Positions 1 to 64,000 of a stretch of DNA of 64,000 nt are shown one piece after another. The notes below the pieces were generated by a model. That model was not told where the DNA came from. It did no database searches and was given only the letters and a program-made list of their open reading frames with translations. The DNA lies in NCBI GenBank assembly GCA_002840435.1, contig PHAT01000001.1, positions 118,300-182,299 of the forward strand, written 5' to 3'. The position numbers and the translations under genes are program-made. Source of the stretch: Deltaproteobacteria bacterium HGW-Deltaproteobacteria-6 (GTDB taxonomy: Bacteria > Desulfobacterota > Syntrophia > Syntrophales > Smithellaceae). Within the stretch, counting starts at the first letter, position 1, and every line of letters starts with the position of its first letter.

Positions 1-420
1 ATTGGTGCCCGATGCAACCATCAGAACTGGAGTTCCCGGGGTAAGCTGTGACCACGCAGTACCATTATACCGATAGATGCCTTTTCCGGTAAAGGATGCA
101 TATAAGTTCGCACCTGAAATCACCATATTTGTCGGAGTGTCGGAGGTAATCCGCGCCCAGGTAGTGCCGTTATGCATATAGATGCCGCTTCCGGTATAGG
201 ATGCATACAAATTGGTGCCCGATGCAACCATCATAACTGGAGTTCCCGAGGTAAGCTGTGACCACGCAGTGCCGTTATGCATATAGATGCCATTTCCGGT
301 AAAGGATGCGTATAGGTTTGAACCTGATGTCACCATCATAATCGGATTACCAGGAGAAAGGCGTGACCAGGTTGTACCGTTATATTGATAGATGCCGGCA
401 CCGGTAAACGTTGCATATAG
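1..420 (-). repeat. Four 105-bp in-frame tandem repeats
   Basis: Four units of exactly 105 bp (315-bp units apart checked by eye) fill 316-420, 211-315, 106-210 and 1-105 and encode 35-residue protein repeats. Units 2 and 4, offset by 210 bp, are almost identical at the DNA level over their second half, which points to recent duplication or gene conversion. The array probably continues beyond base 1. Confidence 0.9.
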
Positions 421-1047
421 CATGGATGATGTAGTGGATGTAGTGGTAACAATAACTGTCGCAGTTGCGCTAACGGAAACATTGCCTGCTGCATCTTTAG
501 CCCAGGCATAAAGAGTTTTGCTTCCTGCACTGACAAAGGTATAGCTGGTCGGTGCTGGCAGGGTCCAACCTGCGCTCCCCGGAGACGGTACGGTAGGAGT
601 CTCGGTCAGCAGATAACCTGTTACACCTACGTTGTCTGTTGCGATGAAGCTGGTAATGGGAACAACAAGCGTAATAGCTGTTGCCGGAACGACAAAAACT
701 GTTACGGTAGGAGCCATTGAGTCTGCCACCGGGAAACTTGCCGGATCACCGGGTAAAGTCCTCGCGTTGATTTCTTGAATATTAGTAAAACCGTCACCAT
801 CGGAATCGAGATTTTGAATAGCTGTGTAACTGTAGCCGTTTAGTACATAGTCATTAGCGAAATCATTAAGATTTCCTGCGGTATTCGTACCTCCAGGATG
901 ACAGAGCCCACAGGTGTTTAGTGGGGTTGCCGATGTTCCATACTGATTGTTGAAGTCTGTTAAATAGCTCCTGAGAGCCAAGGCTGAGCTTGCCATTATG
1001 ACTATCAACATTGTTACAAACAATGCTCCCCCGCTTACTTTCTTCAT
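1..1047 (-). CDS. Secreted mono-haem c-type protein with 35-residue repeats (3' end outside window)
   Basis: The frame is open from ATG at 1047 to the window edge (349 codons), so the C-terminus is missing. An AAAGGA ribosome site lies just upstream. Residues 1-24 form a signal peptide. Residues 46-50 (CGLCH) are a single CXXCH haem c motif, and residues 81-92 (DSDGDGFTNIQE) look like a calcium-binding type-3 repeat. About 112-203 resemble an Ig-like domain ending KDAAGNVSVSATATV. From residue 210 come four 35-residue repeats of the type LYASFTGxGIYxxNGTxWS, reaching the edge. Export, haem attachment and a repetitive adhesive or propeller-like tail suggest a surface or periplasmic protein; the function is unknown. 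The gene sits behind a sigma-54 promoter. Confidence 0.85.
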   Translation of the reverse strand, partial: MKKVSGGALFVTMLIVIMASSALALRSYLTDFNNQYGTSATPLNTCGLCHPGGTNTAGNLNDFANDYVLNGYSYTAIQNLDSDGDGFTNIQEINARTLPGDPASFPVADSMAPTVTVFVVPATAITLVVPITSFIATDNVGVTGYLLTETPTVPSPGSAGWTLPAPTSYTFVSAGSKTLYAWAKDAAGNVSVSATATVIVTTTSTTSSMLYATFTGAGIYQYNGTTWSRLSPGNPIMMVTSGSNLYASFTGNGIYMHNGTAWSQLTSGTPVMMVASGTNLYASYTGSGIYMHNGTTWARITSDTPTNMVISGANLYASFTGKGIYRYNGTAWSQLTPGTPVLMVASGTN

Positions 1048-1135
1048 GTTATTTTCCTTTCTGTTTCTTGCTTTGGTTTATCTTTTTCTCTCATATCCAC
1101 AATCCTTTATCTTGAACTTTGCTCTCGCTTAACTA

Positions 1136-1151
1136 AGCAAAGGATGTGCCA
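1136..1151 (-). promoter_or_regulatory. Sigma-54 (-24/-12) promoter of the secreted haem protein
   Basis: The minus strand reads TGGCAC-ATCCT-TTGCT. This matches the sigma-54 consensus TGGCAC-N5-TTGCW at every defined position with correct GG/GC spacing. The expected start is near 1124, giving a leader of about 77 nt before the ATG at 1047. It predicts dependence on RpoN and an AAA+ activator; whether the activator at 27918-29972 is the partner is unknown. Confidence 0.75.
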
Positions 1152-1497
1152 GAAAAGAAATAATAAGTGTATGCATATGATATTATTGTATAATTATGTA
1201 AATAATCCCGAAGCGAGGCAGGATGGAAAAACATAAAGTGTATGGATTATCCTTCGGAAATAATCATTACAATGGTGGAAGACAGCGGTAATATTGATAT
1301 ATTTTATGAATGGTTTTTCCTTCAATCCTTGCAATAAGCCAAACGGATTCAATTGGTATTGCACCAGCAGAGCATAGAGAGCGGTGCGGCACTTAGAGTT
1401 ATAAACAAAAGTTGTGTTCAGGAAAATATAGGTGTGTCCCCATCGGTTGATGGGAAATCGAGATTGAGACGGTTTAAATCAATATAGATTTAAAAGA
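1152..1497. other. Intergenic region without a recognisable gene
   Basis: No supported gene is seen. The part near 1170-1210 is very AT-rich, as expected for activator binding upstream of the sigma-54 promoter. No clear enhancer dyad was identified and the rest shows no strong hairpin. Confidence 0.5.
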
Positions 1498-1926
1498 TCA
1501 GCCTTCCGCAAGGAACGGCAGCGGTTTGTCCATCCGGTAAACCAGCGACTGGCAGGTTGCCAGAAGTTTTCCTGAATCATCCGTGGCGCGGATATCGTAG
1601 GCGGCGGTTCTTTTTGTTTTGTTGATTTCCCGGGCTTCGGCCGTCAGCTTGGCCCCTTTGGCCGGCGACGCCAGATAATTGATGTTCATGCTCAACGCGA
1701 CGGCCATCGTGCCGTGTGAATTGGAGGCGACTTCAAAGGCCGCATCCATCAGAGAGAAGATTGCTCCGCCATGAGCCATACCGAACATGTTTTCCATGTC
1801 GGGGGTAAAACACATTTCAACTCTGGCGTAACCTTCCTCTACATCAACCAATGTCAATCCGAATTTTTTACCGAAGGGTTCCTGCTCAATCTGCGCGAAT
1901 ATCGCCTGTTTTACTTTTTCATCCAT
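1498..1926 (-). CDS. PaaI-type hotdog-fold thioesterase
   Basis: The 142-residue protein has the single hotdog domain length of the PaaI/YbgC-like acyl-CoA thioesterases. The core HGGAIFSLMDAAFEVASN (about residues 52-69) is the signature helix with the HGG turn and a catalytic Asp. It should hydrolyse a small or aromatic acyl-CoA in the cytoplasm; the substrate cannot be read. Translation starts at ATG 1926 behind GGGAG. It has its own promoter-like sequence upstream and is separated from the divergent exporter gene by about 220 bp. Confidence 0.85.
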   Translation of the reverse strand: MDEKVKQAIFAQIEQEPFGKKFGLTLVDVEEGYARVEMCFTPDMENMFGMAHGGAIFSLMDAAFEVASNSHGTMAVALSMNINYLASPAKGAKLTAEAREINKTKRTAAYDIRATDDSGKLLATCQSLVYRMDKPLPFLAEG

Positions 1927-1957
1927 GGCGGTCTCCCGAAACAGAGTATTTAAATTG

Positions 1958-1987
1958 TATATATATGATTATTGACGTTCGTGTCAA
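1958..1987 (-). promoter_or_regulatory. Sigma-70-like promoter with overlapping dyad, upstream of the thioesterase
   Basis: The minus strand has TTGACA (1987-1982) followed after 17-18 nt by ATATAT/TATATA. The -35 overlaps the dyad TTGAC-N6-GTCAA (1972-1987), a plausible repressor site. The nearby TetR protein is a candidate ligand-responsive repressor, but this is only inferred from proximity. Confidence 0.4.
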
Positions 1988-2018
1988 AAAAGAAAAGGGC
2001 TTCTTTCAGGAAGCCTTT
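1986..2018 (-). terminator. Minus-strand intrinsic terminator upstream of the thioesterase promoter
   Basis: On the minus strand AAAGGCTTC-CTGAAA-GAAGCCCTTT folds as a hairpin and is followed by TTTTCTTTTTT. No minus-strand gene lies immediately upstream. It would therefore stop transcripts coming from the TetR gene or further upstream that have crossed the opposite-strand exporter gene. Confidence 0.5.
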
Positions 2019-2089
2019 CATTAAATAATGCTGATGAATATTATCATTAATATAAATTTGTATTTATCGATAAAAGTTCGTATAAGGCA

Positions 2090-2112
2090 TGTATTGCCGG
2101 GGCGGCAATACA
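2090..2112. promoter_or_regulatory. 23-bp perfect palindromic operator/leader hairpin before the exporter gene
   Basis: TGTATTGCCG-GGG-CGGCAATACA is a perfect 10-bp inverted repeat, 34 bp before the start codon of the exporter gene. It could be a regulator operator or a leader hairpin. An AT-rich promoter-like stretch (2035-2080) precedes it. Confidence 0.5.
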
Positions 2113-2145
2113 AGAAGTGCTTTATGCCGATGAGAGAAGGAAATC

Positions 2146-3246
2146 ATGAGTTCACTGATCATTAAATGGGAAAAAATTGTCAGAGGGTCCAGTCCCGTCA
2201 TCAACGGATTGCTTTTGGCCATCGGCGTCGCCGTGATTGCCCGGTTGCTCCACTCGTTGATTCCCGGGCCGGTCAATAAGGCGGTCAGCGATATCGTTAT
2301 CGCGGTTCTGCTGGGTCTTTTCATCCGCAACGTCGTTGGTGTTTCCGGGACCTGTGAATCCGGAATCAAGTTCGCCTTGACGCACGTATTGCGTCTGGGC
2401 ATCATTCTGCTCGGCTTAAGACTGAGCCTGCAGGATATCGCTGATACCGGCGGTGCTGCGATGTTGCTGGTTTTCACCTGCATTGCCATTGCGCTCGCGA
2501 CGGCCTATGTCGTCGGCCGTCTGTTCCGGATCCCGCCCCGTCTTGCCACACTTATCGGGGTGGGAACCGCCATCTGCGGCAATACAGCCATCATTGCGAC
2601 GGCGCCAGTCATCGGGGCGAAGGAGGAAGAAGTCAGCTTTGCGGTAGCCGTTATCACACTCTTCGGACTGATTGCCGTTATTTTTTACCCGATCATCGGG
2701 CAGTACCTGGGCCTGAGCAACACAGCCTTCGGCTTGTGGGCGGGCACCGCCGTCAATGACACGTCCCAGGTCGTGGCAGTGGGGGCAGCGCACAGTCCGA
2801 TTGCCTTAAGTGTTGCAACGGTCGTAAAACTGATGCGCAACACCATCATGGCGCCCCTGATCATCCTGGTGGGGCTGCTCTTGAGGCATCAGGTGCCCTC
2901 GGATGATTCTCCGCAATCGGTCATTCCAAGCGGTGGAATTCTCATTCCCTGGTTTGTTGTCGGCTTTCTGATGATGTCGCTTATCCGCACAACAGGCATC
3001 AGTGCCGGAGTATTACCGCGGAATGTCGCCGTGCCGGGCGCATTGCAGACGGCCGCGTCGGTGCTCAACACCTTTGATGCGATAGCCAAGTTCGCGATTC
3101 TTACGGCTCTGGCGGGTGTTGGTTTAGGCACACGGCTGCAGATTGTGCTCAGCATCGGCATGAAGCCTTTTACACTGGGTTTGTGCGTTTCAGCCGTGCT
3201 GTCGCTGGCGAGTCTGGGTCTTATTATGCTGTTCAGAATGGGATAA
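2146..3246 (+). CDS. YeiH/TauZ-type putative sulfate exporter (PSE family) permease
   Basis: The 366-residue hydrophobic protein has about 10 membrane segments and belongs to the conserved UPF0324/PF03601 family (YeiH of E. coli, TauZ/SuyZ of sulfonate degraders). Family motifs include GTAICGNTAI (about 142-151), GTAVNDTSQV (about 201-210) and the C-terminal GVGLGTRL. The start ATG 2146 follows AAGGAAATC. Members next to sulfonate-degradation genes are proposed to export sulfate or sulfite. Here it lies 0.7 kb from the end of the xsc/dsr gene run and converges with a TetR gene with only 15 bp between them and no visible terminator. The exported ion is inferred, not shown. Confidence 0.85.
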   Translation: MSSLIIKWEKIVRGSSPVINGLLLAIGVAVIARLLHSLIPGPVNKAVSDIVIAVLLGLFIRNVVGVSGTCESGIKFALTHVLRLGIILLGLRLSLQDIADTGGAAMLLVFTCIAIALATAYVVGRLFRIPPRLATLIGVGTAICGNTAIIATAPVIGAKEEEVSFAVAVITLFGLIAVIFYPIIGQYLGLSNTAFGLWAGTAVNDTSQVVAVGAAHSPIALSVATVVKLMRNTIMAPLIILVGLLLRHQVPSDDSPQSVIPSGGILIPWFVVGFLMMSLIRTTGISAGVLPRNVAVPGALQTAASVLNTFDAIAKFAILTALAGVGLGTRLQIVLSIGMKPFTLGLCVSAVLSLASLGLIMLFRMG

Positions 3247-3261
3247 AGATCTCTTAGAGCG

Positions 3262-3885
3262 CTATGAACTGCGCAGTCCGTTCAGAAATCGATCAACAAT
3301 TTCCATATAGAGGGATTGATATTCATCCTTTGCCAGAATAGTGTTTTGCAGTTTTTTCAATTGGATCATGCCATTGAAGGCGCTCCAGAGGATGATCGCC
3401 TGCCGTCTCGGATCAACCGCTTTAAAGTGTCCTTTGTCCATGCCTTCCCGGATCGCATCCGTAAGTGTGGCAATGCTCGCATTGCCGCGCTCATCGATCT
3501 CATTTTTCAACTCCGGGGGGAAAATAGTTGCGGGCGACGTCAGAAAATAATTAATGATATCGAAATAATTTTTATGTTCTTCGCTGAACCGGAGATAAGC
3601 CCGGGCGATCGAACTGATTTTATTCTCCGGTGTAGATTTTTTATTCACGGCCTGACTGATGGCCTGGTGGAGCAGCTCCAGCCCTTCCACCTGAAGCGCC
3701 GCAAAGAGCTCTTCTTTATCCTTAAAATAAAAATAAATGGCGCCGACGCTTAATTCAGAGCGTTTCGCAATCTGATTGATCGACGTGGCGTTCATTCCCT
3801 TTTCCAGAAGAAGCGCTCTGGCCGTATCCAGGATATGGTTTTTGCGTTGTTCTCTTTCTCTTTCCCGTCTTTCTTTCGCACCCAT
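3262..3885 (-). CDS. TetR/AcrR-family transcriptional regulator
   Basis: The 207-residue protein starts with a basic stretch (ERREREREQRKNHI) followed by a classic TetR helix-turn-helix (about residues 18-62: ILDTARALLLEKG, SINQIAKRSELSVGAIYFYFKDKEELF). The C-terminal ligand domain is not specific enough to name an effector. It is transcribed in the same direction as the 20-kb dsr/xsc run, starting about 110 bp after its last small gene. It may be the tail of that operon or control it, the exporter or the thioesterase. Confidence 0.85.
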   Translation of the reverse strand: MGAKERREREREQRKNHILDTARALLLEKGMNATSINQIAKRSELSVGAIYFYFKDKEELFAALQVEGLELLHQAISQAVNKKSTPENKISSIARAYLRFSEEHKNYFDIINYFLTSPATIFPPELKNEIDERGNASIATLTDAIREGMDKGHFKAVDPRRQAIILWSAFNGMIQLKKLQNTILAKDEYQSLYMEIVDRFLNGLRSS

Positions 3886-3993
3886 AGAGCTCTTCCCTGC
3901 TTTTTTGTCGACCTTTCAGCGATGAAATTTTCCGGTTACTATCATCTGAGCGCAATTAAATCAAAGAGTTCTTGTCATCAATATTTTGATTAA

Positions 3994-4239
3994 CTAAAAC
4001 GGTTCGATCTCATGACGCGCCATATCAAACCATGCTTGCTGCTTCTTGAAGGGGCACCAGGAAGCCCGGCAATAGCGAATCGGATCGTCGGGCGGTATTT
4101 TCATCCTGGGAGCAATGCCTTCCCGATGATTCCGTACCCAGGCTTCGGCTTCCTCCCGGGTATCCACGTATCCGGCGGAATAAGTTGTTTTTCCGCGACA
4201 GTGGACGAAGCCATAGAGGAGTTCAAATTTTTCTTTCAT
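3994..4239 (-). CDS. Small hypothetical protein at the end of the supraoperon
   Basis: An 81-residue reading frame starts at ATG 4239 (MKEKFELLYGFVHCRGKTTY). An in-frame ATG at 4302 would overlap the alcohol dehydrogenase stop codon and add 21 less convincing residues. The composition is protein-like, with aromatic residues, two Cys in RYCRASWCPF and a Trp-rich end. No family is recognised. It is probably co-transcribed with the dehydrogenase upstream. Confidence 0.5.
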   Translation of the reverse strand: MKEKFELLYGFVHCRGKTTYSAGYVDTREEAEAWVRNHREGIAPRMKIPPDDPIRYCRASWCPFKKQQAWFDMARHEIEPF

Positions 4240-4294
4240 GTCAGACTGCCCGCGGAAGCCTCCGTCGAAAGCCCGGTTACCTCGCGCTTCGCCA

Positions 4295-5317
4295 CTAGAA
4301 TTCATCACCGATCCGCAGCAGGACTTTGATGGCCCGGCCCGTGTCGATTCTTTCCCGATAAACGACCGGCAGGCGCTCAAGCGGCTCGTCATCGGAGATG
4401 AGCAATCGCGCGTCCAGTTTTCCTTCCGCCATCCAATTCAGACACTGGATGTTTTCCTCGTGCGTATTGGAAATGGAAGCCGTCAAACGAATTTCCTTGA
4501 AGTTGATGAGATAGGGTGCGGTGATTTCTAAAGGCGAAAAAATCACACTCACCATGCAAACCTCTCCGTTATCCGCCGCCAGAATAAGCGCGCGGTCAAT
4601 ATTGGCCTTGACGCCGGAACATTCAAACGTCTTTTGAAATCCGCCCGGAGCCATGGAGAGGGCCTGCTGATCCGCATCTTTTTCCCGCGGGTCGAAGACA
4701 TGGTCCGCGCCATAGCAAAGGGCGATGTCCCTCTTTTCCTTTACCGGCTCATAGAGCGCAATCGGGCCATAACCGAGAATCTTGAGGATTCTGACGGTGC
4801 AGAGTCCGATGGGGCCGCCTCCCATCACCAGAACGGACCCCGCCTGGTTTGCCGTGCAATGAACGGCGTGCAGGGCGGAGGCAAAGGTTTCCGCAAGAGC
4901 GGCATTGCGGGAATCGACGCCTTCGGGGATGGGAATCAGCATCTGCGGATAGACTTTGACATATTCGGCAAAACCGCCCGGTAAATCGCCGATCCCGGTG
5001 GTTCGCCTGTGAACCCGGCAAAGATGCGGTTTGCCGCCCCGGCAATTGGCGCATTGTCCGCAATAAGTGGGACGAATGCAGACTCTGGTCCCTATGGAAG
5101 GACCGCCGGCCTTTGCGCCTTTTTCGACGACCACACCGCTGATTTCATGTCCGATGATATAACCGTCGGCCAGAAGTCCGCCGGCCACTAAAGAATGATC
5201 GGAACCGCAAAACCCCGTATTGGCCACTTTGACCAATACCTCATCGGCCGTGAGCTGGTAATCGGGAACCTCTTCATAAACCAGTCCCTTGTCTTTTCGA
5301 AATACAACAGCTTTCAT
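4295..5317 (-). CDS. Zn-dependent medium-chain alcohol dehydrogenase
   Basis: The 340-residue MDR enzyme starts at ATG 5317 (MKAVVFRKDKG); an upstream in-frame ATG lacks support. The catalytic zinc region is NTGFCGSDHS (about 35-44) and GHEISGVV (about 57-64). The structural zinc lobe CGQCANCRGGKPHLC is near 85-99, and the NAD-binding GGGPIGL is near 164-170. Such enzymes (threonine, sorbitol or butanediol dehydrogenase-like) oxidise secondary alcohols. In this operon a hydroxy-sulfonate such as isethionate, sulfolactate or dihydroxypropanesulfonate is a reasonable but unproven substrate. The 87-bp gap to the MFS gene contains two short perfect hairpins. Confidence 0.85.
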   Translation of the reverse strand: MKAVVFRKDKGLVYEEVPDYQLTADEVLVKVANTGFCGSDHSLVAGGLLADGYIIGHEISGVVVEKGAKAGGPSIGTRVCIRPTYCGQCANCRGGKPHLCRVHRRTTGIGDLPGGFAEYVKVYPQMLIPIPEGVDSRNAALAETFASALHAVHCTANQAGSVLVMGGGPIGLCTVRILKILGYGPIALYEPVKEKRDIALCYGADHVFDPREKDADQQALSMAPGGFQKTFECSGVKANIDRALILAADNGEVCMVSVIFSPLEITAPYLINFKEIRLTASISNTHEENIQCLNWMAEGKLDARLLISDDEPLERLPVVYRERIDTGRAIKVLLRIGDEF

Positions 5318-5329
5318 AATTTTCACTTT

Positions 5330-5388
5330 CCTAAAAGGACTTTCCTTTTCCGCCTTGCCCCTTGAACCTCGTGCCACCCGCAGGGTGG
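5330..5388 (-). other. Two intercistronic hairpins between permease and dehydrogenase genes
   Basis: CCACCC-GCA-GGGTGG (5374-5388) and AAAAGGA-CTT-TCCTTTT (5333-5349) are perfect short inverted repeats in the mRNA gap. Neither has a U-tract. They could stabilise the upstream message or mark a processing site and uncouple the last genes from the rest. Confidence 0.35.
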
Positions 5389-5404
5389 TGATCCTTCTTT
5401 TGTT

Positions 5405-6703
5405 TTAATCCTCGCATTCCAGCGTAATCTTTTCCACCTTGTTCAGATCTCTTTTGTAAAAGAAAGATCCGGCAAAAAACAACAGGGCGGAGACTACAAG
5501 AAAAACGGGCAGGATCGACATGGCTGTCTGGATACCATAGAGATCGGAGATCTTTCCGATCACAATGGGAGCCAGGGAGGCTCCGAAGAGATTCTGAACA
5601 ACGACGCATACGGAGTAGGAGGTTGCCCGAAGCCCGGGATGGATCACCTCCTGTGTGGCGGTGATGGCGGCCGGGGCAAATGCGGAAGCCAGGATGCCCA
5701 TTCCCAGCAGCGTCAGATATTGTGCCTGCCCTTGAAGGAAGGAAATAGCCGTAAAGATGCAGATGGCATTGAGGGCTGTCGTAATCGCAGGAAACAGCAG
5801 CCGTGCATTGACCCGTTTTTTAAACCACATATCGGCCAGCCATCCCCCCAGCGGCAGGCCGATGAGCGCCAGAATCATGAGCACACTCGTTTTCACGCCC
5901 GCCTCACTGATGGAGACGCCTGTCGTCCGGTGAAAATACGTGGGAAGCCAGAAGATGACCGCATTGTTGGCGAAGATACAGCCGATGAACCCGAGATTGG
6001 TAAAAATCAGAGAAGGGGTGTGAATAAATTCACGGAAAATGTCCATCTTGCTCATCTTGATCTTGCCCGGGCCGGTTTTGCAGGACTCGTCTGTTTTTAT
6101 CAGTTCGACGGTTTTATAATCCTTGACGAAGAAAAAAAGGATGGCCACAACCGCCCCGGGAATGGCCACCAGGCCGAAGGCATGCCGCCAGCCCCAATGG
6201 GTGGCAATGAAACCGCCCAGGCCAATGCCGACGGCGATACCGAGAGGAATGGATATGTTCCACAAGCCCATCATGCGGGAACGTTTTTCCGGAGGGAACA
6301 ACCCGGAGAGCATGGCCGTGCCGGCGGGGGCGTATCCGGCCTCTCCGATCCCGATGGCGGCGCGGGCCGCGAGCAACTGGGGAAAGGTTTTAGTGAAAGC
6401 GCAGACTACCGTCGCGGCAGTCCAGAGAAGGGCCATGACGCCAATGGTCTTTTTCCTGCTCCAGCGATCCACGAGGATCGAAACGGGAAAGACAAAGGCA
6501 ACAATGGACCAGTAAACGACTGACATGAGCAGACCGGACTGCGTGTCCGTGAGGCCCCACTCTTTTTGGATAAAGGGAGCAAGGGAGGTTACGATCGTCC
6601 GATCCATGTAATCGAAGAAATACAGCAGAAACAGCAGCGTGAAGATGTAATAGGCGCTTCGCGTGGATAACTTGTATTCCTTTGGTGCTGTCACGTTATT
6701 CAT
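5405..6703 (-). CDS. MFS permease, organic anion/sulfonate-type candidate
   Basis: The 432-residue protein starts at ATG 6703 (MNNVTAPKEY) behind AAGGAG; the ten upstream in-frame residues are not needed. It has 12 predicted membrane segments in two halves split by a hydrophilic loop near residue 205-225. The MFS motif A-like DRWSRKKTIGVMAL is near 79-92 and the TM1 signature YFFDYMDRTIV near 29-39. It resembles the anion:cation symporter and Spns-like groups that carry small organic acids. Its place after the two ThDP enzymes makes it the likely importer of the substrate of this pathway. Direction and substrate are inferred. Confidence 0.8.
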   Translation of the reverse strand: MNNVTAPKEYKLSTRSAYYIFTLLFLLYFFDYMDRTIVTSLAPFIQKEWGLTDTQSGLLMSVVYWSIVAFVFPVSILVDRWSRKKTIGVMALLWTAATVVCAFTKTFPQLLAARAAIGIGEAGYAPAGTAMLSGLFPPEKRSRMMGLWNISIPLGIAVGIGLGGFIATHWGWRHAFGLVAIPGAVVAILFFFVKDYKTVELIKTDESCKTGPGKIKMSKMDIFREFIHTPSLIFTNLGFIGCIFANNAVIFWLPTYFHRTTGVSISEAGVKTSVLMILALIGLPLGGWLADMWFKKRVNARLLFPAITTALNAICIFTAISFLQGQAQYLTLLGMGILASAFAPAAITATQEVIHPGLRATSYSVCVVVQNLFGASLAPIVIGKISDLYGIQTAMSILPVFLVVSALLFFAGSFFYKRDLNKVEKITLECED

Positions 6704-6779
6704 AGGAACTCCTTGTCTTGTTTTCAGCAACAACCGGTCAAAGGCTGCTACTTAAAGCGACGATGTAAAAAAATGTACC

Positions 6780-8477
6780 TCAATTACATTTATATCCTCC
6801 AAGATTGGCCAGGGCTACACTGCCGGGGCTGATGATGGCCGGATCTACCTTAACATTGATGCAGGCCGTCTTGCCGGAAGCAAAAGCAGCTTCCAACGCC
6901 GGCCGGATATCTTCCGTTTTTTCGACACAGCAGCCGAAACCGCCCAGAACTTCCACCATTTTATGGTAATCGACCCAGCCCAGCTCGGTTCCGTTGGGAA
7001 TGTTATGCCCCATGCGCAACTGCTGGCTGTGCATGATCATCCCCCAGGACTGATCGTTGGCGATGACCACGACAATGGGAAGCTTCTTGCGGATGGCCGT
7101 ATGAAATTCCATAAAGTTAAAGCCGGCCGATCCGTCGCCCATGATGAGGAGAACACGTTTGTCCGGATGTTTTAATTTGGCGGCGTTGGCGTAAGGAATG
7201 CCGACGGCCAGACAGCCGTAAAGGCCGTAATCCAGGTAAGTCCCGCCTTTTTTGACGGTCCTGGTCATGCCCATCCAGGTGGATGTGTCGCCGCCGTCGG
7301 CAACGACAATGTCATCTTCCCGATCCATGAATTTATTGATCTCATTGGCCAGGCGCATGGGATGCATGGGCAGGGTCTCGCATTCCCACATGGCTTTGGC
7401 GTCTTTTTTGCCGCCGTCATGCGCGGCGCGGACGGTTTCCAGCCAGGGCTGATATTGCGCTTTCAGCGTGTCGCCGATTTTTTGTTCATCGAGGTCGCTG
7501 TTGATCTCTTTGAGGAATGATTTGATGTCGCTGACGATGCCGAGATCAATCGTCCGGTTGCGTCCTATCTCATCCGGGGCGATGTCCACCTGAATAAATT
7601 TGGCCGTCGCCGGGAAAATTTCGCCGAAGATATAGAAAAGGCTCAGGCGGCCGCCCAGGAAGAGCACCAGGTCGGTGGTCATGAGCGTGATCATGGCCGA
7701 ACCGGGCCGGATGGCCAGAGAGCCTTCAAAGCAAAGAGGATGCGTGTCCGGGATGACGCCGCGGCCCGCGCCCGCCGTGTAAATCGGAATGCCGATTTTT
7801 TCCACGAATTCGATGATTTCCTTTTCGGCATCCGAATACCAAAGGCCGCTTCCGCCGATCACAATCGGATTCTTGGCCGCCTTGAGCAAATCGACGACCT
7901 TGCGGGTGTTTTCCCGGTCGACGGGCTTGGAGGCGAGCGTGGTGTGGGGTTTCTTGACCATGGACATATCAACCTTGGCGTTCAGAACGTTGCAGGGAAA
8001 TTCCAGGTAAACGGGGCCCGGCCGGCCGCTCATCGCCGCGCGGAAAGCCATGTCAATATATTCGGGAATGCGCTCCGGGATATGGCAGACGAATGCTTTC
8101 TTCACCATGGGTTCGATGACGGGGAGCTGCGTCATGTCCTGAAGGTCCAGCTTTTCCGTGGATTCGGTTCCCACGCAGCCGGCAATCAGGATAACCGGCG
8201 CGTTGGAAAGACGCGCGCTCGCTATACCGGAGAGGGCATTGGTAAACCCCGGTCCCGCCGTGACCATCGCCACCGCCGGTTTGCGGTTCATCCGGGCTGA
8301 GGCTTCGGCCATGAAGACGGCCGCCTGTTCATGGCGCACGTCAAAAATCGTGATGGGTGTGTTTTCAAGATGCTGGTAAATGGGCGTAATATGCCCGCCG
8401 CTCAATGAATAAATGTAATCGACGCCCCGATCAACCAGAGCGTCAGCAACAAGCTTGCCGCCAATAACGTTACTCAT
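6780..8477 (-). CDS. ThDP-dependent enzyme, acetolactate synthase/2-hydroxyacyl-CoA lyase superfamily
   Basis: The 565-residue enzyme starts at ATG 8477 behind AGGAGG; the preceding 56 in-frame residues overlap the SDR gene and are excluded. The N-terminal PYR domain has the proton-relay Glu in RHEQAAVFMAEA (Glu50) and MVTAGPGFTN. The C-terminal PP domain has the Mg-ThDP motif GDGS (447-450) to Asn474 (ANDQSWGM). The fold fits acetolactate synthase, oxalyl-CoA decarboxylase or benzaldehyde lyase-like enzymes; no subfamily signature is decisive. Two-subunit sulfopyruvate decarboxylases are split relatives of this fold. With an Xsc-like enzyme two genes upstream, a decarboxylase making sulfoacetaldehyde is one candidate role. 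Confidence 0.75.
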   Translation of the reverse strand: MSNVIGGKLVADALVDRGVDYIYSLSGGHITPIYQHLENTPITIFDVRHEQAAVFMAEASARMNRKPAVAMVTAGPGFTNALSGIASARLSNAPVILIAGCVGTESTEKLDLQDMTQLPVIEPMVKKAFVCHIPERIPEYIDMAFRAAMSGRPGPVYLEFPCNVLNAKVDMSMVKKPHTTLASKPVDRENTRKVVDLLKAAKNPIVIGGSGLWYSDAEKEIIEFVEKIGIPIYTAGAGRGVIPDTHPLCFEGSLAIRPGSAMITLMTTDLVLFLGGRLSLFYIFGEIFPATAKFIQVDIAPDEIGRNRTIDLGIVSDIKSFLKEINSDLDEQKIGDTLKAQYQPWLETVRAAHDGGKKDAKAMWECETLPMHPMRLANEINKFMDREDDIVVADGGDTSTWMGMTRTVKKGGTYLDYGLYGCLAVGIPYANAAKLKHPDKRVLLIMGDGSAGFNFMEFHTAIRKKLPIVVVIANDQSWGMIMHSQQLRMGHNIPNGTELGWVDYHKMVEVLGGFGCCVEKTEDIRPALEAAFASGKTACINVKVDPAIISPGSVALANLGGYKCN

Positions 8478-8506
8478 AATATGTCCTCCTGAGACAAATT
8501 CATTTT

Positions 8507-9346
8507 TTATAGTTCCATGCACTGACCGCCATCGAGATTGATGGCCTGTCCTGTTATATATCGTGACGCGTCGGAAGCGAGATACGCAACGAGGTCTCCT
8601 GCATCGCGGGGAAGACCGATATATCCCAGGGGAATGGTCTTGCACATTTCCTTTTCCCGTTCTTCAATCGTCGTGCCGAAGAACGAGGCTTCCAGACCGA
8701 AACGCCATTTTTCCAGATCCGTCGCGATCTGTCCCGGGCAGATCGCATTGACGCGGATGCCGTTTCCTCCCAGTTCCTTGGCCATGGTTTTGGTCAGCAT
8801 GATGACGCCTGCCTTGGCCACGGCATAAGCGCTGTTGAAAAGGGGAGGGACCTTGCCCGCCCGTGATGCCGTATTGATGATCGTGGCGGGTTTCCCGGCC
8901 ATCAGGGGAATGACAGCCCGCGAGATGCGGAAGACGGAAAACAGATTCACGTCAATCGTCCGGATCCAGGCCGCTTCGTCATAACTCAGAACCGTGTTGG
9001 GCACGCCGAAGGATGCCCCCGCATTGTTGCAAAGAATGTCAATGTGGTCGAAGGTTCCTTTGATCGTTTCCACCATGGCGCCGATGGCATCGTTGTTGGT
9101 AATATCAACGGCTACCGCCAGTGTCCGGACGCCATACGTTTTGGCAAGCGCTGAAGCGATGGCCTCCATCTCTTCACCCGTGGCGGATTTCAGGGATTCG
9201 CCCGGAACGGGCGGTTTGCCCAGGTCGGCAATGATAATGTTGCAGCCGCAGGAGGCCAGTTTTTCCGCAATCGCGTAGCCGATGCCGGTTTTTTTACCGG
9301 AGCCGGTGACCATGGCTGTTTTTCCTTCCAGGTCTTTATAAATCAT
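8507..9346 (-). CDS. Short-chain dehydrogenase/reductase
   Basis: The 279-residue SDR starts at ATG 9346 behind AAAGGAGG, overlapping the last codons of the xsc-like gene by 11 bp. It has the cofactor motif [12 protein letters not shown] (about 15-26), CNNAG (about 97-101), catalytic Ser in NTASRAG, and the active-site YAVAK (Tyr/Lys) near 173-177. The end DGGQCMEL is a typical SDR tail. Isethionate and sulfolactate-type dehydrogenases include SDR members, so oxidation of a hydroxy-sulfonate is plausible from context. The sequence alone only supports an NAD(P)-dependent alcohol/ketone oxidoreductase. Confidence 0.85.
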
Positions 9347-11096
9347 CGATGCCTCCTTTGTACCAGTTATGATGATCCAGATGGGCATACTTGGGCAAAA
9401 AGCGCGTCGGCAGAGCCAGTGCATCTTTCCGGAAAGGCGGCGCCAGTTGTTTGCCGTCCACCAGGAATTCCAGAACAGTGGGTTTGCGACTCTTCAAACA
9501 GGAATCGAAAGCCTCCCGGATATCTTCGGGCCGGCTGACCTGCATACTGTTGGCGCCCATCGCCTTGGCGACAGGAACAAAGCTTTTCGGCGTGGGGATA
9601 TCGACGCCGACGAAACGGTTGTTGTAAAAGTCCACCTGGTTTTTGGCTTCCGCGCCCCACCACATGTTCCGGAAAACACAGGCCACGACGGGCAGGTTAT
9701 GCTCCACCGCCGTGCTGACTTCGTGAAGGCTCATGCCCCAGGCGCCGTCGCCGATGATCGCAATGACCGGCGCTTTGGGTTTGGCAATCTGGGCCCCCAG
9801 GGCCGCGGGATACGCAAAACCCGTATTGCCGAAAGTGAGCGCCGCGATATGCCGTCGTGACTGGTTAAATTTGAGGTAACTGTTGGCTGTCGAGGCGACG
9901 TTTCCGATATCCGTGCTCACAATCGCATCGTCCGGAAGCGCTTTGGATATCTCCAGTAAAACGCGGCGGGGATTCATCGGATTGCCGTCGACCATGGCTA
10001 AATCAACAATCTCTTTTTCCCATTTCTTTTTTTCCCTCGCGACCGCGGCCAGGCGTTTGTCATCAGGCTTGCGTTTCCCGTCGGCGGATTTCAGGCGCTT
10101 CAGAATTTCCATCGTGGCTTCCTTTGCATCGCCGATGATGCCGACCTCAATGGGGTGGGTTCTCGCGATGTGCTTCGGATTGATGTCGATCTGAATAATT
10201 TTGGCATTATCCGGGAAGTAATTGATGTCGTACTGGGGCAGGGTCCCGAAGACGGAAAGTCTTGTCCCGATAGCCAGCATGACATCAGCCTTGGCCAGCG
10301 TCTTCATGGCTGCCTTGGAACCCATGTAGCCGATGGGGCCGACGGACAAGGGATGATTCCCGTAAAAGGCATCATTGTGCAGATAGGTGACCGCGACAGG
10401 CGCGGTCAGGTGCTCGGCAATCGCCTTGACAATATCCAGTGCATCGGCATCAACCACACCGCGCCCGGAAACAATGACGGGGTTCTTCGCTTTGGACAGA
10501 AGCTCGGCTGCGCGATCCAGCTGTTCATGAGAACCGCAGCCCCGGGCATCCACCCGGTATTGAGATGGTTTCAGAATCGTCTCTTCCAGCTCGCCATAGA
10601 AATAGTCACGGGGAATGTCATACAAAACAGCGCCCCGGTCCGCATAGGCAATGCGGAAGGCCGTTCTCAGGCAATCGGCGGCCCGTTTCGGATGAGGAAC
10701 GCGGACGACGGCTTTGGTGATGGATTTGAAGACGGACATCTGGTCGCATTCCTGAAAGCCGTCCCAGCCGATGGTCGGCGTTCCGGCGGAAGGAGAGATG
10801 ATCACCAGCGGCGTATGACCCATGTTGGCTGCCGCCACCGATGTGACCATATTGGTGATGCCGGGGCCGTTCTGACCTGTTACGACGCCGCACCGTCCCG
10901 ACACGCGGCAATAGGCGTCTTCCATGTGCGCTGCGCTTTGTTCATGACGGACGGGAATGAATTTGATTCCCGCCGCGGGGAAGAGATCGAGCATATCCAT
11001 AAATGCCGATCCCACGATGCCGCAAACATGATCCACGCCTTCGGCCAGCAGGGTTTCCACGATTGCTTCGCTGGGTGTCATCTTTACTTTTTTCAT
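9336..11096 (-). CDS. xsc: Sulfoacetaldehyde acetyltransferase (Xsc)-like ThDP enzyme
   Basis: The 586-residue protein starts at ATG 11096 behind GGGAGG, 30 bp after ackA. It has the catalytic Glu (RHEQ, Glu52), TGQNGPGIT (73-81), GFQECDQM (113-120), HNDAF (240-244), [14 protein letters not shown] (251-264), ThDP motif GDG (449-451) to Asn477, FRNMWWGAE (475-483), RFVG and PFRKDAL (554-560). These blocks are recalled features of Xsc from taurine degraders and are not general acetolactate synthase motifs. Xsc converts sulfoacetaldehyde plus phosphate into acetyl phosphate and sulfite. Direct neighbours ackA and dsr genes would use exactly these products. The N-terminal third is more divergent from the recalled Xsc sequences, so another substrate cannot be excluded. 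Confidence 0.72.
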
Positions 11097-11126
11097 TTTT
11101 AAACCTCCCATGTATCAATTCGTAAG

Positions 11127-12350
11127 TTATTTTAAATTGAAAACGCTCTTCTGATTATTTTGCAAAACCGCCTGCGTTTCCCGGGCGATCATCTTTTCTT
11201 CATTTGTCGGAACCACAAAAACTTTTACCTTTGTCGAAGGTCGTGAGATTTCACCTTCGACGGCATTCTCCGTGTTTTTATTGTCATCCAGATAAATCCC
11301 CAGCCAGGAAAGAAAGGCACAGATCCGCAGACGCATCTGCGGCGAGTGTTCGCCGATCCCGGCGGTAAAAACCAGGACGTCGAGTCCGCCAGCGGCCGGA
11401 ATCAGAGAACCGATCCCCCTGGCTACACTGTATGCGTATACGGTCAGAGCCAGCCGGGCCCGTTCATTGCCTGAGCCTGCCTCTTTTTCGAGGTCCCGAA
11501 AATCGGGGGAAATGCCGGAGATGCCGAAAACGCCGCTTTCACGATTCAGCATGTCCATCACCTGTGCCAGGGACTTTCCTTCCTTTTGGGCCAGGAAAGA
11601 AACGACCGCCGGATCAATATCACCGCACCTGGTTGCCATGACGAGACCGGAAAGAGGCGTAAAGCCCATGGATGTGTCGAACGATTTTCCCTGTGCCACG
11701 GCGCAGAGGCTGGAACCGGCGCCCAGATGGCAGGTAATGATTTTCAAATCTTCGATATTTTTTTCGAGAATTTCCGCCGTCCGGTACGCGACATACCGGT
11801 GGGAAATGCCGTGGAAGCCATATCGGCGCACATGGTCCTGTGCGTAATAACGATAAGGGATCGCGTAGGTATAGGCATAAGGCGGCATGGTCTGATGAAA
11901 TGCCGTGTCGAAGACCGCTACCTGCGGTACACCCGGCATGAGTCTGGTGCAGACATCAATCCCCATCAGGTTCGGCGGATTATGCAGCGGCGCCATGTTT
12001 TTGGTGCCCTCAAGGGTTTGCCGTATGGCCGGATCGACGGCGACCGGGGTGCGGAAATGCTCCCCGCCGTGGACGACGCGATGACCGACGCCGCTGATTT
12101 CGTTGATATCCGTCAGGATGCCCCGCCTGCCGTCCACAAGATGGGTCAGAAGGGCATGCACCGCTTCATGATGATTGCGCAGAGGCATTTCACAAAGCAG
12201 GGTTTCGTGCCTCCGTGCATCATGTTGAAACACGGCATCGGCGAGGCCGATGCGGTCCGCCTGACCCCGGGCCAGAACCTCATTTGTTTCCATCTCGAAG
12301 AGTTTGTATTTGAGCGATGAGCTGCCGCAATTCAGGACCAGTATCTTCAT
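11127..12350 (-). CDS. ackA: Acetate kinase
   Basis: The 407-residue protein matches the acetate kinase length and carries LNCGSSSLKYKLFE (about 5-18), GHRVVHGGEHF (about 88-98), FDTAFHQTMP (about 147-156), the CHLGAGSSLCA phosphate loop and FTAGIGEHSP. It transfers phosphate from acetyl phosphate to ADP, giving acetate and ATP. The start ATG overlaps the dsrP stop (ATGA), so translation is coupled to the sulfite-reducing membrane complex. No phosphotransacetylase is next to it, which suits a pathway that makes acetyl phosphate directly, as Xsc does. Confidence 0.95.
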   Translation of the reverse strand: MKILVLNCGSSSLKYKLFEMETNEVLARGQADRIGLADAVFQHDARRHETLLCEMPLRNHHEAVHALLTHLVDGRRGILTDINEISGVGHRVVHGGEHFRTPVAVDPAIRQTLEGTKNMAPLHNPPNLMGIDVCTRLMPGVPQVAVFDTAFHQTMPPYAYTYAIPYRYYAQDHVRRYGFHGISHRYVAYRTAEILEKNIEDLKIITCHLGAGSSLCAVAQGKSFDTSMGFTPLSGLVMATRCGDIDPAVVSFLAQKEGKSLAQVMDMLNRESGVFGISGISPDFRDLEKEAGSGNERARLALTVYAYSVARGIGSLIPAAGGLDVLVFTAGIGEHSPQMRLRICAFLSWLGIYLDDNKNTENAVEGEISRPSTKVKVFVVPTNEEKMIARETQAVLQNNQKSVFNLK

Positions 12351-13540
12351 GGCTTCACCCTGTCGGCGGGCCGGTGATGATGGCCGCCCTCGATATCATT
12401 TCGTACGCTGACAAAAATTTTGTAGAATAATGTCAGGATCATCAATCCAACCGCCCAAATGCCGAAGGTAATGGCGATTTCCGTTCCCGTCGGGTGATAT
12501 TCGGTTATCGTATCGAGCGGCGACGGAATAAAACCGGTAACCACCAGACCAAGGCCTTTCTCAATCCAGAGCGAAATAAAAACGGCTATGCAGGCGACAG
12601 CCAGCAAGCCTTCCTTTCGGCGGATGGGCGGGATGATCAGCATCGCCAGAGCCGCAAAGGCCAATACGGCGGACGTCCACATCCAGGGCACAAGGTTCTG
12701 GTGGCCGTCAAGCCCGGCGAAGAGGTATTGGAAGTGCCGGGCGTGCTCCGGAATCTGACTGTAAAAGGCGGTGAACAATTCCACGAGGACAAAGAAGATG
12801 CTTGCCGCCAGCGCATAAGCCACGATTTTGGAAAGAGCCTGAATTGCTTTTTCTCCCGCGTCAAATCGTCCGAAACGCTTCAGGATCAGGCAGAAGATAA
12901 TCAGCAGAGCGGGGCCGGAGGCAAAAGCGGAAGCCAGAAACCGGGGGGCCATAATCGCTGTCAGCCAGAAACTCCGTCCCGGAAGGCCGGCATAGATGAA
13001 AGCCGTTACCGTGTGGATGCTGACGGCCCAGGGAATGGAAAGGTAGATCAGCGGTTTGACCCAGCCGGGCGGCGGGACTTCCTTGCGGTTGCAAGACAGG
13101 ATGACCCAGCCGGTAAAAATGTTGATCACCAGATAACCGGAGAGGACGATCATGTCCCAGAAAAGAATGGAGGTTGGCTGCGGATACAGGAGAACATTCA
13201 TCACGCGGGAAGGCTGGCCGAGATCGACAAAGATAAAAAGCACGCACATGATGACAGCGGACACGGCTAGAAACTCGCCCAGCACGGTGATTCTGCCGAA
13301 AGCCTTGTAGTCATGAAGGTAGTAAGGCAAAACCAGCATGACGGCCGAAGCGGCAACGCCGACCAGGAAGGTGAACTGGGCGATATAAAGCCCCCAGGAG
13401 ACGTCCCGGCTCATGCCCGTGACGCCCAGACCGTACTCCAACTGGCGCAGGTAGAAGAAAAATCCGACCGCGGCGACCATGACTAAAAAAACAATCCATG
13501 TCCAGTATCCGCGGTTGCCTTTCAAAGCTTTTTCCAGCAT
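12347..13540 (-). CDS. dsrP: DsrP, NrfD-like integral membrane subunit
   Basis: The 397-residue protein has about ten membrane segments and the NrfD/PsrC fold, with VTGMSRDVSWGLYIAQF (about 39-55) and conserved SVIMCVLFIFVDLGQP region near 94-110. In the DsrMKJOP complex it exchanges electrons with menaquinone together with DsrO. It follows dsrO by 7 bp and overlaps ackA by 4 bp. The C-terminus HHHRPADRVKP is cytoplasmic-like and not diagnostic. Confidence 0.92.
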   Translation of the reverse strand: MLEKALKGNRGYWTWIVFLVMVAAVGFFFYLRQLEYGLGVTGMSRDVSWGLYIAQFTFLVGVAASAVMLVLPYYLHDYKAFGRITVLGEFLAVSAVIMCVLFIFVDLGQPSRVMNVLLYPQPTSILFWDMIVLSGYLVINIFTGWVILSCNRKEVPPPGWVKPLIYLSIPWAVSIHTVTAFIYAGLPGRSFWLTAIMAPRFLASAFASGPALLIIFCLILKRFGRFDAGEKAIQALSKIVAYALAASIFFVLVELFTAFYSQIPEHARHFQYLFAGLDGHQNLVPWMWTSAVLAFAALAMLIIPPIRRKEGLLAVACIAVFISLWIEKGLGLVVTGFIPSPLDTITEYHPTGTEIAITFGIWAVGLMILTLFYKIFVSVRNDIEGGHHHRPADRVKP

Positions 13541-13547
13541 AGCAACC

Positions 13548-14309
13548 TCATAAGATATAATAAACCTGCGGGGCGGTTCCCAAGCCCGCTCTTCGGCGCA
13601 GGTTAAAACGTTTTTCCAGGAGAAGACGGATCTCGGATCGGGGGTTGTCCATATCCCCGAATACCAGCGATCTTTCTTTACAGGCCATGACGCAGGCAGG
13701 CTTTATGCCTTTGGCCAGCCTCTCTTCGCAGAAATTGCACTTTTCCACGACGCCTTTGGTGCGCGTCGGAAAGTCCGGATTGATTTTGGCAATAAACGGC
13801 CGGGGGTCCCGATAGTTCATGCTCCGCGCGCCATAGGGGCAGCCGGCCATGCAAAGCCTGCAGCCGATGCAGCGGTGATAGTCCATCATGACGATGCCGT
13901 CCGGCCTCCGGAAGGTGGCCTTTGTGGGGCAGACCCGCACACAGGGCGGGTTCGCGCAGTGGTTGCATAAAACGGGCAGCTGCATTTTCCGGATGGCCGC
14001 TCCATGATAGGCGTGGCTTTCATCGGGGAAGGCGGCGGTAAGGGGCGCGCTCCAGATCCATTTGACGGCATCCTTGGCATTGCCGAACTCGGGAACATTG
14101 TGCACCCTGTGGCAGGCGGTGATGCAATCCGTGCAATCCGGTCTGCATTGCGACGGGTCCACAGCCATGCCCCAGCGTTTGGCGGTGAGGGCCTGTCCGG
14201 AAGTCATCATCTTTTCTTTGGCCAGGGCAGGACAGATGCCCGCCGGTACAAGGAGGGACAGGGCGGATAACCCCGTTATTTTCAAAAAGTCTCTGCGGTT
14301 CGTCGTCAT
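13548..14309 (-). CDS. dsrO: DsrO, periplasmic iron-sulfur subunit
   Basis: The 253-residue protein has a twin-arginine signal (NRRDFLKITG, residues 4-13) followed by a hydrophobic stretch ending near Ala30, so it is exported folded with its clusters. It contains ferredoxin-like Cys groups including CNHCANPPCVRVCP and CIGCRLCMAGCPYGAR plus CNFCEERL, as in NrfC/DsrO proteins binding several [4Fe-4S] clusters. It links the haem protein DsrJ with the membrane subunit DsrP. The start overlaps dsrJ by 4 bp (ATGA). Confidence 0.94.
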   Translation of the reverse strand: MTTNRRDFLKITGLSALSLLVPAGICPALAKEKMMTSGQALTAKRWGMAVDPSQCRPDCTDCITACHRVHNVPEFGNAKDAVKWIWSAPLTAAFPDESHAYHGAAIRKMQLPVLCNHCANPPCVRVCPTKATFRRPDGIVMMDYHRCIGCRLCMAGCPYGARSMNYRDPRPFIAKINPDFPTRTKGVVEKCNFCEERLAKGIKPACVMACKERSLVFGDMDNPRSEIRLLLEKRFNLRRRAGLGTAPQVYYIL

Positions 14310-14710
14310 TTATTTACCTCCCCGGGAACAATATGGCAGCCAAAACAGGTCGGCCTGGCGCCCAGATAATTATGACAACGATCGCAGAACTGTTCTTTGT
14401 TGCTGTGACACTTCAGGCACGTGCCGGTCAGGCTTTTTTCAAACGTGCGGCCGTCTTTCGCCGTGTAAAGACGATTCCCCTCGCGGACGGCTTCATCACG
14501 CCAGGCATTAAGCAGTTTCATGTGGCTTTTGCGCATGGACGGCGTATCCTCCACGCAGCGCTTTTCCTGCAATTGGGCAATGGCGGGCGTATCCAGGCTG
14601 AGGGCCGGCGGTCGGGATGTTTTCCCTTTGCCGTACCAAAAGGGAAAGGTGATCAGCGCCGCAAAGATCACGAGTCCTAATGTTATCATGCACCACTTCT
14701 GTTGTTTCAT
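14306..14710 (-). CDS. dsrJ: DsrJ, membrane-anchored triheme cytochrome c
   Basis: The 134-residue protein has an uncleaved N-terminal membrane anchor (about 8-26) and three haem motifs: CLKCH (98-102), CDRCH (109-113) and CFGCH (122-126). The segment RCVEDTPSMR with Cys52 is the conserved DsrJ region that supplies an unusual His/Cys haem ligand in studied homologues. It sits in the periplasm as part of DsrMKJOP. The gap to dsrK is 28 bp. Confidence 0.95.
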   Translation of the reverse strand: MKQQKWCMITLGLVIFAALITFPFWYGKGKTSRPPALSLDTPAIAQLQEKRCVEDTPSMRKSHMKLLNAWRDEAVREGNRLYTAKDGRTFEKSLTGTCLKCHSNKEQFCDRCHNYLGARPTCFGCHIVPGEVNK

Positions 14711-14738
14711 TTTCCGTTACCCGTCGTCTGTAAAAATA

Positions 14739-16343
14739 TTAACAGCCTGCCAGCGGTTCTCCGCGCAGGTCGATGGTCCTTGACTTCTCGCCCTTCATAA
14801 CAAGAGCGTTGGCTAAAAGCTCATGAACGCCCATGACCGATACACCCGGCACCCAGTAGTCCATCAGCGTGGTCAGGGTGGCCCGGTCGATGGCGCACAT
14901 GCAGGCCAGGCGATTGACGCCGTATTTCTGCACAACGGCTTTCACGGCCATGGCTCTCGGCATGCCGCCGCGCATCCGCATTTCCAGGTTTTCATCGTTG
15001 CCCAGACCAGCGCCTGCACCGCAGCAGAAGGTTTTTTCCCGAATGGTGTCTTCCGCCATTTCATGAAAATGGTTGCAGGCATGGTTGATGATATAACGGG
15101 GCTCTTCAAAAAGCCCCATGGCGCGGGCGGGGTTGCAGGAATCGTGAAAAGTAATTTTCAGGTGATCATTACGCCCCGGGTCGAGCTTCAGCTTGTTGTT
15201 CCGGATCAGGTCGGCGGTGAATTCGGCGATGTGAACCATTTTTGTGGAACGGGCGTTTTCAAAACGGGTGCCGGTAATGGGAGAGACGGGCTCTTCCAAA
15301 AAATCGGCGGGGCCGTTCATGGTGTCCATGTACTGGTGGATTACCCGCCACATGTGGCCGCATTCGCCACCCAGGATCCACTTGACGCCGAGCCGCTTCG
15401 CCTCGGCGTAGATCTTGGCATTGAGGCGCTTGACCATATCAGCGGAGGTGAACAAGCCGAAATTACCGCCTTCGGAGGCGTAGGTGCTGAATGTATAATT
15501 CAGGCCGATCTCGTGGAAGAGCATCAGGTAACCCATGCAGGTAAATGTTCCCGGATCGGCGAAGTAATCGCCCGACGGCGTGACAAAAAGAATGTCGGCC
15601 CCTTTTTTGTTGAGCGGAACGTCCACGCGGACTCCTGTACGGTCTTCAATATCGTCGGCCATGAATTCGAGCATGTCCTTGATGCCGCCCGGTTGGATGC
15701 CCAGATGGTTGCCGGTGCGGAAGCAGTTGGCGGCCGGTTCGATGACCCAGTTGATGTTGCACCCGACGAGGTTCAGGAGTTCGCGGCCCATCATAGTGAT
15801 TTCCGCCTGATCAATGCCGTAGGGGCAGAAGACGGAACAGCGGCGGCACTCGGTGCACTGGTAGAAATAGTAAAACCATTCTTTCAGAACATCGACAGTG
15901 AGGTCGCGCGCCCCGGAAAGCCTGCCGAACCGCTTTCCCGCCGCCGTGAAATAACGACGATAGACGGACCGGAGGAGTTCGGCCCGCAGGACCGGCATGT
16001 TTTTGGGGTCGCCTGTGCCGATGTAGAAATGGCATTTGTCGGCGCAGGCGCCGCAACGGACGCAGATGTCCATGAACAGGCGGAAGGAGCGGTACTTTTC
16101 CAGTCGCTCCCGCAGGCCTTCGATGATGATGGTTTTCCAGTTATCCGGCAGTTTCCAGTCGAAATCGGTTGGCTGCCACACCCGCGGGTTCGGGAGATCC
16201 AGCAGCGTCAGGCTTTTTGCCCCGCCGCTGTAGCTCCAGGTTCCCGGCCGGAAATCAACGGGGGTTTCCATCCACGCAGTCGCGGGCGGCGCATAGTTGA
16301 TTTTGATCAGTTCATCAGGTTTTGGAATCTTCACGTGCGCCAC
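14739..16343 (-). CDS. dsrK: DsrK, HdrD-like catalytic iron-sulfur subunit
   Basis: The 534-residue cytoplasmic subunit has two [4Fe-4S] motifs, CVRCGACADKC (94-104) and CTECRRCSVFC (163-173), and a C-terminal CCG-type region with HDSCNPARAMG and FCCGAGAGLGN. The second CXXC half of the CCG motif is replaced by ACMCAID, as I recall for canonical DsrK. It is proposed to reduce the DsrC trisulfide with electrons from DsrM. It starts 2 bp after dsrM. A long open frame on the opposite strand is a coding shadow. Confidence 0.94.
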   Translation of the reverse strand: MAHVKIPKPDELIKINYAPPATAWMETPVDFRPGTWSYSGGAKSLTLLDLPNPRVWQPTDFDWKLPDNWKTIIIEGLRERLEKYRSFRLFMDICVRCGACADKCHFYIGTGDPKNMPVLRAELLRSVYRRYFTAAGKRFGRLSGARDLTVDVLKEWFYYFYQCTECRRCSVFCPYGIDQAEITMMGRELLNLVGCNINWVIEPAANCFRTGNHLGIQPGGIKDMLEFMADDIEDRTGVRVDVPLNKKGADILFVTPSGDYFADPGTFTCMGYLMLFHEIGLNYTFSTYASEGGNFGLFTSADMVKRLNAKIYAEAKRLGVKWILGGECGHMWRVIHQYMDTMNGPADFLEEPVSPITGTRFENARSTKMVHIAEFTADLIRNNKLKLDPGRNDHLKITFHDSCNPARAMGLFEEPRYIINHACNHFHEMAEDTIREKTFCCGAGAGLGNDENLEMRMRGGMPRAMAVKAVVQKYGVNRLACMCAIDRATLTTLMDYWVPGVSVMGVHELLANALVMKGEKSRTIDLRGEPLAGC

Positions 16344-16345
16344 GG

Positions 16346-17350
16346 CTACTCCTTTTCCACGGGTAATCCCGCGGCCTTCATCTTATCGCGGAACTCATCT
16401 TCATATTCTTCATAAGTATGGACCGGGACAGGCCCGTTCCACGGATTGATATGTCTTAGACTCCGGCTGTTGTTGGCGAGATTGCGGGTCGGGCTGAGAA
16501 AGATGCCGCCCGCGTGCATGAGTTTGCTGAAGGGAAACCAGGCCAGCAGAACACAGATCAAAAACAAATGAATAAAAAAGACTACACCCACACTTTGCGG
16601 CGAGTAAGGAGACAGGGTCACCCATCCCATGACCAGCGCCTTAACCTGTTCGAGATCCGTGGGCTGAATATGACGCATCCAGAGGCCCGTTGCGGCAATG
16701 GCCGCAATCAGCAGCAGGGCAAAATAATCCGGGACCTGCGAAATATAACGAAGCTGCGCATTGACGATCCGTCTGACGAACAGAAAGATGACTGCCGCAA
16801 GCAGCAGGACATCGCTAAGATAGAGGGTCGGCACGGCCAGTTCAAAGAAACCATCCACCGCGGAGAGGGCCGCAATGCCGGGAAGAATCGGTTCGGTGAA
16901 GAAGCGCAGATGGCGCAGGATGATCACCAGCAGCGAACCATGAAAAATTAAACCGAAGAACCACAGCCAGCCGGTACTGCCGTAAACCGGCCGTCTGTCG
17001 ATAATTTCCACATCGCTATTCCGGAAAAGAGACCGGAAAAGCAATATCTCCAGTGCCATTCTGCCGATGACTCCCGGAATGCCTGACGGATTTTCGAAAG
17101 GAGCAGACTTGATCCAGGGAAGAGATTTTTCCTGGCCGCACGTTGTAGGAATGCGGAAAGGAACCGGCGATTTGGCCCAAAGGAGAATCCGCCGGATGAA
17201 CCCGATAACAAAGATGGCCAGGGCAACGCCGGGCACAACGGTGGTAAGTCCGCCGGTCCAGTCCGTCGCATACAGCGCCGCGGGCAGCGCCATAATGGCG
17301 ATAACAATGATCAGGGAGATGCTGATGTTACTTTCTGCTTTCAATGCCAT
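16346..17350 (-). CDS. dsrM: DsrM, cytochrome b (NarI-like) subunit
   Basis: The 334-residue membrane protein starts at ATG 17350, overlapping the upstream dsrK-like stop by 10 bp; the longer frame into that gene is rejected. It has about six membrane segments, His residues for b haems in FHGSLLVIILRHLRF, and the DsrM-typical tail HAGGIFLSPTRNLANNSR. It oxidises menaquinol and passes electrons to DsrK. Together with dsrKJOP it forms the canonical five-gene block. Confidence 0.93.
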   Translation of the reverse strand: MALKAESNISISLIIVIAIMALPAALYATDWTGGLTTVVPGVALAIFVIGFIRRILLWAKSPVPFRIPTTCGQEKSLPWIKSAPFENPSGIPGVIGRMALEILLFRSLFRNSDVEIIDRRPVYGSTGWLWFFGLIFHGSLLVIILRHLRFFTEPILPGIAALSAVDGFFELAVPTLYLSDVLLLAAVIFLFVRRIVNAQLRYISQVPDYFALLLIAAIAATGLWMRHIQPTDLEQVKALVMGWVTLSPYSPQSVGVVFFIHLFLICVLLAWFPFSKLMHAGGIFLSPTRNLANNSRSLRHINPWNGPVPVHTYEEYEDEFRDKMKAAGLPVEKE

Positions 17351-18942
17351 TCCCACTGAATAAAAGGTTTCTTGAGGTCGGTCATGGCATTGACAATCAG
17401 CTCCACAAGCCCGCCGTAGAAAATGCCCGACTTTTCCCATACACCATAATAGTTAAACAGCTCGCGATACTGCCCCTTGCAGTTGGAGCAGGGCGCACAC
17501 ACATACTTTTTGATCTCCGGTGATGGAACATCCCCGAAGGCCTCCAGGGTTTGTTTGAGTTTCATCCGTCCGGAAATCGAGGAGCGCCAGTCCGGAAAGT
17601 TGGTCGACTGGGTGACGGCAAATCCGCTTCCGCCGCCGCAGCAGTAGTTCTCAACGCCGTGGGGCGTCATTTCCCGGAACTGCGGAGCTATTTTTCGCAA
17701 AATTCTTCTCTGGGGTTCAACAATGCCCATCAGCCTCACCATGTTGCACGGATCATGCAGCGTGACGGGAAAATCATTCCGGCTGGGATCCAGTTTGATT
17801 TTGCCGCTCATGACGATTTCTTCCATCAGCGGGATGGAGCTTTCCCGGGGGATGTTGAGGTCTCTGGTCAGGATCCGGTCGGCAATGACAATCATAGCCT
17901 TGTGGGCATGTCCGCATTCGCCCAGGGAAATCTTCTTCACCCCCAGATTCTTGGCCGCCTGAGCGTGCAGCAAAGCGATGCGGGCAAACTGGACATCGTC
18001 GTACCAGACGCCGTAATTGACCGCGTCGTAGCCGGCGATTTCACTGGAGAGCGTCCAGTCGATGCCGGCTGCGTCAAACAGGATGGCAAAGGCCTCCAGG
18101 TTTTCCGGCCAGGCGATGAATTCGCCCGCATTATGCAGCAGCAATATGTCGGCGCCTTTTTTGTCCACGGGGATTTTAATTTTCTTCCCGGTTTTTTCTT
18201 CAATTTCTTCTTCGATAAATTCGAGGATATCCGTCAGCGCCGGAGGCGTCATGCCGGTGCTGGAGCCCACCTTGAGCTGCTGCACGGTGCCTTTTTCATG
18301 GATTTCTTTCGGGGCAATGCCCATTTGCTGGCTGAAAAGCTTGCGGATTTCCCGGCTGATCAGGGCATTGTCGACTCCCAGCGGGCAAACCTGGGCGCAG
18401 CGCCGGCAAAGGGTGCAGCGATAAGCGAGTTCCCCCAGGCGGGCAAGCGTCTGCCAGTTGAGATCGATATCGGTTCCCCTGAATTTTCTCAAAAGGGGAT
18501 GGCTCTTTTTGATGTATTTGCCGATGATGCGGCGCAGGATTTCGGGACGCATGGTCGGGCGGTAAATTTCCTCGCGGCCGGAGGCGACATAGGCCGGGCA
18601 CATATCGGAGCAAATCTGACATTTGACGCAATAATCGAGGCTGTGGACGAGCGGCTGCAAAAATGTCCAGTTATCACCGGAGGTGAACAGTTTGGCGAGG
18701 CCTGCCAGAAATTTTTCGATGAAAGCGCGTTCTTCTTCGTGACTTGCCGGGGGGGCAAGCCCGAGGATAGAAATGCCGTCCAGAGAAGCGTCCATGCGCG
18801 ATCTTTGTTCAGGGGTCAGCGCCTTGATGGGTTTATCCAATTTGTCATAAGGCGCAGGCAGAGGCATCAGGTTCGCCGGGTTGATAACGGCGAGTTGATC
18901 TCCGGATTGGCTGAAATCAGAGATGGTCATCTTCTTTTTCAT
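17341..18942 (-). CDS. Second DsrK/TmcB-like CCG-domain iron-sulfur protein
   Basis: The 533-residue HdrD-like protein has two [4Fe-4S] motifs, CVKCQICSDMC (105-115) and CTLCRRCAQVC (176-186). Its CCG region looks complete: HDPCNMVRLMG, YCCGGGSGF and CAPCSNCKGQ near the C-terminus. That ending resembles TmcB/HmcF-type subunits more than canonical DsrK. It overlaps the cytochrome b gene upstream by 4 bp and the true dsrM downstream by 10 bp, so both MK modules are translated in series. It probably handles a disulfide or trisulfide partner, with DsrC encoded two genes upstream as the obvious candidate. Confidence 0.88.
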   Translation of the reverse strand: MKKKMTISDFSQSGDQLAVINPANLMPLPAPYDKLDKPIKALTPEQRSRMDASLDGISILGLAPPASHEEERAFIEKFLAGLAKLFTSGDNWTFLQPLVHSLDYCVKCQICSDMCPAYVASGREEIYRPTMRPEILRRIIGKYIKKSHPLLRKFRGTDIDLNWQTLARLGELAYRCTLCRRCAQVCPLGVDNALISREIRKLFSQQMGIAPKEIHEKGTVQQLKVGSSTGMTPPALTDILEFIEEEIEEKTGKKIKIPVDKKGADILLLHNAGEFIAWPENLEAFAILFDAAGIDWTLSSEIAGYDAVNYGVWYDDVQFARIALLHAQAAKNLGVKKISLGECGHAHKAMIVIADRILTRDLNIPRESSIPLMEEIVMSGKIKLDPSRNDFPVTLHDPCNMVRLMGIVEPQRRILRKIAPQFREMTPHGVENYCCGGGSGFAVTQSTNFPDWRSSISGRMKLKQTLEAFGDVPSPEIKKYVCAPCSNCKGQYRELFNYYGVWEKSGIFYGGLVELIVNAMTDLKKPFIQWEWH

Positions 18943-19889
18943 GGGTTGTCCTTTTTCTTTGGATTCGGAGAATCCAGCCGGGTTGCCGCTTCCGCCCAGG
19001 TGGCGCCTGATGGAATATGTTTTCCCTCCCAGGAAATCTTCTGGGACAGCAGGCCGGAAATCTGCTTTTCGAGTTTTGATCCCCGTCTGTTCGGTTCGTC
19101 ATCCCAGCGGATGCGGTACAGGGCGAAAATTCGCGTTATATAATGCAGCGAGCGGGTGAACGGCAGATAGATGAGAAAGAGATCAAACAGAATAATGTGC
19201 AGCACTGTCATCGGATGAAGATGCGGCGGCGAAAGCGTGATGAGGCCCAGCCAGTAAGTCCGGTATTCGGCAAGCGTCGGATCGAGAACAATCCAGGCAT
19301 ACAGGCCGCTTAAATAAACGAGAAAGAAGAAGGCGTAGTTGAAAAAATTAAACGGCGTGGCGTAAGTCCTGAGCCCCCGATCAGCCAGGCGGACAATCGG
19401 CATGCCGATGCAGCCGAAGGTGCCGCCGATGAAGGCGATGCCGCCCGTTGCCAGCAGGAGATAGTAAAAGATCTGCCCCGCCGGCTGTTCCGACGCAGCC
19501 GAAATATTTATTCCGAAAACGATGGCGCAGGCGGCAAAGAAGCAGAGAATATGAAAGGTGATAATGAAAATGAAACCGAGGTGCCAAGGCAGCAGAACCG
19601 CCCAATAGAAGCGGTTGCGCTTGAAATATTCGCCCATGTAAAAATTATCTTTGAGCGCGTAGAAAAGGCTTCGCAAGCGGTGCTTGGGCCTGGGCTTTGT
19701 CCACCACTCGGGCTGTTCGTAGTATGAACCCCCGTACTGGTAATGTTCCTCATGAATCACCGGATAAAGATCCCAGCGGATATGAGGCGGCATGGCAAGC
19801 CATGCCCGGGCTTTAATGGTGTACATGGCGACGATGAAAACATACGCCACATATGTCAAAACGATGACCAGAGTTTCCATTTCATCCAT
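18939..19889 (-). CDS. Second DsrM/TmcC-like cytochrome b
   Basis: The NarI-like protein is 316 residues from ATG 19889. The internal ATG 19880 (METLVIVLTY) has better spacing to AAGGA and may be the true start. It has about five to six membrane segments. The N-terminal loop with HIRWDLYPVIHEE and YGGSYYEQPEWW is a feature of TmcC-type b cytochromes. Haem ligand candidates lie in LLPWHLGFIFIITFHIL. It pairs with the following dsrK-like gene and would connect menaquinol to it. The 129-bp gap to dsrC has no clear terminator. Confidence 0.85.
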   Translation of the reverse strand: MDEMETLVIVLTYVAYVFIVAMYTIKARAWLAMPPHIRWDLYPVIHEEHYQYGGSYYEQPEWWTKPRPKHRLRSLFYALKDNFYMGEYFKRNRFYWAVLLPWHLGFIFIITFHILCFFAACAIVFGINISAASEQPAGQIFYYLLLATGGIAFIGGTFGCIGMPIVRLADRGLRTYATPFNFFNYAFFFLVYLSGLYAWIVLDPTLAEYRTYWLGLITLSPPHLHPMTVLHIILFDLFLIYLPFTRSLHYITRIFALYRIRWDDEPNRRGSKLEKQISGLLSQKISWEGKHIPSGATWAEAATRLDSPNPKKKDNP

Positions 19890-20018
19890 TTCCTTTTATC
19901 TTACGGACTGTTCAGAACACCCGGCGCGCCGTAAAAATTCGCCTCGTGAGTCATGCCGGGGATTACACCGGGAAATGACTGGCGATTGGCAAAGCGGCAG
20001 GAGGTTCCGGCAACTTGT

Positions 20019-20339
20019 CTAAACGCAACCCGTAGGCTTCGAGAGGCCGGCCAGTTTGCAGGCTCCTTTGGCAGGTCCCGTGGGGAAAAGTTCGTAGAGC
20101 TTTTTCATGTCGATCCCCAGATCTTTGCAGATTTTCCGGATCATGGGGGCAATGCCGAACTGCTGATAGTAATTGCGCAGGTAATTGATCACTTTCCAAT
20201 GTTCTTCGGTCAACTTGCCTTCGATATCTTCCACATGGGCATAAGCTTCTGCAAATTCTTCGTTCCACTTGTCGAGTTCCTGAAGAAACCCGTCTTCATC
20301 CACTTCATAAATTTTACCTGCCAATTCGATTTGCGGCAT
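20019..20339 (-). CDS. dsrC: DsrC, sulfur-carrier protein of sulfite reduction
   Basis: The 106-residue protein has the DsrC/TusE fold length and the flexible C-terminal arm with both redox cysteines, Cys94 (KGACKLAG) and the penultimate Cys105 (PTGCV), 11 residues apart. Both are needed for the DsrC trisulfide formed by DsrAB, so this is a functional DsrC and not a TusE or RspA relative. AGGAGG precedes the ATG. In many sulfate reducers dsrC is unlinked from dsrAB; here it is between dsrN and the first MK pair. Confidence 0.96.
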   Translation of the reverse strand: MPQIELAGKIYEVDEDGFLQELDKWNEEFAEAYAHVEDIEGKLTEEHWKVINYLRNYYQQFGIAPMIRKICKDLGIDMKKLYELFPTGPAKGACKLAGLSKPTGCV

Positions 20340-20425
20340 ATTGAGAACCTCCTGAAAATATTTTTATTCAATCATCAATTTCTGTGTGCGAACGTCCCGA
20401 TCTTGAGGGCGCGCCGGTATGCTTA

Positions 20426-21868
20426 TTAAAATCCTCCTGCATCACGCTTCCGGAGGGAAGGAGAAATGATTTTACTTTGTCTTTCCGCCCGATGCTGTCT
20501 GGCTTTGCCAATGATCGCCTGCGCCCACCCGGCTGCGCCGAGCGCATGCAGATGCGTGAATCCGGCAAAAATATTATACCGGCACAGGCCTTCCCGCTTA
20601 CCGTCCATCCCCGTTCCCCGGAGAACGCGGCACGCTGTGAAGCTTTCACTTTCGTGCAGGGTCAGGACCCGGCAGTAATGAAACTCATGCCCGGTGACCT
20701 TTGTGCCCACGGGGAAGAAGGGGTTTTGCCGATCAACTTCCAGGGTGATGTAGCCATGCCCCTGTGGCCGGTGCTCCATGCTGAAGGAAACCGGCAGCGC
20801 GCCGGACATGGGATAGTGTGCATCACCGATGGTCAGTGATTCTCCCAGGTAGATGAATCCTCCGCATTCCGCATAAATCGGCAGGCCCCGCTCAGCGGCT
20901 GCTTTCAGGGAAAGACGGAAGGACGCGTTTTCGGCAAGGCGCCCGGCTTGCGTTTCAGGGAAGCCTCCGCCGATGTATAAGGCATCCACGTCCGGGAGGC
21001 TCTTTTCCGCAAGCGCGCTGATCTCCACAATTTTGGCGCCCCGATCACTCAGGGCCTCCAGATTTTCGGAATAATAAAACTGAAAGGCGCTATCTTTGAT
21101 CACGCCGATGGTGATTGGCTCATTACCCCTCTCGTCCTGTTCGGGATTGGGGAAGGCATCCACACTCCAGGGCGCCGCACTTTCGGCAACCGCCAGCAGG
21201 TTCGGAATGTCAAGGCAGTCTTCGGCAATCATTCCCGCTCTGTCCAGCGCATGCTGGGCAGCATCATGTTCCGGAGGAGGAATTAATCCCAGGTGCCTCT
21301 GCGTAAAGGGAAGATCGGTCATGCGCGGTACGGTGCCCAGAACCGGAAGACCGGCATATTCTTCGATGGCTTGACGGATGACAGTCGCATGGCGGCTGCC
21401 GCTCACCCGGCTGAGGATGACGCCCCGGATGTTGAGTTGGGGGTCAAGATTCCTGCAGCCCAGGACCATTGCCGCTGCAGTGCGCGTGACTTTATCGCAG
21501 TCGACAACCAGAATCACTGGCGCATTAAGAAGCTTGGCAAGCTCTCCCGTGCTGAACTCGCCTGCGGCATTAACGCCGTCGAAGAGTCCCCGGTTGCCTT
21601 CGATAATCGAAACAGCGCCTGCTGCCGCATGGCGTGAAAACGATCGGACGGTCTGTTCGGTGCCCATGAGAAATGTGTCCAGGTTGTAACAGGGCCGTGA
21701 TGCCGCAAGCGCAAGCCACGCCGCATCAATATAGTCCGGTCCCTTCTTAAAAGGGACAACCGGGATGCCCCGCTTTTGCAGGGCAACGGTCAGAGCGACC
21801 GAAAGGGTTGTTTTTCCCGCGCCGCCCCGGAGGGCGGCCATAATCAGACGTGGACAGGATTGGTTCAT
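20426..21868 (-). CDS. dsrN: DsrN, cobyrinate a,c-diamide synthase-like (sirohaem amidase)
   Basis: The 480-residue CbiA/CobB family protein has a P-loop GGAGKTTLS (about 15-23) and a C-terminal class-I-like glutamine amidotransferase domain with YAECGGFIYLGES (nucleophile Cys) and GHEFHYCRV. In dsr operons it is called DsrN and is thought to amidate sirohaem for DsrAB. It follows dsrD by 14 bp or so and precedes dsrC by 86 bp. A role in cobalamin synthesis is possible, but no other cobalamin genes are nearby. Confidence 0.9.
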   Translation of the reverse strand: MNQSCPRLIMAALRGGAGKTTLSVALTVALQKRGIPVVPFKKGPDYIDAAWLALAASRPCYNLDTFLMGTEQTVRSFSRHAAAGAVSIIEGNRGLFDGVNAAGEFSTGELAKLLNAPVILVVDCDKVTRTAAAMVLGCRNLDPQLNIRGVILSRVSGSRHATVIRQAIEEYAGLPVLGTVPRMTDLPFTQRHLGLIPPPEHDAAQHALDRAGMIAEDCLDIPNLLAVAESAAPWSVDAFPNPEQDERGNEPITIGVIKDSAFQFYYSENLEALSDRGAKIVEISALAEKSLPDVDALYIGGGFPETQAGRLAENASFRLSLKAAAERGLPIYAECGGFIYLGESLTIGDAHYPMSGALPVSFSMEHRPQGHGYITLEVDRQNPFFPVGTKVTGHEFHYCRVLTLHESESFTACRVLRGTGMDGKREGLCRYNIFAGFTHLHALGAAGWAQAIIGKARQHRAERQSKIISPSLRKRDAGGF

Positions 21869-21882
21869 CTTTCAATACCTGA

Positions 21883-22119
21883 TTAAGAACAGGATTCCTC
21901 CTTCGGGAAGAATTCAGCCAGGATGAGGTAAGTAGAACTTCCGCTCGACCAGTATTTCAAAACTTCCTCATCGAGCAGCACTTTTACGGCATCCTGAACG
22001 GCGTGCCGGTCTTCATCGGGCAGCCATTTGGTGACGTCGCGGATGTAAAACATCTTCTTGTCACCCCTGGATTTTTCATGGAAAAGGTCTACGATCTTTT
22101 TCTTCAGCTCGTCACTCAT
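21883..22119 (-). CDS. dsrD: DsrD, small winged-helix activator of DsrAB
   Basis: The 78-residue protein starts at ATG 22119 (MSDELKKKIVDLF), two bases after the dsrB stop; GGGGGTGA within the dsrB end serves as ribosome site. An upstream in-frame ATG (22131) would overlap dsrB. The winged-helix fold and position after dsrB are diagnostic. DsrD is found with reductive, not oxidative, DsrAB and stimulates sulfite reduction. Confidence 0.94.
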   Translation of the reverse strand: MSDELKKKIVDLFHEKSRGDKKMFYIRDVTKWLPDEDRHAVQDAVKVLLDEEVLKYWSSGSSTYLILAEFFPKEESCS

Positions 22120-22121
22120 GT

Positions 22122-23183
22122 TCACCCCCATTTGAACTGTGTCGATGTCCGGAATGTTTCCGTGGCCATATCAAAGTCATCGATATGCTTGTCCGTGAAG
22201 GGAATGCCGGTCAGCGTAAAGAACCTCTCCCAGCCAACGCGTTCGATCCATTCCCCGACGCGTTCGTGCTTGCGCGCATGGGTTGCATAGACCTCGATGA
22301 TATTCTTGACCGCATCAACCACTTCAGGCCAGCGCGGCGGGTTGTTGGGGAGGAAGGGAATGGCCAGCTTGGAGAATTTGGGAGCGCTCCGGGCATTGGA
22401 AACTTTACCTCCGACCCAGATTGAAATTCCGTCGTTTTCGGGATCGGCAATCGGCAGGGCCGGACAAACGGTGTAGCAGTTGCCGCAATACATGCACTTC
22501 TCCGGATTGACGGTGACGGTTTTGTTCTTCATGTCGCCGCGAATCGCGCCCGTGGGGCAGGAGGCAACGGTGGAAGGAATTTCACAAATGTTCGGCACGC
22601 GTGTGTTATCCGGGATGGGAACGGTGCGGTGAATTCCCAGAATGGCGATGTCCGAGCAATGCACGGCGCCGCACATATTCAGGCAGCAGGCCAGGGCAAT
22701 CCGTACGTGGTTGGGCAGGGTCGCCGTTACGAAATGTTCATAGATCTCATCCATCAGGGCCTTGACGGGACCGGATGCGTCGGTGGCCGGCGTGTGGCAG
22801 TGGACCCAGCCCTGGGTATGGACGATATTCGAGATGGCATGCCCTGTGCCGCCGACCGGGTAATTGCGTTTGGCCAGTTCCGCAATCAGGGGCTCGACTT
22901 TGTCCTTATCGTCCAGGAGGAATTCGATATTGTGGCGGCTGGTGAAGCGCAGATAGCCGTCGCAGAACTGATCCGCCATGTCGCAGATTTCCCGGATGTG
23001 TTCCGTAGAAACAAGCCTGGGGGAGCCTGCGCGCACAGTGTAGAGTGCCTCTCCCGATTCCGCGATGTGCATCAGCACACCCGGTTTGAGAATTTCATGA
23101 TAACGCCACTTCCCGTAATTTCTTGCGATGACGGGCGGCAGCATGGTTTTATAATCAGGGGGTCCGATATCTGTTTTAGCCAT
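22122..23183 (-). CDS. dsrB: Dissimilatory sulfite reductase beta subunit
   Basis: The 353-residue subunit has the sirohaem-[4Fe-4S] cysteines in [16 protein letters not shown] and a ferredoxin insert with ASCPTGAI and [16 protein letters not shown]. The end (STQFKW) matches family C-termini. With DsrA it reduces sulfite by four electrons to a DsrC-bound sulfur. It begins one base after dsrA, behind AAAGGAGG, and is followed directly by dsrD. All expected cofactor cysteines seem present, so this subunit should hold the active sirohaem. Confidence 0.97.
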
Positions 23184-23184
23184 T

Positions 23185-24372
23185 TTACTTTACCTCCTTT
23201 TTGATTTCTTCGGGCCAGAAGAAGACATAGGGATTGGTCCGCGGCGCCTTGACCATTTGCGGAACGGCCGGCAGGCCAACGGCCCTGAGGAATACCCTCA
23301 TGCCCAGACGTTTGATTAACTCACCCAGGCGTTCCCGGGATTTGCCGTATTCATCCCACCAGTCCTGGATGCGTTCGATTAAATCCTTGAGTTCCGTGTA
23401 AGGCGGCTCCATCTTCATAAAAGGCACAATGACCCAGGAAAGAAGCGCTCCCTGTAAAATGGGCGCCTTGCCGCCGATGAGGATGGTTGCGCCTCTTTCT
23501 TTGCCGGGGCGCAGGGCTTTCGGCATGAGGTTGATGCAGTGCATGCAACGGGTGCAGTCTTCATCGTAAATCTTTAATTCTTTGCCGTTCCATTCCATGC
23601 ACTTCGTCGGACAAAGGTCGCAGACTTCCTTTTGGATGTCGATGGCCGGCGCATAGGCCAGAACTTCCTTCTGATCAATTTGAATGTTGTCTTTCCAGGT
23701 GCCGATGATGGACAGGTCGGAGCGCGCGATGGATGCCACACAGTCATTGGAACAGGCAGCGACTTTAATCTTGAACTTGTAGGGGAACATGGGGCGGTGA
23801 ATCTTATCCTGGTAACTCATGGTGATGTTATAGCAGATATCCAGGCTGTCGACGCAGGCCCATTCGCATCGGCCGGGTCCGACACAGGCGGAAGGCGTAC
23901 GCAGGGCCGATCCGGAGCCGCCGAGGTCAAAACCCGCATCGGAAAGATCGTCAAAACAGGACTGGAGATGCTCGGTTCTTGTGCCCAGCAGAATGACATC
24001 TCCCGTTGCGCCGTGCATGTTGGTGAGGCCGCTGCCGTGCTTGTCCCAGACATCGCAGAGTTTGCGCAGCGCATCCGTTTTGTAGAACCAGCCGGTAGGA
24101 TGATTAACGCGCATCGTGTGAAAAGCCTGGACATTCGGGAAAAGATCCGGACGATCTGAATAGCGCCCGATGACACCGGCGCCGTAACCCTTGACGCCGA
24201 CAATACCTCCATGTTTCCAGTGGCCGATTTTATCCTTGTAGGATAGCTCCAGTTGATGGAGCAGGTCTTTGGCCATGGGATTTTTCTCCGCCGCTTGCTT
24301 CATGTCTTTCACAAAGCTGGGCCATTTGCCCCCTTCCAGTTCATCGAGCAGGGGTGTGTCTGATTTCGCCAT
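23185..24372 (-). CDS. dsrA: Dissimilatory sulfite reductase alpha subunit
   Basis: The 395-residue subunit starts at ATG 24372 ([20 protein letters not shown]) behind AGGAGG; the 18-residue upstream extension runs into the leader dyad and is rejected. It has the cofactor motif [14 protein letters not shown] and [15 protein letters not shown], and the ferredoxin Cys pattern in LCPTKCMEW and [12 protein letters not shown]. The order dsrABD, the motif type and the presence of dsrD indicate the reductive bacterial form used in sulfite or sulfate respiration. It is the first gene of the 20-kb run. Confidence 0.97.
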
Positions 24373-24420
24373 GATATTTGCCTCCTTTTCTAACCATTCT
24401 TCCGGCTGGATGTCGGTTGA

Positions 24421-24442
24421 ATGCATTATGTGTAGAATGCAT
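24421..24442. promoter_or_regulatory. Leader dyad ATGCATT-N8-AATGCAT in the dsrA 5' UTR
   Basis: A perfect 7-bp inverted repeat with 8-nt spacer sits just downstream of the predicted start point and about 50 bp before dsrA. It could be an operator that blocks elongation or a small RNA hairpin. No regulator is assigned. Confidence 0.5.
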
Positions 24443-24454
24443 CACTTTTACTGA

Positions 24455-24483
24455 ATGGTACTCAGTTTATTAAAGCGTGTCAA
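24455..24483 (-). promoter_or_regulatory. Sigma-70 type promoter of the dsr supraoperon
   Basis: The minus strand reads TTGACA (24483-24478), a 17-bp spacer and TACCAT (24460-24455). The predicted start near 24448 gives a leader of about 76 nt. A CTCTC-TAAT-GAGAG dyad (24491-24504) lies just upstream of the -35, and the leader dyad lies just downstream, so both sides carry candidate operator sites. Confidence 0.65.
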
Positions 24484-24628
24484 GATATTTCTCTCTAATG
24501 AGAGTCTACGAGTGATTATTGTTGACTAATTCTCAGGAGTTTCCGGTCTCTATTTTTTTCTTCGCAATGTGTTTCAAACCGATCAATCATCACATTTACC
24601 AGAGGTCTAAAACCAATTACCGGCCAAC

Positions 24629-25247
24629 TCAGATCTTGGACCAGTGATCCACAAACACAACGGTGGATAAGAAAATCCCCAAGGGGACATTGATAATGAC
24701 CCGCAAGTGAAGGCCCAGAAAGGCTTCATGCCGAAGGTGAGCATTTCAGCAAAGCGGGTGGAAAGACCGATGCAGAGGAAGTGATACCGGTTTTGATATA
24801 ATATTCCGTGCGGAGCGATGTCTTCAGCCAGTCCGGAATTTTAATAACATTGGAAATGATCAGTCCGACGATCAACGCCAGCAGGGGTGCCTCAATATTA
24901 TAATCATTTATAAATTTTGTTCCGGCCACATAAAAGATCACGAGTGATCCGGCAAACAGGATGATGAAACCGGGAATAAAGTATTTTAATTTGTGTGCCA
25001 TGAGCTTCATGGAGACGCAGAAGACCGCGCCGAGGACCAAAAAGATAGTGAGATACCCGCCGGCATTCTTTGCCAGGTCTGCGCCGACACTGCTGAAGTT
25101 CGCTATCTTACTTGGCAGAACCGCCCATCCCTTGATGGAGGTGCCCATCCAGAGGGCAACGATGGCCAGGATGACGATGCCGAGCCCCAGCCAAACCGGC
25201 CACCAGTCTTCTGTCTTCCAGAGTTTATCAAAACCACTGCCCTTCAT
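24629..25247 (-). pseudogene. Decayed PSE-family (putative sulfate exporter) transporter gene
   Basis: From ATG 25247 the frame encodes membrane segments of the larger PF03601-type exporter (about 150 residues up to LKTSLRTEYYIKTGI). It then joins directly to the family C-terminus in another frame (IGLSTRFAEMLTFGMKPFWAF near 24700-24775) and, after a further one-base shift near 24700, to NVPLGIFLSTVVFVDHW ending at TGA 24629. A large internal segment that should hold the central membrane helices is missing. The first frame stops at 24726. This is best read as an internal deletion plus a frameshift. A second, intact family member is at 2146-3246. Confidence 0.75.
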
Positions 25248-25602
25248 TGCTGATACTCCTTTCCAGACGAAAAATGTCTTAAAGAGGGGGTGCTTACATC
25301 CGGGTTAAAGGTTCTGACGCATGGAGGAACGCTAAAATGGAAAGAACGACAAGAGCGCCATGACAAAATGGCATATATTTCATATTACAGGAGAGCATTT
25401 AAAAAAGCAATTTACTTTAACATTGGGTAGTGGGTCAGTTTTAAACTGACCCACTACCCAACATGCTTGGATAATATAATTTTTAATCAGCCGATATCGA
25501 AATTTCATGGATTGTTTACTTTGAGGTTGGAAAATCGCACCAAAGCCGCTATAGTCCATGCTGGATGTAGATAACGCAATTGATAAAGGTTTCCGGCAAG
25601 CG
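25248..25602. other. Intergenic region between decayed exporter and BPL_N gene
   Basis: It holds one striking 39-nt palindrome (25423-25461) and AT-rich sequence. No supported gene is seen; the short frames here have no ribosome sites or family features. Confidence 0.5.
25423..25461. repeat. 39-nt perfect palindrome (19-bp arms)
   Basis: Arms TTGGGTAGTGGGTCAGTTT and its exact complement are separated by one T. There is no U-tract on either side. The core GGGTCAGTTTT recalls terminal repeats of IS21-type elements, so it may be a relic of an insertion end or a target of such elements; no transposase is present. Confidence 0.8.
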
Positions 25603-26913
25603 ATGAATCCCAATCAGATGGAAAGAGAAAATTATAGAGACGGGGGGAAACCCTGCGCCCTTCTTTGGGATGAATCCTTCCTCTGGGGGCTGATGGCCCG
25701 GCGGGCGCTGACGGAAGCGGGATTGTCCTTTGACCTTGTCCGGTCGGGTGATATCCGGTCGGGCGTCCTTCCCCGTTATGCGATGCTCTTTGTTCCGGGC
25801 GGTTGGGCGCAGGCTAAGCTCGGTTCCCTGGGGGTGAAGGGACAGACTGAAATTCGTTCTTTTGTGGAGAACGGCGGCAGCTACCTGGGCATTTGCGGAG
25901 GAGCGGGGCTCGCGACTCAAAGCGACATCGGCCTTTTGCCTGTTTCGCGGAAATCCGCTCAGGAAAGGGTTCCCAGTTTCAGTGGACCCGTTCGCCTGGC
26001 GCTTGCTCCGCACGCTGCCTGGGAGAACATCACGTCACCTGTCTTTTCGGTCTGGTGGCCCTTTCAGTTTCACCTTGCGTCAAGAAGTGAAATTCGCGTT
26101 CTGGCGGTATATGAAGAGGCGCAGCCGGATGCCATGAGCGCCGATATCAAGGTGGGAGATGGGCAAATTACAGGCTGGTCTGGACTGGAAGAACGCTACG
26201 GGATATTATTGGATCCCCGGCGTTTGAAAGATGAGCCGGCTGTTGTGGAAGGTCGTTTGGGGCGGGGGAAGGTGATTCTGTCGCTTGTTCATTTCGATAC
26301 CCCCGGAGATCGAAACGGCATCGCTGTCTTGCGCAATCTCTGGCGATACCTGATAACTGATCCCGAATGTCCAGTTTACGAAAGCACGCTGCCCGGGAAA
26401 AACCGGTTTGTTGCGGACGACTTCCCTGAATGTAATAAAATGCTTGCGGACTTTCGGTCCGCCATTGCCGGTTTGATGGCTATGGGCGAGAAAGATTCTC
26501 TCTGGCGTCGGCGTAATCCCTGGTTTCTTCAGTGGCGGCGGGGCATACGGGGAATGGAATATTCCACACTGGCCGTAATGATCGACGAAATTGCGGCGCA
26601 ATTTCGCCATAATCAATCGGCTGCTCATAAAAAAGAAAAAGCTCTTCCCGTGCTTCCTGAGCAACTGCGGGAGGATATGTCGGTTATCAGGGAACGCATG
26701 ATGCCTTTTGTGGAAAAAGCAAAATTACTTCTTGCCCGGGAGAAGTTATTTCTCACAACGGACTCTTTTTCGCCGGTAAACTGTCCGGATGGAGAGGTTA
26801 ACCGCCTCAGGGAGGAACTGTTTGGCAGTTCGATTCGTTATGGGGGAGAGTTTAAGCAGGTTATTGACGCAGTTGACCAACTTCTTTATAAACTGATCAA
26901 AGTCTGCCGTTAA
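25603..26913 (+). CDS. BPL_N-domain (glutamine amidotransferase-like) protein
   Basis: The protein is 436 residues from ATG 25603; earlier (25558) and later (25618) ATGs are possible and none has a strong ribosome site. The N-terminal part has LLWDESFLWGLMARRAL, LFVPGGWAQ and GGSYLGICGGAG with a nucleophile-like Cys, as in the biotin-protein-ligase N-terminal/class I amidotransferase-like fold. The C-terminal 170 residues are helical and Arg/Glu-rich without a known domain. No biotin ligase catalytic domain follows. The function is unknown; it is transcribed away from the dsr run. Confidence 0.75.
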   Translation: MNPNQMERENYRDGGKPCALLWDESFLWGLMARRALTEAGLSFDLVRSGDIRSGVLPRYAMLFVPGGWAQAKLGSLGVKGQTEIRSFVENGGSYLGICGGAGLATQSDIGLLPVSRKSAQERVPSFSGPVRLALAPHAAWENITSPVFSVWWPFQFHLASRSEIRVLAVYEEAQPDAMSADIKVGDGQITGWSGLEERYGILLDPRRLKDEPAVVEGRLGRGKVILSLVHFDTPGDRNGIAVLRNLWRYLITDPECPVYESTLPGKNRFVADDFPECNKMLADFRSAIAGLMAMGEKDSLWRRRNPWFLQWRRGIRGMEYSTLAVMIDEIAAQFRHNQSAAHKKEKALPVLPEQLREDMSVIRERMMPFVEKAKLLLAREKLFLTTDSFSPVNCPDGEVNRLREELFGSSIRYGGEFKQVIDAVDQLLYKLIKVCR

Positions 26914-26989
26914 CCCACCAATGAATTGTCCGCAGACAAAATGCCATTTAGGCTTTACCCGGGTAATTCCAAGCCTAATATTCATTGGT
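26892..26989. repeat. Nested inverted repeats after the BPL_N gene
   Basis: ACCAATGAAT (26917-26926) pairs perfectly with ATTCATTGGT (26980-26989). Inside it TAGGCTT (26949-26955) pairs with AAGCCTA (26971-26977), and GTCTGC (26892-26897) pairs with GCAGAC (26932-26937). The pairs cannot all form together, so alternative folds are possible. No U-tract follows, so a simple terminator is unlikely. Confidence 0.5.
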
Positions 26990-27032
26990 TACTGTTGTTG
27001 ATTACAGGAAGGTTATCGGATAAAATTGTAAG

Positions 27033-27265
27033 ATGAATATATTCAATCATATGCTTTTTGGTGCAAAGAAAAAATCAAATGGGAATGCTGCGGAAACTGT
27101 TATTATTTCAATAACGATTCCGCAATGCTGGAAGATTATTTTAAGGGCATAAACAGCCTCAGCTCCGTGCGGGGCTGTGCCAGAGGGGATGGTGGTATCT
27201 GCAAAGTCCATGATCGGTATTTTTTGCCTGTGCGCGGCTGTTCGGATTTTGTGCGCAGGCCTTAA
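27033..27265 (+). pseudogene. Cys-rich small protein with a -1 frameshift at an A6 run
   Basis: ATG 27033 opens a frame MNIFNHMLFGAKKK. At GAAAAAA (27068-27074) the -1 frame takes over and encodes IKWECCGNCYYFNNDS, then FKGINSLSS, DGGICKVHDRYF and GCSDFVRRP, ending at TAA 27265. The second frame has no start codon of its own. Its pattern of CCxxC, GxC and a late Cys with HDRY looks like a conserved zinc-ribbon-like small protein. One A missing from the run, a true frameshift mutation, or programmed slippage would all explain it. The function is unknown. Confidence 0.55.
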
Positions 27266-27363
27266 CCCATTTTCCAAATGTTAATCAATAATCATCAGAA
27301 ACAGGGGCTGCCCAACGGCGCCTTCGACAATCAACCTTTAACGACAGAGAACGGCAAAACAAA

Positions 27364-27852
27364 ATGGCAGATGTTAACAAGGACAATTTGAACGAGTCGC
27401 TTTCAGGGTATAAGCAAAGCATTAATCCGATAGTAAAGACAACCCTGACCTGGGACCGGGATCTGGTATTCACCGGGACCACACAGCAGGGATACGAGAT
27501 TGAATTTGACGGCCAGGCACAGTGGGGATGCAAGCCAACGGAATCTCTTCTTCTGAGTCTGGCAGGCTGCATGGGGATTGATGTGGTGACGATTCTGACG
27601 AAGATGCGGATCGCGCTCACGGGATTCCGGATGGAGATTGCCGGTGAACGAAATCCGGCGCCGCCGCAGTATTACAGGGTGGTGGAGATGGTTTTACACA
27701 TCGCCGGGGAAAACCTGGATCCGGGAAAAGTGGAACGCGCCATTGCCTTGTCCAAGGACAAGTACTGTTCCGTTTATAACTCTCTGCGTCCGGATATGGT
27801 TTTTAATGTGCGCTACGTTCTCGAGGAAAAGAATACTCAGAGGGCTCTATAA
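27364..27852 (+). CDS. OsmC/YhfA-family protein
   Basis: The 162-residue protein has the OsmC fold pattern with the two redox cysteines in SLAGCMGIDVV (about residue 71) and SKDKYCSVYNSL (about residue 138). Such proteins reduce organic hydroperoxides or handle thiol/persulfide chemistry in the cytoplasm. A YhfA-like sub-type is suggested by GYEIEFDG. No strong ribosome site is seen before ATG 27364. It is convergent with the sigma-54 activator gene. Confidence 0.85.
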   Translation: MADVNKDNLNESLSGYKQSINPIVKTTLTWDRDLVFTGTTQQGYEIEFDGQAQWGCKPTESLLLSLAGCMGIDVVTILTKMRIALTGFRMEIAGERNPAPPQYYRVVEMVLHIAGENLDPGKVERAIALSKDKYCSVYNSLRPDMVFNVRYVLEEKNTQRAL

Positions 27853-27917
27853 AAAAAGGGTGAGAAATGGCCGCGGGGATTACATCGGTGCAATCCCGGG
27901 AGACGCATTTTTACGCA

Positions 27918-29972
27918 TCAGGAAATATTATACTCCCTGAATTTGCGATATAACGTCGGTCTGGATATCCCCATTTTTCGCGCGATCTCGGCTTTCTTAA
28001 GTTTGTTACTCAGCATCTTCTGAATAGCCTGACGCTCAAATTCCCTGGACGTCATAATCGGTTCCAAACGATGACCTGCCGATGTTGGCCTTATTTCTTC
28101 GGGAATAAGATCAGCGGTTAGCTCATCGGAACGGGCGAAATTCAACATTCTCTCCATTACATTTTGCAATTCACGGATGTTGCCCGGCCAGTTGTATTGC
28201 TGGAAGGCATCGATGACCTGAGGGCTCACTGTACATGGTTTCCTTTTGGAATATTGCGCATGTTTTTGAACAAAATTATCGACAAGCAAAGGAATATCAT
28301 CCGGGCGTTCGCTCAATGGAAGCAAGTGAATGGAAAACACGCTCAGCCGGTAATACAGATCCTTCCTGAAAGTCCCTTTGCGGATCTCGCCCATGATATC
28401 CCTGTTGGTTGCGGCGATAATGCGAACATCTACCGGCCGGACCCGGCTTCCACCGATCCGGACGATCGATTTATCCTCGATCACCCGAAGCAGCACGGCT
28501 TGCAGTTCCAGCGGGGTTTCGGCTATTTCATCCAGAAAAATTGTGCCGCCGTCAGCCAGTTCAAATTTCCCCTGATTTCCGCCGCGGCGCGATCCCGTGT
28601 AGGCGCCTTCAGAATATCCAAACAGTTCACTGGTGATCAGATCCCGCGGAATGGCCGCGCAGTTGATGGCCACATACGGTCCGTTTTTCCGGTCGCCTGC
28701 GTTGTGAATGGCCTGGGCAAAAACGTCTTTTCCCGTCCCGCTTTCTCCCAGCAGCAGCACATTGGAACTGTTTTGCGAAACGACGCGCGCCTGTTCGAGT
28801 GTGGTCAGAAAACGCGGACTTCTCCCGCAAACATCCTCAAAAGAGAACTTTGCCTTGGCGCCGATCATCTTGGTCACCATCGTTTTTGCCCGTTTGATTT
28901 CATTGAGGATGATGATTTTTCCGATGGTCTTTCCATCCGCGTCTGAAATCGTATTGCAGGTCATGGTGTAGTCATAGCCTGTACTCCTCGTAAATATTCT
29001 GATCTCGGCATCCGTGAGGGTTTCGTAATCCCTGATGATGGAAAGAAATCGATGATTCTCCTTGCCGAAGACCTTGTGCACCGGTTGTCCCACAACATTG
29101 TTTTCATCGGGAAACAGCAGCTTTTTAGCATTATCATTGATGAGGGAAATGAGGCCCTGATTGTCGATGGTAATCAACGCTTCAGGAATGGAGGTAATGA
29201 CGGTTTTTTGAAATCTGTAGGCGACTTGCAGTTCGCGGGCGGCTTTGCGCGTCTGCATTTCATTTTCGATGGCCGAAGCTGCGGCGATGACCATACCCAG
29301 TGTGTCCGGCGTTGCCCGGAAATAATGGCCCGTCAGACAGATTCCGCCGATAAGTTTGCCTTCAGGATCGTAGATCGGCGCACTCGAGTCCGTTTCGTTG
29401 TGGAAAAAACGATGGTAGTGCTGTGCGGCAAAAATCTGGATGGGTTTTTTCAGCCTGAGAACCGTGCCGACATTGTTATTTCCTGAGCTTTCCTCCGTCC
29501 ACAGAGAGCCGACTACAAACTCGCCGCGGCGCGCGTGATTGACGGCATTTTCATCTCCGATGACTTCCAGCACATATCCGTCCTTGTCGTAAAGGGCGAC
29601 CAGAAATCCGGAGCCCGCCAGGAATTTATGAAGGTTCTGCATGAAGGGGCGGCTGATGTCGATGAAAGATGCGTGATACCCCAGAAGTTTTTTCAGATCC
29701 GATCCGGCAAGGATTTCATGATGCGGGATGCGGATGGGATCGACCCCCAGTTTCTGGCACCGGACCCAGGAATCGAAAACCTCGGCTGTGATCACCTGGC
29801 GGTCAATATCAGTATTTCCCGTAATGAATTTCTCCCATTCCTTTTTTGTCGCCTGGAATTTATCGTAATAGTCGGGGCCTTGCTGCTCTCTGCGGCTGAC
29901 AAAAGGTTTTCGTTCCAGACGGCCTTTTTCACTGTCGGAGGATGTGTTTCGGTTCGAAGCGTTATTTTTCAT
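27918..29972 (-). CDS. AcoR-like sigma-54-dependent transcriptional activator
   Basis: The 684-residue protein has an N-terminal GAF-like sensor (about 75-250), a PAS domain (about 255-365), an AAA+ domain with Walker A GESGTGKD, the sigma-54 contact loop GAYTGS, Walker B GGTIFLDEI and arginine finger region, and a C-terminal Fis-type helix-turn-helix ending KKAEIARKMGISRPTLYRKF. The architecture is that of AcoR-type activators of catabolic operons. It is divergent from the acyl-CoA dehydrogenase operon, which has a -24/-12 element, so it likely activates that operon on sensing a substrate or acyl signal. Confidence 0.92.
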   Translation of the reverse strand: MKNNASNRNTSSDSEKGRLERKPFVSRREQQGPDYYDKFQATKKEWEKFITGNTDIDRQVITAEVFDSWVRCQKLGVDPIRIPHHEILAGSDLKKLLGYHASFIDISRPFMQNLHKFLAGSGFLVALYDKDGYVLEVIGDENAVNHARRGEFVVGSLWTEESSGNNNVGTVLRLKKPIQIFAAQHYHRFFHNETDSSAPIYDPEGKLIGGICLTGHYFRATPDTLGMVIAAASAIENEMQTRKAARELQVAYRFQKTVITSIPEALITIDNQGLISLINDNAKKLLFPDENNVVGQPVHKVFGKENHRFLSIIRDYETLTDAEIRIFTRSTGYDYTMTCNTISDADGKTIGKIIILNEIKRAKTMVTKMIGAKAKFSFEDVCGRSPRFLTTLEQARVVSQNSSNVLLLGESGTGKDVFAQAIHNAGDRKNGPYVAINCAAIPRDLITSELFGYSEGAYTGSRRGGNQGKFELADGGTIFLDEIAETPLELQAVLLRVIEDKSIVRIGGSRVRPVDVRIIAATNRDIMGEIRKGTFRKDLYYRLSVFSIHLLPLSERPDDIPLLVDNFVQKHAQYSKRKPCTVSPQVIDAFQQYNWPGNIRELQNVMERMLNFARSDELTADLIPEEIRPTSAGHRLEPIMTSREFERQAIQKMLSNKLKKAEIARKMGISRPTLYRKFREYNIS

Positions 29973-30089
29973 GGGGTCACCTTGTTTCCTTTACAGATGT
30001 TACATAATATTACACAAGACGTATCAAAAGATTACATATTCTATTACCACAGATTCGTCAATAAATAAAATAATCTTGTATATCAATGC

Positions 30090-30124
30090 GATAGAACAAG
30101 GCTCTATCTGGCATACATCATGCT
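30090..30124 (+). promoter_or_regulatory. Sigma-54 promoter with adjacent dyad before the acyl-CoA dehydrogenase
   Basis: TGGCAT-ACATC-ATGCT (30109-30124) has the GG and GC elements at sigma-54 spacing; only one defined T of the -12 box and the last C of the -24 box deviate. The dyad GATAGA-N7-TCTATC (30090-30108) abuts it. A TGTTACATAATATTACACA motif near 29998 may be an upstream activator site. The predicted start is near 30135. Confidence 0.6.
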
Positions 30125-30163
30125 CTGATCTATGGTGTAAATATAATTCGGAGGAGGACCATT

Positions 30164-31312
30164 GTGGATTTCAGATTATCAGATGATCAAATGATGTTGA
30201 GGGATACGGTACGGCGAATCGCGACGGAACAGTTCGCCCCGCACGCGGCGGGGATCGATGAAAAAGAAGAATTTCCCTGGGGGAATTTTAAAACCCTGTC
30301 GGAAAACGGTCTGCTGGGTATTCAGATTCCCGAAGCCTACGGCGGGACCGAAGCGGGAATGCTTTCCATGATTCTGACGGTGGAAGAAGTGGCCCGATGC
30401 TGTGCGGCAACGTCCGTCATGCTGACGACGCAGGCGCTCACCAGCGACCCGATTCTGATCGGCGGGACGGAAGAACAGAAAAAATCCTATCTCTACATGC
30501 TGGCTTCCGGCCAATGCCTGGGCGCCACGGGCATTACCGAGCCCGGAGCAGGCTCCGATGTGTCAGGGATGAAAACGATGGCAACCCGGGTGGACGGCGG
30601 CTATCTGCTCAACGGGTCAAAAATTTTCATTACCAACGGCGGGGTGTCGGAGATTATTGTTGTGGTCTGCTACACCGATAAGTCCAAGGGCAACAAGGGA
30701 ATCAGCATGATGATCGTGGAAAAAGGCGACCAGGGTTTTTCAGTGGGCAAAGAGGAGCACAAGATGGGCATCCACGGTTCCGAAACACGCGAACTGGTTT
30801 TTGACAATGTTTTCTTGCCGGAAGACCGGCTGCTGGGCGGCGCGGAAGGCAACGGATTTAAAGTGCTGATGAAGACCTTTAACTATACCCGTCCGGCCGT
30901 TGGCGCTCAGGCCTTGGGCATTGCACAAGGCGCGCTGGATGCCGTAATCAGCTATACGAAAGAACGCTGCCAGTTCGGCCAGTCCCTGGCCTCATTTCAG
31001 GGCATGCGCTGGATGATCGCCGAAATGGCGCTGGCGGTGGAGACAGCCCGCACCATGGTTTATCGGGCGGCGTCGCTCATCGACACCGATCCGGGGTCGC
31101 CGGATATTCCGAAACTTTCCTCGATGGCCAAATGGTACGCCTCGGACGTGGCCATGAAAGTTACCACCGATGCCGTTCAATGCCTGGGCGGATACGGATA
31201 TACCAGAGAGTATCCCGTCGAGCGCATGATGCGGGACGCCAAGATTACGCAGATTTATGAAGGGACCAACCAGGTGCAGCGCATCATTATTGCCAATCAG
31301 TTGCTGGCGTAA
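30164..31312 (+). CDS. Acyl-CoA dehydrogenase
   Basis: The 382-residue flavoprotein starts at GTG 30164 behind GGAGGAGG. It shows the family signatures [17 protein letters not shown] (about 126-142) and the C-terminal [20 protein letters not shown], with the catalytic base region [11 protein letters not shown] near 367. It oxidises acyl-CoA to enoyl-CoA, with electrons going to ETF. It heads a cluster with hydroxyacyl-CoA dehydrogenase, thiolase and SDR genes, so it probably serves short-chain fatty-acid or related acyl-CoA oxidation. An ETF pair is not in the window. Confidence 0.93.
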
Positions 31313-31362
31313 AAGGTTTTGGCGATCCAATATCAACCGTCACTTGACATAAGGAGAAAAAG

Positions 31363-32219
31363 ATGAGTGAGAAAATTGTTGTAATAGGCGCCGGAACCAT
31401 GGGTGCCGGAATCGCGCAGGTTGCGGCAGAAGGGGGATTCAATGTTGTTCTTGTCGACACAACCAGGGGATTTCTTGACCGTGGAATCGGCAATATCAAT
31501 AACTTCATCAGCCGCAAAGTTGCTAAAGGCACGCTGACGCATGCACAGGGTGGTGAGATTCTGTCGCGGCTGACCGCGACGACGGATATGAATGAGGCGG
31601 TTAAAAACGCCGTGATGGTGGTGGAAGCGGTGTTTGAAAATCTTGAACTCAAACAGGATATTTTCAGAAAACTGGATGCTGTCTGTCCCGCCAGTGTCAT
31701 CCTGGCTAGCAACACATCCACCATTCGCATTTCCAGCCTTGCTTCCGTTACCGCTCATCCTGAGCGGTTATCGGGACGCATTTTTTCAGCCCCGTCCCCG
31801 TGATGAAACTGGTGGAAGTCATCAGCAGTGATCAGACGGGCAGGGAGATAGAGAAAACCGCCATCGACATCTGCCGGAACTTCGGCAAGACGCCGATTGT
31901 GGTCAAGGATATACCCGGATTCATCGTTAATCGTTTCCTGTGCCTGATTTATAATGAATCCTGTAATATGATTTTAAACGGCTCCGCCTCCGCCGAAGAT
32001 ATTGACCAGGCCATGAAGCTTGGCTGTAACTGGCCTATGGGGCCCAATGAAATTATGGATCTGGCGGGTGTCGACGTTTGCGGCAATGCCATGAAGGCCA
32101 TGTTTGAGATGACCGGCGAAGAGCGCTATAAGCCGTCCGGGCTGTTTAAAACAATGATCGATGGAAACCAGCTGGGCAGAAAGACCGGCAAAGGCTTCTA
32201 TGACTATGGCAGGAAGTAA
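31363..32219 (+). pseudogene. hbd: 3-Hydroxyacyl-CoA (hydroxybutyryl-CoA) dehydrogenase split by a frameshift
   Basis: The first frame (31363-31803) gives the NAD-binding half with VIGAGTMGAGIAQ and VVEAVFEN and the active-site region SNTSTIRIS. Near 31777 the sequence GGGACGCATTTTTTC loses one base. The second frame then continues as HFFSPVPVMKLVEVISSDQT through KDIPGFIVNRFL to the normal C-terminus GKGFYDYGRK. With one base restored the protein has about 285 residues, the usual length for Hbd/PaaH. It is either an inactivated gene or an assembly error; the rest is undamaged. The neighbours are acyl-CoA dehydrogenase and thiolase. Confidence 0.85.
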
Positions 32220-32271
32220 CAACTGAGCACCGGAATACTAAAGCAGTTATAAGAAAAAGGAGAAAATCGAA

Positions 32272-33495
32272 ATGGGAAAAAAAGAAGTGGTTTTTGTGGA
32301 CGGCGTGCGTACCGCCTTTGGTAAGATTGGCGGAAGCTTAAAAGACTACACGGCCGAGGAACTTGCCGGCATCGGACTGAAGGGGCTTGTCGAAAAAACA
32401 AAAATCTGTGAACGCTCGCGTGTCGACAATGTTTATATGGGAATGGCTTTCCATCCCGCCTGTGCAATTAATCCTTCCCGCTGGGCGCTTTTGTATGCAG
32501 GCCTGCCCGAATCGACTTCGGCATCCGCCGTGGAGTTGCAGTGCGGCTCCGCCATCGACTCCATTAATCACGCGGCCTGGAAAATTCTTGCGGGCATGGC
32601 GGACATCGTCATTGCCGGCGGCATGGAATCGTTCAGCCAGCTGCCCCGGAAATATTCCACAAGCGTGGAACCTTACCGGCTCAATACCATCAAGCTTCTC
32701 GACTTCCAGCTTCAGCCCCCGTCCAAAGAAAAGACGACTTACCTTCCTTTCGACATGGGTTTAACGGCGGAAAATCTGGCGGACCTGTATAAAATATCCC
32801 GCGAAGAACAGGATGAATTTGCCTTCCGCAGCCAGGCGCTGGCCAGGAAGGCGATTGAGGCAGGATATTTTGCCGATGAGATCATCTCCGTCCCCGTGCC
32901 GCAGGGAAAGAAGAAGCCGCCGCTGGATTTCAAAGTGGACGAGTTCCCGCGGCTTACCCCCATGGACGGGCTTGCCGCTTTGCCTCCCGCGTTCAAAAAA
33001 GGCGGCTCCGTGACAGCCGGCAACTCCTCCGGATTAAACGACGGCAGCGCCTTTGTGTTGATGATGACGCGGGAAAAAGCGTTGGAGCTGGGCTATGAGC
33101 CGCAGGCGAGATGGGTCGGCAGCGCCGAGTGGGGCGTTGATCCGGGCATCATGGGCGTCGCACCGGCGTATGCATTGCCCATTGCCATGAAGAGAGCCGG
33201 CATTGAAAAGCTTTCGGATTTCGATGTGGTCGAATGCAACGAAGCCTTTGCGGCCCAGAACCTGGCCGTGATCCGGGAGCTGGAAAAGCAGACGGGGCAA
33301 AAGGTCATCATGGACAACTGGAATCCCAATGGCGGCGCCATCGCCTACGGTCACGCCAACGGAGCATCGGGCGCCCGCATTGCCATGCTCTGCATGAAGG
33401 AGCTGATTCGCAGGGGAGGGCGCTTTGGAACCTTTGGCGCCTGCTGCGGCGGCGGCCAGGGCGTTGTGACGATTATTGAGAATCTCAAAAGGTAA
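32272..33495 (+). CDS. Thiolase (acetyl-CoA acyltransferase)
   Basis: The 407-residue protein starts at ATG 32272 behind AAGGAG. Thiolase features are the nucleophile Cys in ELQCGSAIDS (about residue 90), CNEAFAAQ (about 323), the His loop NPNGGAIAYGHANGASGAR and the base CCGGGQG near the end. The loop normally reads GHPLGASGAR; the AN substitution is unusual but keeps His. It cleaves 3-ketoacyl-CoA or condenses acetyl-CoA, completing the beta-oxidation steps of this cluster. Confidence 0.92.
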   Translation: MGKKEVVFVDGVRTAFGKIGGSLKDYTAEELAGIGLKGLVEKTKICERSRVDNVYMGMAFHPACAINPSRWALLYAGLPESTSASAVELQCGSAIDSINHAAWKILAGMADIVIAGGMESFSQLPRKYSTSVEPYRLNTIKLLDFQLQPPSKEKTTYLPFDMGLTAENLADLYKISREEQDEFAFRSQALARKAIEAGYFADEIISVPVPQGKKKPPLDFKVDEFPRLTPMDGLAALPPAFKKGGSVTAGNSSGLNDGSAFVLMMTREKALELGYEPQARWVGSAEWGVDPGIMGVAPAYALPIAMKRAGIEKLSDFDVVECNEAFAAQNLAVIRELEKQTGQKVIMDNWNPNGGAIAYGHANGASGARIAMLCMKELIRRGGRFGTFGACCGGGQGVVTIIENLKR

Positions 33496-33672
33496 GACGA
33501 ATATCCGCCGCAGCGGCTTTTGAATGCCCGGCTGATATTTTTAAAGACGTTTGTGAATTGACAGGGCAGGGAGAACAGCTCCGAAATATCTGCAGAGGCC
33601 AGAAGAAATATACAGTTTAATTTATTAAATATCACGATAGTGACTTGCCCGCTTATTTCATGGAGGTTAGCA

Positions 33673-34449
33673 ATGCACGTAAAAGACTTATTCAATATCC
33701 GGGGAAAAATTGCCCTGGTGACGGGTGGTTCAGTTGGCCTGGGGGAGCAGATGGCCACAGCCCTTGCCGAGGCGGGGGCAAACGTCGTACTGTCCGCACG
33801 TAAGGTAGAACGTTGCGAAATAACCGCCGAACGGATCCGCACGGAATGCGGTGTCAAGACCATGGCTCTCCAATGCGATGTTGCCCGGGAGTCCGGTATT
33901 CAGGATATGGTCGACGCCGTTCTAAATGAATTCGGCCGAATCGATATTCTGATCAATAATGCCGGCACAAGTTGGGGCGGACCCGCAGTAGACTATCCGG
34001 TTAAAGGATGGGACAAGGTTATGGACGTCAACGTTAAAGGAACTTTTTTCAGCTGTCAGCATGCTGGCCGCGCCATGATCAAACAGGGAGGCGGCAAGAT
34101 TATCAACATCGCTTCGGTTACCGGCCTGATCGGTTGCGAGCCGGAAAAGATGGATGCAGTGGCCTACCAGGCAAGTAAGGGAGCGGTCATTGCTCTGACC
34201 AGGGACCTTGCCGCCAAATGGGCAAGGCATAACATCAATGTTAACGCCATCGCGCCAGGCTGGTTTCCAACAGACATGACAGCCTGGGTAATGGAAGATC
34301 GTGGCGATCTTTTGATCAAAGGAATTCCAATGAGGCGATTTGGACGTGATGATGAATTAAAAGGCGCCGTCTTGTTTTTAGCCTCCGAAGCATCCAGTTA
34401 TATCACGGGCCACACACTTTCCGTGGACGGAGGAGAAGCGATTATTTGA
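33673..34449 (+). CDS. SDR-family oxidoreductase (FabG/gluconate dehydrogenase-like)
   Basis: The 258-residue SDR starts at ATG 33673 behind GGAGG; the 11 upstream in-frame residues are not needed. It has TGGSVGLGEQMA (cofactor), INNAGTS, Ser in NIASVTG and the YQASK active site, ending SVDGGEAII. It is the fourth gene of the beta-oxidation-like cluster and is followed by a terminator about 190 bp later. It may reduce or oxidise a 3-oxoacyl thioester or a free hydroxy acid; the sequence does not decide. Confidence 0.88.
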   Translation: MHVKDLFNIRGKIALVTGGSVGLGEQMATALAEAGANVVLSARKVERCEITAERIRTECGVKTMALQCDVARESGIQDMVDAVLNEFGRIDILINNAGTSWGGPAVDYPVKGWDKVMDVNVKGTFFSCQHAGRAMIKQGGGKIINIASVTGLIGCEPEKMDAVAYQASKGAVIALTRDLAAKWARHNINVNAIAPGWFPTDMTAWVMEDRGDLLIKGIPMRRFGRDDELKGAVLFLASEASSYITGHTLSVDGGEAII

Positions 34450-34636
34450 ATTGCTTTCAATGGCAAAGGTAGTCACCGGTCTATCGATAACCTGCGGAGC
34501 CGGAAACCGATAAAAGATAAAATGGATGGTTTCGTTCTTTACGCGGGAAGAGTAAAAAAGGCGGCTACGGGTGAATTGGCAGGGAGAAACAGTTGCAGCG
34601 CGCAGGGATTACGAGAACGGTGTGTGCATTAATAAG

Positions 34637-34670
34637 AAGTGCCTGGACAGTCAGCCCAGGCACTTTTTTT
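34637..34670 (+). terminator. Intrinsic terminator of the acyl-CoA dehydrogenase cluster
   Basis: AAGTGCCTGG and CCAGGCACTT form a perfect 10-bp stem around a 9-nt loop, followed by five more T. It lies between the convergent SDR and PGDH genes. Confidence 0.9.
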
Positions 34671-34699
34671 GATCCATGGAGAACACTCCGGAGGTATTC

Positions 34700-35860
34700 T
34701 TAAAGCATTCTGACCCCGAGCACTCCTTCAGTCGATCCGATCTTTTTGACCAGGTCTTCGCTGATAGCGCTGTCGAGATCAATGATGTTATAGGCGACAT
34801 TGCCTCTGCTTTTGTTAATCATGTCGGCTATGTTGATCTTATTGTCGGCCATGAAGTGCGTGATCTTTTCGATCATGCCCGGCGCGTTCTGATTCGAGAT
34901 GGTCAGCCGCTGTTTGCCCGATCTGTCAAGAGAGCACTCGGGGAAGTTGACCGAATTTTTGATGTTCCCGTTCTCGAGGAAGTCCATGAGCTGCATGGCT
35001 GCCATGATGGCGCAGTTTTCTTCAGATTCTTCGGTGGAGGCTCCCAGATGCGGAATGGCGATGACCTTGTCCGTCTTGATGACCTCTTCATCGGGGAAAT
35101 CTGTCACATAGCATCCCACGATACCGTCGGCGACAGCCTTCTTCAGGGACGGAGTATCCACAAGCCCGCCTCTGGCGAAGTTCAGGATGACCACACCCTT
35201 CTTCATGACCGCGAATTTATCGCTATTGATGAATCCCTTGGTGTCTTTATTTTGCGGAACATGCAGCGAGATGAAATCGCACTCGGACAGAAGTTTGTCC
35301 AGGCTTGCCGCCTTTTTGGTATTGCGGGACAGTCTCCAGGCTGCCTCGATGGACAGGAATGGATCATATCCCCAGACTTCCATACCCAGATTTTCGGCGG
35401 TATTGGCCACCATGGTGCCGATGGCTCCCAGACCCACCACGCCGAGCTTCTTGCCCAGGATTTCGGTGCCGCCGAACTTGGATTTGCCTTTTTCGATCAG
35501 GTCCGGTACCTTGTCGCCTTCACCCACCAGGCCTTTGGCCCAGCCGATCCCTTCCACCACTTTGCGGGAAGCCAGGAGCATGCCCAGAATCACCAGTTCC
35601 TTCACGCCGTTGGCGTTCGCACCCGGCGTATTGAACACCACAATGCCTTTCTCTGAGCATTTTTCGATGGGAATATTGTTCACGCCGGCGCCGGCGCGGG
35701 CAATTGCTTTCAGGCTCGACGGCAGGATCATTTCTTTCATTTCCTTGCTTCTTACGAGAATGCCGTCAGGATCGGGAATGTCAGTACGATACTCATACTT
35801 CTCAGTAAAAAGGCTGAGCCCCTTTTCCGAAATATTATTTAACAGATCAATCCGATACAT
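34700..35860 (-). CDS. Short D-3-phosphoglycerate dehydrogenase with ACT domain
   Basis: The 386-residue protein starts at ATG 35860 behind AGGAGG. It has the Rossmann motif GVVGLGAIGTMVAN (about 145-158), catalytic Arg in NFARGGLVD, Glu in DFPDEEV and His in PHLGASTEESEENCA, followed by a C-terminal ACT-like domain (about 315-386: QNAPGMIEKITHFMADNKINIADM). This is the short PGDH type. A second, long PGDH is encoded at 39545-41128 in an operon with serC, so this copy may act on another 2-hydroxyacid or under other conditions. Confidence 0.85.
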   Translation of the reverse strand: MYRIDLLNNISEKGLSLFTEKYEYRTDIPDPDGILVRSKEMKEMILPSSLKAIARAGAGVNNIPIEKCSEKGIVVFNTPGANANGVKELVILGMLLASRKVVEGIGWAKGLVGEGDKVPDLIEKGKSKFGGTEILGKKLGVVGLGAIGTMVANTAENLGMEVWGYDPFLSIEAAWRLSRNTKKAASLDKLLSECDFISLHVPQNKDTKGFINSDKFAVMKKGVVILNFARGGLVDTPSLKKAVADGIVGCYVTDFPDEEVIKTDKVIAIPHLGASTEESEENCAIMAAMQLMDFLENGNIKNSVNFPECSLDRSGKQRLTISNQNAPGMIEKITHFMADNKINIADMINKSRGNVAYNIIDLDSAISEDLVKKIGSTEGVLGVRML

Positions 35861-35954
35861 AAAATACCTCCTATTCCTTTCCATATCTTTTTATTAGAGA
35901 GTACTCCGATAACATAGAATACTTACTTTGCGCCGTTAGTGTCCAAAACAAATT

Positions 35955-35981
35955 GTTCTTATGATATTTTTTGATAAGAAC
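35955..35981. promoter_or_regulatory. Inverted repeat GTTCTTAT-N11-ATAAGAAC upstream of the PGDH gene
   Basis: A perfect 8-bp inverted repeat about 95 bp upstream of ATG 35860. It may be an operator; no regulator is assigned. The rest of 35861-36147 shows no gene. Confidence 0.4.
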
Positions 35982-36147
35982 GACCGTTTTGAATGGCAAA
36001 GTATAGAATGGGCGTTTTTTTGTGTCAAGGAAATCTTGGCCGCAAAATGCGGGTGTGCGGTTTTATCTCACCGATTGAGATATAAGATCATTTTTTGAAA
36101 TCATTGGTTTGTCTGTTTCAGAAAGAACACATCAATCGGGTAAAACA

Positions 36148-36549
36148 TTATTGCCATCCGATGGGATCATACCCCCTCTCCTGCAGGCACCGGTTAACAA
36201 AATTTTTAAAAAGGGGGGTCGGTTCTGATGCCTTTATGACGCCTCTGACCAGACCGACAGCGGCGCCGGTGGCAGCACCGACACCAATGCCCCGGCCTAA
36301 ATGGCCCGTTACGGCGCCCGCGGCGCCTCCGATGACGGAGCCTCCCGCCGCTCCAATGGCCGTGTCTTTGGCCGCCGCGATCCCGGCATCGGACTTGATA
36401 TACTGATCGGCCAGGGCTTCGCACTCCGCAATATCCTTATGGGTCTGTGCTTCGCCTGCTTGCTGGAGGTGTGTGTTGGGATAAAGCACTGGCCCTGTGG
36501 TGCAGCCCGCTAAAAAGAGGATCAATATTACCACCGGCATTTTCTTCAT
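36148..36549 (-). CDS. Glycine-zipper outer-membrane lipoprotein
   Basis: The 133-residue protein starts at ATG 36549 behind AAGGAGG. It has a lipoprotein signal with lipobox LAGC (Cys16) and a central glycine-zipper segment (about 65-107: AIGAAGGSVIGGAAGAVTG and GIGVGAATGAAVGLVRG). A conserved CLQERGYDPIGW end follows. Such proteins sit in the outer membrane and may form helix hairpins in it; the specific role is unknown. Confidence 0.8.
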   Translation of the reverse strand: MKKMPVVILILFLAGCTTGPVLYPNTHLQQAGEAQTHKDIAECEALADQYIKSDAGIAAAKDTAIGAAGGSVIGGAAGAVTGHLGRGIGVGAATGAAVGLVRGVIKASEPTPLFKNFVNRCLQERGYDPIGWQ

Positions 36550-36953
36550 TTTTCCCTGCCTCCTTATCCGACGCTCAAAGCTTCCTGATTTTTACCATAA
36601 CGAAGGGGAAAAGGCCATGCGCACCATCACCAAAACATACTGGTTAAATTACCGGATGCTTCAGTTCAGTACTGATTTCATAAAGTCAATTCGTGACGTC
36701 TTCTTGAGAACAGGAAGGAGTGCTTGCCGGTTTCGGATTTTGATTCAAAAATGTATTTCATGAAACATCAATGCAACTGCTGGATACCGTGTGATTAAAT
36801 AATAATTATTGATTTTATGAATTAGAAGATTATACTGAATAAAGATATCTAAATATAAGTGCCTTAATATAATTATATTATTAATTGGAAAGGAGATGTT
36901 ATTTAATAAGTAAATATATGTTATTTACATAAATCAATTAAAAAGGTTTGGTT
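36550..36953. other. AT-rich intergenic region before the XRE-like gene
   Basis: No gene is supported. The right half is strongly AT-rich and contains a promoter and a palindrome listed separately. Its base composition differs clearly from the flanks, which fits a horizontally acquired or regulatory segment. Confidence 0.5.
36809..36836 (+). promoter_or_regulatory. Sigma-70 promoter of the XRE-like gene
   Basis: TTGATT, a 16-bp spacer and TATACT precede the gene by about 115 bp. The 16-bp perfect palindrome TAATATAATTATATTA (36865-36880) lies about 30 bp downstream of the -10 and may be the operator for autoregulation. Confidence 0.5.
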
Positions 36954-37451
36954 ATGGACATAAATGAGCTGAAACGTCATAACTTATTAAGATTAAGTAA
37001 GCAACGCAATGTGGATGAACCTGCCCGTCTGGCCAGAGTGCTTGGTGTGTCAACGCAGCACGCATCTCAATTATTGCTTGGCAAAAGTTCGATCGGGCAA
37101 AGGACGATTCAACGGCTGTGTTTGATCTGGAGTATAGATGAAACTGAATTTGTTTCAGCCGGGAATGAAAATACGGAAATAAAAGGGCCGGCGCCGTCAT
37201 GGGAAATGAAGATGATTGTGGAAGCGATGAATAAACGGATGGACGACCAGGAAACCCGGATCACAGAGCTGGTGAAAGATATGGAACGGTATCGGAGCGA
37301 TAATCAAAAGACTACGGAAATCATAAACCTCCTGAGTGCCGCTGTGGCAGGCATAAACAGCATGCTCGATAATATCAACGGCGTCGTTGCAAATATGGAA
37401 TCACGATTGATTGACGCGATAGAAAGTGGTGATCTTAAAGCGAGGCATTGA
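36954..37451 (+). CDS. XRE-like DNA-binding protein with coiled-coil tail
   Basis: The 165-residue protein from ATG 36954 (a second ATG two codons earlier at 36948 is equally possible) starts with a Cro/CI-like helix-turn-helix (about 18-60: VDEPARLARVLGVSTQHASQ and IGQRTIQRLCLIW). The C-terminal half (about 80-165) is a likely coiled coil with heptad-like Met/Ile/Leu spacing. It resembles phage or plasmid-type repressors, but no other phage genes are nearby. The target is unknown; the palindromic AT-rich leader suggests autoregulation. Confidence 0.65.
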   Translation: MDINELKRHNLLRLSKQRNVDEPARLARVLGVSTQHASQLLLGKSSIGQRTIQRLCLIWSIDETEFVSAGNENTEIKGPAPSWEMKMIVEAMNKRMDDQETRITELVKDMERYRSDNQKTTEIINLLSAAVAGINSMLDNINGVVANMESRLIDAIESGDLKARH

Positions 37452-37491
37452 AAACCCGAAGTGTAAGTCCCGCGTTGGTAGCTTGTTATAT

Positions 37492-37914
37492 CTATTTTTT
37501 ATTCCACTCGCATTTCTTTTCAGTCCAGGCGTCTGTGTCTTCTTCGAATTTAAAAAGCTTGCCGTCCTTTTTGCGAATGTATCGAAATTCGTTTATGCGT
37601 GCACCCTGGGTAACAACAATGTATTTTCCACCGGTACCCTCTGAAGTAATCTCTTCCCATTGAGCCTCAAATTCCGACGGTCCTCCGCCCTTTACCCGAC
37701 GCACTTCCCGTTCTTTTATCAGCTTTACGGTGATAGGGCCGCTGCCGTTCTGGTAGAGAACATACCCCTTATCAGGCTTGTCAGTCTGGAACACAAACTG
37801 AAGCTTGAGAGGCGTCTTGACGCCAATTGATTTAAGGCATCTAAAATCGTTTTCAGCCGCCGCGGCGGAAGTACAAACCAGGATTACCATCAAGACGCCA
37901 AACAGTTTATTCAT
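37492..37914 (-). CDS. Secreted hypothetical protein
   Basis: The 140-residue protein has a signal peptide (MNKLFGVLMVILVCTSAAAA, cleavage near residue 20) followed by a basic, beta-rich domain with two Cys (FRCLKSIG and KKCEWNKK) that could form a disulfide in the periplasm. No family is recognised. It is expressed alone, between the XRE-like gene and tRNA-Lys. Confidence 0.65.
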   Translation of the reverse strand: MNKLFGVLMVILVCTSAAAAENDFRCLKSIGVKTPLKLQFVFQTDKPDKGYVLYQNGSGPITVKLIKEREVRRVKGGGPSEFEAQWEEITSEGTGGKYIVVTQGARINEFRYIRKKDGKLFKFEEDTDAWTEKKCEWNKK

Positions 37915-38055
37915 TTTCCCTCCGGCACGATTTGTTGCGGAACAATTTTTTTCGTGCAGAGAGTATATGAAGAAAAGATGTTATTCGTCAATTTAATATT
38001 GATTGCCGATTGACAGAAGGTTGGTTCTGAAATTTCTGTGGATATCAGGGATATC

Positions 38056-38082
38056 AAAAAAAAGGTTCCCTTTCGGGAACCC
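38056..38082 (-). terminator. Intrinsic terminator after tRNA-Lys
   Basis: On the minus strand GGTTCCC-GAAA-GGGAACC forms a 7-bp stem with a GNRA-type loop, followed by eight T. Confidence 0.92.
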
Positions 38083-38089
38083 TTGATTC

Positions 38090-38164
38090 TGGTGGGCCGT
38101 GCGGGGATTGAACCCGCGGCCAACGGATTAAAAGTCCGCTGCTCTACCGCTGAGCTAACGGCCC
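38090..38164 (-). tRNA. tRNA-Lys (anticodon TTT)
   Basis: The minus strand folds as a tRNA: acceptor GGGCCGT/ACGGCCC, D arm GCTC/GAGC, anticodon loop CTTTTAA with anticodon TTT, T arm CGGGTTCAATCCCCG and discriminator A with the CCA end encoded (38092-38090). It has 75 nt including CCA. A terminator follows at once, so it is transcribed as a single unit or from upstream purA. Confidence 0.96.
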
Positions 38165-38235
38165 ACTGTTTCTGGCGTTATTTAAGAACAAGGCTCTCTA
38201 ACAGCTAGTCAGGTGTGTGTCAAGAAGAAACTGAA

Positions 38236-39537
<1,302 letters not shown>

Positions 39538-39544
39538 TCATTTC

Positions 39545-41128
39545 CTACATTTTTATGGGTTTGATGGACAATACATGCGGTAATTTACGCAGTATCTCCA
39601 GTACATCGGTTCCTACAGCGGAGTCCGTATTCAGAATAACCAGCGCCTTTTTCGCCTGAGCGTCGCGGCTCAGATGCAGACGGGCGATGTTGACATTATG
39701 GTTGCCCAGCGTGGTTCCAAGATTGCCGATGACGCCCGGCTGATCGTCGTTGGAAACAGCCAACAGATAACCTTCGGGTATGATTTCCAAGGAGAATTCA
39801 TTGACCCGGACGATGCGCAAATCATTTTTACCGAAAACTGCGCCGGCAGTGCGGCTGGTTTCCTTTGAGGTCTTGATGGTCACCTCAATCATGTTGTTGA
39901 AGTCTTTGGTTTCAGAGCTCTTCACTTCGACAATCTTGATCCCTCTTTCTTTGGCGATAATCGGCGCGTTGATATAGTTGACGGTTTCATAGAGAATCGA
40001 TTCCAGAAGTCCCTTGATCAGTGAAATAGTAATGGGCGCTACGTTGTGATTGATAATTTCACCGCTGTATTCAATGGTCACTTCCTGAACTGCGCCGGTC
40101 AGTAACTGTGCCTGGAAGGTGCCCAGCTTTTCCGCCAGATCCAGGTAGGGATGAATAACAGCCATAACGTCCGCGCTCACCGAGGGGAAGTTGACCGCGC
40201 CTTTAATTTCGCCGGTAACGAAGTAAGCGGCAATCTGATGGGCGATGGCAATGGCCACATTGGTCTGCGCCTCATCGGTTGAGGCGCCCAGATGCGGTGT
40301 GCAGATGACATTGTCCAGTCCAATCAGATCCATGTTTTTGGTCGGTTCTTCTTCAAAAACGTCAAGGGCCGCCCCTGCTACTTTGCCGGACTGCAATGCG
40401 TCGTAAAGCGCTTTTTCATTGACGATGCCGCCACGGGCGCAGTGAATCAGGAAAACACCCTGCTTCATTCTGGCAAAAGAATCGGCATTGACCAGATCTT
40501 TTGTTTCCGGCATCAGGGGCGAATGGATGGTAATGAAATCGGCATTGGCATAGAGTTCATCCATGCTGACCAGCTTTACACCCATTTGTTCCGCCACTTC
40601 CGGAGAAATAAACGGATCACAGGCAATGACGTTCATCTTCAGTCCCATGGCGCGGTCGGCCACGGCGGCGCCGACACGCCCGAGGCCGATGATGCCCAGG
40701 GTTTTGTTGCAATACTCGTTGCCCATGAATTTGCTTTTTTCCCAAAGGCCTGCTTTCATGGATGCCGTGGCTTGGGGGATTTTGCGGGCCAGTGACAGCA
40801 TCATGGCAACAGCGTGTTCGCCGGTGGTGACGGTGTTGCCGCCCGGCGTGTTCATGACAACGATGCCGCGTTTACTGGCGGCGGGAATGTCGATGTTGTC
40901 GACTCCCGCGCCGGCGCGGCCGATGGCGGAAAGTTTCACGGCCGCTTCGATAATTTCGGCCGTGACTTTCGTGGATGAACGAACGATCAGCGCATCATAA
41001 TCTTTAATGACCGCTTTTAATTCATCCGGCTTCATGCCGGTTTTTACATCCACTTTGATGCCCGGCGCATTCCCCAGAATCTCTGCGACTTCGGAAGCCA
41101 TGGAATCACTGACTAACACTCGTTTCAT
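39545..41128 (-). CDS. serA: D-3-phosphoglycerate dehydrogenase, long type
   Basis: The 527-residue protein starts at ATG 41128 (MKRVLVSDSM) behind GGAAA. It has LGIIGLGRVGAAVADRA, CARGGIVNE, and PHLGASTDEAQTNVA in the catalytic and NAD domains, then the intervening allosteric domain and a C-terminal ACT domain (about 455-527). It makes 3-phosphohydroxypyruvate, the first step to serine, and is followed by purA. serC lies 23 bp upstream. Confidence 0.96.
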   Translation of the reverse strand: MKRVLVSDSMASEVAEILGNAPGIKVDVKTGMKPDELKAVIKDYDALIVRSSTKVTAEIIEAAVKLSAIGRAGAGVDNIDIPAASKRGIVVMNTPGGNTVTTGEHAVAMMLSLARKIPQATASMKAGLWEKSKFMGNEYCNKTLGIIGLGRVGAAVADRAMGLKMNVIACDPFISPEVAEQMGVKLVSMDELYANADFITIHSPLMPETKDLVNADSFARMKQGVFLIHCARGGIVNEKALYDALQSGKVAGAALDVFEEEPTKNMDLIGLDNVICTPHLGASTDEAQTNVAIAIAHQIAAYFVTGEIKGAVNFPSVSADVMAVIHPYLDLAEKLGTFQAQLLTGAVQEVTIEYSGEIINHNVAPITISLIKGLLESILYETVNYINAPIIAKERGIKIVEVKSSETKDFNNMIEVTIKTSKETSRTAGAVFGKNDLRIVRVNEFSLEIIPEGYLLAVSNDDQPGVIGNLGTTLGNHNVNIARLHLSRDAQAKKALVILNTDSAVGTDVLEILRKLPHVLSIKPIKM

Positions 41129-41151
41129 AACATTTTCCAAAATGTTTTAAG

Positions 41152-42279
41152 TTAAAGGTTTTTCACCTTTTCATTGAAGACTTTTTCGAGCTCGGCCAGC
41201 GCCACTTTGAGATCAGACTCTTCAATGGTGGGGCCGCACCAGAAACGGTAACCGGCGGGTGCATCCTTGTAAGAGTTGATATCGTGTGCGATATTTTTCT
41301 TGCTCAGGTCTGACGTAATGCTTTTCAGGAATTTGCCCTTTTCATCGGCGCCCATCGCCTGCACTTTGGGATGCGTTACGGAAAGGCAAACGGACGTGTT
41401 GGAGCGTACTTTAGGATCATCGGCCAGAAATTCAACCCAGTCTGTTTTTGCAACCCAGTCTTCGACCACTTTCAGGTTGGTCTGGCTTCTTTTGATCAAG
41501 CCGTCAAGCCCGATTTTACCCGCCCAATCCAGAGCATCCAGATAATCTTCCACACAGATCATCGACGGTGTGTTGATGACGTCGCCATCGAAGATCGCCT
41601 TATTGATTTTGTCGCCTTTTTTCAGGCGGAATATTTTCGGCATCGGCCAGGGCGGTGTGTAGGATTCGAGACGCGCAACGGCTCTGGGGCTCATCACCAT
41701 CATGCCGTGTGCGGCTTCGCCACCCAGACATTTCTGCCATGAGAAGGTTAGAATATCGATTTTGCTCCAATCGATTTCCATGGCAAACGCGGCGCTGGTC
41801 GCATCGCACAGGGACAATCCTTCACGATCGGCGGGAATCCAGTTGTAGTCGGGAACTTTCACGCCGCTCGTGGTGCCGTTGGCGACAAATACCACATCGC
41901 TTTTCCAGTCGACTTTGCTGAGGTCAGGAATCTTGCCGTAGTCGGCCTTAATGATCGTGGGATTGAGTTTAAGCTGCTTATTGACATCCGTTGCCCAGCC
42001 TTCGGAAAAACTTTCCCAGACCAATACGGTAACCGGTTTGGGGCCTAACAGTGACCACATGGCACATTCAAAAGCGCCGGTATCGGAAGCCGGCAGAATG
42101 CCCACAAGGTAATCTGACGGAATGTTTAATATTTTTCGTGTTTCATTTGTTGCTTTGACGATTCTTTCTTTTCCCAACGCGGAACGGTGTGAGCGGCCGG
42201 TAGGCGCGCTCTTCAGCGCGTCGATATTCCACGCTGGCCTCTTGCTGCAAGGGCCGGAACTAAAATTGGGGTTTGACAT
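41152..42279 (-). CDS. serC: Phosphoserine aminotransferase
   Basis: The 375-residue PLP enzyme has N-terminal FSSGPCSKRPAW and the PLP-lysine region ILTFSWQKCLGGEAAHG. The pattern is that of the group of SerC found in alphaproteobacteria and Methanosarcina, not the E. coli type. It makes phosphoserine from phosphohydroxypyruvate and glutamate. It is the first gene of serC-serA-purA; ribosome site AAGGATGG precedes ATG 42279. Confidence 0.93.
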   Translation of the reverse strand: MSNPNFSSGPCSKRPAWNIDALKSAPTGRSHRSALGKERIVKATNETRKILNIPSDYLVGILPASDTGAFECAMWSLLGPKPVTVLVWESFSEGWATDVNKQLKLNPTIIKADYGKIPDLSKVDWKSDVVFVANGTTSGVKVPDYNWIPADREGLSLCDATSAAFAMEIDWSKIDILTFSWQKCLGGEAAHGMMVMSPRAVARLESYTPPWPMPKIFRLKKGDKINKAIFDGDVINTPSMICVEDYLDALDWAGKIGLDGLIKRSQTNLKVVEDWVAKTDWVEFLADDPKVRSNTSVCLSVTHPKVQAMGADEKGKFLKSITSDLSKKNIAHDINSYKDAPAGYRFWCGPTIEESDLKVALAELEKVFNEKVKNL

Positions 42280-42436
42280 AAGTAACCATCCTTAAAATAA
42301 ATTTTCTAAATTTTGGCACTTTCATACCAGTATTAAGCTCTTTTCTCAAGAAATTTAAACTGTAATGACCATCGAATGACCGACGGTCGAGACGGATACA
42401 ACCTATATATTCGATAAATCAACATAATAACAAATT

Positions 42437-42457
42437 TTGACTTAAATCAATTACAAT
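42437..42457 (+). promoter_or_regulatory. FNR/CRP-type box and -10 element before cupin-flavodiiron genes
   Basis: TTGAC-TTAA-ATCAA (42437-42450) matches the FNR-type consensus TTGAT-N4-ATCAA in nine of ten positions and is followed by TACAAT (42452-42457), a good -10. The box would then overlap the core promoter, as for a repressor. CRP/FNR-family proteins such as HcpR use similar sites. Confidence 0.45.
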
Positions 42458-42562
42458 ATTGGAGATTTGTTTTATGAAAATATTAAAAAATGGCATGATG
42501 AAATATTAATATTCGTGCATATAATCATCAATAGTCCGGTTCCGAAACGAAAGGAGAAAAAT

Positions 42563-42898
42563 ATGCCTGAAAAATTAGCACAAATTGGAGATCTGACCCA
42601 AGCTTTTGTACTCAAAGATATGGCTGTCTGGCAGGAGCATTCCGTTGTCAGCCGGGAAATTATCCGGAAACCGTCCGGGACGATAACGGTTTTTGCGTTC
42701 GACAAGGGTGAGGGATTGAGCGAACACACGGCGCCATTTGACGCGGTTGTGCATATCCTGGAAGGTGAAGCTGAAATTCGAATTGAAGGCAAACCCTATT
42801 TGGTCAAAGCAGGAGAAATGATCATTATGCCGGCTGCCAAGCCGCACGCGCTTCATGCCGTAACAAAATTTAAGATGTTATTGATCATGATCAAATAA
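42563..42898 (+). CDS. Small cupin protein
   Basis: The 111-residue protein starts at ATG 42563 behind AAAGGAG. It is a single cupin barrel with the two motifs GLSEHTAPFDAVVHILEGE (about 52-70) and AGEMIIMPAAKPHAL (about 85-99), including the metal-binding His/Glu positions. It precedes the flavodiiron gene by 14 bp and is likely co-transcribed. Such small cupins often accompany redox-stress genes; the substrate is unknown. Confidence 0.85.
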   Translation: MPEKLAQIGDLTQAFVLKDMAVWQEHSVVSREIIRKPSGTITVFAFDKGEGLSEHTAPFDAVVHILEGEAEIRIEGKPYLVKAGEMIIMPAAKPHALHAVTKFKMLLIMIK

Positions 42899-42912
42899 AA
42901 AGGAGGGATGAT

Positions 42913-44100
42913 ATGAAATTTGAAATCACGCCAAACGTTCACTGGGTCGGTAAGATTGACTGGGAACTTCGCAAATTTCATGGCGAGGAGTACTCCACGC
43001 ATCGCGGTTCGTCTTACAACGCCTATCTGGTCAAAGATGAAAAGATCGCGCTGATTGACACCGTCTGGCGGCCCTTTGCGAAAGAATTTGTTGATAACCT
43101 GGCGAAGGAAATGGATCTGAACAAAATCGATTACGTGATTGCCAATCACGCAGAGATGGATCACTCAGGGGCGCTGCCGGAATTGATGCGCCGTATTCCC
43201 GATAAGCCGGTTTACTGCACGGCCAACGCCGTGAAGTCCCTCCGGGGACATTACCATCAGAACTGGAATTTTCAGGTGGTAAAAACCGGCGACAGACTAA
43301 GTCTGGGCGGGAAGGAACTGATCTTTATCGAAGCGCCCATGCTGCACTGGCCGGATACCATGATGGAGTATCTCACAGGCGACGCGATATTATTTTCCAA
43401 TGACGCGTTTGGCCAGCATATTGCGAGCGAGCATATGTTCAATGATCTGGTCATACCGTCCGAACTTTTCGAAGAGGCGACAAAATATTACGCCAATATC
43501 CTCACACCGTTTTCACCGCTCGTGACGAAGAAGATCAATGAAGTGGTCGCATTGAATCTTCCGCTGAATGCCATCTGTCCAAGCCATGGCGTGATCTGGC
43601 GGGTTAATCCGCTGCAGATTGCGCAGAAATATCTCCAGTGGGCGGCGGACTACCGGGAAAACCAGATTACGATCATTTACGACACCATGTGGGACGGCAC
43701 ACGGACCCTGGCGGAAAACATCGCCAAAGGCATCAAGCAGGAAGACGACAAGGTGACGGTGAAGCTCTACAACATCGCCCGCAGTGACATCAATGATGTG
43801 GTGACTGAAGTCTTTAAGTCCAAAGCGATTCTGCTGGGTTCACCGACCATCAACAAAGGGATTCTTAACGCGATGGCGGCGCTTCTGGAAATGATCACCG
43901 GGTTGAAATTCAAAAACAAAAAGGCAGCGGCGTTCGGCTGTTATGGCTGGAGCGGCGAGAGTGTCAGGCTTTTAAGTGATCACCTGGTTCACGCGGGGTT
44001 TGAAGTCGTTGGTGGCGGTCTGAAAACCATGTGGCAACCGGGCGAGGAGGAACAGTTGCAGGCGCTGGCTTTCGGGAAGGACTTTGCGGGAAAGGTGTGA
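42913..44100 (+). CDS. Flavodiiron protein (rubredoxin:oxygen/NO reductase)
   Basis: The 395-residue protein starts at ATG 42913 behind AAAGGAGGG. The beta-lactamase-like diiron domain has HAEMDHSG (about 79-86), MLHWPDTM (about 147) and FSNDAFGQH (about 161-169), plus CPSHGVIW (about 224). The flavodoxin domain starts near residue 252 (ITIIYDTMWDGTRTLAENI). It reduces O2 to water or NO to N2O in anaerobes, taking electrons from rubredoxin. Pairing with a cupin and an FNR-type box fits a stress-response unit. Confidence 0.94.
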   Translation: MKFEITPNVHWVGKIDWELRKFHGEEYSTHRGSSYNAYLVKDEKIALIDTVWRPFAKEFVDNLAKEMDLNKIDYVIANHAEMDHSGALPELMRRIPDKPVYCTANAVKSLRGHYHQNWNFQVVKTGDRLSLGGKELIFIEAPMLHWPDTMMEYLTGDAILFSNDAFGQHIASEHMFNDLVIPSELFEEATKYYANILTPFSPLVTKKINEVVALNLPLNAICPSHGVIWRVNPLQIAQKYLQWAADYRENQITIIYDTMWDGTRTLAENIAKGIKQEDDKVTVKLYNIARSDINDVVTEVFKSKAILLGSPTINKGILNAMAALLEMITGLKFKNKKAAAFGCYGWSGESVRLLSDHLVHAGFEVVGGGLKTMWQPGEEEQLQALAFGKDFAGKV

Positions 44101-44135
44101 ACATCAGGTTCTGAATGCTGAAAGATATAAATGCA

Positions 44136-44183
44136 GGGGCGGGGGCTTGCCATTCTTTTGTGGTGGCAAGACCCCGCCCCTTT
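44136..44183 (+). terminator. Strong hairpin terminator between flavodiiron and GspE genes
   Basis: GGGGCGGGG-G-CTTGCCA pairs with TGGCAAG-A-CCCCGCCCC (16 bp with one internal mismatch) around an 11-nt loop, followed by only TTT. It separates two convergent genes and may act in both directions. Confidence 0.7.
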
Positions 44184-44210
44184 GATTGCGGAACATTGAT
44201 CTTTGAAAAA

Positions 44211-46511
44211 TTATTTAATGCAAACCCGGCGAACTTGTTTGAAATCCGTGATGCCTTTGAGCGATTTTTGGATTCCGTCCTGGAGAAGCGTTGTCATGCC
44301 TTCCTCCATGGATTTGGCTCGAAGAACTTCCACAGGTTCTTTTTTCATGATCAGCTTTTTGATCGTATCGGTGGCTATGACCAGTTCGTGAATGCCCATT
44401 CTGCCTTTGTAGCCGCTCTTATCGCAGGCATCGCATCCTTTGGAGCGGTAAAGTTTAAAATCAGCGTTATACGAAACGCCGAGTTTAGCGAAATCTTCAG
44501 CGCCGTATGCCAGAACAATTTCATCGTATTCCTCTTTTGACGGATGATATTCTTCTTTGCAGCTTTTGCAGAGCGTACGAACAAGGCGCTGGGCGAGAAT
44601 ACCCAGCAAAGCATCGGCGAAGTTCAGCGGATCGATGCCCATGTCCAGCAGACGGACGATGGTTTCCGGAGCGCTGTTGGTATGCAGTGTGCTGAAAACA
44701 AGATGCCCGGTAAGTGACGCTTCGACGCCCGTTTTTGCCGTTTCATAATCGCGCATTTCACCAACCATGATGACATCAGGGTCGGCACGAAGGAAAGCGC
44801 GCATGGCTGCCGCAAAATCAAAACCGATTTTGGCTTGCACCTGCACCTGGCGCAGTCCGTATTGTGTGATTTCCACCGGGTCTTCAGCGGTCCAGATTTT
44901 TCTATCCGGCGTGTTAATATGGTGGAGAGCTGAATGGAGCGTAGTTGTTTTACCGGAACCGGTCGGACCGACGACTAAAATCATTCCATAGGGTTTGGTG
45001 ATCACATCCACCATTCCGTCATAATTGCGTTTCAGGAGACCCATGCCGTCCAGAGGGAGCATGGTGTCACTTTTGGCCAGAAGGCGCATGACGATGTCTT
45101 CCACACCGCCCTGAGTGGGAATGGTGGCTACGCGCAGCTCCAGGTCATCGCCGGAGGCTCGCCGGAATTTGATTTTGCCGTCCTGCGGTTTTCTTTTTTC
45201 GGTAATATCCAGGTTCGACATGATCTTGACACGCGAGATCAGCGCCTGCCGGTAACTGAAAGGAAGCGCCTGGTAGATGGCACAGTCACCGTCAACGCGG
45301 AAACGGATTTCCACATTTTTTTTACCGATATTGGGTTCGATATGAATATCAGACACCCGTCGGGCGGAAGCATCGTTAATAATCTTATTGACAAGCTGCA
45401 TGATGACGCTGTCGGATTCCATGACCGCTTCGCCGCCTTCATCATCCGCCACACCCTGATCCTGGTCATCCATCTGCCCCAGCAGTTCCGTGAAAGAATG
45501 CTCGTCTTCGGGGGAATGAAAAAAGAGGTTAATGTATTTTAAAATATCTTCAGGCAGGGCGACGTCATACTTCACTTTTTTTGTTTTCAAAAGGTTTTCA
45601 ATGGTGTCTCTTTTCAGGACATTGTTGGGATCATCGACAATGACGTGAATATTGGTGTCAATTTTTTCCAGAGGCACCCACAGTTCACGCTGGAGGTAGT
45701 CTTTCTTCAGGTTCAGAATTAAATCGCCGGGGATAATTATTTTATCGTTATAATCAATAAACCGGCAGCGGTAAAATTCTTCAAAGGAGTGGCCGATATC
45801 GTCCTTGGAAATTTTGTACTTCCGCATCAGATATCGCTCGACGGATTCCTTTTCATTGCGCGCCTCCTCCCAGGCCGCTTCCAGTTCTTCCTCTTTGAGC
45901 AGACCGCGGGTAATCAGAAAATCGAAGCGTGTCTTACGGCGGCGTTCCAAACGTTGCTGATTATAAAAGGCAACGCCTAAAACTTCGACGATTTCCATAA
46001 CCAGTCCGACTTCTTCTTCGGTGAATTTGCTGTCTCCCTTTTTTTTGTTGAGGATCTGGATAACGCCCATGAGCTGATCTTCGTAAAAAATCGGAGCGGC
46101 AAAAATCTGTTTGGTTTTGAACCCCGATTTTTTATCCCAGCTGGAATCGAAAGTCAGCTCAAAATCAATGGCCTTGAGTTCCGCCTGATTGTAGGCATCC
46201 TTGATATTAACAACATTGAAGGTATTGGCGACATATCCGGCAATGCTTTGATTGCTGATCGGGACGCGAATTTCCTTAAGCTGAGAACCCGCCATGAACA
46301 TGGAATATATTTCGTTGCGGGGTTTGTCGACAACATAAAGTGTAATGGAGTATGCGTTGAATAAGTTCAGGATGCCGTCTTTTAAATCAACCAGTATCTG
46401 CCGGAAGTTCTTGGCCGCATGGATGCGGTTGGTGATTTCCTGAAGACTTTTACGCAATCGCAGCTTTTCATCCATGCTGGTTATTGTGTCGGTTTTATCC
46501 AGAGGACTCAT
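44211..46511 (-). CDS. GAF-domain GspE/PilB-type secretion ATPase
   Basis: The 766-residue protein has an N-terminal GAF domain (about 30-190), an MshEN-like region (about 195-320) and a GspE/PilB ATPase core with Walker A GPTGSGKTTT (about 517), Walker B VIMVGEMRD and a tetracysteine zinc motif (CKSC and CDAC). GspE/PilB proteins power type II secretion or type IV pili. The fused GAF domain suggests control by a small ligand. No other secretion or pilus genes are adjacent, so its machine is not identified. Confidence 0.9.
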   Translation of the reverse strand: MSPLDKTDTITSMDEKLRLRKSLQEITNRIHAAKNFRQILVDLKDGILNLFNAYSITLYVVDKPRNEIYSMFMAGSQLKEIRVPISNQSIAGYVANTFNVVNIKDAYNQAELKAIDFELTFDSSWDKKSGFKTKQIFAAPIFYEDQLMGVIQILNKKKGDSKFTEEEVGLVMEIVEVLGVAFYNQQRLERRRKTRFDFLITRGLLKEEELEAAWEEARNEKESVERYLMRKYKISKDDIGHSFEEFYRCRFIDYNDKIIIPGDLILNLKKDYLQRELWVPLEKIDTNIHVIVDDPNNVLKRDTIENLLKTKKVKYDVALPEDILKYINLFFHSPEDEHSFTELLGQMDDQDQGVADDEGGEAVMESDSVIMQLVNKIINDASARRVSDIHIEPNIGKKNVEIRFRVDGDCAIYQALPFSYRQALISRVKIMSNLDITEKRKPQDGKIKFRRASGDDLELRVATIPTQGGVEDIVMRLLAKSDTMLPLDGMGLLKRNYDGMVDVITKPYGMILVVGPTGSGKTTTLHSALHHINTPDRKIWTAEDPVEITQYGLRQVQVQAKIGFDFAAAMRAFLRADPDVIMVGEMRDYETAKTGVEASLTGHLVFSTLHTNSAPETIVRLLDMGIDPLNFADALLGILAQRLVRTLCKSCKEEYHPSKEEYDEIVLAYGAEDFAKLGVSYNADFKLYRSKGCDACDKSGYKGRMGIHELVIATDTIKKLIMKKEPVEVLRAKSMEEGMTTLLQDGIQKSLKGITDFKQVRRVCIK

Positions 46512-46642
46512 GTGGAAGATTCTCCGTAATTCTTTATTCTATGTTGAAAACGCCGTTATCTTAGCAAGCACTTAAATGAATGTCAATCAAACTGATATTT
46601 GCGTTATGTGCCCGAAAAACTTGCGATAAACCTGTCAATCAA

Positions 46643-48715
46643 TCAGCCGGCGGTTACAATTTTCGAAAAATCAGCAATTTTATGAAACAGCGCCGATATC
46701 TCCGAAAGAAGTGATAAACGATTGAAACGGATTTTTTCATCTTTGTCCATAACCATAACGTGATCAAAAAATGCATCCACGGAAGGACGCAGTGCGGCAA
46801 GTTTGTTCAATGCGGCGTTGAAGTCTTTTTCAGCGATGCCTTTTTCTACACGCAGTTTAATATTTTCCAGTGCCGAAAATAATTTGATTTCCGCGTCATG
46901 GGAAAGCAGGTTGACGTCAACCTGACCCTCGTGAAAGTCCTTGAGAATATTATCCACCCGTTTGAAGGCGACCGAGACAGGTTCAAATTCCGGATTCTGC
47001 CGGAAAGCCGCGAGCGCCTGGATTCTTTCGATAACCGAGACAAGATCGTCGATGTCCGTGGACAGAACCGCGTCCACTGTATCGTAAGCACAACCCTGGG
47101 CGATCAGTTGATTTTGCAAACGGCCCCTGAAAAAATCCAGAACGTCTCTTCTAATATCTTCGGCCGGTTTTTTGAGAACGTCTTTCATTGCCGCCAGACT
47201 CTCATCAACCAGAAAGTTAAGACTCAGAGCATAGCGGCGCGATAAAATAATATTAATAACACCCAGCGCCTGACGACGCAGAGCATAGGGGTCCGCTGTT
47301 CCGGTTGGAGGCATTCCCACGGCGAAAAAGCCGACAATGGTATCGATTTTATCGGCAATGCCGACAATGGCGCCTTCATCCGTCCGGGGCAGGTCGCCGC
47401 CGGCGACAATCGGTAAATAATGTTCATAGATGGCGTTGGCAATCTCTGGTTTTTCGCCGGCTAACAGCGCGTACTCGCGGCCCATAATGCCCTGGAGCTC
47501 CGAAAATTCACCCACCATGAGTGATTCCAGATCAGCCTTGGCTAAAAGCGCGGCACGGTCCACATTCTTCTTGACGGCCGGCTTGACTTTGGCGGCAATC
47601 TTGACCGCCAGCTTGCGGAAGCGCATCACTTTCTTATGCGACGTTCCCAGCAGCGTGTGAAAGACGACTTTCTTAAGAGATTCCACCCTGTCTTCCAGAG
47701 GAACTTTCTTGTCTTCCTCAAAGAAAAACGAAGCGTCGGCCAGGCGCGCCCGCAGCACTCTTTCATTTCCGCTGGCTACCACAGCGATGTCACGGGCTTG
47801 GGTGTTGCTGACTGCGATGAAGTAGGGCAACAGTTTGCCCTCGTCATTGATGACGGGAAAATATTTCTGATGGGAGATCATCGTGGTGGTGAGAACTTCT
47901 TTAGGGATATTTAAATATTTTTCATCGAAGTGCCCGCGCACAATGACCGGATATTCGACAATGAAGCTGATGGTTTCCAGCAGGTCTTCCGTATAGAAAA
48001 GTTTTCCGCCGATTTCAGCTGCCGCCTTCCGGGCTTCTTCGAGAATTAATTTTTTTCTTTCAGCGGGATCAACGATCACGAAATTTTCTCTGGCTTTGTT
48101 CAGATAATCTTCAAATCCTGAAACAGCAAAAGGAGCGGGACTCATGAAACGATGACCGCAGGAGGTATTTCCGCTTTCAATATCTTCAATTTTCAGGGGA
48201 ACAATTTTGCCGCCGTAAAGAGCCAGCAGCCAGTGAACAGGGCGGGCAAAACGCAAGTCGTAAGCAGCCCAGCGCATGGATTTTCGAAAAGGGATGGTGA
48301 CAAGAAAGTTTTTGAGAATGTCCGGAAGCAGTGTCTCAGTCGGCTGGCCTGCGATGGTTTTACGTGAACCCAGATACTCGCCCTTGTCGGTGACGATGGT
48401 TTCCAACTGAGAGACTTCCATGCCCTGGCCCCTGGCGAATCCCAGCGCGGCTTTTGTCGGTTGGCCGCTTTCATCAAACGCCGCCTTTTTGGACGGTCCC
48501 AGCTTCTCGATAGTCTGATCTTCCTGTTTCGGCGCTAAATCCGTGATCGTGAGCAGCAGACGTCTCGGCGTGGCCAGGCAGCGGACGCCTTCAAAGGCGA
48601 TGCGTTTTTCCGTAAGTGTTTTGCGGATGATGTCATCCATATCAATGACGGCCTTGGATAAAAACGCGGCGGGAATTTCTTCGGTACCAATTTCAAACAG
48701 CAGTTCGTTACTCAT
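46643..48715 (-). CDS. glyS: Glycyl-tRNA synthetase beta subunit
   Basis: The 690-residue protein has the usual bacterial GlyS length and N-terminus ELLFEIGTEEIPAAFL, with MISHQKYFPV in the middle. It joins GlyQ in an alpha2-beta2 enzyme that charges tRNA-Gly. It follows glyQ by 16 bp. Downstream, 130 bp of intergenic sequence leads to the GAF-GspE gene on the same strand. Confidence 0.97.
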   Translation of the reverse strand: MSNELLFEIGTEEIPAAFLSKAVIDMDDIIRKTLTEKRIAFEGVRCLATPRRLLLTITDLAPKQEDQTIEKLGPSKKAAFDESGQPTKAALGFARGQGMEVSQLETIVTDKGEYLGSRKTIAGQPTETLLPDILKNFLVTIPFRKSMRWAAYDLRFARPVHWLLALYGGKIVPLKIEDIESGNTSCGHRFMSPAPFAVSGFEDYLNKARENFVIVDPAERKKLILEEARKAAAEIGGKLFYTEDLLETISFIVEYPVIVRGHFDEKYLNIPKEVLTTTMISHQKYFPVINDEGKLLPYFIAVSNTQARDIAVVASGNERVLRARLADASFFFEEDKKVPLEDRVESLKKVVFHTLLGTSHKKVMRFRKLAVKIAAKVKPAVKKNVDRAALLAKADLESLMVGEFSELQGIMGREYALLAGEKPEIANAIYEHYLPIVAGGDLPRTDEGAIVGIADKIDTIVGFFAVGMPPTGTADPYALRRQALGVINIILSRRYALSLNFLVDESLAAMKDVLKKPAEDIRRDVLDFFRGRLQNQLIAQGCAYDTVDAVLSTDIDDLVSVIERIQALAAFRQNPEFEPVSVAFKRVDNILKDFHEGQVDVNLLSHDAEIKLFSALENIKLRVEKGIAEKDFNAALNKLAALRPSVDAFFDHVMVMDKDEKIRFNRLSLLSEISALFHKIADFSKIVTAG

Positions 48716-48731
48716 TTTGTCTCCAGATATT

Positions 48732-49604
48732 TTATGAGTTCTTTAAAAGGGGATATCCCAGTTCTTCACGTTGTTTCATGTAGAGTTCTGCGCTCAGGCG
48801 CGCCAGATTTCTGACCCGGCCGATGTAGCTTGTGCGTTCGGCCACGCTGATTGCGCCGCGGGCGTTGAGCAGATTGAACGTGTGCGAGCATTTCAAACAG
48901 TAGTCATAGGCGGGCAGCGCCAGATTTTTTTCGGCGATGCGTAAGGCCTCTTCCTCATACATGTCAAAGAGTTTGCGCAGCATGGGAATGTCGGCTACTT
49001 CAAAGTTATAGGTGGAAAACTCCACTTCGCCCTTGTGGTGGACATCGCCGTACTTGACTTTATCGGTCCACTGCAAATCATAGACATTGTTGATGCCCTG
49101 AATATACATGGCGATGCGTTCCGTTCCATAAGTCAGTTCCGCGCAGACGGGGTTGCAGTCGAAGCCTCCTACCTGCTGGAAATACGTGAACTGCGAGATT
49201 TCCATGCCGTCCAGCCAGACTTCCCATCCCAGTCCCCAGGCGCCCAGTGTCGGAGATTCCCAGTCGTCCTCAACGAAACGGATGTCGTGTTCCAGCGGAT
49301 CAATGCCGAAGCTTTTAAGCGAGTTGAGGTAAAGCTCCTGGATATTGACAGGCGAGGGTTTCATGATCACCTGATATTGGTAATAGTGTTGAAGCCGGTT
49401 GGGATTTTCGCCGTAACGGCCGTCGGTCGGCCGCCTTGACGGCTGCACATAAGCCACGTTCCATGGTTCCGGTCCCAGCGCGCGAAGGCAGGTAGCGGGA
49501 TGAAACGTTCCCGCGCCGACTTCCATATCATAAGGCTGCTGGATGACGCAGCCCTGAGAATGCCAGTATTGTTCAAGTGCAAATATTAATTCCTGAAAAG
49601 TCAC
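48732..49604 (-). CDS. glyQ: Glycyl-tRNA synthetase alpha subunit
   Basis: The 290-residue protein has the GlyQ signature regions [19 protein letters not shown] (about 18-36), FRxxRLGPEPW-like [20 protein letters not shown] and FTYFQQVGG. It catalyses glycyl-adenylate formation. It starts at ATG 49604 behind AAGGAGG and forms an operon with glyS. Confidence 0.97.
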
Positions 49605-49885
49605 AATGTCCTCCTTAAAGGGTTGCCAGAAAGAAGCTCAGACCCGTCAAGCGGATCCGCCTCTCAAATAATCCTAGGCTACCTAGCACGAAAGGGCGAT
49701 GGGGTCAATATTAAAGGGCAAAAGACCACACAGCTTTCGGTGTATTCCGGCGTTTCAATGAGTCTTGACGAATGTGAAGATAAGACGCCACCGTTTTTTT
49801 ATTGACATCGCTAGGCAACTTTTCTATGAATGAGCAAGTGCGGCAAGAAATAAAAAAAATCCTTGAAGACAATCAAAGGGTAAAC
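49605..49885. other. Divergent intergenic region glyQ / iron alcohol dehydrogenase
   Basis: It holds the palindromes GCGGATCCGC (49651-49660) and CTAGG-CTA-CCTAG (49674-49686). A weak glyQ promoter TTGACC-N17-TAGGTA on the minus strand overlaps the second one. No gene is seen. Confidence 0.4.
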
Positions 49886-51043
49886 ATGTTTAATTTTATA
49901 TTTCACAATCCCACCCGGGTTTTATTTGGTAAAGGCAGCGTTAATCAGATTTCCGGCGAAATACCGAAAGACGCCAGAGTCCTGATTACCTATGGCGGAG
50001 ATAGCGCCAGACGCTATGGCGTACTGGAACAGGTGAAGGCTGTTTTGTCCGGTTATGACATCACCGAATTCGGCGGTATCGAACCGAATCCGGAATATGA
50101 AACGCTTCTGCAAGGGGTGTCCATTGCCCGCGAGAGGAAGATTGATTTTCTGCTGGCGATCGGCGGCGGTTCTGTGATTGACGGAACCAAGTTCATGTCA
50201 GCCGCCATTCCTTTCAATCTTGATCCGTATCTTTTGCTGGATAATGCGGGAAGCGCCATTACAAAGTCTTTGCCTGTTGGTGCCGTGACGACACTACCGG
50301 CCAGCGGTTCGGAAATGAATAACCGGGCGATTATTACGCGCAAAGCGGTTATGATGAAACGGGGCATCATGAATCCATTTTTGTTTCCCCAGTTTGCCGT
50401 GCTGGATCCCACGTTCACGTATACGCTGCCGGCAAGGCAAATCGGCAACGGGGTGGTGGATACCTTTGTTCATGTGCTGGAGCAGTACATGACCTACCCG
50501 GTTTCCGGGCATGTTCAGGATCGCCTGGCGGAAGGACTGCTGCTGCTTCTTCTTGAAGAGGGACCCAAGGCGCTTGCGGAACCTGAAAATTATGATGTGC
50601 GCGCCAATCTCATGTGGGCTGCCACCCTGGGGCTCAACGGTCTCATTGGTGCGGGCGTTCCTCAGGACTGGTCCGCTCATCGATTGGGGTATGAGTTGAC
50701 GGTTTTATACGGGATGGATCATGCCCGGACACTGGCGGTACTGGTGCCGGCCATGCTCAAAGTCCGTGCACGTGGAAAAAGGCAAAAACTGTTGCAGTAT
50801 GCAGAGCGCGTCTGGGGAATCGATTCGGGAAATGAATTGTCGCGAATGGATGCTGCGATTGATAAAACCCGCCTGTTTTTTGAGAGCATGGGTTTGCCGA
50901 CATCTCTCAGCGGTTATGGTGTTGTGAATGTTGACATTGAACAAGTGATGGAGTTGCTTGCGGCGCATGGCATGGTCAACATGGGTGAAAACAGGGATGT
51001 CACACTGGACATGATGCGTGAAATACTGAGACGCTGTTCATAA
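49886..51043 (+). CDS. Iron-containing alcohol/aldehyde dehydrogenase (YqhD/BDH-like)
   Basis: The 385-residue protein starts at ATG 49886 (MFNFIFHNPTRVLFGKG) behind AAAGGG; 28 upstream in-frame residues are less likely. It has GGGSVIDGTKF (cofactor), TLPASGSEMNN, and metal-binding residues in GNGVVDTFVHVLEQY, DWSAHRLGYELTVLYGMDHA. It matches the YqhD/butanol dehydrogenase group and reduces short aldehydes with NAD(P)H. It stands alone, divergent from glyQS. Confidence 0.92.
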   Translation: MFNFIFHNPTRVLFGKGSVNQISGEIPKDARVLITYGGDSARRYGVLEQVKAVLSGYDITEFGGIEPNPEYETLLQGVSIARERKIDFLLAIGGGSVIDGTKFMSAAIPFNLDPYLLLDNAGSAITKSLPVGAVTTLPASGSEMNNRAIITRKAVMMKRGIMNPFLFPQFAVLDPTFTYTLPARQIGNGVVDTFVHVLEQYMTYPVSGHVQDRLAEGLLLLLLEEGPKALAEPENYDVRANLMWAATLGLNGLIGAGVPQDWSAHRLGYELTVLYGMDHARTLAVLVPAMLKVRARGKRQKLLQYAERVWGIDSGNELSRMDAAIDKTRLFFESMGLPTSLSGYGVVNVDIEQVMELLAAHGMVNMGENRDVTLDMMREILRRCS

Positions 51044-51338
51044 ATAAGCGGACGCGTTTGAAGTAATCCATCAAAGCGTTTTCGATAATGCATGGTATTC
51101 TTCCGGACATTGGCATTGCTGTTCTGGCTGCGACGCTATGAGGATTCATCTTCCAGCCATGCCGGCAGCGATCGGTTCATCTTCCGTGTTCTGATCGGTT
51201 TGGGTTTTTTTGCGCTGCTGGGCTATCCCCCTCAGCGGCGGTATCGCAAAAGCAGCTAAAGATTCATCAGGCTGCCGCGCATCATCAACATGCAAACTCG
51301 GAAATGATGTTCTGATCGTATTTGCTGTTAAAAAGATA
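51044..51338. other. Intergenic region with one small open frame
   Basis: A 55-codon frame (51092-51259) encodes a hydrophobic segment (RVLIGLGFFALLGY) with a basic end. No ribosome site or family supports it, so it is listed only as a possible small membrane peptide or a gene remnant. Confidence 0.3.
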
Positions 51339-51367
51339 TTGACACACCCTGCGGAATTGATTATAGT
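51339..51367 (+). promoter_or_regulatory. Near-consensus sigma-70 promoter of the OmpA-like gene
   Basis: TTGACA, a 17-bp spacer and TATAGT (five of six) give a predicted start near 51374 and a leader of about 115 nt. This is the strongest housekeeping promoter in the window, fitting a highly expressed outer-membrane protein. Confidence 0.8.
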
Positions 51368-51488
51368 TTCGCGGACTAAAACATATTTGTAAACATTGTA
51401 TTTTATTGATTTTCAAGGGTGATTGACTTTTCTTTGTATCTTAAGAGAGCCGATTGTAAGTACAAAATATTCGGAAAAGGAGAAAAAA

Positions 51489-52547
51489 ATGAAAAAAATT
51501 ATTTCATTGGTTGCAATTCTGCTCGTGACGTTTGTTGTCTCAACAGGATACGCGCAAGTAAAGGCAGGATCGGTTAATATTACACCCACTATCGGTGGTT
51601 ATTGGTTTGAAGGAAACCAGGACTTGAATCAAAATGTGAGTTATGGCCTGCGCGCCGGATACTTTTTTACCAAGTATGTTGGACTGGAAGGTTTTGTCCA
51701 TTATGTTCCAACAAGAGTCAATACTGATCCCGGTGGGAACATCAATTTTTTTGGTTATGGAGCTGAAGCAATTGTCAATATTCTGCCGGACGGCAAGTTA
51801 GTGCCTTTCTTAGCCGTTGGCGCCGGTGGTGTCAACTATTCCGAGTCTGCAGAGAAAATCAATGAAAGCAGAAGAGATAAGATTGCCGTAGATTACGGCG
51901 CCGGACTGAAGTATTTCCTGACGGAGAATATTGCGCTGCGCGGCGATGTTCGCCACGTCATTCCTTTCGATGCCATCCATAGCGATATGCTCTATACGGT
52001 AGGTGTAACTTTTGCTTTTGGCGGTGCGAAGAAGGTTGTTCAGGCGCCTGCAGCGGTTGTTGAGGAGGCGAAGCCCCAGGCAGCCGCGGCTCCGGTGGTT
52101 GAATCAAAACCCGCGCCGGCGGCTCCTGTGTCAGCTCCGGCGGTTGTCGAAGAAGTAAAACGCCCCGCAGCGGCAGCTCCGGAAATTATTGAGAAGGGCA
52201 GAACAACCCTGAATGTATTATTTGATACCAATAAGGCGATCATCAAGAAAAATTCCTTCAAGGACGTAGATAATCTGGTTTCCGTTATGAAACAGTATCC
52301 GGAACTCAATGTAGTGATCGAGGGACATACGGATAATGTGGGCAGCGCCGCTTACAATAAGAAACTTTCCCAGAAGCGCGCCAATGCCGTAAAGGCCTAC
52401 ATGGTCAAAAAGGGTATTGATGCCAAACGATTGACGGCAGAAGGTTTCGGTTTGGAGAAGCCCATTGCTGATAATAAGACAAAAGCAGGGAAAGCCAAGA
52501 ACCGCCGTGTGGAAGCGGCAACTGCTGAATATGCCGTTAAAAAGTAA
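51489..52547 (+). CDS. OmpA-family outer-membrane protein
   Basis: The 352-residue protein starts at ATG 51489 behind AAAAGGAG; the upstream extension is not translated sense. It has a signal peptide (to about residue 23), an eight-stranded beta-barrel-like domain (about 26-180), an Ala/Pro/Val-rich linker (about 182-235) and a C-terminal OmpA peptidoglycan-binding domain with VIEGHTDNVGSAAYN and LSQKRANAVKAYMV and NRRVE. It ties the outer membrane to the cell wall. Confidence 0.93.
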   Translation: MKKIISLVAILLVTFVVSTGYAQVKAGSVNITPTIGGYWFEGNQDLNQNVSYGLRAGYFFTKYVGLEGFVHYVPTRVNTDPGGNINFFGYGAEAIVNILPDGKLVPFLAVGAGGVNYSESAEKINESRRDKIAVDYGAGLKYFLTENIALRGDVRHVIPFDAIHSDMLYTVGVTFAFGGAKKVVQAPAAVVEEAKPQAAAAPVVESKPAPAAPVSAPAVVEEVKRPAAAAPEIIEKGRTTLNVLFDTNKAIIKKNSFKDVDNLVSVMKQYPELNVVIEGHTDNVGSAAYNKKLSQKRANAVKAYMVKKGIDAKRLTAEGFGLEKPIADNKTKAGKAKNRRVEAATAEYAVKK

Positions 52548-52578
52548 TAAGGCTTTAGGCTAACAGACTTTTCAGTTG

Positions 52579-52610
52579 AACCCCCGCGGTGCGCCGCGGG
52601 GGTTTTGTTT
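52579..52610 (+). terminator. Intrinsic terminator of the OmpA-like gene
   Basis: AACCCCCGCGG-TGCG-CCGCGGGGGTT forms a perfect 11-bp stem followed by TTGTTT. It also separates the convergent U32 peptidase gene. Confidence 0.92.
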
Positions 52611-52641
52611 TACTTAAAATCCTGCGGTCTGATAAAAGCTT

Positions 52642-53877
52642 TCAGCCGATAGTCTGCTTGCCTGTCGTGATTGCTTTGCGCAAAAGAGCGCCGGACGGCG
52701 CCGGGGACGGCAGCGGAAGCCGGATCTGATTGCCTGCATGGGCTTGATCGATGCTGTTTCCGCTTTCATCCAGAAGGATTCGCGTATCGATTTTAATTGT
52801 TTCATGAGCAAGCAACAACTCCACGGCTTCTCCCGCTTTCAGATGGTTGCGGACGGAAATGAGCATTTCTTTCCGGACTTCATCATAGCCTGAAACAATT
52901 CCCGCTGGTTCATGCGTCTGAATATTTTTAATGTGAGGGCTGCATTCGTTTATTTTTTCTTCAGCAAAAGCAAAGCCGGTTGTATAGCCGCGATGAGATA
53001 TTTTGTGGAGCTCCTCCCGCCATTGCGGGTCGCAGTGGTATTTTTCTTTTTGTCGGATTAATGTGTCGAGCGCCTGCCGATAGGTTCGGGTAACAACCGC
53101 CACATAATAAGATGATTTCATCCGGCCTTCAATTTTTACGCTGGTGATGCCGGATGCCAAGACATCGGACAGATATTCGATCAGACATAAGTCTTTTGAA
53201 CTCAGCAAATAGCTGAAGCGTTCATCTTCTTCCAGAATGACAGGGTCGCCGGGGCGCGTTGCTTCCGATAGCCTGTATTCCCAGCGGCAGGGCTGGGTGC
53301 AATCTCCCTGGTTGGCGCTGCGCCTGTTGCGCCAGGCCGAAAGATAACAGCGTCCGGAATAAGCCATGCACATGGCGCCATGGACGAATATTTCCAGTTC
53401 CATGCCGGGGACCGCCGCGGCAATTTCCCCAATTTCACGTAAATTAAGCTCCCTCGCCAGAATGATCCTCTGGATGCCCTGATCCTGCCAGAAACGAACG
53501 GCTTCGATATTGGTCGTATTGGCCTGTGTACTGAGATGCAGGGTGGTCTGCGGGGCGATTTGACGGATTAATCGAACCAAACCGGGATCGCTGACAATCA
53601 GAGCGTCCACACCCGCCGCCGTTAATCCGGGGATAATTCTTCGCGCAGTTTCCAGATCGGTGTTGCGGGCGAATGTATTGAGGGCGCCGTAAACCTTGAC
53701 GCCTTGAGCGTGCGCTTCGGCAATGCCTGCCGCCAGATCATCGAAAGACATTTCGGCCTGCGCCGCGCGCAAACTCAAACCCGGAACGCCGACATAAACA
53801 GCATCGGCGCCATAGAGCAAGGCGGTGCGTAATTTTTCCGGATTGCCGGCGGGGATGAGTAATTCCGGTCGGCGCAT
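52642..53877 (-). CDS. U32-family peptidase/hydroxylase-type protein
   Basis: The 411-residue protein starts at ATG 53877 (MRRPELLIPAGNPEKL) behind GGAGG. It has the U32 signature EIFVHGAMCMAYSGRCYLS (about 158-176) and the Cys-rich NQGDCTQPCRWEY, characteristic of RlhA/TrhP/YhbU-like proteins that bind a metal or iron-sulfur cluster. Recent family members act in RNA hydroxylation or ubiquinone synthesis; this one could modify tRNA or rRNA. It follows recO by 11 bp. Confidence 0.85.
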   Translation of the reverse strand: MRRPELLIPAGNPEKLRTALLYGADAVYVGVPGLSLRAAQAEMSFDDLAAGIAEAHAQGVKVYGALNTFARNTDLETARRIIPGLTAAGVDALIVSDPGLVRLIRQIAPQTTLHLSTQANTTNIEAVRFWQDQGIQRIILARELNLREIGEIAAAVPGMELEIFVHGAMCMAYSGRCYLSAWRNRRSANQGDCTQPCRWEYRLSEATRPGDPVILEEDERFSYLLSSKDLCLIEYLSDVLASGITSVKIEGRMKSSYYVAVVTRTYRQALDTLIRQKEKYHCDPQWREELHKISHRGYTTGFAFAEEKINECSPHIKNIQTHEPAGIVSGYDEVRKEMLISVRNHLKAGEAVELLLAHETIKIDTRILLDESGNSIDQAHAGNQIRLPLPSPAPSGALLRKAITTGKQTIG

Positions 53878-53888
53878 ATGAACCTCCG

Positions 53889-54662
53889 TTAAGGGCAATA
53901 CCTGCGCACCTGTTCCATGACTTTCAGGGATTTGACTTCTTTGCCCAGCACGTGAGTAATGAAACCGCAGAGGATATTACGGGATTCGCAGGCAAGGCTC
54001 TCCGGCATGCTGACCATTTTCATTTTTTCAATGTCCATGTCTTTTCCCAAAAGCAGTGTACGGACGGTGCCGGCGGAGACGCTTTGATCGTATCGCTCCG
54101 GCCGGGCGCACGCGGCGCAGGTAATGCCGCCTTCTTTCGGAAAAAAGTAGTAAATCTTGCCGTTGGTCACGGGCGTTTTACAGTTTACGCAGGCTGTGAG
54201 CGACGGTTCGAATCCGGTAATTTTCAAAAGGCGCATTTCAAAAAACCGTATCGCCGCGTCTGAAACGTTTTCCCGCACCAGCAAAGTCAGAAAATCCGCC
54301 AGCAGCATAAACAGATCATCGTTGGATTTTCCTTCCGGACTGAAGTGATCGGTCAGATCAATGAAATAGGAGGCGGTCAGGGTTTTTTCCAGATCCTGAC
54401 GGATGGGTGAATAATGATCGATAATGTCGCAGGATTCAATAAAGGCCAGAGCGTCGCGATTTTTTCGCGAGAAAATAATATTGGTCAGCGAAAACGGTTC
54501 GAAGACGTTGGCAAAACGTTTTTTGCTTCTTTTGGCGCCTTTGGCGATTCCCTTGATCTTGCCGAACTCTCGGCTGTAAAAGGTGATGATGAGGTCCGAT
54601 TCACCGTAGCTTAAACTTTTCAAAACAAAACCGGCGGCTTTATGGCTTTCTCTGGTGCTCAT
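53889..54662 (-). CDS. recO: DNA repair protein RecO
   Basis: The 257-residue protein has an OB-fold N-terminus (GFVLKSLSYGESDLIITFYSREFGKIKGIAKGAKRSK split over residues 11-47) and a zinc-finger CVNCKTPV and CAAC (about 143-175). RecO loads RecA on SSB-coated DNA. It overlaps pyrC by 4 bp, so it is translated with the pyr genes; the U32 gene follows. Confidence 0.9.
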   Translation of the reverse strand: MSTRESHKAAGFVLKSLSYGESDLIITFYSREFGKIKGIAKGAKRSKKRFANVFEPFSLTNIIFSRKNRDALAFIESCDIIDHYSPIRQDLEKTLTASYFIDLTDHFSPEGKSNDDLFMLLADFLTLLVRENVSDAAIRFFEMRLLKITGFEPSLTACVNCKTPVTNGKIYYFFPKEGGITCAACARPERYDQSVSAGTVRTLLLGKDMDIEKMKMVSMPESLACESRNILCGFITHVLGKEVKSLKVMEQVRRYCP

Positions 54663-55948
54663 GATTTTGACGCAAGTCCGTCGTATTTAATATCGCCGCC
54701 CACGATGGTCAGGACCGCCCGTCCTTTCATCGGGCGCCCGTGAAACGGCGAGTTCTTCCCGCGTGATTGGAAGGCTTTAACATCCACGGTCCAGGGCAGT
54801 TCAGGGTTGATGACGGTGATGTCCGCGTCAGAGCCCGGCGCGAGCGTTCCTTTGCGCAGATTTAGAATGCGCGAGGGATTGCAGCTCATGACAGCAATAA
54901 GTGCAGGCCAGGTCAAAACGCCGTCATGCACCAGATTCAAGCTCAGCCCCAGAGACGTTTCCAGACCGCTGATTCCGTTTAGCGCGTATTCGAATTCCAC
55001 TTCCTTATCCGTGCGTCCGTGCGGCGCATGATCGCAGGCGATGGCGTCGAGCGTGCCGTCAGCGAGGCCTTCTTTAATGGCGGCCGCATCAGCCGGGCTG
55101 CGAAGCGGCGGACTGACTTTGTAGTTGGTATTATAATCCTGGAGCGATTCATCGGTTAAGATGAAATAGTGCGGGGCGGTTTCCGCCGTTACGTTCAGGC
55201 CTCTTGCTTTAGCGTCGCGAATCAGACGCACCGCACCTTTCGTGCTGACATGTGCGATGTGAATCCGTGTGCGGGTATATTCGGCAATCAGAATGTCGCG
55301 CGCCACCATGACATCTTCGGCAATGGCGGGGATACCCGGCAGCCCGAGGATGGTAGAAAAATAGCCTTCGTTCATCAGGCCGCCTGCGGAAAGATTTTTG
55401 TCTTCACAGTGTTGAATAACCGGCAGGTTCAGGGAACAGGCGTATTCCATCGTCCTGCGCATCAGAGCCGCATCCATGACGGGTTTTCCGTCGTCGGACA
55501 ACGCGATGATTCCCGCTTCCTGAAGGTCCCAGAATTCCGTTAACTGCTTGCCGTCCGATCCCACACTGATCGCGCCAATAGGATAAACATTGGCCAGATT
55601 TGCTTCGGCAGCTTTGCGGCGGATGAATTCGGTGATGGAGCGATTGTCGTTAACCGGTTGGGTGTTGGGCATGCAGGCAATCGACGTGAAACCGCCGGCT
55701 ACGGCCGCGGCCGAGCCCGTGGCAATGGTTTCTTTATATTCCAGGCCCGGTTCGCGCAGATGCGTGTGCATGTCGATTAAACCGGGCGCAACAATCATTC
55801 CGGCAAGGTCGATGACTTTTGCGTCCGGTCCGGCCTTAATATTTGCACCGCAGCCGGTAATTTTTCCTTCTTCAATCAAAATATCCGTCAGGCCGTCTAT
55901 TTTCTGAGCCGGGTCAATCACCCGGGCGCCTTTTAATAACAGTTTCAT
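54659..55948 (-). CDS. pyrC: Dihydroorotase
   Basis: The 429-residue class I dihydroorotase has the metal-binding [10 protein letters not shown] (about 59-68), the carbamylated-Lys/His-containing region, and [16 protein letters not shown] (about 302-317). It closes carbamoyl-aspartate to dihydroorotate. It overlaps pyrB and recO by 4 bp each (ATGA), giving a coupled pyrR-pyrB-pyrC-recO operon. Confidence 0.95.
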
Positions 55949-56874
55949 TCGTTTCCTCCGGTAAGCAGATAAAGCAGGGCCATTCTGACAGCGACGCCCT
56001 TATTGACTTGATCGAGAATGACGGAGCAGGCGGGATCATCGGCAATGTCAGGGGAAATTTCCACACCGCGGTTGATGGGGCCCGGGTGCATGACGATAGC
56101 GTCATTCTTAGCCAGTTTGATGTTCTTGCGGTTCAGGCAGTAGTGCTGGGCATATTCCCGAAGCGAAGGAAAGATGTTTTGCTTCTGCCGTTCCAGTTGA
56201 ATGCGCAGCATCATCACGACGTCCGCATCCGGAATCGCATCTTCCAGTCTGGTATAAGCCTTGACGCCCATCTGTTCGACATCGCGGGGCAGCATGGTGG
56301 CAGGTCCGGCAATGACCACCCGGGCGCCCATTTTGGATAAACCATAAATATTAGAACGTGCCACCCGGCTGTGCAGAATGTCACCCACGATGGCCACTTT
56401 TAAACCGTCGATTCTGCCTTTTTTTTCTTTAATCGTCATCATGTCGAGCAGGGCCTGAGTGGGATGCTCATGCGCGCCGTCACCGGCATTGATGATCGAT
56501 TGCGAGACAAGCGAGGCCAGGAGATGGGGAGCGCCGGCAGCGCTGTGCCGGATGACAATAATGTCCGGGTTCATGGCTTCAAGCGTGCGGGCCGTGTCGA
56601 TCAGTGTTTCTCCCTTAACGACGGAACTGGTCGATGCGGAAATATTTATGGTATCGGCGCTGAGTCGCTTTCCTGCGATTTCAAAGGATGTGCGGGTGCG
56701 CGTACTGGCTTCATAAAACAGGTTGATCACGCTTTTACCGCGCAATGTGGGTACTTTTTTAATGTCTCGTGTCGATATTTCCAGGAAGGATTCGGCTGTT
56801 TCCAAAATCAGGTTGATCTCGTCAACGGTCATTTCCTGGATGCCGAGGATGTCTTTTTTTCCAAGTTTCATCAT
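55945..56874 (-). CDS. pyrB: Aspartate carbamoyltransferase catalytic subunit
   Basis: The 309-residue protein has the carbamoyl phosphate loop [10 protein letters not shown] (about 54-63), HPTQALLDM (about 134-142) and PRDVEQMGV, with [12 protein letters not shown] near the end. It makes carbamoyl aspartate. It follows pyrR by 27 bp and overlaps pyrC. No pyrI is present, as is usual for the pyrR-type operon. Confidence 0.96.
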
Positions 56875-56901
56875 AGGTTTGCCTTGTGGGTATTTTAAAA
56901 A

Positions 56902-57528
<627 letters not shown>

Positions 57529-57550
57529 TCAACGATACGTCAACGGGCAT

Positions 57551-57654
57551 AAAAAAAGCCTTTCCCCTTGCGGAGAAAGGCCTGAATAAACTTTGTGCTC
57601 ACTTTTTTCATCTTGGATTGTCCTTTTTCAATCTCGCCGGATCAAATTAAAAGG
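57551..57654 (-). promoter_or_regulatory. PyrR-type transcription attenuator of the pyr operon
   Basis: On the minus strand a hairpin CCTTTTAAT...ATTGAAAAAGG (57654-57622) has the loop TTGATCCGGCGAG, which fits the PyrR-binding pattern with conserved CCGGCGAG. It is followed by the terminator GCCTTTCTCC-GCAA-GGGGAAAGGC plus seven T (57581-57551). The AAAAAGG of the first stem can pair with CCTTTC of the terminator, giving the antiterminator. The two states are therefore mutually exclusive. Confidence 0.78.
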
Positions 57655-57671
57655 TTACGTTATGAGCGCTC

Positions 57672-57698
57672 ATTACAACACCGCTTGTTTCATGTCAA
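57672..57698 (-). promoter_or_regulatory. Promoter of the pyr operon with overlapping palindrome
   Basis: TTGACA (57698-57693) and TGTAAT (57677-57672) are 15 bp apart on the minus strand, shorter than usual. The perfect palindrome ATGAGCGCTCAT (57662-57673) overlaps the -10 and may be a second control site. The stretch 57451-57771 holds only this promoter and the attenuator. Confidence 0.45.
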
Positions 57699-57771
57699 GG
57701 TAAAAAAGTCGAAAATACTTTCCTTTAAAAATCATAAATGATATAGGTCTGCGACCTGGAGGAAGATAACT

Positions 57772-59034
57772 ATGGCGATTAATCGCGAACCTCAGGTTTT
57801 TTTGTTTTTAAGCAAAATCCTGGGGAGAAGTATTGTGGGCGCCACGGGCGAAACGTTAGGCCGTGTTTATGATTTAACCGCTGAATTTGTTGAGCCTTAT
57901 CCCGTTGTGACCGGTATAATCTTTCGTTCCGCCCGAAAAAAGAATCCGGTCGTCCTTCCCTGGAAGGATGTTGTGGATATGGATCAAACCATATCGGTTG
58001 CTGTGGAATCCACCCGGGAGTTATCTGCGCTCCATTTAAGGGAGGGGGAAGTCCTGCTTAAAGATGCCTTGCTGGATAAGCAGGTGGTTGATACGGACGG
58101 CGCCAAGATCAGACGGGTAAATGATCTCCAGTTTTTAAAAACAAGGCATGGTCTGCATCTGGTTCATGTGGATGTGGGCTTTCGCGGTTTGATTCGTCGT
58201 GTCGGGTTAATCAGAGTTTTCGACGCCGTTTTTCAGGGGCTGTTTGATTACAAACTGACCAATCATTTTATTCCTTGGAAGTTTACCCAGCCGCTCAGTT
58301 CGCCTGATCTTTTGCAGTTAAACATAGCGCAAAACCGTTTGAGTCAAATTCATCCGGCCGACCTGGCGGATATTCTGGAAGAGCTTGACATTAAACAGCG
58401 TTCCGCAGTGTTTCAGGCTCTTGATGTCGAAACAGCGGCGGAAACACTGGAAGAAACGGACCCTAAAATTCAGGTCAGTTTGATTAATGATCTCAACTCG
58501 GAGAAAGCTTCCGATATTATTGAGGAAATGTCTCTTTCTGAGGCTGCCGACCTCATCGGAGATCTGCCGAAATCCAAGGCGGAAGGCATCTTGAATGAAA
58601 TGGAAAAGGATATTGCCGATGACGTCAAGGAACTAATGGCCCATCCGGAGCAGGAAGCAGGCGGCATGATGACAACATCTTACCTGAGTTTCAGTCCGCA
58701 AACGACGGTTCGGGAAGCGCTGGAGGAATTTCGCCGGGAGGCGGCCGATGTAGATCTCGTCTACTATGTTTATGTAACGGATGAAGATGAGCGTCTCCTG
58801 GGGGTGATCAGCCTGAGGGATTTGATTCTAGCCGATGCGGATCAAATATTGGAAGACATCATGGATGAACGTGTTGTGTCGGTAAAACTCGATGATAAAC
58901 ATGATGTCATTGCCGAACAGTTTGCTAAATATGCCGTAACCGCCATACCGGTTGTGGATGAACAGGAAAAGATGCACGGCACCATTATTTTTAAGAATCT
59001 TCTGGAAGTTGTGGCGCCGCACTTGGGCAAATGA
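57772..59034 (+). CDS. PRC-barrel/MgtE_N/CBS-domain protein without a membrane channel
   Basis: The 420-residue soluble protein has PRC-barrel-like repeats in the N-terminal 160 residues, an MgtE N-terminal domain (about 180-285: HPADLADILEELDIKQRSAVF) and a pair of CBS domains (about 290-415). The membrane domain of MgtE magnesium channels is absent. It precedes the NRAMP-related gene by 27 bp and probably forms a Mg2+- or nucleotide-sensing regulator for it. MgtE_N and CBS domains bind magnesium in known channels; the partnership is inferred. Confidence 0.85.
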   Translation: MAINREPQVFLFLSKILGRSIVGATGETLGRVYDLTAEFVEPYPVVTGIIFRSARKKNPVVLPWKDVVDMDQTISVAVESTRELSALHLREGEVLLKDALLDKQVVDTDGAKIRRVNDLQFLKTRHGLHLVHVDVGFRGLIRRVGLIRVFDAVFQGLFDYKLTNHFIPWKFTQPLSSPDLLQLNIAQNRLSQIHPADLADILEELDIKQRSAVFQALDVETAAETLEETDPKIQVSLINDLNSEKASDIIEEMSLSEAADLIGDLPKSKAEGILNEMEKDIADDVKELMAHPEQEAGGMMTTSYLSFSPQTTVREALEEFRREAADVDLVYYVYVTDEDERLLGVISLRDLILADADQILEDIMDERVVSVKLDDKHDVIAEQFAKYAVTAIPVVDEQEKMHGTIIFKNLLEVVAPHLGK

Positions 59035-59061
59035 ATCCTGACCTGCTGTTGATAGTGATTT

Positions 59062-60324
59062 ATGGAAAAAATTAAATTTTTCTGGAAAAAAATATTGCAA
59101 ACCGGTTTATGGAAGCTGGGGCTGTTTTTTGCCTTGATTGGTCCGGGCATTATTACATCCAATGTCGATAATGATGCCGGTGGAATCACCACCTATTCTC
59201 TGGCCGGCGCTCACTATGGGTTAAGCCTTATCTGGATTCTGATTCCCGTGACCGTGGCGTTGATCATCATTCAGGAAATGTGCGCCCGGATGGGAGTGGT
59301 TTCCGGTAAGGGGCTTTCCGATCTGATCCGGGAACGTTTCGGCGCCAAGATCACTTTTTACCTGATGATTATTCTGCTTTTTGCCAATCTGGGAAACACG
59401 CTCTGCGAGTTTGCCGGTATTGCCGCCAGTATGGAAATATTCGGCGTCAGCAAATACATTTCCGTGCCGGCAGGCGCTGTTTTTGTCTGGTGGCTGGTAG
59501 TTAAGGGCAATTACAAGTCTGTGGAAAAAGTATTTCTTGTGGCTTGTGTATTTTATCTTTCCTATATTGTATCGGGATTTATGATTCATCCCGACTGGTC
59601 GGCTATCAGCAAGGCGGCGATAACACCCAGTTTGAATTTTGATGCAGGCATGCTGACAATGGCTATCGGCATCATCGGAACAACCATTGCGCCCTGGATG
59701 CAGTTCTACCTGCAGTCGTCGATTGTGGACAAAGGTCTGAAGGCGGAGAGTTATAAGTATTCCCGGATGGATGTTATCTTCGGCTCCATCACCGTCAATG
59801 TTGTCGCTTTTTTTATTATCATGCTTTGCGCCGTGACTTTATTTCAAAACGGGCTCAAGATTGAAACGGCAAAAGACGCCGCGCTGGCGCTGGCGCCGCT
59901 GGCTGGATCCTATGCTTCCATGCTGTTTGCTTTCGGTTTGCTCAATGCTTCGCTGTTTGCCGCCTCGATCCTTCCGCTTTCCACGGCCTATACCATTTGT
60001 GAGGCTTTCGGCTGGGAATCCAGCCTGAATACGAAATTTGTCGAAGCACCGCAGTTTTACGGCCTTTACTCGCTGATGATCTTTTTAGGCGCGGGTATTA
60101 TTTTGCTGCCGGGTGTGCCGCTCATTTCCATCATGTTTTATTCTCAGGTGATCAACGGTATTTTGCTGCCGTTTGTCCTGATTTTCATGCTGCTCTTGAT
60201 TAATGACAAACGGATTATGGGAGATTTTGTCAATGGCCGGCTGATGAATGTTGTTTCCTGGGTGACCGTCATGATTCTAATAGGCTTGTCGGTTGTGATG
60301 GTCGTATCGGCTATCTGGGAATAA
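59062..60324 (+). CDS. NRAMP-related divalent metal transporter, atypical motifs
   Basis: The 420-residue protein has 11-12 membrane segments and the NRAMP fold (GPGIITSNVDNDAGGITTYS near 27-46; GTTIAPWMQFYLQ near 210-222). The canonical TM1 DPGN is DNDAG and the TM6 MPH is APW. The Met that favours transition metals is replaced by Ala, as reported for NRAMP-related magnesium transporters. Coupling to an MgtE_N/CBS protein supports magnesium as a substrate. Start ATG 59062 has only a weak ribosome site, and the coupling is to the gene before it. Confidence 0.85.
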   Translation: MEKIKFFWKKILQTGLWKLGLFFALIGPGIITSNVDNDAGGITTYSLAGAHYGLSLIWILIPVTVALIIIQEMCARMGVVSGKGLSDLIRERFGAKITFYLMIILLFANLGNTLCEFAGIAASMEIFGVSKYISVPAGAVFVWWLVVKGNYKSVEKVFLVACVFYLSYIVSGFMIHPDWSAISKAAITPSLNFDAGMLTMAIGIIGTTIAPWMQFYLQSSIVDKGLKAESYKYSRMDVIFGSITVNVVAFFIIMLCAVTLFQNGLKIETAKDAALALAPLAGSYASMLFAFGLLNASLFAASILPLSTAYTICEAFGWESSLNTKFVEAPQFYGLYSLMIFLGAGIILLPGVPLISIMFYSQVINGILLPFVLIFMLLLINDKRIMGDFVNGRLMNVVSWVTVMILIGLSVVMVVSAIWE

Positions 60325-60349
60325 TCGTCCGTACCCGTATTGATTTAGT

Positions 60350-61033
60350 TCAGTGCAGCAGATTTCCCAGGCGGTCCCAGCGGATTTTCTTCAGAAGATT
60401 GTCCTGTTCTTCACTGTTCCATGACCAGTAAATAACGAGCGCTTTGCCTTCCACATCTCTTAAGTCCACAAAACCCCAGAAGCGGCTGTCGGCGCTTTCA
60501 TCGCGGTTGTCGCCCATCACAAAAAGCGACCCCTTCGGAACGACGACCGGTCCAAAGTTATCGCGCGGCTGCATCATCGCCGGGTAGGTGACATGGTCGG
60601 AATAAATGCCGAAAGCGTCTTTGTAGGGCCGGTCATTGATAAAGATATTTTTATTCTTAATCTCGATTTTATCGCCACTGACGCCGATAACGCGCTTGAT
60701 ATAATCTTTAGAACGGTCATGAGGGTAAATAAATACGATAATATCCCCTTTTTGGGGATCGGTGACGGGGATTAAAATTCTTCTGATCACCGGTATTTTA
60801 ACGCCGTATATGAATTTGTTGACCAGCAGATGATCGCCGACAAGCAGTGCCGGCACCATCGACCGGGAAGGAATTTTATAAGCCTGGATGATAAAAGTAC
60901 GAATAACAACGGCGATTAAAATAGCGATGATAATCGCTTCAATGTATTCCTGAACTTTTGATTTATCTGTTTCCTTATTTGCCTTCTTCGACTTTTCCTG
61001 AACGATGTTTTTTGAATGATTATTTTCCGTCAT
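60350..61033 (-). CDS. lepB: Signal peptidase I
   Basis: The 227-residue protein has one N-terminal membrane segment (about 28-48) and the S26 motifs: the catalytic Ser in IPSRSMVPALLVGD, the Lys in DYIKRVIGVSGDKIE and GDNRDESADSRFWG. It cleaves signal peptides on the outer face of the membrane. It is transcribed after DUF456, secF and secD on the same strand with short gaps, an export-related cluster. Confidence 0.95.
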   Translation of the reverse strand: MTENNHSKNIVQEKSKKANKETDKSKVQEYIEAIIIAILIAVVIRTFIIQAYKIPSRSMVPALLVGDHLLVNKFIYGVKIPVIRRILIPVTDPQKGDIIVFIYPHDRSKDYIKRVIGVSGDKIEIKNKNIFINDRPYKDAFGIYSDHVTYPAMMQPRDNFGPVVVPKGSLFVMGDNRDESADSRFWGFVDLRDVEGKALVIYWSWNSEEQDNLLKKIRWDRLGNLLH

Positions 61034-61049
61034 AACGGGGGGCGAACTC

Positions 61050-61562
61050 CTAAGAGTAAATATTCAATAGAGAAACAAAAATCATAATCAGGGCGAGAAA
61101 ACCTTTTACCATTTTCTGCCCGATCATGGCGAAGAAAGCACGGTTGGATGCCTGATGGGGACTTCTTAATTTTGTTTGACGGAGCAATTCTACGATCAGC
61201 AGCCCCGCCAGTCCTCCGAGGAAAAACCCTCCCCAGATGCCGATACCCCAGAGAACGGGTGTTAAAAGAATCATGCCCGCCACGGCGCCTATGGCCGAGG
61301 CCCAGAGGGATTTCCTGATCACAGGGGCTTTATGCGCGTCCGTCAATCTTGCCAGAAAATCAAGAGATTCGGCGAGAATGGCAAAGATGAGTAGGAGCAG
61401 AAGGACTTTCCAGCCGACTTGTGCAAAGCCGGTTAAAAGGGCGTAGAGCAACACGTCCAGGAATATAATGATTGTTCCGGGCAATCCGAACAGGGTCAGA
61501 TAAATTCCGACGAACAATATTAAAATAAAAAAAACAAATCCTACCGCTGCCAGGGACGACAA
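61050..61562 (-). CDS. DUF456 membrane protein
   Basis: The 170-residue protein has about five membrane segments with glycine-rich GFFLGGLAGLLIVELL (about 116-131) and LFGLPGTIIIF near the N-terminus, as in the DUF456 family. The function is unknown. It lies 5 bp after secF and 16 bp before lepB, so it is probably co-transcribed with the export genes. Confidence 0.8.
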   Translation of the reverse strand: MSSLAAVGFVFFILILFVGIYLTLFGLPGTIIIFLDVLLYALLTGFAQVGWKVLLLLLIFAILAESLDFLARLTDAHKAPVIRKSLWASAIGAVAGMILLTPVLWGIGIWGGFFLGGLAGLLIVELLRQTKLRSPHQASNRAFFAMIGQKMVKGFLALIMIFVSLLNIYS

Positions 61563-61567
61563 TGTGA

Positions 61568-62479
61568 TTACTTCCTCTTCATTCTCGAAGGTTGCAGCTT
61601 TTCAAAAAGCATCACGCTGGTGCACGCGATATAAACTGTGGAATACGTGCCAACGACGGTGCCGACCAACATGGCAAAAGCAAAATCACGAATGACCGGT
61701 CCGCCGAAAATATACAGGGCTAAAACCGTGAAGAAAACAGTCAGAGACGTCAAGATGGTTCTGCTGAGTGTTTCATTGATGGCCAGATTAATGATGTCGC
61801 CCAGCTTCTGCCTGGGATTCCGTTTTACAATTTCACGAATTCTGTCGAGTGTTACAATCGTGTCATTAATCGAAAAACCGATAACAAAGATGAGGACCGC
61901 GAGAATGTTGATGGTGAATTCCATGTTCATCACAGAAACCGCCCCGATCACAATCAGGGTGTCATGAACCAATGCGAGAATTCCACCTGCCGCATAACGG
62001 AACTCAAAGCGCCAGGTGACATAAATCAGAATAGCCAGCCAGGAAAAAATAACAGCAATAATGGCCTTTCGCGTAAAATCCGCACTGACTTTAGATCCGA
62101 CGACTTCCACCCGCCGGATTTCATAATCCTTGTTGAAAGCGGCAGTGAGCGGTTGTTCCACATTGGCGGCCAGTATCTTTTGATCGGAGAAAGATTCCGA
62201 TGTGCGAATCAAAAATTCATTGACGCCGAACTGTTGAATCGTGCTGTTTGCCAGCTTCGTTGATTGGAGAGACGCACGAATTTGATCGGCGGTTATATTC
62301 TTTGAAAATTTAACCTGAATGATTGAGCCGCCGGCGAAGTCAATACCAAGATTAAAACCGCCATGAAAGATAATCGATCCAATGCCGATAATGATCAGGA
62401 TGGCTGATAGAACCATCGCATACTTCATTTTTCCGACAAAATCTACGTTAACACCTGGTTTTATCAACTCCATGCTCAT
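61568..62479 (-). CDS. secF: Protein-export membrane protein SecF
   Basis: The 303-residue protein has six membrane segments, with an N-terminal FHGGFNLGIDFAGGSIIQV (about 38-56) and the conserved VIGFSINDTIVTLDRIRE (about 204-221) that links with SecD. It assists late steps of Sec export. It follows secD by 27 bp. Confidence 0.96.
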   Translation of the reverse strand: MSMELIKPGVNVDFVGKMKYAMVLSAILIIIGIGSIIFHGGFNLGIDFAGGSIIQVKFSKNITADQIRASLQSTKLANSTIQQFGVNEFLIRTSESFSDQKILAANVEQPLTAAFNKDYEIRRVEVVGSKVSADFTRKAIIAVIFSWLAILIYVTWRFEFRYAAGGILALVHDTLIVIGAVSVMNMEFTINILAVLIFVIGFSINDTIVTLDRIREIVKRNPRQKLGDIINLAINETLSRTILTSLTVFFTVLALYIFGGPVIRDFAFAMLVGTVVGTYSTVYIACTSVMLFEKLQPSRMKRK

Positions 62480-62506
62480 ACTATATCTCCTGCGTGCGCT
62501 TGAATT

Positions 62507-64000
62507 TTAAATACTAATTTTTTTAATGTTATAGTTCTGTGTGACATAATCGAAGATAACCCTGGTAACAAAAATGGCGGTAAAAAGACTGGCCAGCAGG
62601 CCAATGATTGTTGTTACCGCGAATCCTTTGATCGGGCCTGTTCCGAAAAACATCAAAACAAGGGCAGCGATGATGCCTGTAATATGCGTGTCAATGATGG
62701 TAATAAAAGCCCTGTCGTAACCCATATCGAGAGCCATGCGAGGTGTTTTTCCCGTCCGCAACTCTTCACGGATTCTTTCAAAAATCAGAATGTTCGCATC
62801 CACGGCTACGCCGACCGTGAGGAGCATGCCGGCAATGCCCGGTAATGTCAGGGTTGCCCGGAAAGCTGCAAGAGCCGCCAAAATCAGAAATATATTGATA
62901 ATGAGGGCAATATCGGCAACCGCGCCGGAAAGACGGTAATAAACAACCATGAAGAGAATAACCAGAAGCGAACCGATGATGGTTGCCAGAACACCCTGCC
63001 GGATCGAATCGCTGCCCAACGACGGACCGACCGTTCTTTCTTCCAGAATGTTGACCGGGGCGGGCAGGGCGCCGGCGCGCAGGACAATAGCCAGATCGCG
63101 CGCTTCATCCATGGTAAAGTTGCCGGTAATCTGCGCCTGGCCGCCGGAAATTCTTTCCTGGATGACCGGTGCCGAATGGACAACGCCGTCGAGAACAATC
63201 GCCAGATGTTTACGGACGTTTTCATTGGTAATGCGGTCGAAGTCCGCAGCGCCCTGAGCGTTGAATTTGATGGAGACGTGAGGTTCGCCGAAACGGTCGG
63301 AAATCTGGACCTTGGCGGTTTCCAGAGACGCTCCGGTCAGGAGCGTTTTGTTTTTTAATAAATAGGGCACCTGGCCCCTCTGACCGCTGGATTTGTCTGT
63401 ACGCGAACCGTAAGCGATGACTGATCCCTCGGGAACGCTCCCGCGAAGAGCTTCATCCAGAGAATGTTCTTCATCGACGATTTTGAATTCCAGAAGCGCC
63501 GTTTTACCGATCAGATTTTTCGCTCTTTCCGGATCTTTGACCCCGGGGAGCTGAATCAATATCCGGTTGTCGCCTTCCGGTATAATTTCAGGTTCCGCGA
63601 CGCCGAACTGGTCCACGCGGTTGCGGATTGTTTCCAGGGAATGTTCGATGGTCAATTTTTTCAGATCGACCGCTCTTTTGTCATTGATTCTTAATGTTAC
63701 CAATTGTCCTCCGTCGCGAGGAGTGGTTGAGGCTATTTCCAGATCAGGAAACTGGTCTTTCAATACTTTTTCCAGAGTCGTTTTGCCTGCCGATTCGGTC
63801 AGTTCCAGTGAAATTGTGGCACCCTTGGATTTTTCCACATTCCGGAAACGGACTTTGCTTTCCATCAACGATTCTTTCAAATCATTGGATGTTCGCTCCA
63901 TCATGGATTCCAGAGCTTTGTCCGTATCAATTTCCATCAGAAGATGCATGCCGCCCTGCAAATCCAGGCCCAGATGAATCTTCTCCTTGGGCAGATATTG
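62507..64000 (-). CDS. secD: Protein-export membrane protein SecD (N-terminus outside window)
   Basis: The frame is open through the window edge at 64000 (497 codons plus stop), entering with QYLPKEKIHLGLDLQGGMHL; an internal TTG at 63961 is not a start. The LGLDLQGG motif, the periplasmic P1 domain and the C-terminal VGVAVDANILIFERIREE and GFAVTTIIGLLASLFTA are those of SecD. The N-terminal first membrane segment is missing because of the edge. It leads the secD-secF-DUF456-lepB run. Confidence 0.97.
   Translation of the reverse strand, partial: QYLPKEKIHLGLDLQGGMHLLMEIDTDKALESMMERTSNDLKESLMESKVRFRNVEKSKGATISLELTESAGKTTLEKVLKDQFPDLEIASTTPRDGGQLVTLRINDKRAVDLKKLTIEHSLETIRNRVDQFGVAEPEIIPEGDNRILIQLPGVKDPERAKNLIGKTALLEFKIVDEEHSLDEALRGSVPEGSVIAYGSRTDKSSGQRGQVPYLLKNKTLLTGASLETAKVQISDRFGEPHVSIKFNAQGAADFDRITNENVRKHLAIVLDGVVHSAPVIQERISGGQAQITGNFTMDEARDLAIVLRAGALPAPVNILEERTVGPSLGSDSIRQGVLATIIGSLLVILFMVVYYRLSGAVADIALIINIFLILAALAAFRATLTLPGIAGMLLTVGVAVDANILIFERIREELRTGKTPRMALDMGYDRAFITIIDTHITGIIAALVLMFFGTGPIKGFAVTTIIGLLASLFTAIFVTRVIFDYVTQNYNIKKISI

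Follow-up and report, generated by a model that had tools for sequence, protein, structure and literature searches.

A conserved gene run joining Xsc, AckA and a complete reductive Dsr set in a Syntrophales genome: a putative operon for the respiration of sulfonates, possibly of dihydroxypropanesulfonate

Background

The dsrAB genes are in wide use as a marker of sulfate reduction. In the genome of Deltaproteobacteria bacterium HGW-Deltaproteobacteria-6 (order Syntrophales, family Smithellaceae), a full dsr set stands in one run with ackA and xsc, and AprA was not found in the genome at E <= 1e-80; thus, the usual route from sulfate to sulfite appears to be absent. One uncultured DsrAB lineage was placed in Syntrophales by a review (PMC10591310), and three earlier Smithella genomes were without dsrAB and dsrMKJOP (PMC4208337). 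An earlier note, made from the sequence alone, had proposed that a C2 sulfonate is desulfonated by means of Xsc, with AckA and Dsr using the products. We analyzed the whole stretch of 64,000 nucleotides on which that note was based (GenBank assembly GCA_002840435.1, contig PHAT01000001.1, positions 118,300 to 182,299; hereafter, the window), and compared it with genomes of the order and of the phylum.

Results

Layout of the run

All 19 minus-strand genes (the earlier note had counted eighteen or nineteen) were found at 3994-24426 (Table 1), namely, dsrAB, dsrD, cobB/dsrN, dsrC, a second dsrMK-like pair, dsrMKJOP, ackA and xsc, followed by the genes for an SDR dehydrogenase, a second ThDP enzyme (ThDP2), an MFS transporter and a Zn-dependent alcohol dehydrogenase (Zn-ADH), and a small ORF. 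The gaps had been described as mostly below 90 bp, and 17 of the 18 were so (range, -100 to 129; the value of -100 hinges on the chosen dsrM start, and the count was made with 4236 as the start of the small ORF, for which 4239 is the inferred one). The stop of dsrP and the start of ackA overlap by 4 bp, as had been noticed before. The promoter assumed ahead of the run corresponds to a consensus match, TTGACA-17-TACCAT, which was the sole minus-strand promoter-like site outside genes within 3200-25300; promoter-like sites as a class were rarer than in shuffled sequences. No terminator-like site was seen in the minus-strand gaps from dsrA to the small ORF. A palindrome over the promoter, ACTGA-N7-TCAGT, was considered as the operator of the TetR-family regulator and was rejected: it was present in 1 of 157 loci, many of which do not reach the site, and its occurrence in the window was near chance, with 2 matches at up to one mismatch against an expected 0.9.

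Table 1. Features of the gene run and its flanks (positions in the window)
Feature	Position	Strand	Evidence and remarks
Sigma-70-like promoter TTGACA-17-TACCAT, upstream of dsrA	24455..24483	-	10/12 matches; consensus match only
dsrA	23185..24426	-	TIGR02064 567 bits (cut-off 392.85)
dsrB	22122..23183	-	TIGR02066 526.5 bits (cut-off 341.5)
dsrD, mark of the reductive type	21883..22131	-	PF08679 56 bits
cobB/dsrN, cobyrinate (sirohaem) amidase	20426..21868	-	NF002204 431 bits (cut-off 254)
dsrC, two C-terminal Cys (C-x10-C)	20019..20339	-	TIGR03342 117 bits (cut-off 53.5)
dsrM2, second DsrM-like membrane subunit	18939..19889	-	PF02665 25.7 bits, barely above cut-off; place conserved
dsrK2, second DsrK-like FeS subunit	17341..18942	-	DsrK model 338.8 bits, under cut-off 400
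dsrM	16346..17440	-	NF038037 451.7 bits
dsrK	14739..16343	-	NF045796 742.6 bits
dsrJ	14306..14710	-	NF038038 159 bits
dsrO	13548..14309	-	NF045797 300.8 bits
dsrP	12347..13540	-	NF045798 488 bits
ackA, acetate kinase	11127..12350	-	TIGR00016 463.5 bits (cut-off 293.4)
xsc, sulfoacetaldehyde acetyltransferase	9336..11096	-	TIGR03457 850.8 bits (cut-off 676.4); tree
SDR dehydrogenase, proposed first sulfonate oxidation	8507..9346	-	Family scans; beside ThDP2 in 66/79 loci
ThDP2, benzaldehyde-lyase/formolase-like; proposed C-C lyase yielding sulfoacetaldehyde	6780..8477	-	Profile search, residues
MFS transporter, proposed sulfonate uptake	5405..6733	-	Family scans
Zn-ADH, proposed second (other-enantiomer) dehydrogenase	4295..5317	-	Start inferred; other loci carry a second SDR instead
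Small conserved protein, about 80 aa	3994..4239	-	Matches no family; place conserved
TetR-family regulator	3262..3885	-	108 bp downstream of the run; kept with it in many relatives

Identity of the Dsr, AckA and Xsc proteins

DsrA, DsrB, DsrC, CobB, DsrM, DsrK, DsrJ, DsrO, DsrP, AckA and Xsc all scored above the curated cut-offs. By the family models and the sequence, the reductive Dsr set is complete (DsrAB, DsrC with the two Cys, DsrD and DsrMKJOP), and it is conserved alongside Xsc and AckA. The kinase expected to use acetyl phosphate was likewise confirmed as AckA rather than Pta.

The gene that had been called Xsc-like encodes a true Xsc. In the control genomes, the Xsc model gave loose matches in 14 of 14 and matches above the cut-off in none of 14. 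In the tree, which has long paralogue branches, the 30 Xsc rows, including those of Caballeronia and Rhodococcus, formed one clade with a support of 100/100, separate from three ThDP paralogues of the same genome, two of which were scanned and were acetolactate-synthase-like. The equivalents of Glu510 and Gln125 (positions taken from PMC13327070) were kept in 26 of 26 correctly extracted rows, four wrong-frame rows of the 30 being left out. Thus, acetolactate synthase was ruled out for this protein by both the TIGR03457 score and the tree, in which the grouping named by the earlier note as a refutation did not appear.

Distribution of the run

Of the 149 genomes of the order, 22 were Xsc-positive at E <= 1e-150, 20 of them above the cut-off. 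Twenty Xsc loci were fetched from the order, and in 14 of them dsrP preceded xsc within one same-strand run, either as its immediate neighbor, separated from it by ackA, or with a single additional gene intervening; since this arrangement is kept, the run is no chance layout. Outside the order, the dsrMKJOP-ackA-xsc run recurred in one genome (G532, L212), which belongs to another family. The gene aprA was found in 2 of the 149 genomes (1 above the cut-off) and in none of the 22 Xsc-positive ones.

The neighbors might have separate functions, with Dsr acting on external sulfite or thiosulfate and Xsc-AckA serving an independent fermentation, as in Desulfonispora thiosulfatigenes. This anaerobe ferments taurine by means of Xsc, a likeness to the window, and we know of no linked dsr operon in it, which is the difference. 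Consistent with separate functions, dsrB was absent from four of the 22 Xsc-positive genomes (G069, G096, G127 and G138), and dsr was not beside xsc in 5 of the 20 loci of the order (one further contig was too short) and in 19 of the 20 fetched phylum loci. Against it stand the dsrP-ackA overlap, the short gaps free of terminator-like sites, the conserved order, and the co-occurrence of Xsc with dsrB, which was present in 18 of the 22 Xsc-positive genomes versus 41 of all 149 (p 1e-8). We regard separate functions as very unlikely. Xsc, AckA and the complete reductive DsrABCD-MKJOP are joined in one conserved run, which from its sequence is a putative single operon, and this operon very probably serves sulfonate respiration.

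The upstream genes and the substrate

The earlier note had overlooked the possible upstream chemistry of ThDP2, SDR, Zn-ADH and MFS. In the order, each of the 22 Xsc-positive genomes had ThDP2, versus 51 of 149 overall (Fisher p 1.4e-12, kinship not corrected); in a phylum sample of 395 genomes, 31 had Xsc, 24 had ThDP2 and 13 had both (p 4e-10), so that 18 of the 31 had Xsc without ThDP2. ThDP2 is not tied to Xsc, since Xsc was absent from 29 of the 51 genomes of the order that carry ThDP2 (these 29 include G031, in which xsc is split in two) and from 27 of the 49 genomes behind the chosen ThDP2 loci. Among 79 loci (28 of which have 5 kb on both sides), Zn-ADH occurred in 20 and a second SDR in 29, never both, as expected if the two are interchangeable second dehydrogenases. 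In the same 79 loci, and with the same 28 extending 5 kb on both sides, an aldehyde:ferredoxin oxidoreductase (AOR) occurred in 9 and xsc in 19, none with both; this exclusion may be a lineage effect and is not taken as proof.

One reading, that of the earlier note, is that taurine, isethionate or sulfoacetate is imported and converted to sulfoacetaldehyde by the SDR or the ADH, ThDP2 being secondary. Xsc, AckA and Dsr are genuine, and sulfoacetaldehyde reductases of the SDR type exist. Taurinivorans muris is reported to respire taurine by Xsc-AckA-Dsr (PMC10507020). However, the run contains no aminotransferase, islAB or CoA-enzyme gene and no linked tpa or sarD; several distant genomes carry xsc beside a class-III aminotransferase instead, a setting read as taurine-type. 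The uptake of a C2 sulfonate accounts for Xsc alone and leaves the conserved SDR, ThDP2, MFS and ADH, above all the constant presence of ThDP2 in the Xsc-positive genomes of the order, unexplained. Thus, we consider this reading unlikely; the four conserved genes point to a larger hydroxysulfonate, probably with three carbons.

For ThDP2, the best solved relatives by profile were benzaldehyde lyase and the designed formolase, and H29, E50 and Q113 were in register with benzaldehyde lyase and kept in 8 of 8 ThDP2 rows. An AlphaFold model of ThDP2 (mean pLDDT 64) was too weak and was discarded as evidence. ThDP2 might instead be a 2-hydroxyacyl-CoA lyase that splits sulfolactyl-CoA into sulfoacetaldehyde and formyl-CoA: the HACL/oxalyl-CoA decarboxylase group was at the top of the single-sequence search (278.8 bits; benzaldehyde lyase, 264), and the nearest NCBIfam model was PRK05858 (410.6 bits, under the cut-off of 587), followed by 2-hydroxyacyl-CoA lyase (338.8 bits). 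This activity is highly improbable, given that benzaldehyde lyase is the best profile match, that the position of Glu493 of AcHACL is Ile in ThDP2, and that CoA ligase, CoA-transferase and formyl-CoA genes are absent from the run.

It was also considered whether the SDR makes sulfopyruvate from sulfolactate, with ThDP2 serving as a single-chain sulfopyruvate decarboxylase that feeds Xsc in place of ComDE. The sequence from sulfolactate through sulfopyruvate and sulfoacetaldehyde to Xsc is established (PMC11382572), and the genome has no ComE above the cut-off (TIGR03846, best 39.7 versus 221.5 bits). On the other hand, ThDP2 has the lyase set H29/Q113 with Ile481, not the Glu/His pair of pyruvate decarboxylases (PMC13327070), no SlcC- or ComC-type dehydrogenase was recognized in the run, and four further electrons would be required from elsewhere; sulfolactate is thus a quite unlikely substrate. 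That ThDP2 is a C-C lyase that supplies Xsc is somewhat more probable than not.

As judged from the sequences, the window SDR is no close or specific relative of HpsO, and the ADH does not appear to be one of HpsP. For the SDR, RpHpsO (8WWF) was absent from the best 60 of 707 matches, and by spacing, with an equal Ser-Tyr-Lys arrangement, Ala stands two residues past the catalytic Ser, where RpHpsO has Gln147, which binds R-DHPS (PMC11131964). For the Zn-ADH, DsHpsP (8WWD) ranked 17th of 187 (82.9 bits). Plasmid searches with the window ADH, MFS and SDR gave only matches of <60% identity, and an hps cluster was not clearly present in the two regions inspected. No HpsN (histidinol-dehydrogenase-like), SlcD, ComDE or SuyAB was found in the run. 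Neither glycyl-radical desulfonation of dihydroxypropanesulfonate (DHPS) nor SuyAB is supported for this genome: with the two sulfopropanediol models, whose cut-offs are 1000, the sole long glycyl-radical enzyme reached 347-362 bits, a second match was a fragment of 59 positions, and no SuyB domain was found. A formaldehyde-oxidizing gene was not recognized in the operon; three AOR-family matches elsewhere in the genome are candidate formaldehyde oxidizers.

Discussion

The reactions of Xsc, AckA and DsrAB-DsrC/DsrMKJOP are established chemistry. In the pathway that we propose, a C3 hydroxysulfonate, most likely DHPS, would be taken up via the MFS transporter, and the SDR and the Zn-ADH would oxidize the two DHPS enantiomers to sulfolactaldehyde or 3-hydroxy-2-oxopropanesulfonate. 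Retro-acyloin cleavage of either product by ThDP2 would yield sulfoacetaldehyde and formaldehyde; Xsc would convert the former with phosphate to acetyl phosphate and sulfite, AckA would gain ATP from acetyl phosphate, and DsrAB-DsrC with DsrMKJOP would reduce sulfite to sulfide. Oxidation of formaldehyde to CO2 would, together with the first oxidation, release six electrons, the exact need of the reduction of sulfite to sulfide, and the net balance would be C3H8O5S -> CH3COOH + CO2 + H2S + H2O.

A sulfonate-respiration operon with sulfoacetaldehyde formed internally from a C3 hydroxysulfonate, DHPS being the foremost candidate, is probably the best overall explanation of the locus; the identification of DHPS as the substrate, taken by itself, falls somewhat short of probable. 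More tentative is the proposal of a new route for DHPS or another C3 sulfonate of similar kind, in which two enantiomer-specific dehydrogenases and a benzaldehyde-lyase-like ThDP2 would form formaldehyde and sulfoacetaldehyde, Xsc would act as the second, desulfonating ThDP enzyme, the redox balance would be closed, and the same lyase of relatives would feed AOR, not Xsc. If true, this route would be new, glycyl-radical-free and electron-balanced; the sulfonate alone would be donor and acceptor, and acetate, CO2, sulfide and ATP would be made from it.

For a syntroph lineage with a full dsr set and no detectable AprA, the operon names organosulfonates as the likely sulfite source, and sulfite derived from sulfonates would explain sulfite-reduction genes in bacteria seemingly unable to reduce sulfate. 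If ThDP2 cleaves a DHPS-derived compound, an unrecognized anaerobic route to sulfide would exist for a globally abundant sulfonate of algal and plant origin.

Compared with known systems, ThDP2 has its closest solved structures in benzaldehyde lyase, formolase and 2-hydroxyacyl-CoA lyase and shares H29/E50/Q113 with benzaldehyde lyase; it differs in Gly28 and Ile481, and its substrate is a predicted one. Bilophila respires DHPS and isethionate through the glycyl-radical sulfite-lyases HpsG and IslA (PMC8397734); an organosulfonate as the sulfite donor of Dsr is common to both, whereas no HpsG-like enzyme was found in the present genome. The DHPS cluster hpsRNOUP-suyAB of Cupriavidus pinatubonensis contains the SDR HpsO, the Zn-ADH HpsP and the MFS HpsU (PMC11382572), the same trio of classes as the window run, and the HpsNOP-SlcD-ComDE-Xsc route of Alphaproteobacteria shares Xsc, its final step (PMC11382572, PMC11131964); in the window, however, ThDP2 stands in place of HpsN, SlcD, ComDE and SuyAB, with dehydrogenases that do not appear to be close to HpsO/HpsP.

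In T. muris, taurine is reported to be respired via Tpa-Ald-Xsc, AckA and DsrAB-DsrC, Xsc desulfonating sulfoacetaldehyde, AckA yielding ATP and Dsr reducing sulfite (PMC10507020, in which the taurine fermenter D. thiosulfatigenes is also named). Thus, the Xsc-AckA-Dsr coupling claimed by the earlier note is well supported by the genes and is already known as physiology; the single run, which the note knew of no description for, was not found in print by us either. In a genus (g116, family f60, perhaps Desulfovibrionaceae) whose Xsc is 60-63% identical to that of the window, xsc was not beside dsr in the five loci inspected. In T. muris, taurine enters through Tpa and proposed TRAP transporters (PMC10507020), whereas the window run has no aminotransferase and carries SDR, ThDP2, MFS and ADH; dsr and xsc joined in one run are the feature of the window.

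Gene organization and conservation

In line with the eighteen or nineteen genes of the earlier note, 19 minus-strand genes form one run. Of its 18 intergenic gaps, 17 are shorter than 90 bp; several genes overlap, dsrP and ackA by 4 bp. A single promoter-like site (TTGACA-17-TACCAT) was found upstream of dsrA, and a TetR gene lies 108 bp beyond the end of the run.

Features of the window and of related loci (L numbers denote fetched loci)
Feature	Position	Strand	Remark
PF03601 (UPF0324) transporter	2146-3246	+	flanks the run on the left
Gene run	3994-24426	-	dsrA, dsrB, dsrD, cobB/dsrN, dsrC, second DsrM/DsrK-like pair, dsrM, dsrK, dsrJ, dsrO, dsrP, ackA, xsc, SDR dehydrogenase, ThDP2, MFS transporter, Zn-ADH, small ORF
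ThDP2	6780-8477	-	second ThDP enzyme of the run
Xsc	9336-11096	-	sulfoacetaldehyde acetyltransferase
Second DsrM/DsrK-like pair	17341-19889		between dsrC and dsrMKJOP
ORF upstream of dsrA	24726-25247	-
CoA-disulfide reductase + rhodanese protein	L029:5735-7432, L030, L031, L034, L039:12288-13979, L040		between dsrP and ackA/xsc
Split xsc (genome G031)	L199:5945-7303		between dsrP and SDR
SDR-ThDP2 modules with AOR	L070, L071, L072, L076, L093, L124, L114, L123, L059		without xsc
Sphingosine-1-phosphate (S1P)-lyase-like PLP enzyme	L102:4066-5433, L091:6237-7688, L193:12626-14062, L122, L114
Different ThDP enzyme near xsc	L210:3629-5377, L211, L216:5070-6785, L217		two other phylum families

M2, the DsrM-like protein of the second pair, shows only ~30% identity in many relatives, so the protein it works with or the source of its electrons may differ. 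By eye, the ORF upstream of dsrA resembles a truncated relative of the left-flanking transporter; its Pfam search gave no match.

Among 20 Xsc loci fetched from other genomes of the order Syntrophales, 14 carried dsrP in one run with xsc and upstream of it, five (L036, L038, L042, L045, L047) did not, and the contig of the remaining one (L032) was too short to judge. The gene run is thus more than a chance arrangement. In six of the 14 loci, dsrP is separated from ackA or xsc by the gene of a ~565-aa protein; these six proteins form one cluster, and the member that was scanned is a CoA-disulfide reductase carrying a rhodanese domain, possibly a persulfide or trisulfide reductase. The xsc of L199, found in two pieces, is either a decayed gene or an assembly error. 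Three genomes of genus g3 (G069, G127, and G138; loci L036, L038, and L042) have ThDP2 and Xsc and lack dsrB; ackA was seen in two of these loci.

Most of the named relatives were Syntrophaceae, Smithella, or other metagenome-assembled genomes of deltaproteobacteria. The dsrMKJOP-ackA-xsc run also occurs in G532, a genome of another family outside the order and the only one of 20 fetched phylum Xsc loci with dsr beside xsc. Because the G+C content of the run is 0.55 versus 0.49 on either side (higher than in all 39 20-kb windows tested to its right), and the same run is in G532, horizontal transfer is possible.

Identity of Xsc and sources of sulfite

The Xsc protein scored 850.8 bits with TIGR03457 (cut-off, 676.4), a model over its cut-off in none of 14 control genomes, and fell below the cut-offs of the acetolactate synthase models. 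In the maximum likelihood tree it grouped with annotated Xsc in one 100/100 clade, apart from the genome's three long-branched ThDP paralogues (two of the three were scanned and named acetolactate-synthase-like). By sequence, the protein is Xsc and not another ThDP enzyme.

AprA was detected in two of the 149 genomes of the order (one over the cut-off), but neither in the 22 Xsc-positive genomes nor in the HGW-Deltaproteobacteria-6 genome (99% complete); the usual sulfate route to sulfite seems to be missing. dsrB is present in 41/149 genomes and 18/22 Xsc-positive ones (p = 1e-8). For other desulfonating enzymes, the own genome has no SuyB domain, its best ComE match is 39.7 bits (cut-off, 221.5), and its one long glycyl-radical enzyme scored 347-362 bits with the two sulfopropanediol models (cut-off, 1000), a second glycyl-radical match being a 59-position fragment.

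Distribution and neighbours of ThDP2

The earlier note proposed that one operon couples desulfonation of a C2 sulfonate (Xsc) to ATP formation (AckA) and sulfite respiration (Dsr). This Xsc-AckA-Dsr reading is right; its substrate reading is incomplete, the ThDP2 part having been missed. ThDP2 is present in 22/22 Xsc-positive genomes versus 51/149 of the order (p = 1.4e-12, kinship uncorrected) and, in the phylum sample (n = 395; 24 ThDP2-positive), in 13 of 31 Xsc-positive genomes (p = 4e-10, kinship uncorrected), the other 18 having Xsc without it. Conversely, Xsc is absent (E <= 1e-150) from 29 of the 51 ThDP2-positive genomes, one counted so because its xsc is in two pieces (L199), and from 27 of the 49 genomes behind the chosen ThDP2 loci. 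ThDP2 is not bound to Xsc.

The best solved relatives of the ThDP2 profile are benzaldehyde lyase and formolase, and H29, E50, and Q113 are in register with benzaldehyde lyase; the 2-hydroxyacyl-CoA lyase AcHACL and Xsc have a proton-shuttling Glu, whereas ThDP2 has Ile481.

Of 79 ThDP2 loci, only 28 of which extended 5 kb to either side, 66 had a related SDR beside ThDP2 and 49 had a second dehydrogenase (Zn-ADH, 20; second SDR, 29; never both); the transporter varied (MFS, SBF, DASS, or GltS). Nine loci had a gene of the aldehyde:ferredoxin oxidoreductase (AOR) family and 19 had xsc; none had both AOR and xsc. This exclusion would fit AOR replacing Xsc on sulfoacetaldehyde in relatives, and could also be a lineage effect alone. 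Of the nine SDR-ThDP2 modules with AOR in the table, seven carry a DASS anion symporter.

The S1P-lyase-like enzyme (L102 matched a PDB S1P lyase with 397 bits; other members were assigned by cluster or tblastn) adjoins ThDP2/SDR, or xsc and a class-III aminotransferase, and might convert cysteinolate (with formaldehyde as a further product) or cysteate to taurine. The different ThDP enzyme near xsc is accompanied by MFS and a second SDR, or by ackA; of two members scanned, one matched acetolactate-synthase-type models only, below cut-off, and the other no model at E <= 1e-80.

Proposed route and comparison with known systems

The most likely candidate substrate is dihydroxypropanesulfonate (DHPS), which would pass through SDR/ADH and ThDP2 to Xsc-AckA-Dsr. 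According to the portions available of PMC11382572 and PMC11131964, the DHPS cluster of other organisms comprises an SDR (HpsO), a Zn-ADH (HpsP), and an MFS transporter (HpsU), and the HpsO/HpsP product is sulfolactaldehyde, an older view placing the action at C2. Either product is a 2-hydroxy-carbonyl compound, and an enzyme of the benzaldehyde-lyase type could cleave it to sulfoacetaldehyde and formaldehyde, after which Xsc, AckA, and Dsr would complete the conversion; the sum would be C3H8O5S -> CH3COOH + CO2 + H2S + H2O, with no outside electrons. None of the operon's genes was recognised as coding for a formaldehyde enzyme; three AOR matches lie elsewhere in the genome.

The SDR and ADH of the window are, however, not close relatives of HpsO and HpsP, and the SDR has Ala where RpHpsO has Gln147. 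In two annotated plasmid records, a phosphate acetyltransferase gene follows xsc (the region after xsc in a third carries no annotation), whereas in the window ackA precedes xsc. The accessible part of a review from 2026 on the breakdown of sulfoquinovose and DHPS (PMC12890257) lists the HpsG, HpfG, SuyAB, and SauS/IseG routes, and its text has no hit for formaldehyde or Xsc. In the open-licence PMC literature, as far as its searchable part extends, no description of the dsr-ackA-xsc run or of a ThDP lyase of DHPS was found. The ThDP2 part has a substantial chance of being a new pathway. Excerpts of PMC6018796 report suyAB and no xsc in Acidobacteria with sulfite reduction only, and Xsc-AckA-Dsr coupling itself is reported for Taurinivorans muris in excerpts of PMC10507020.
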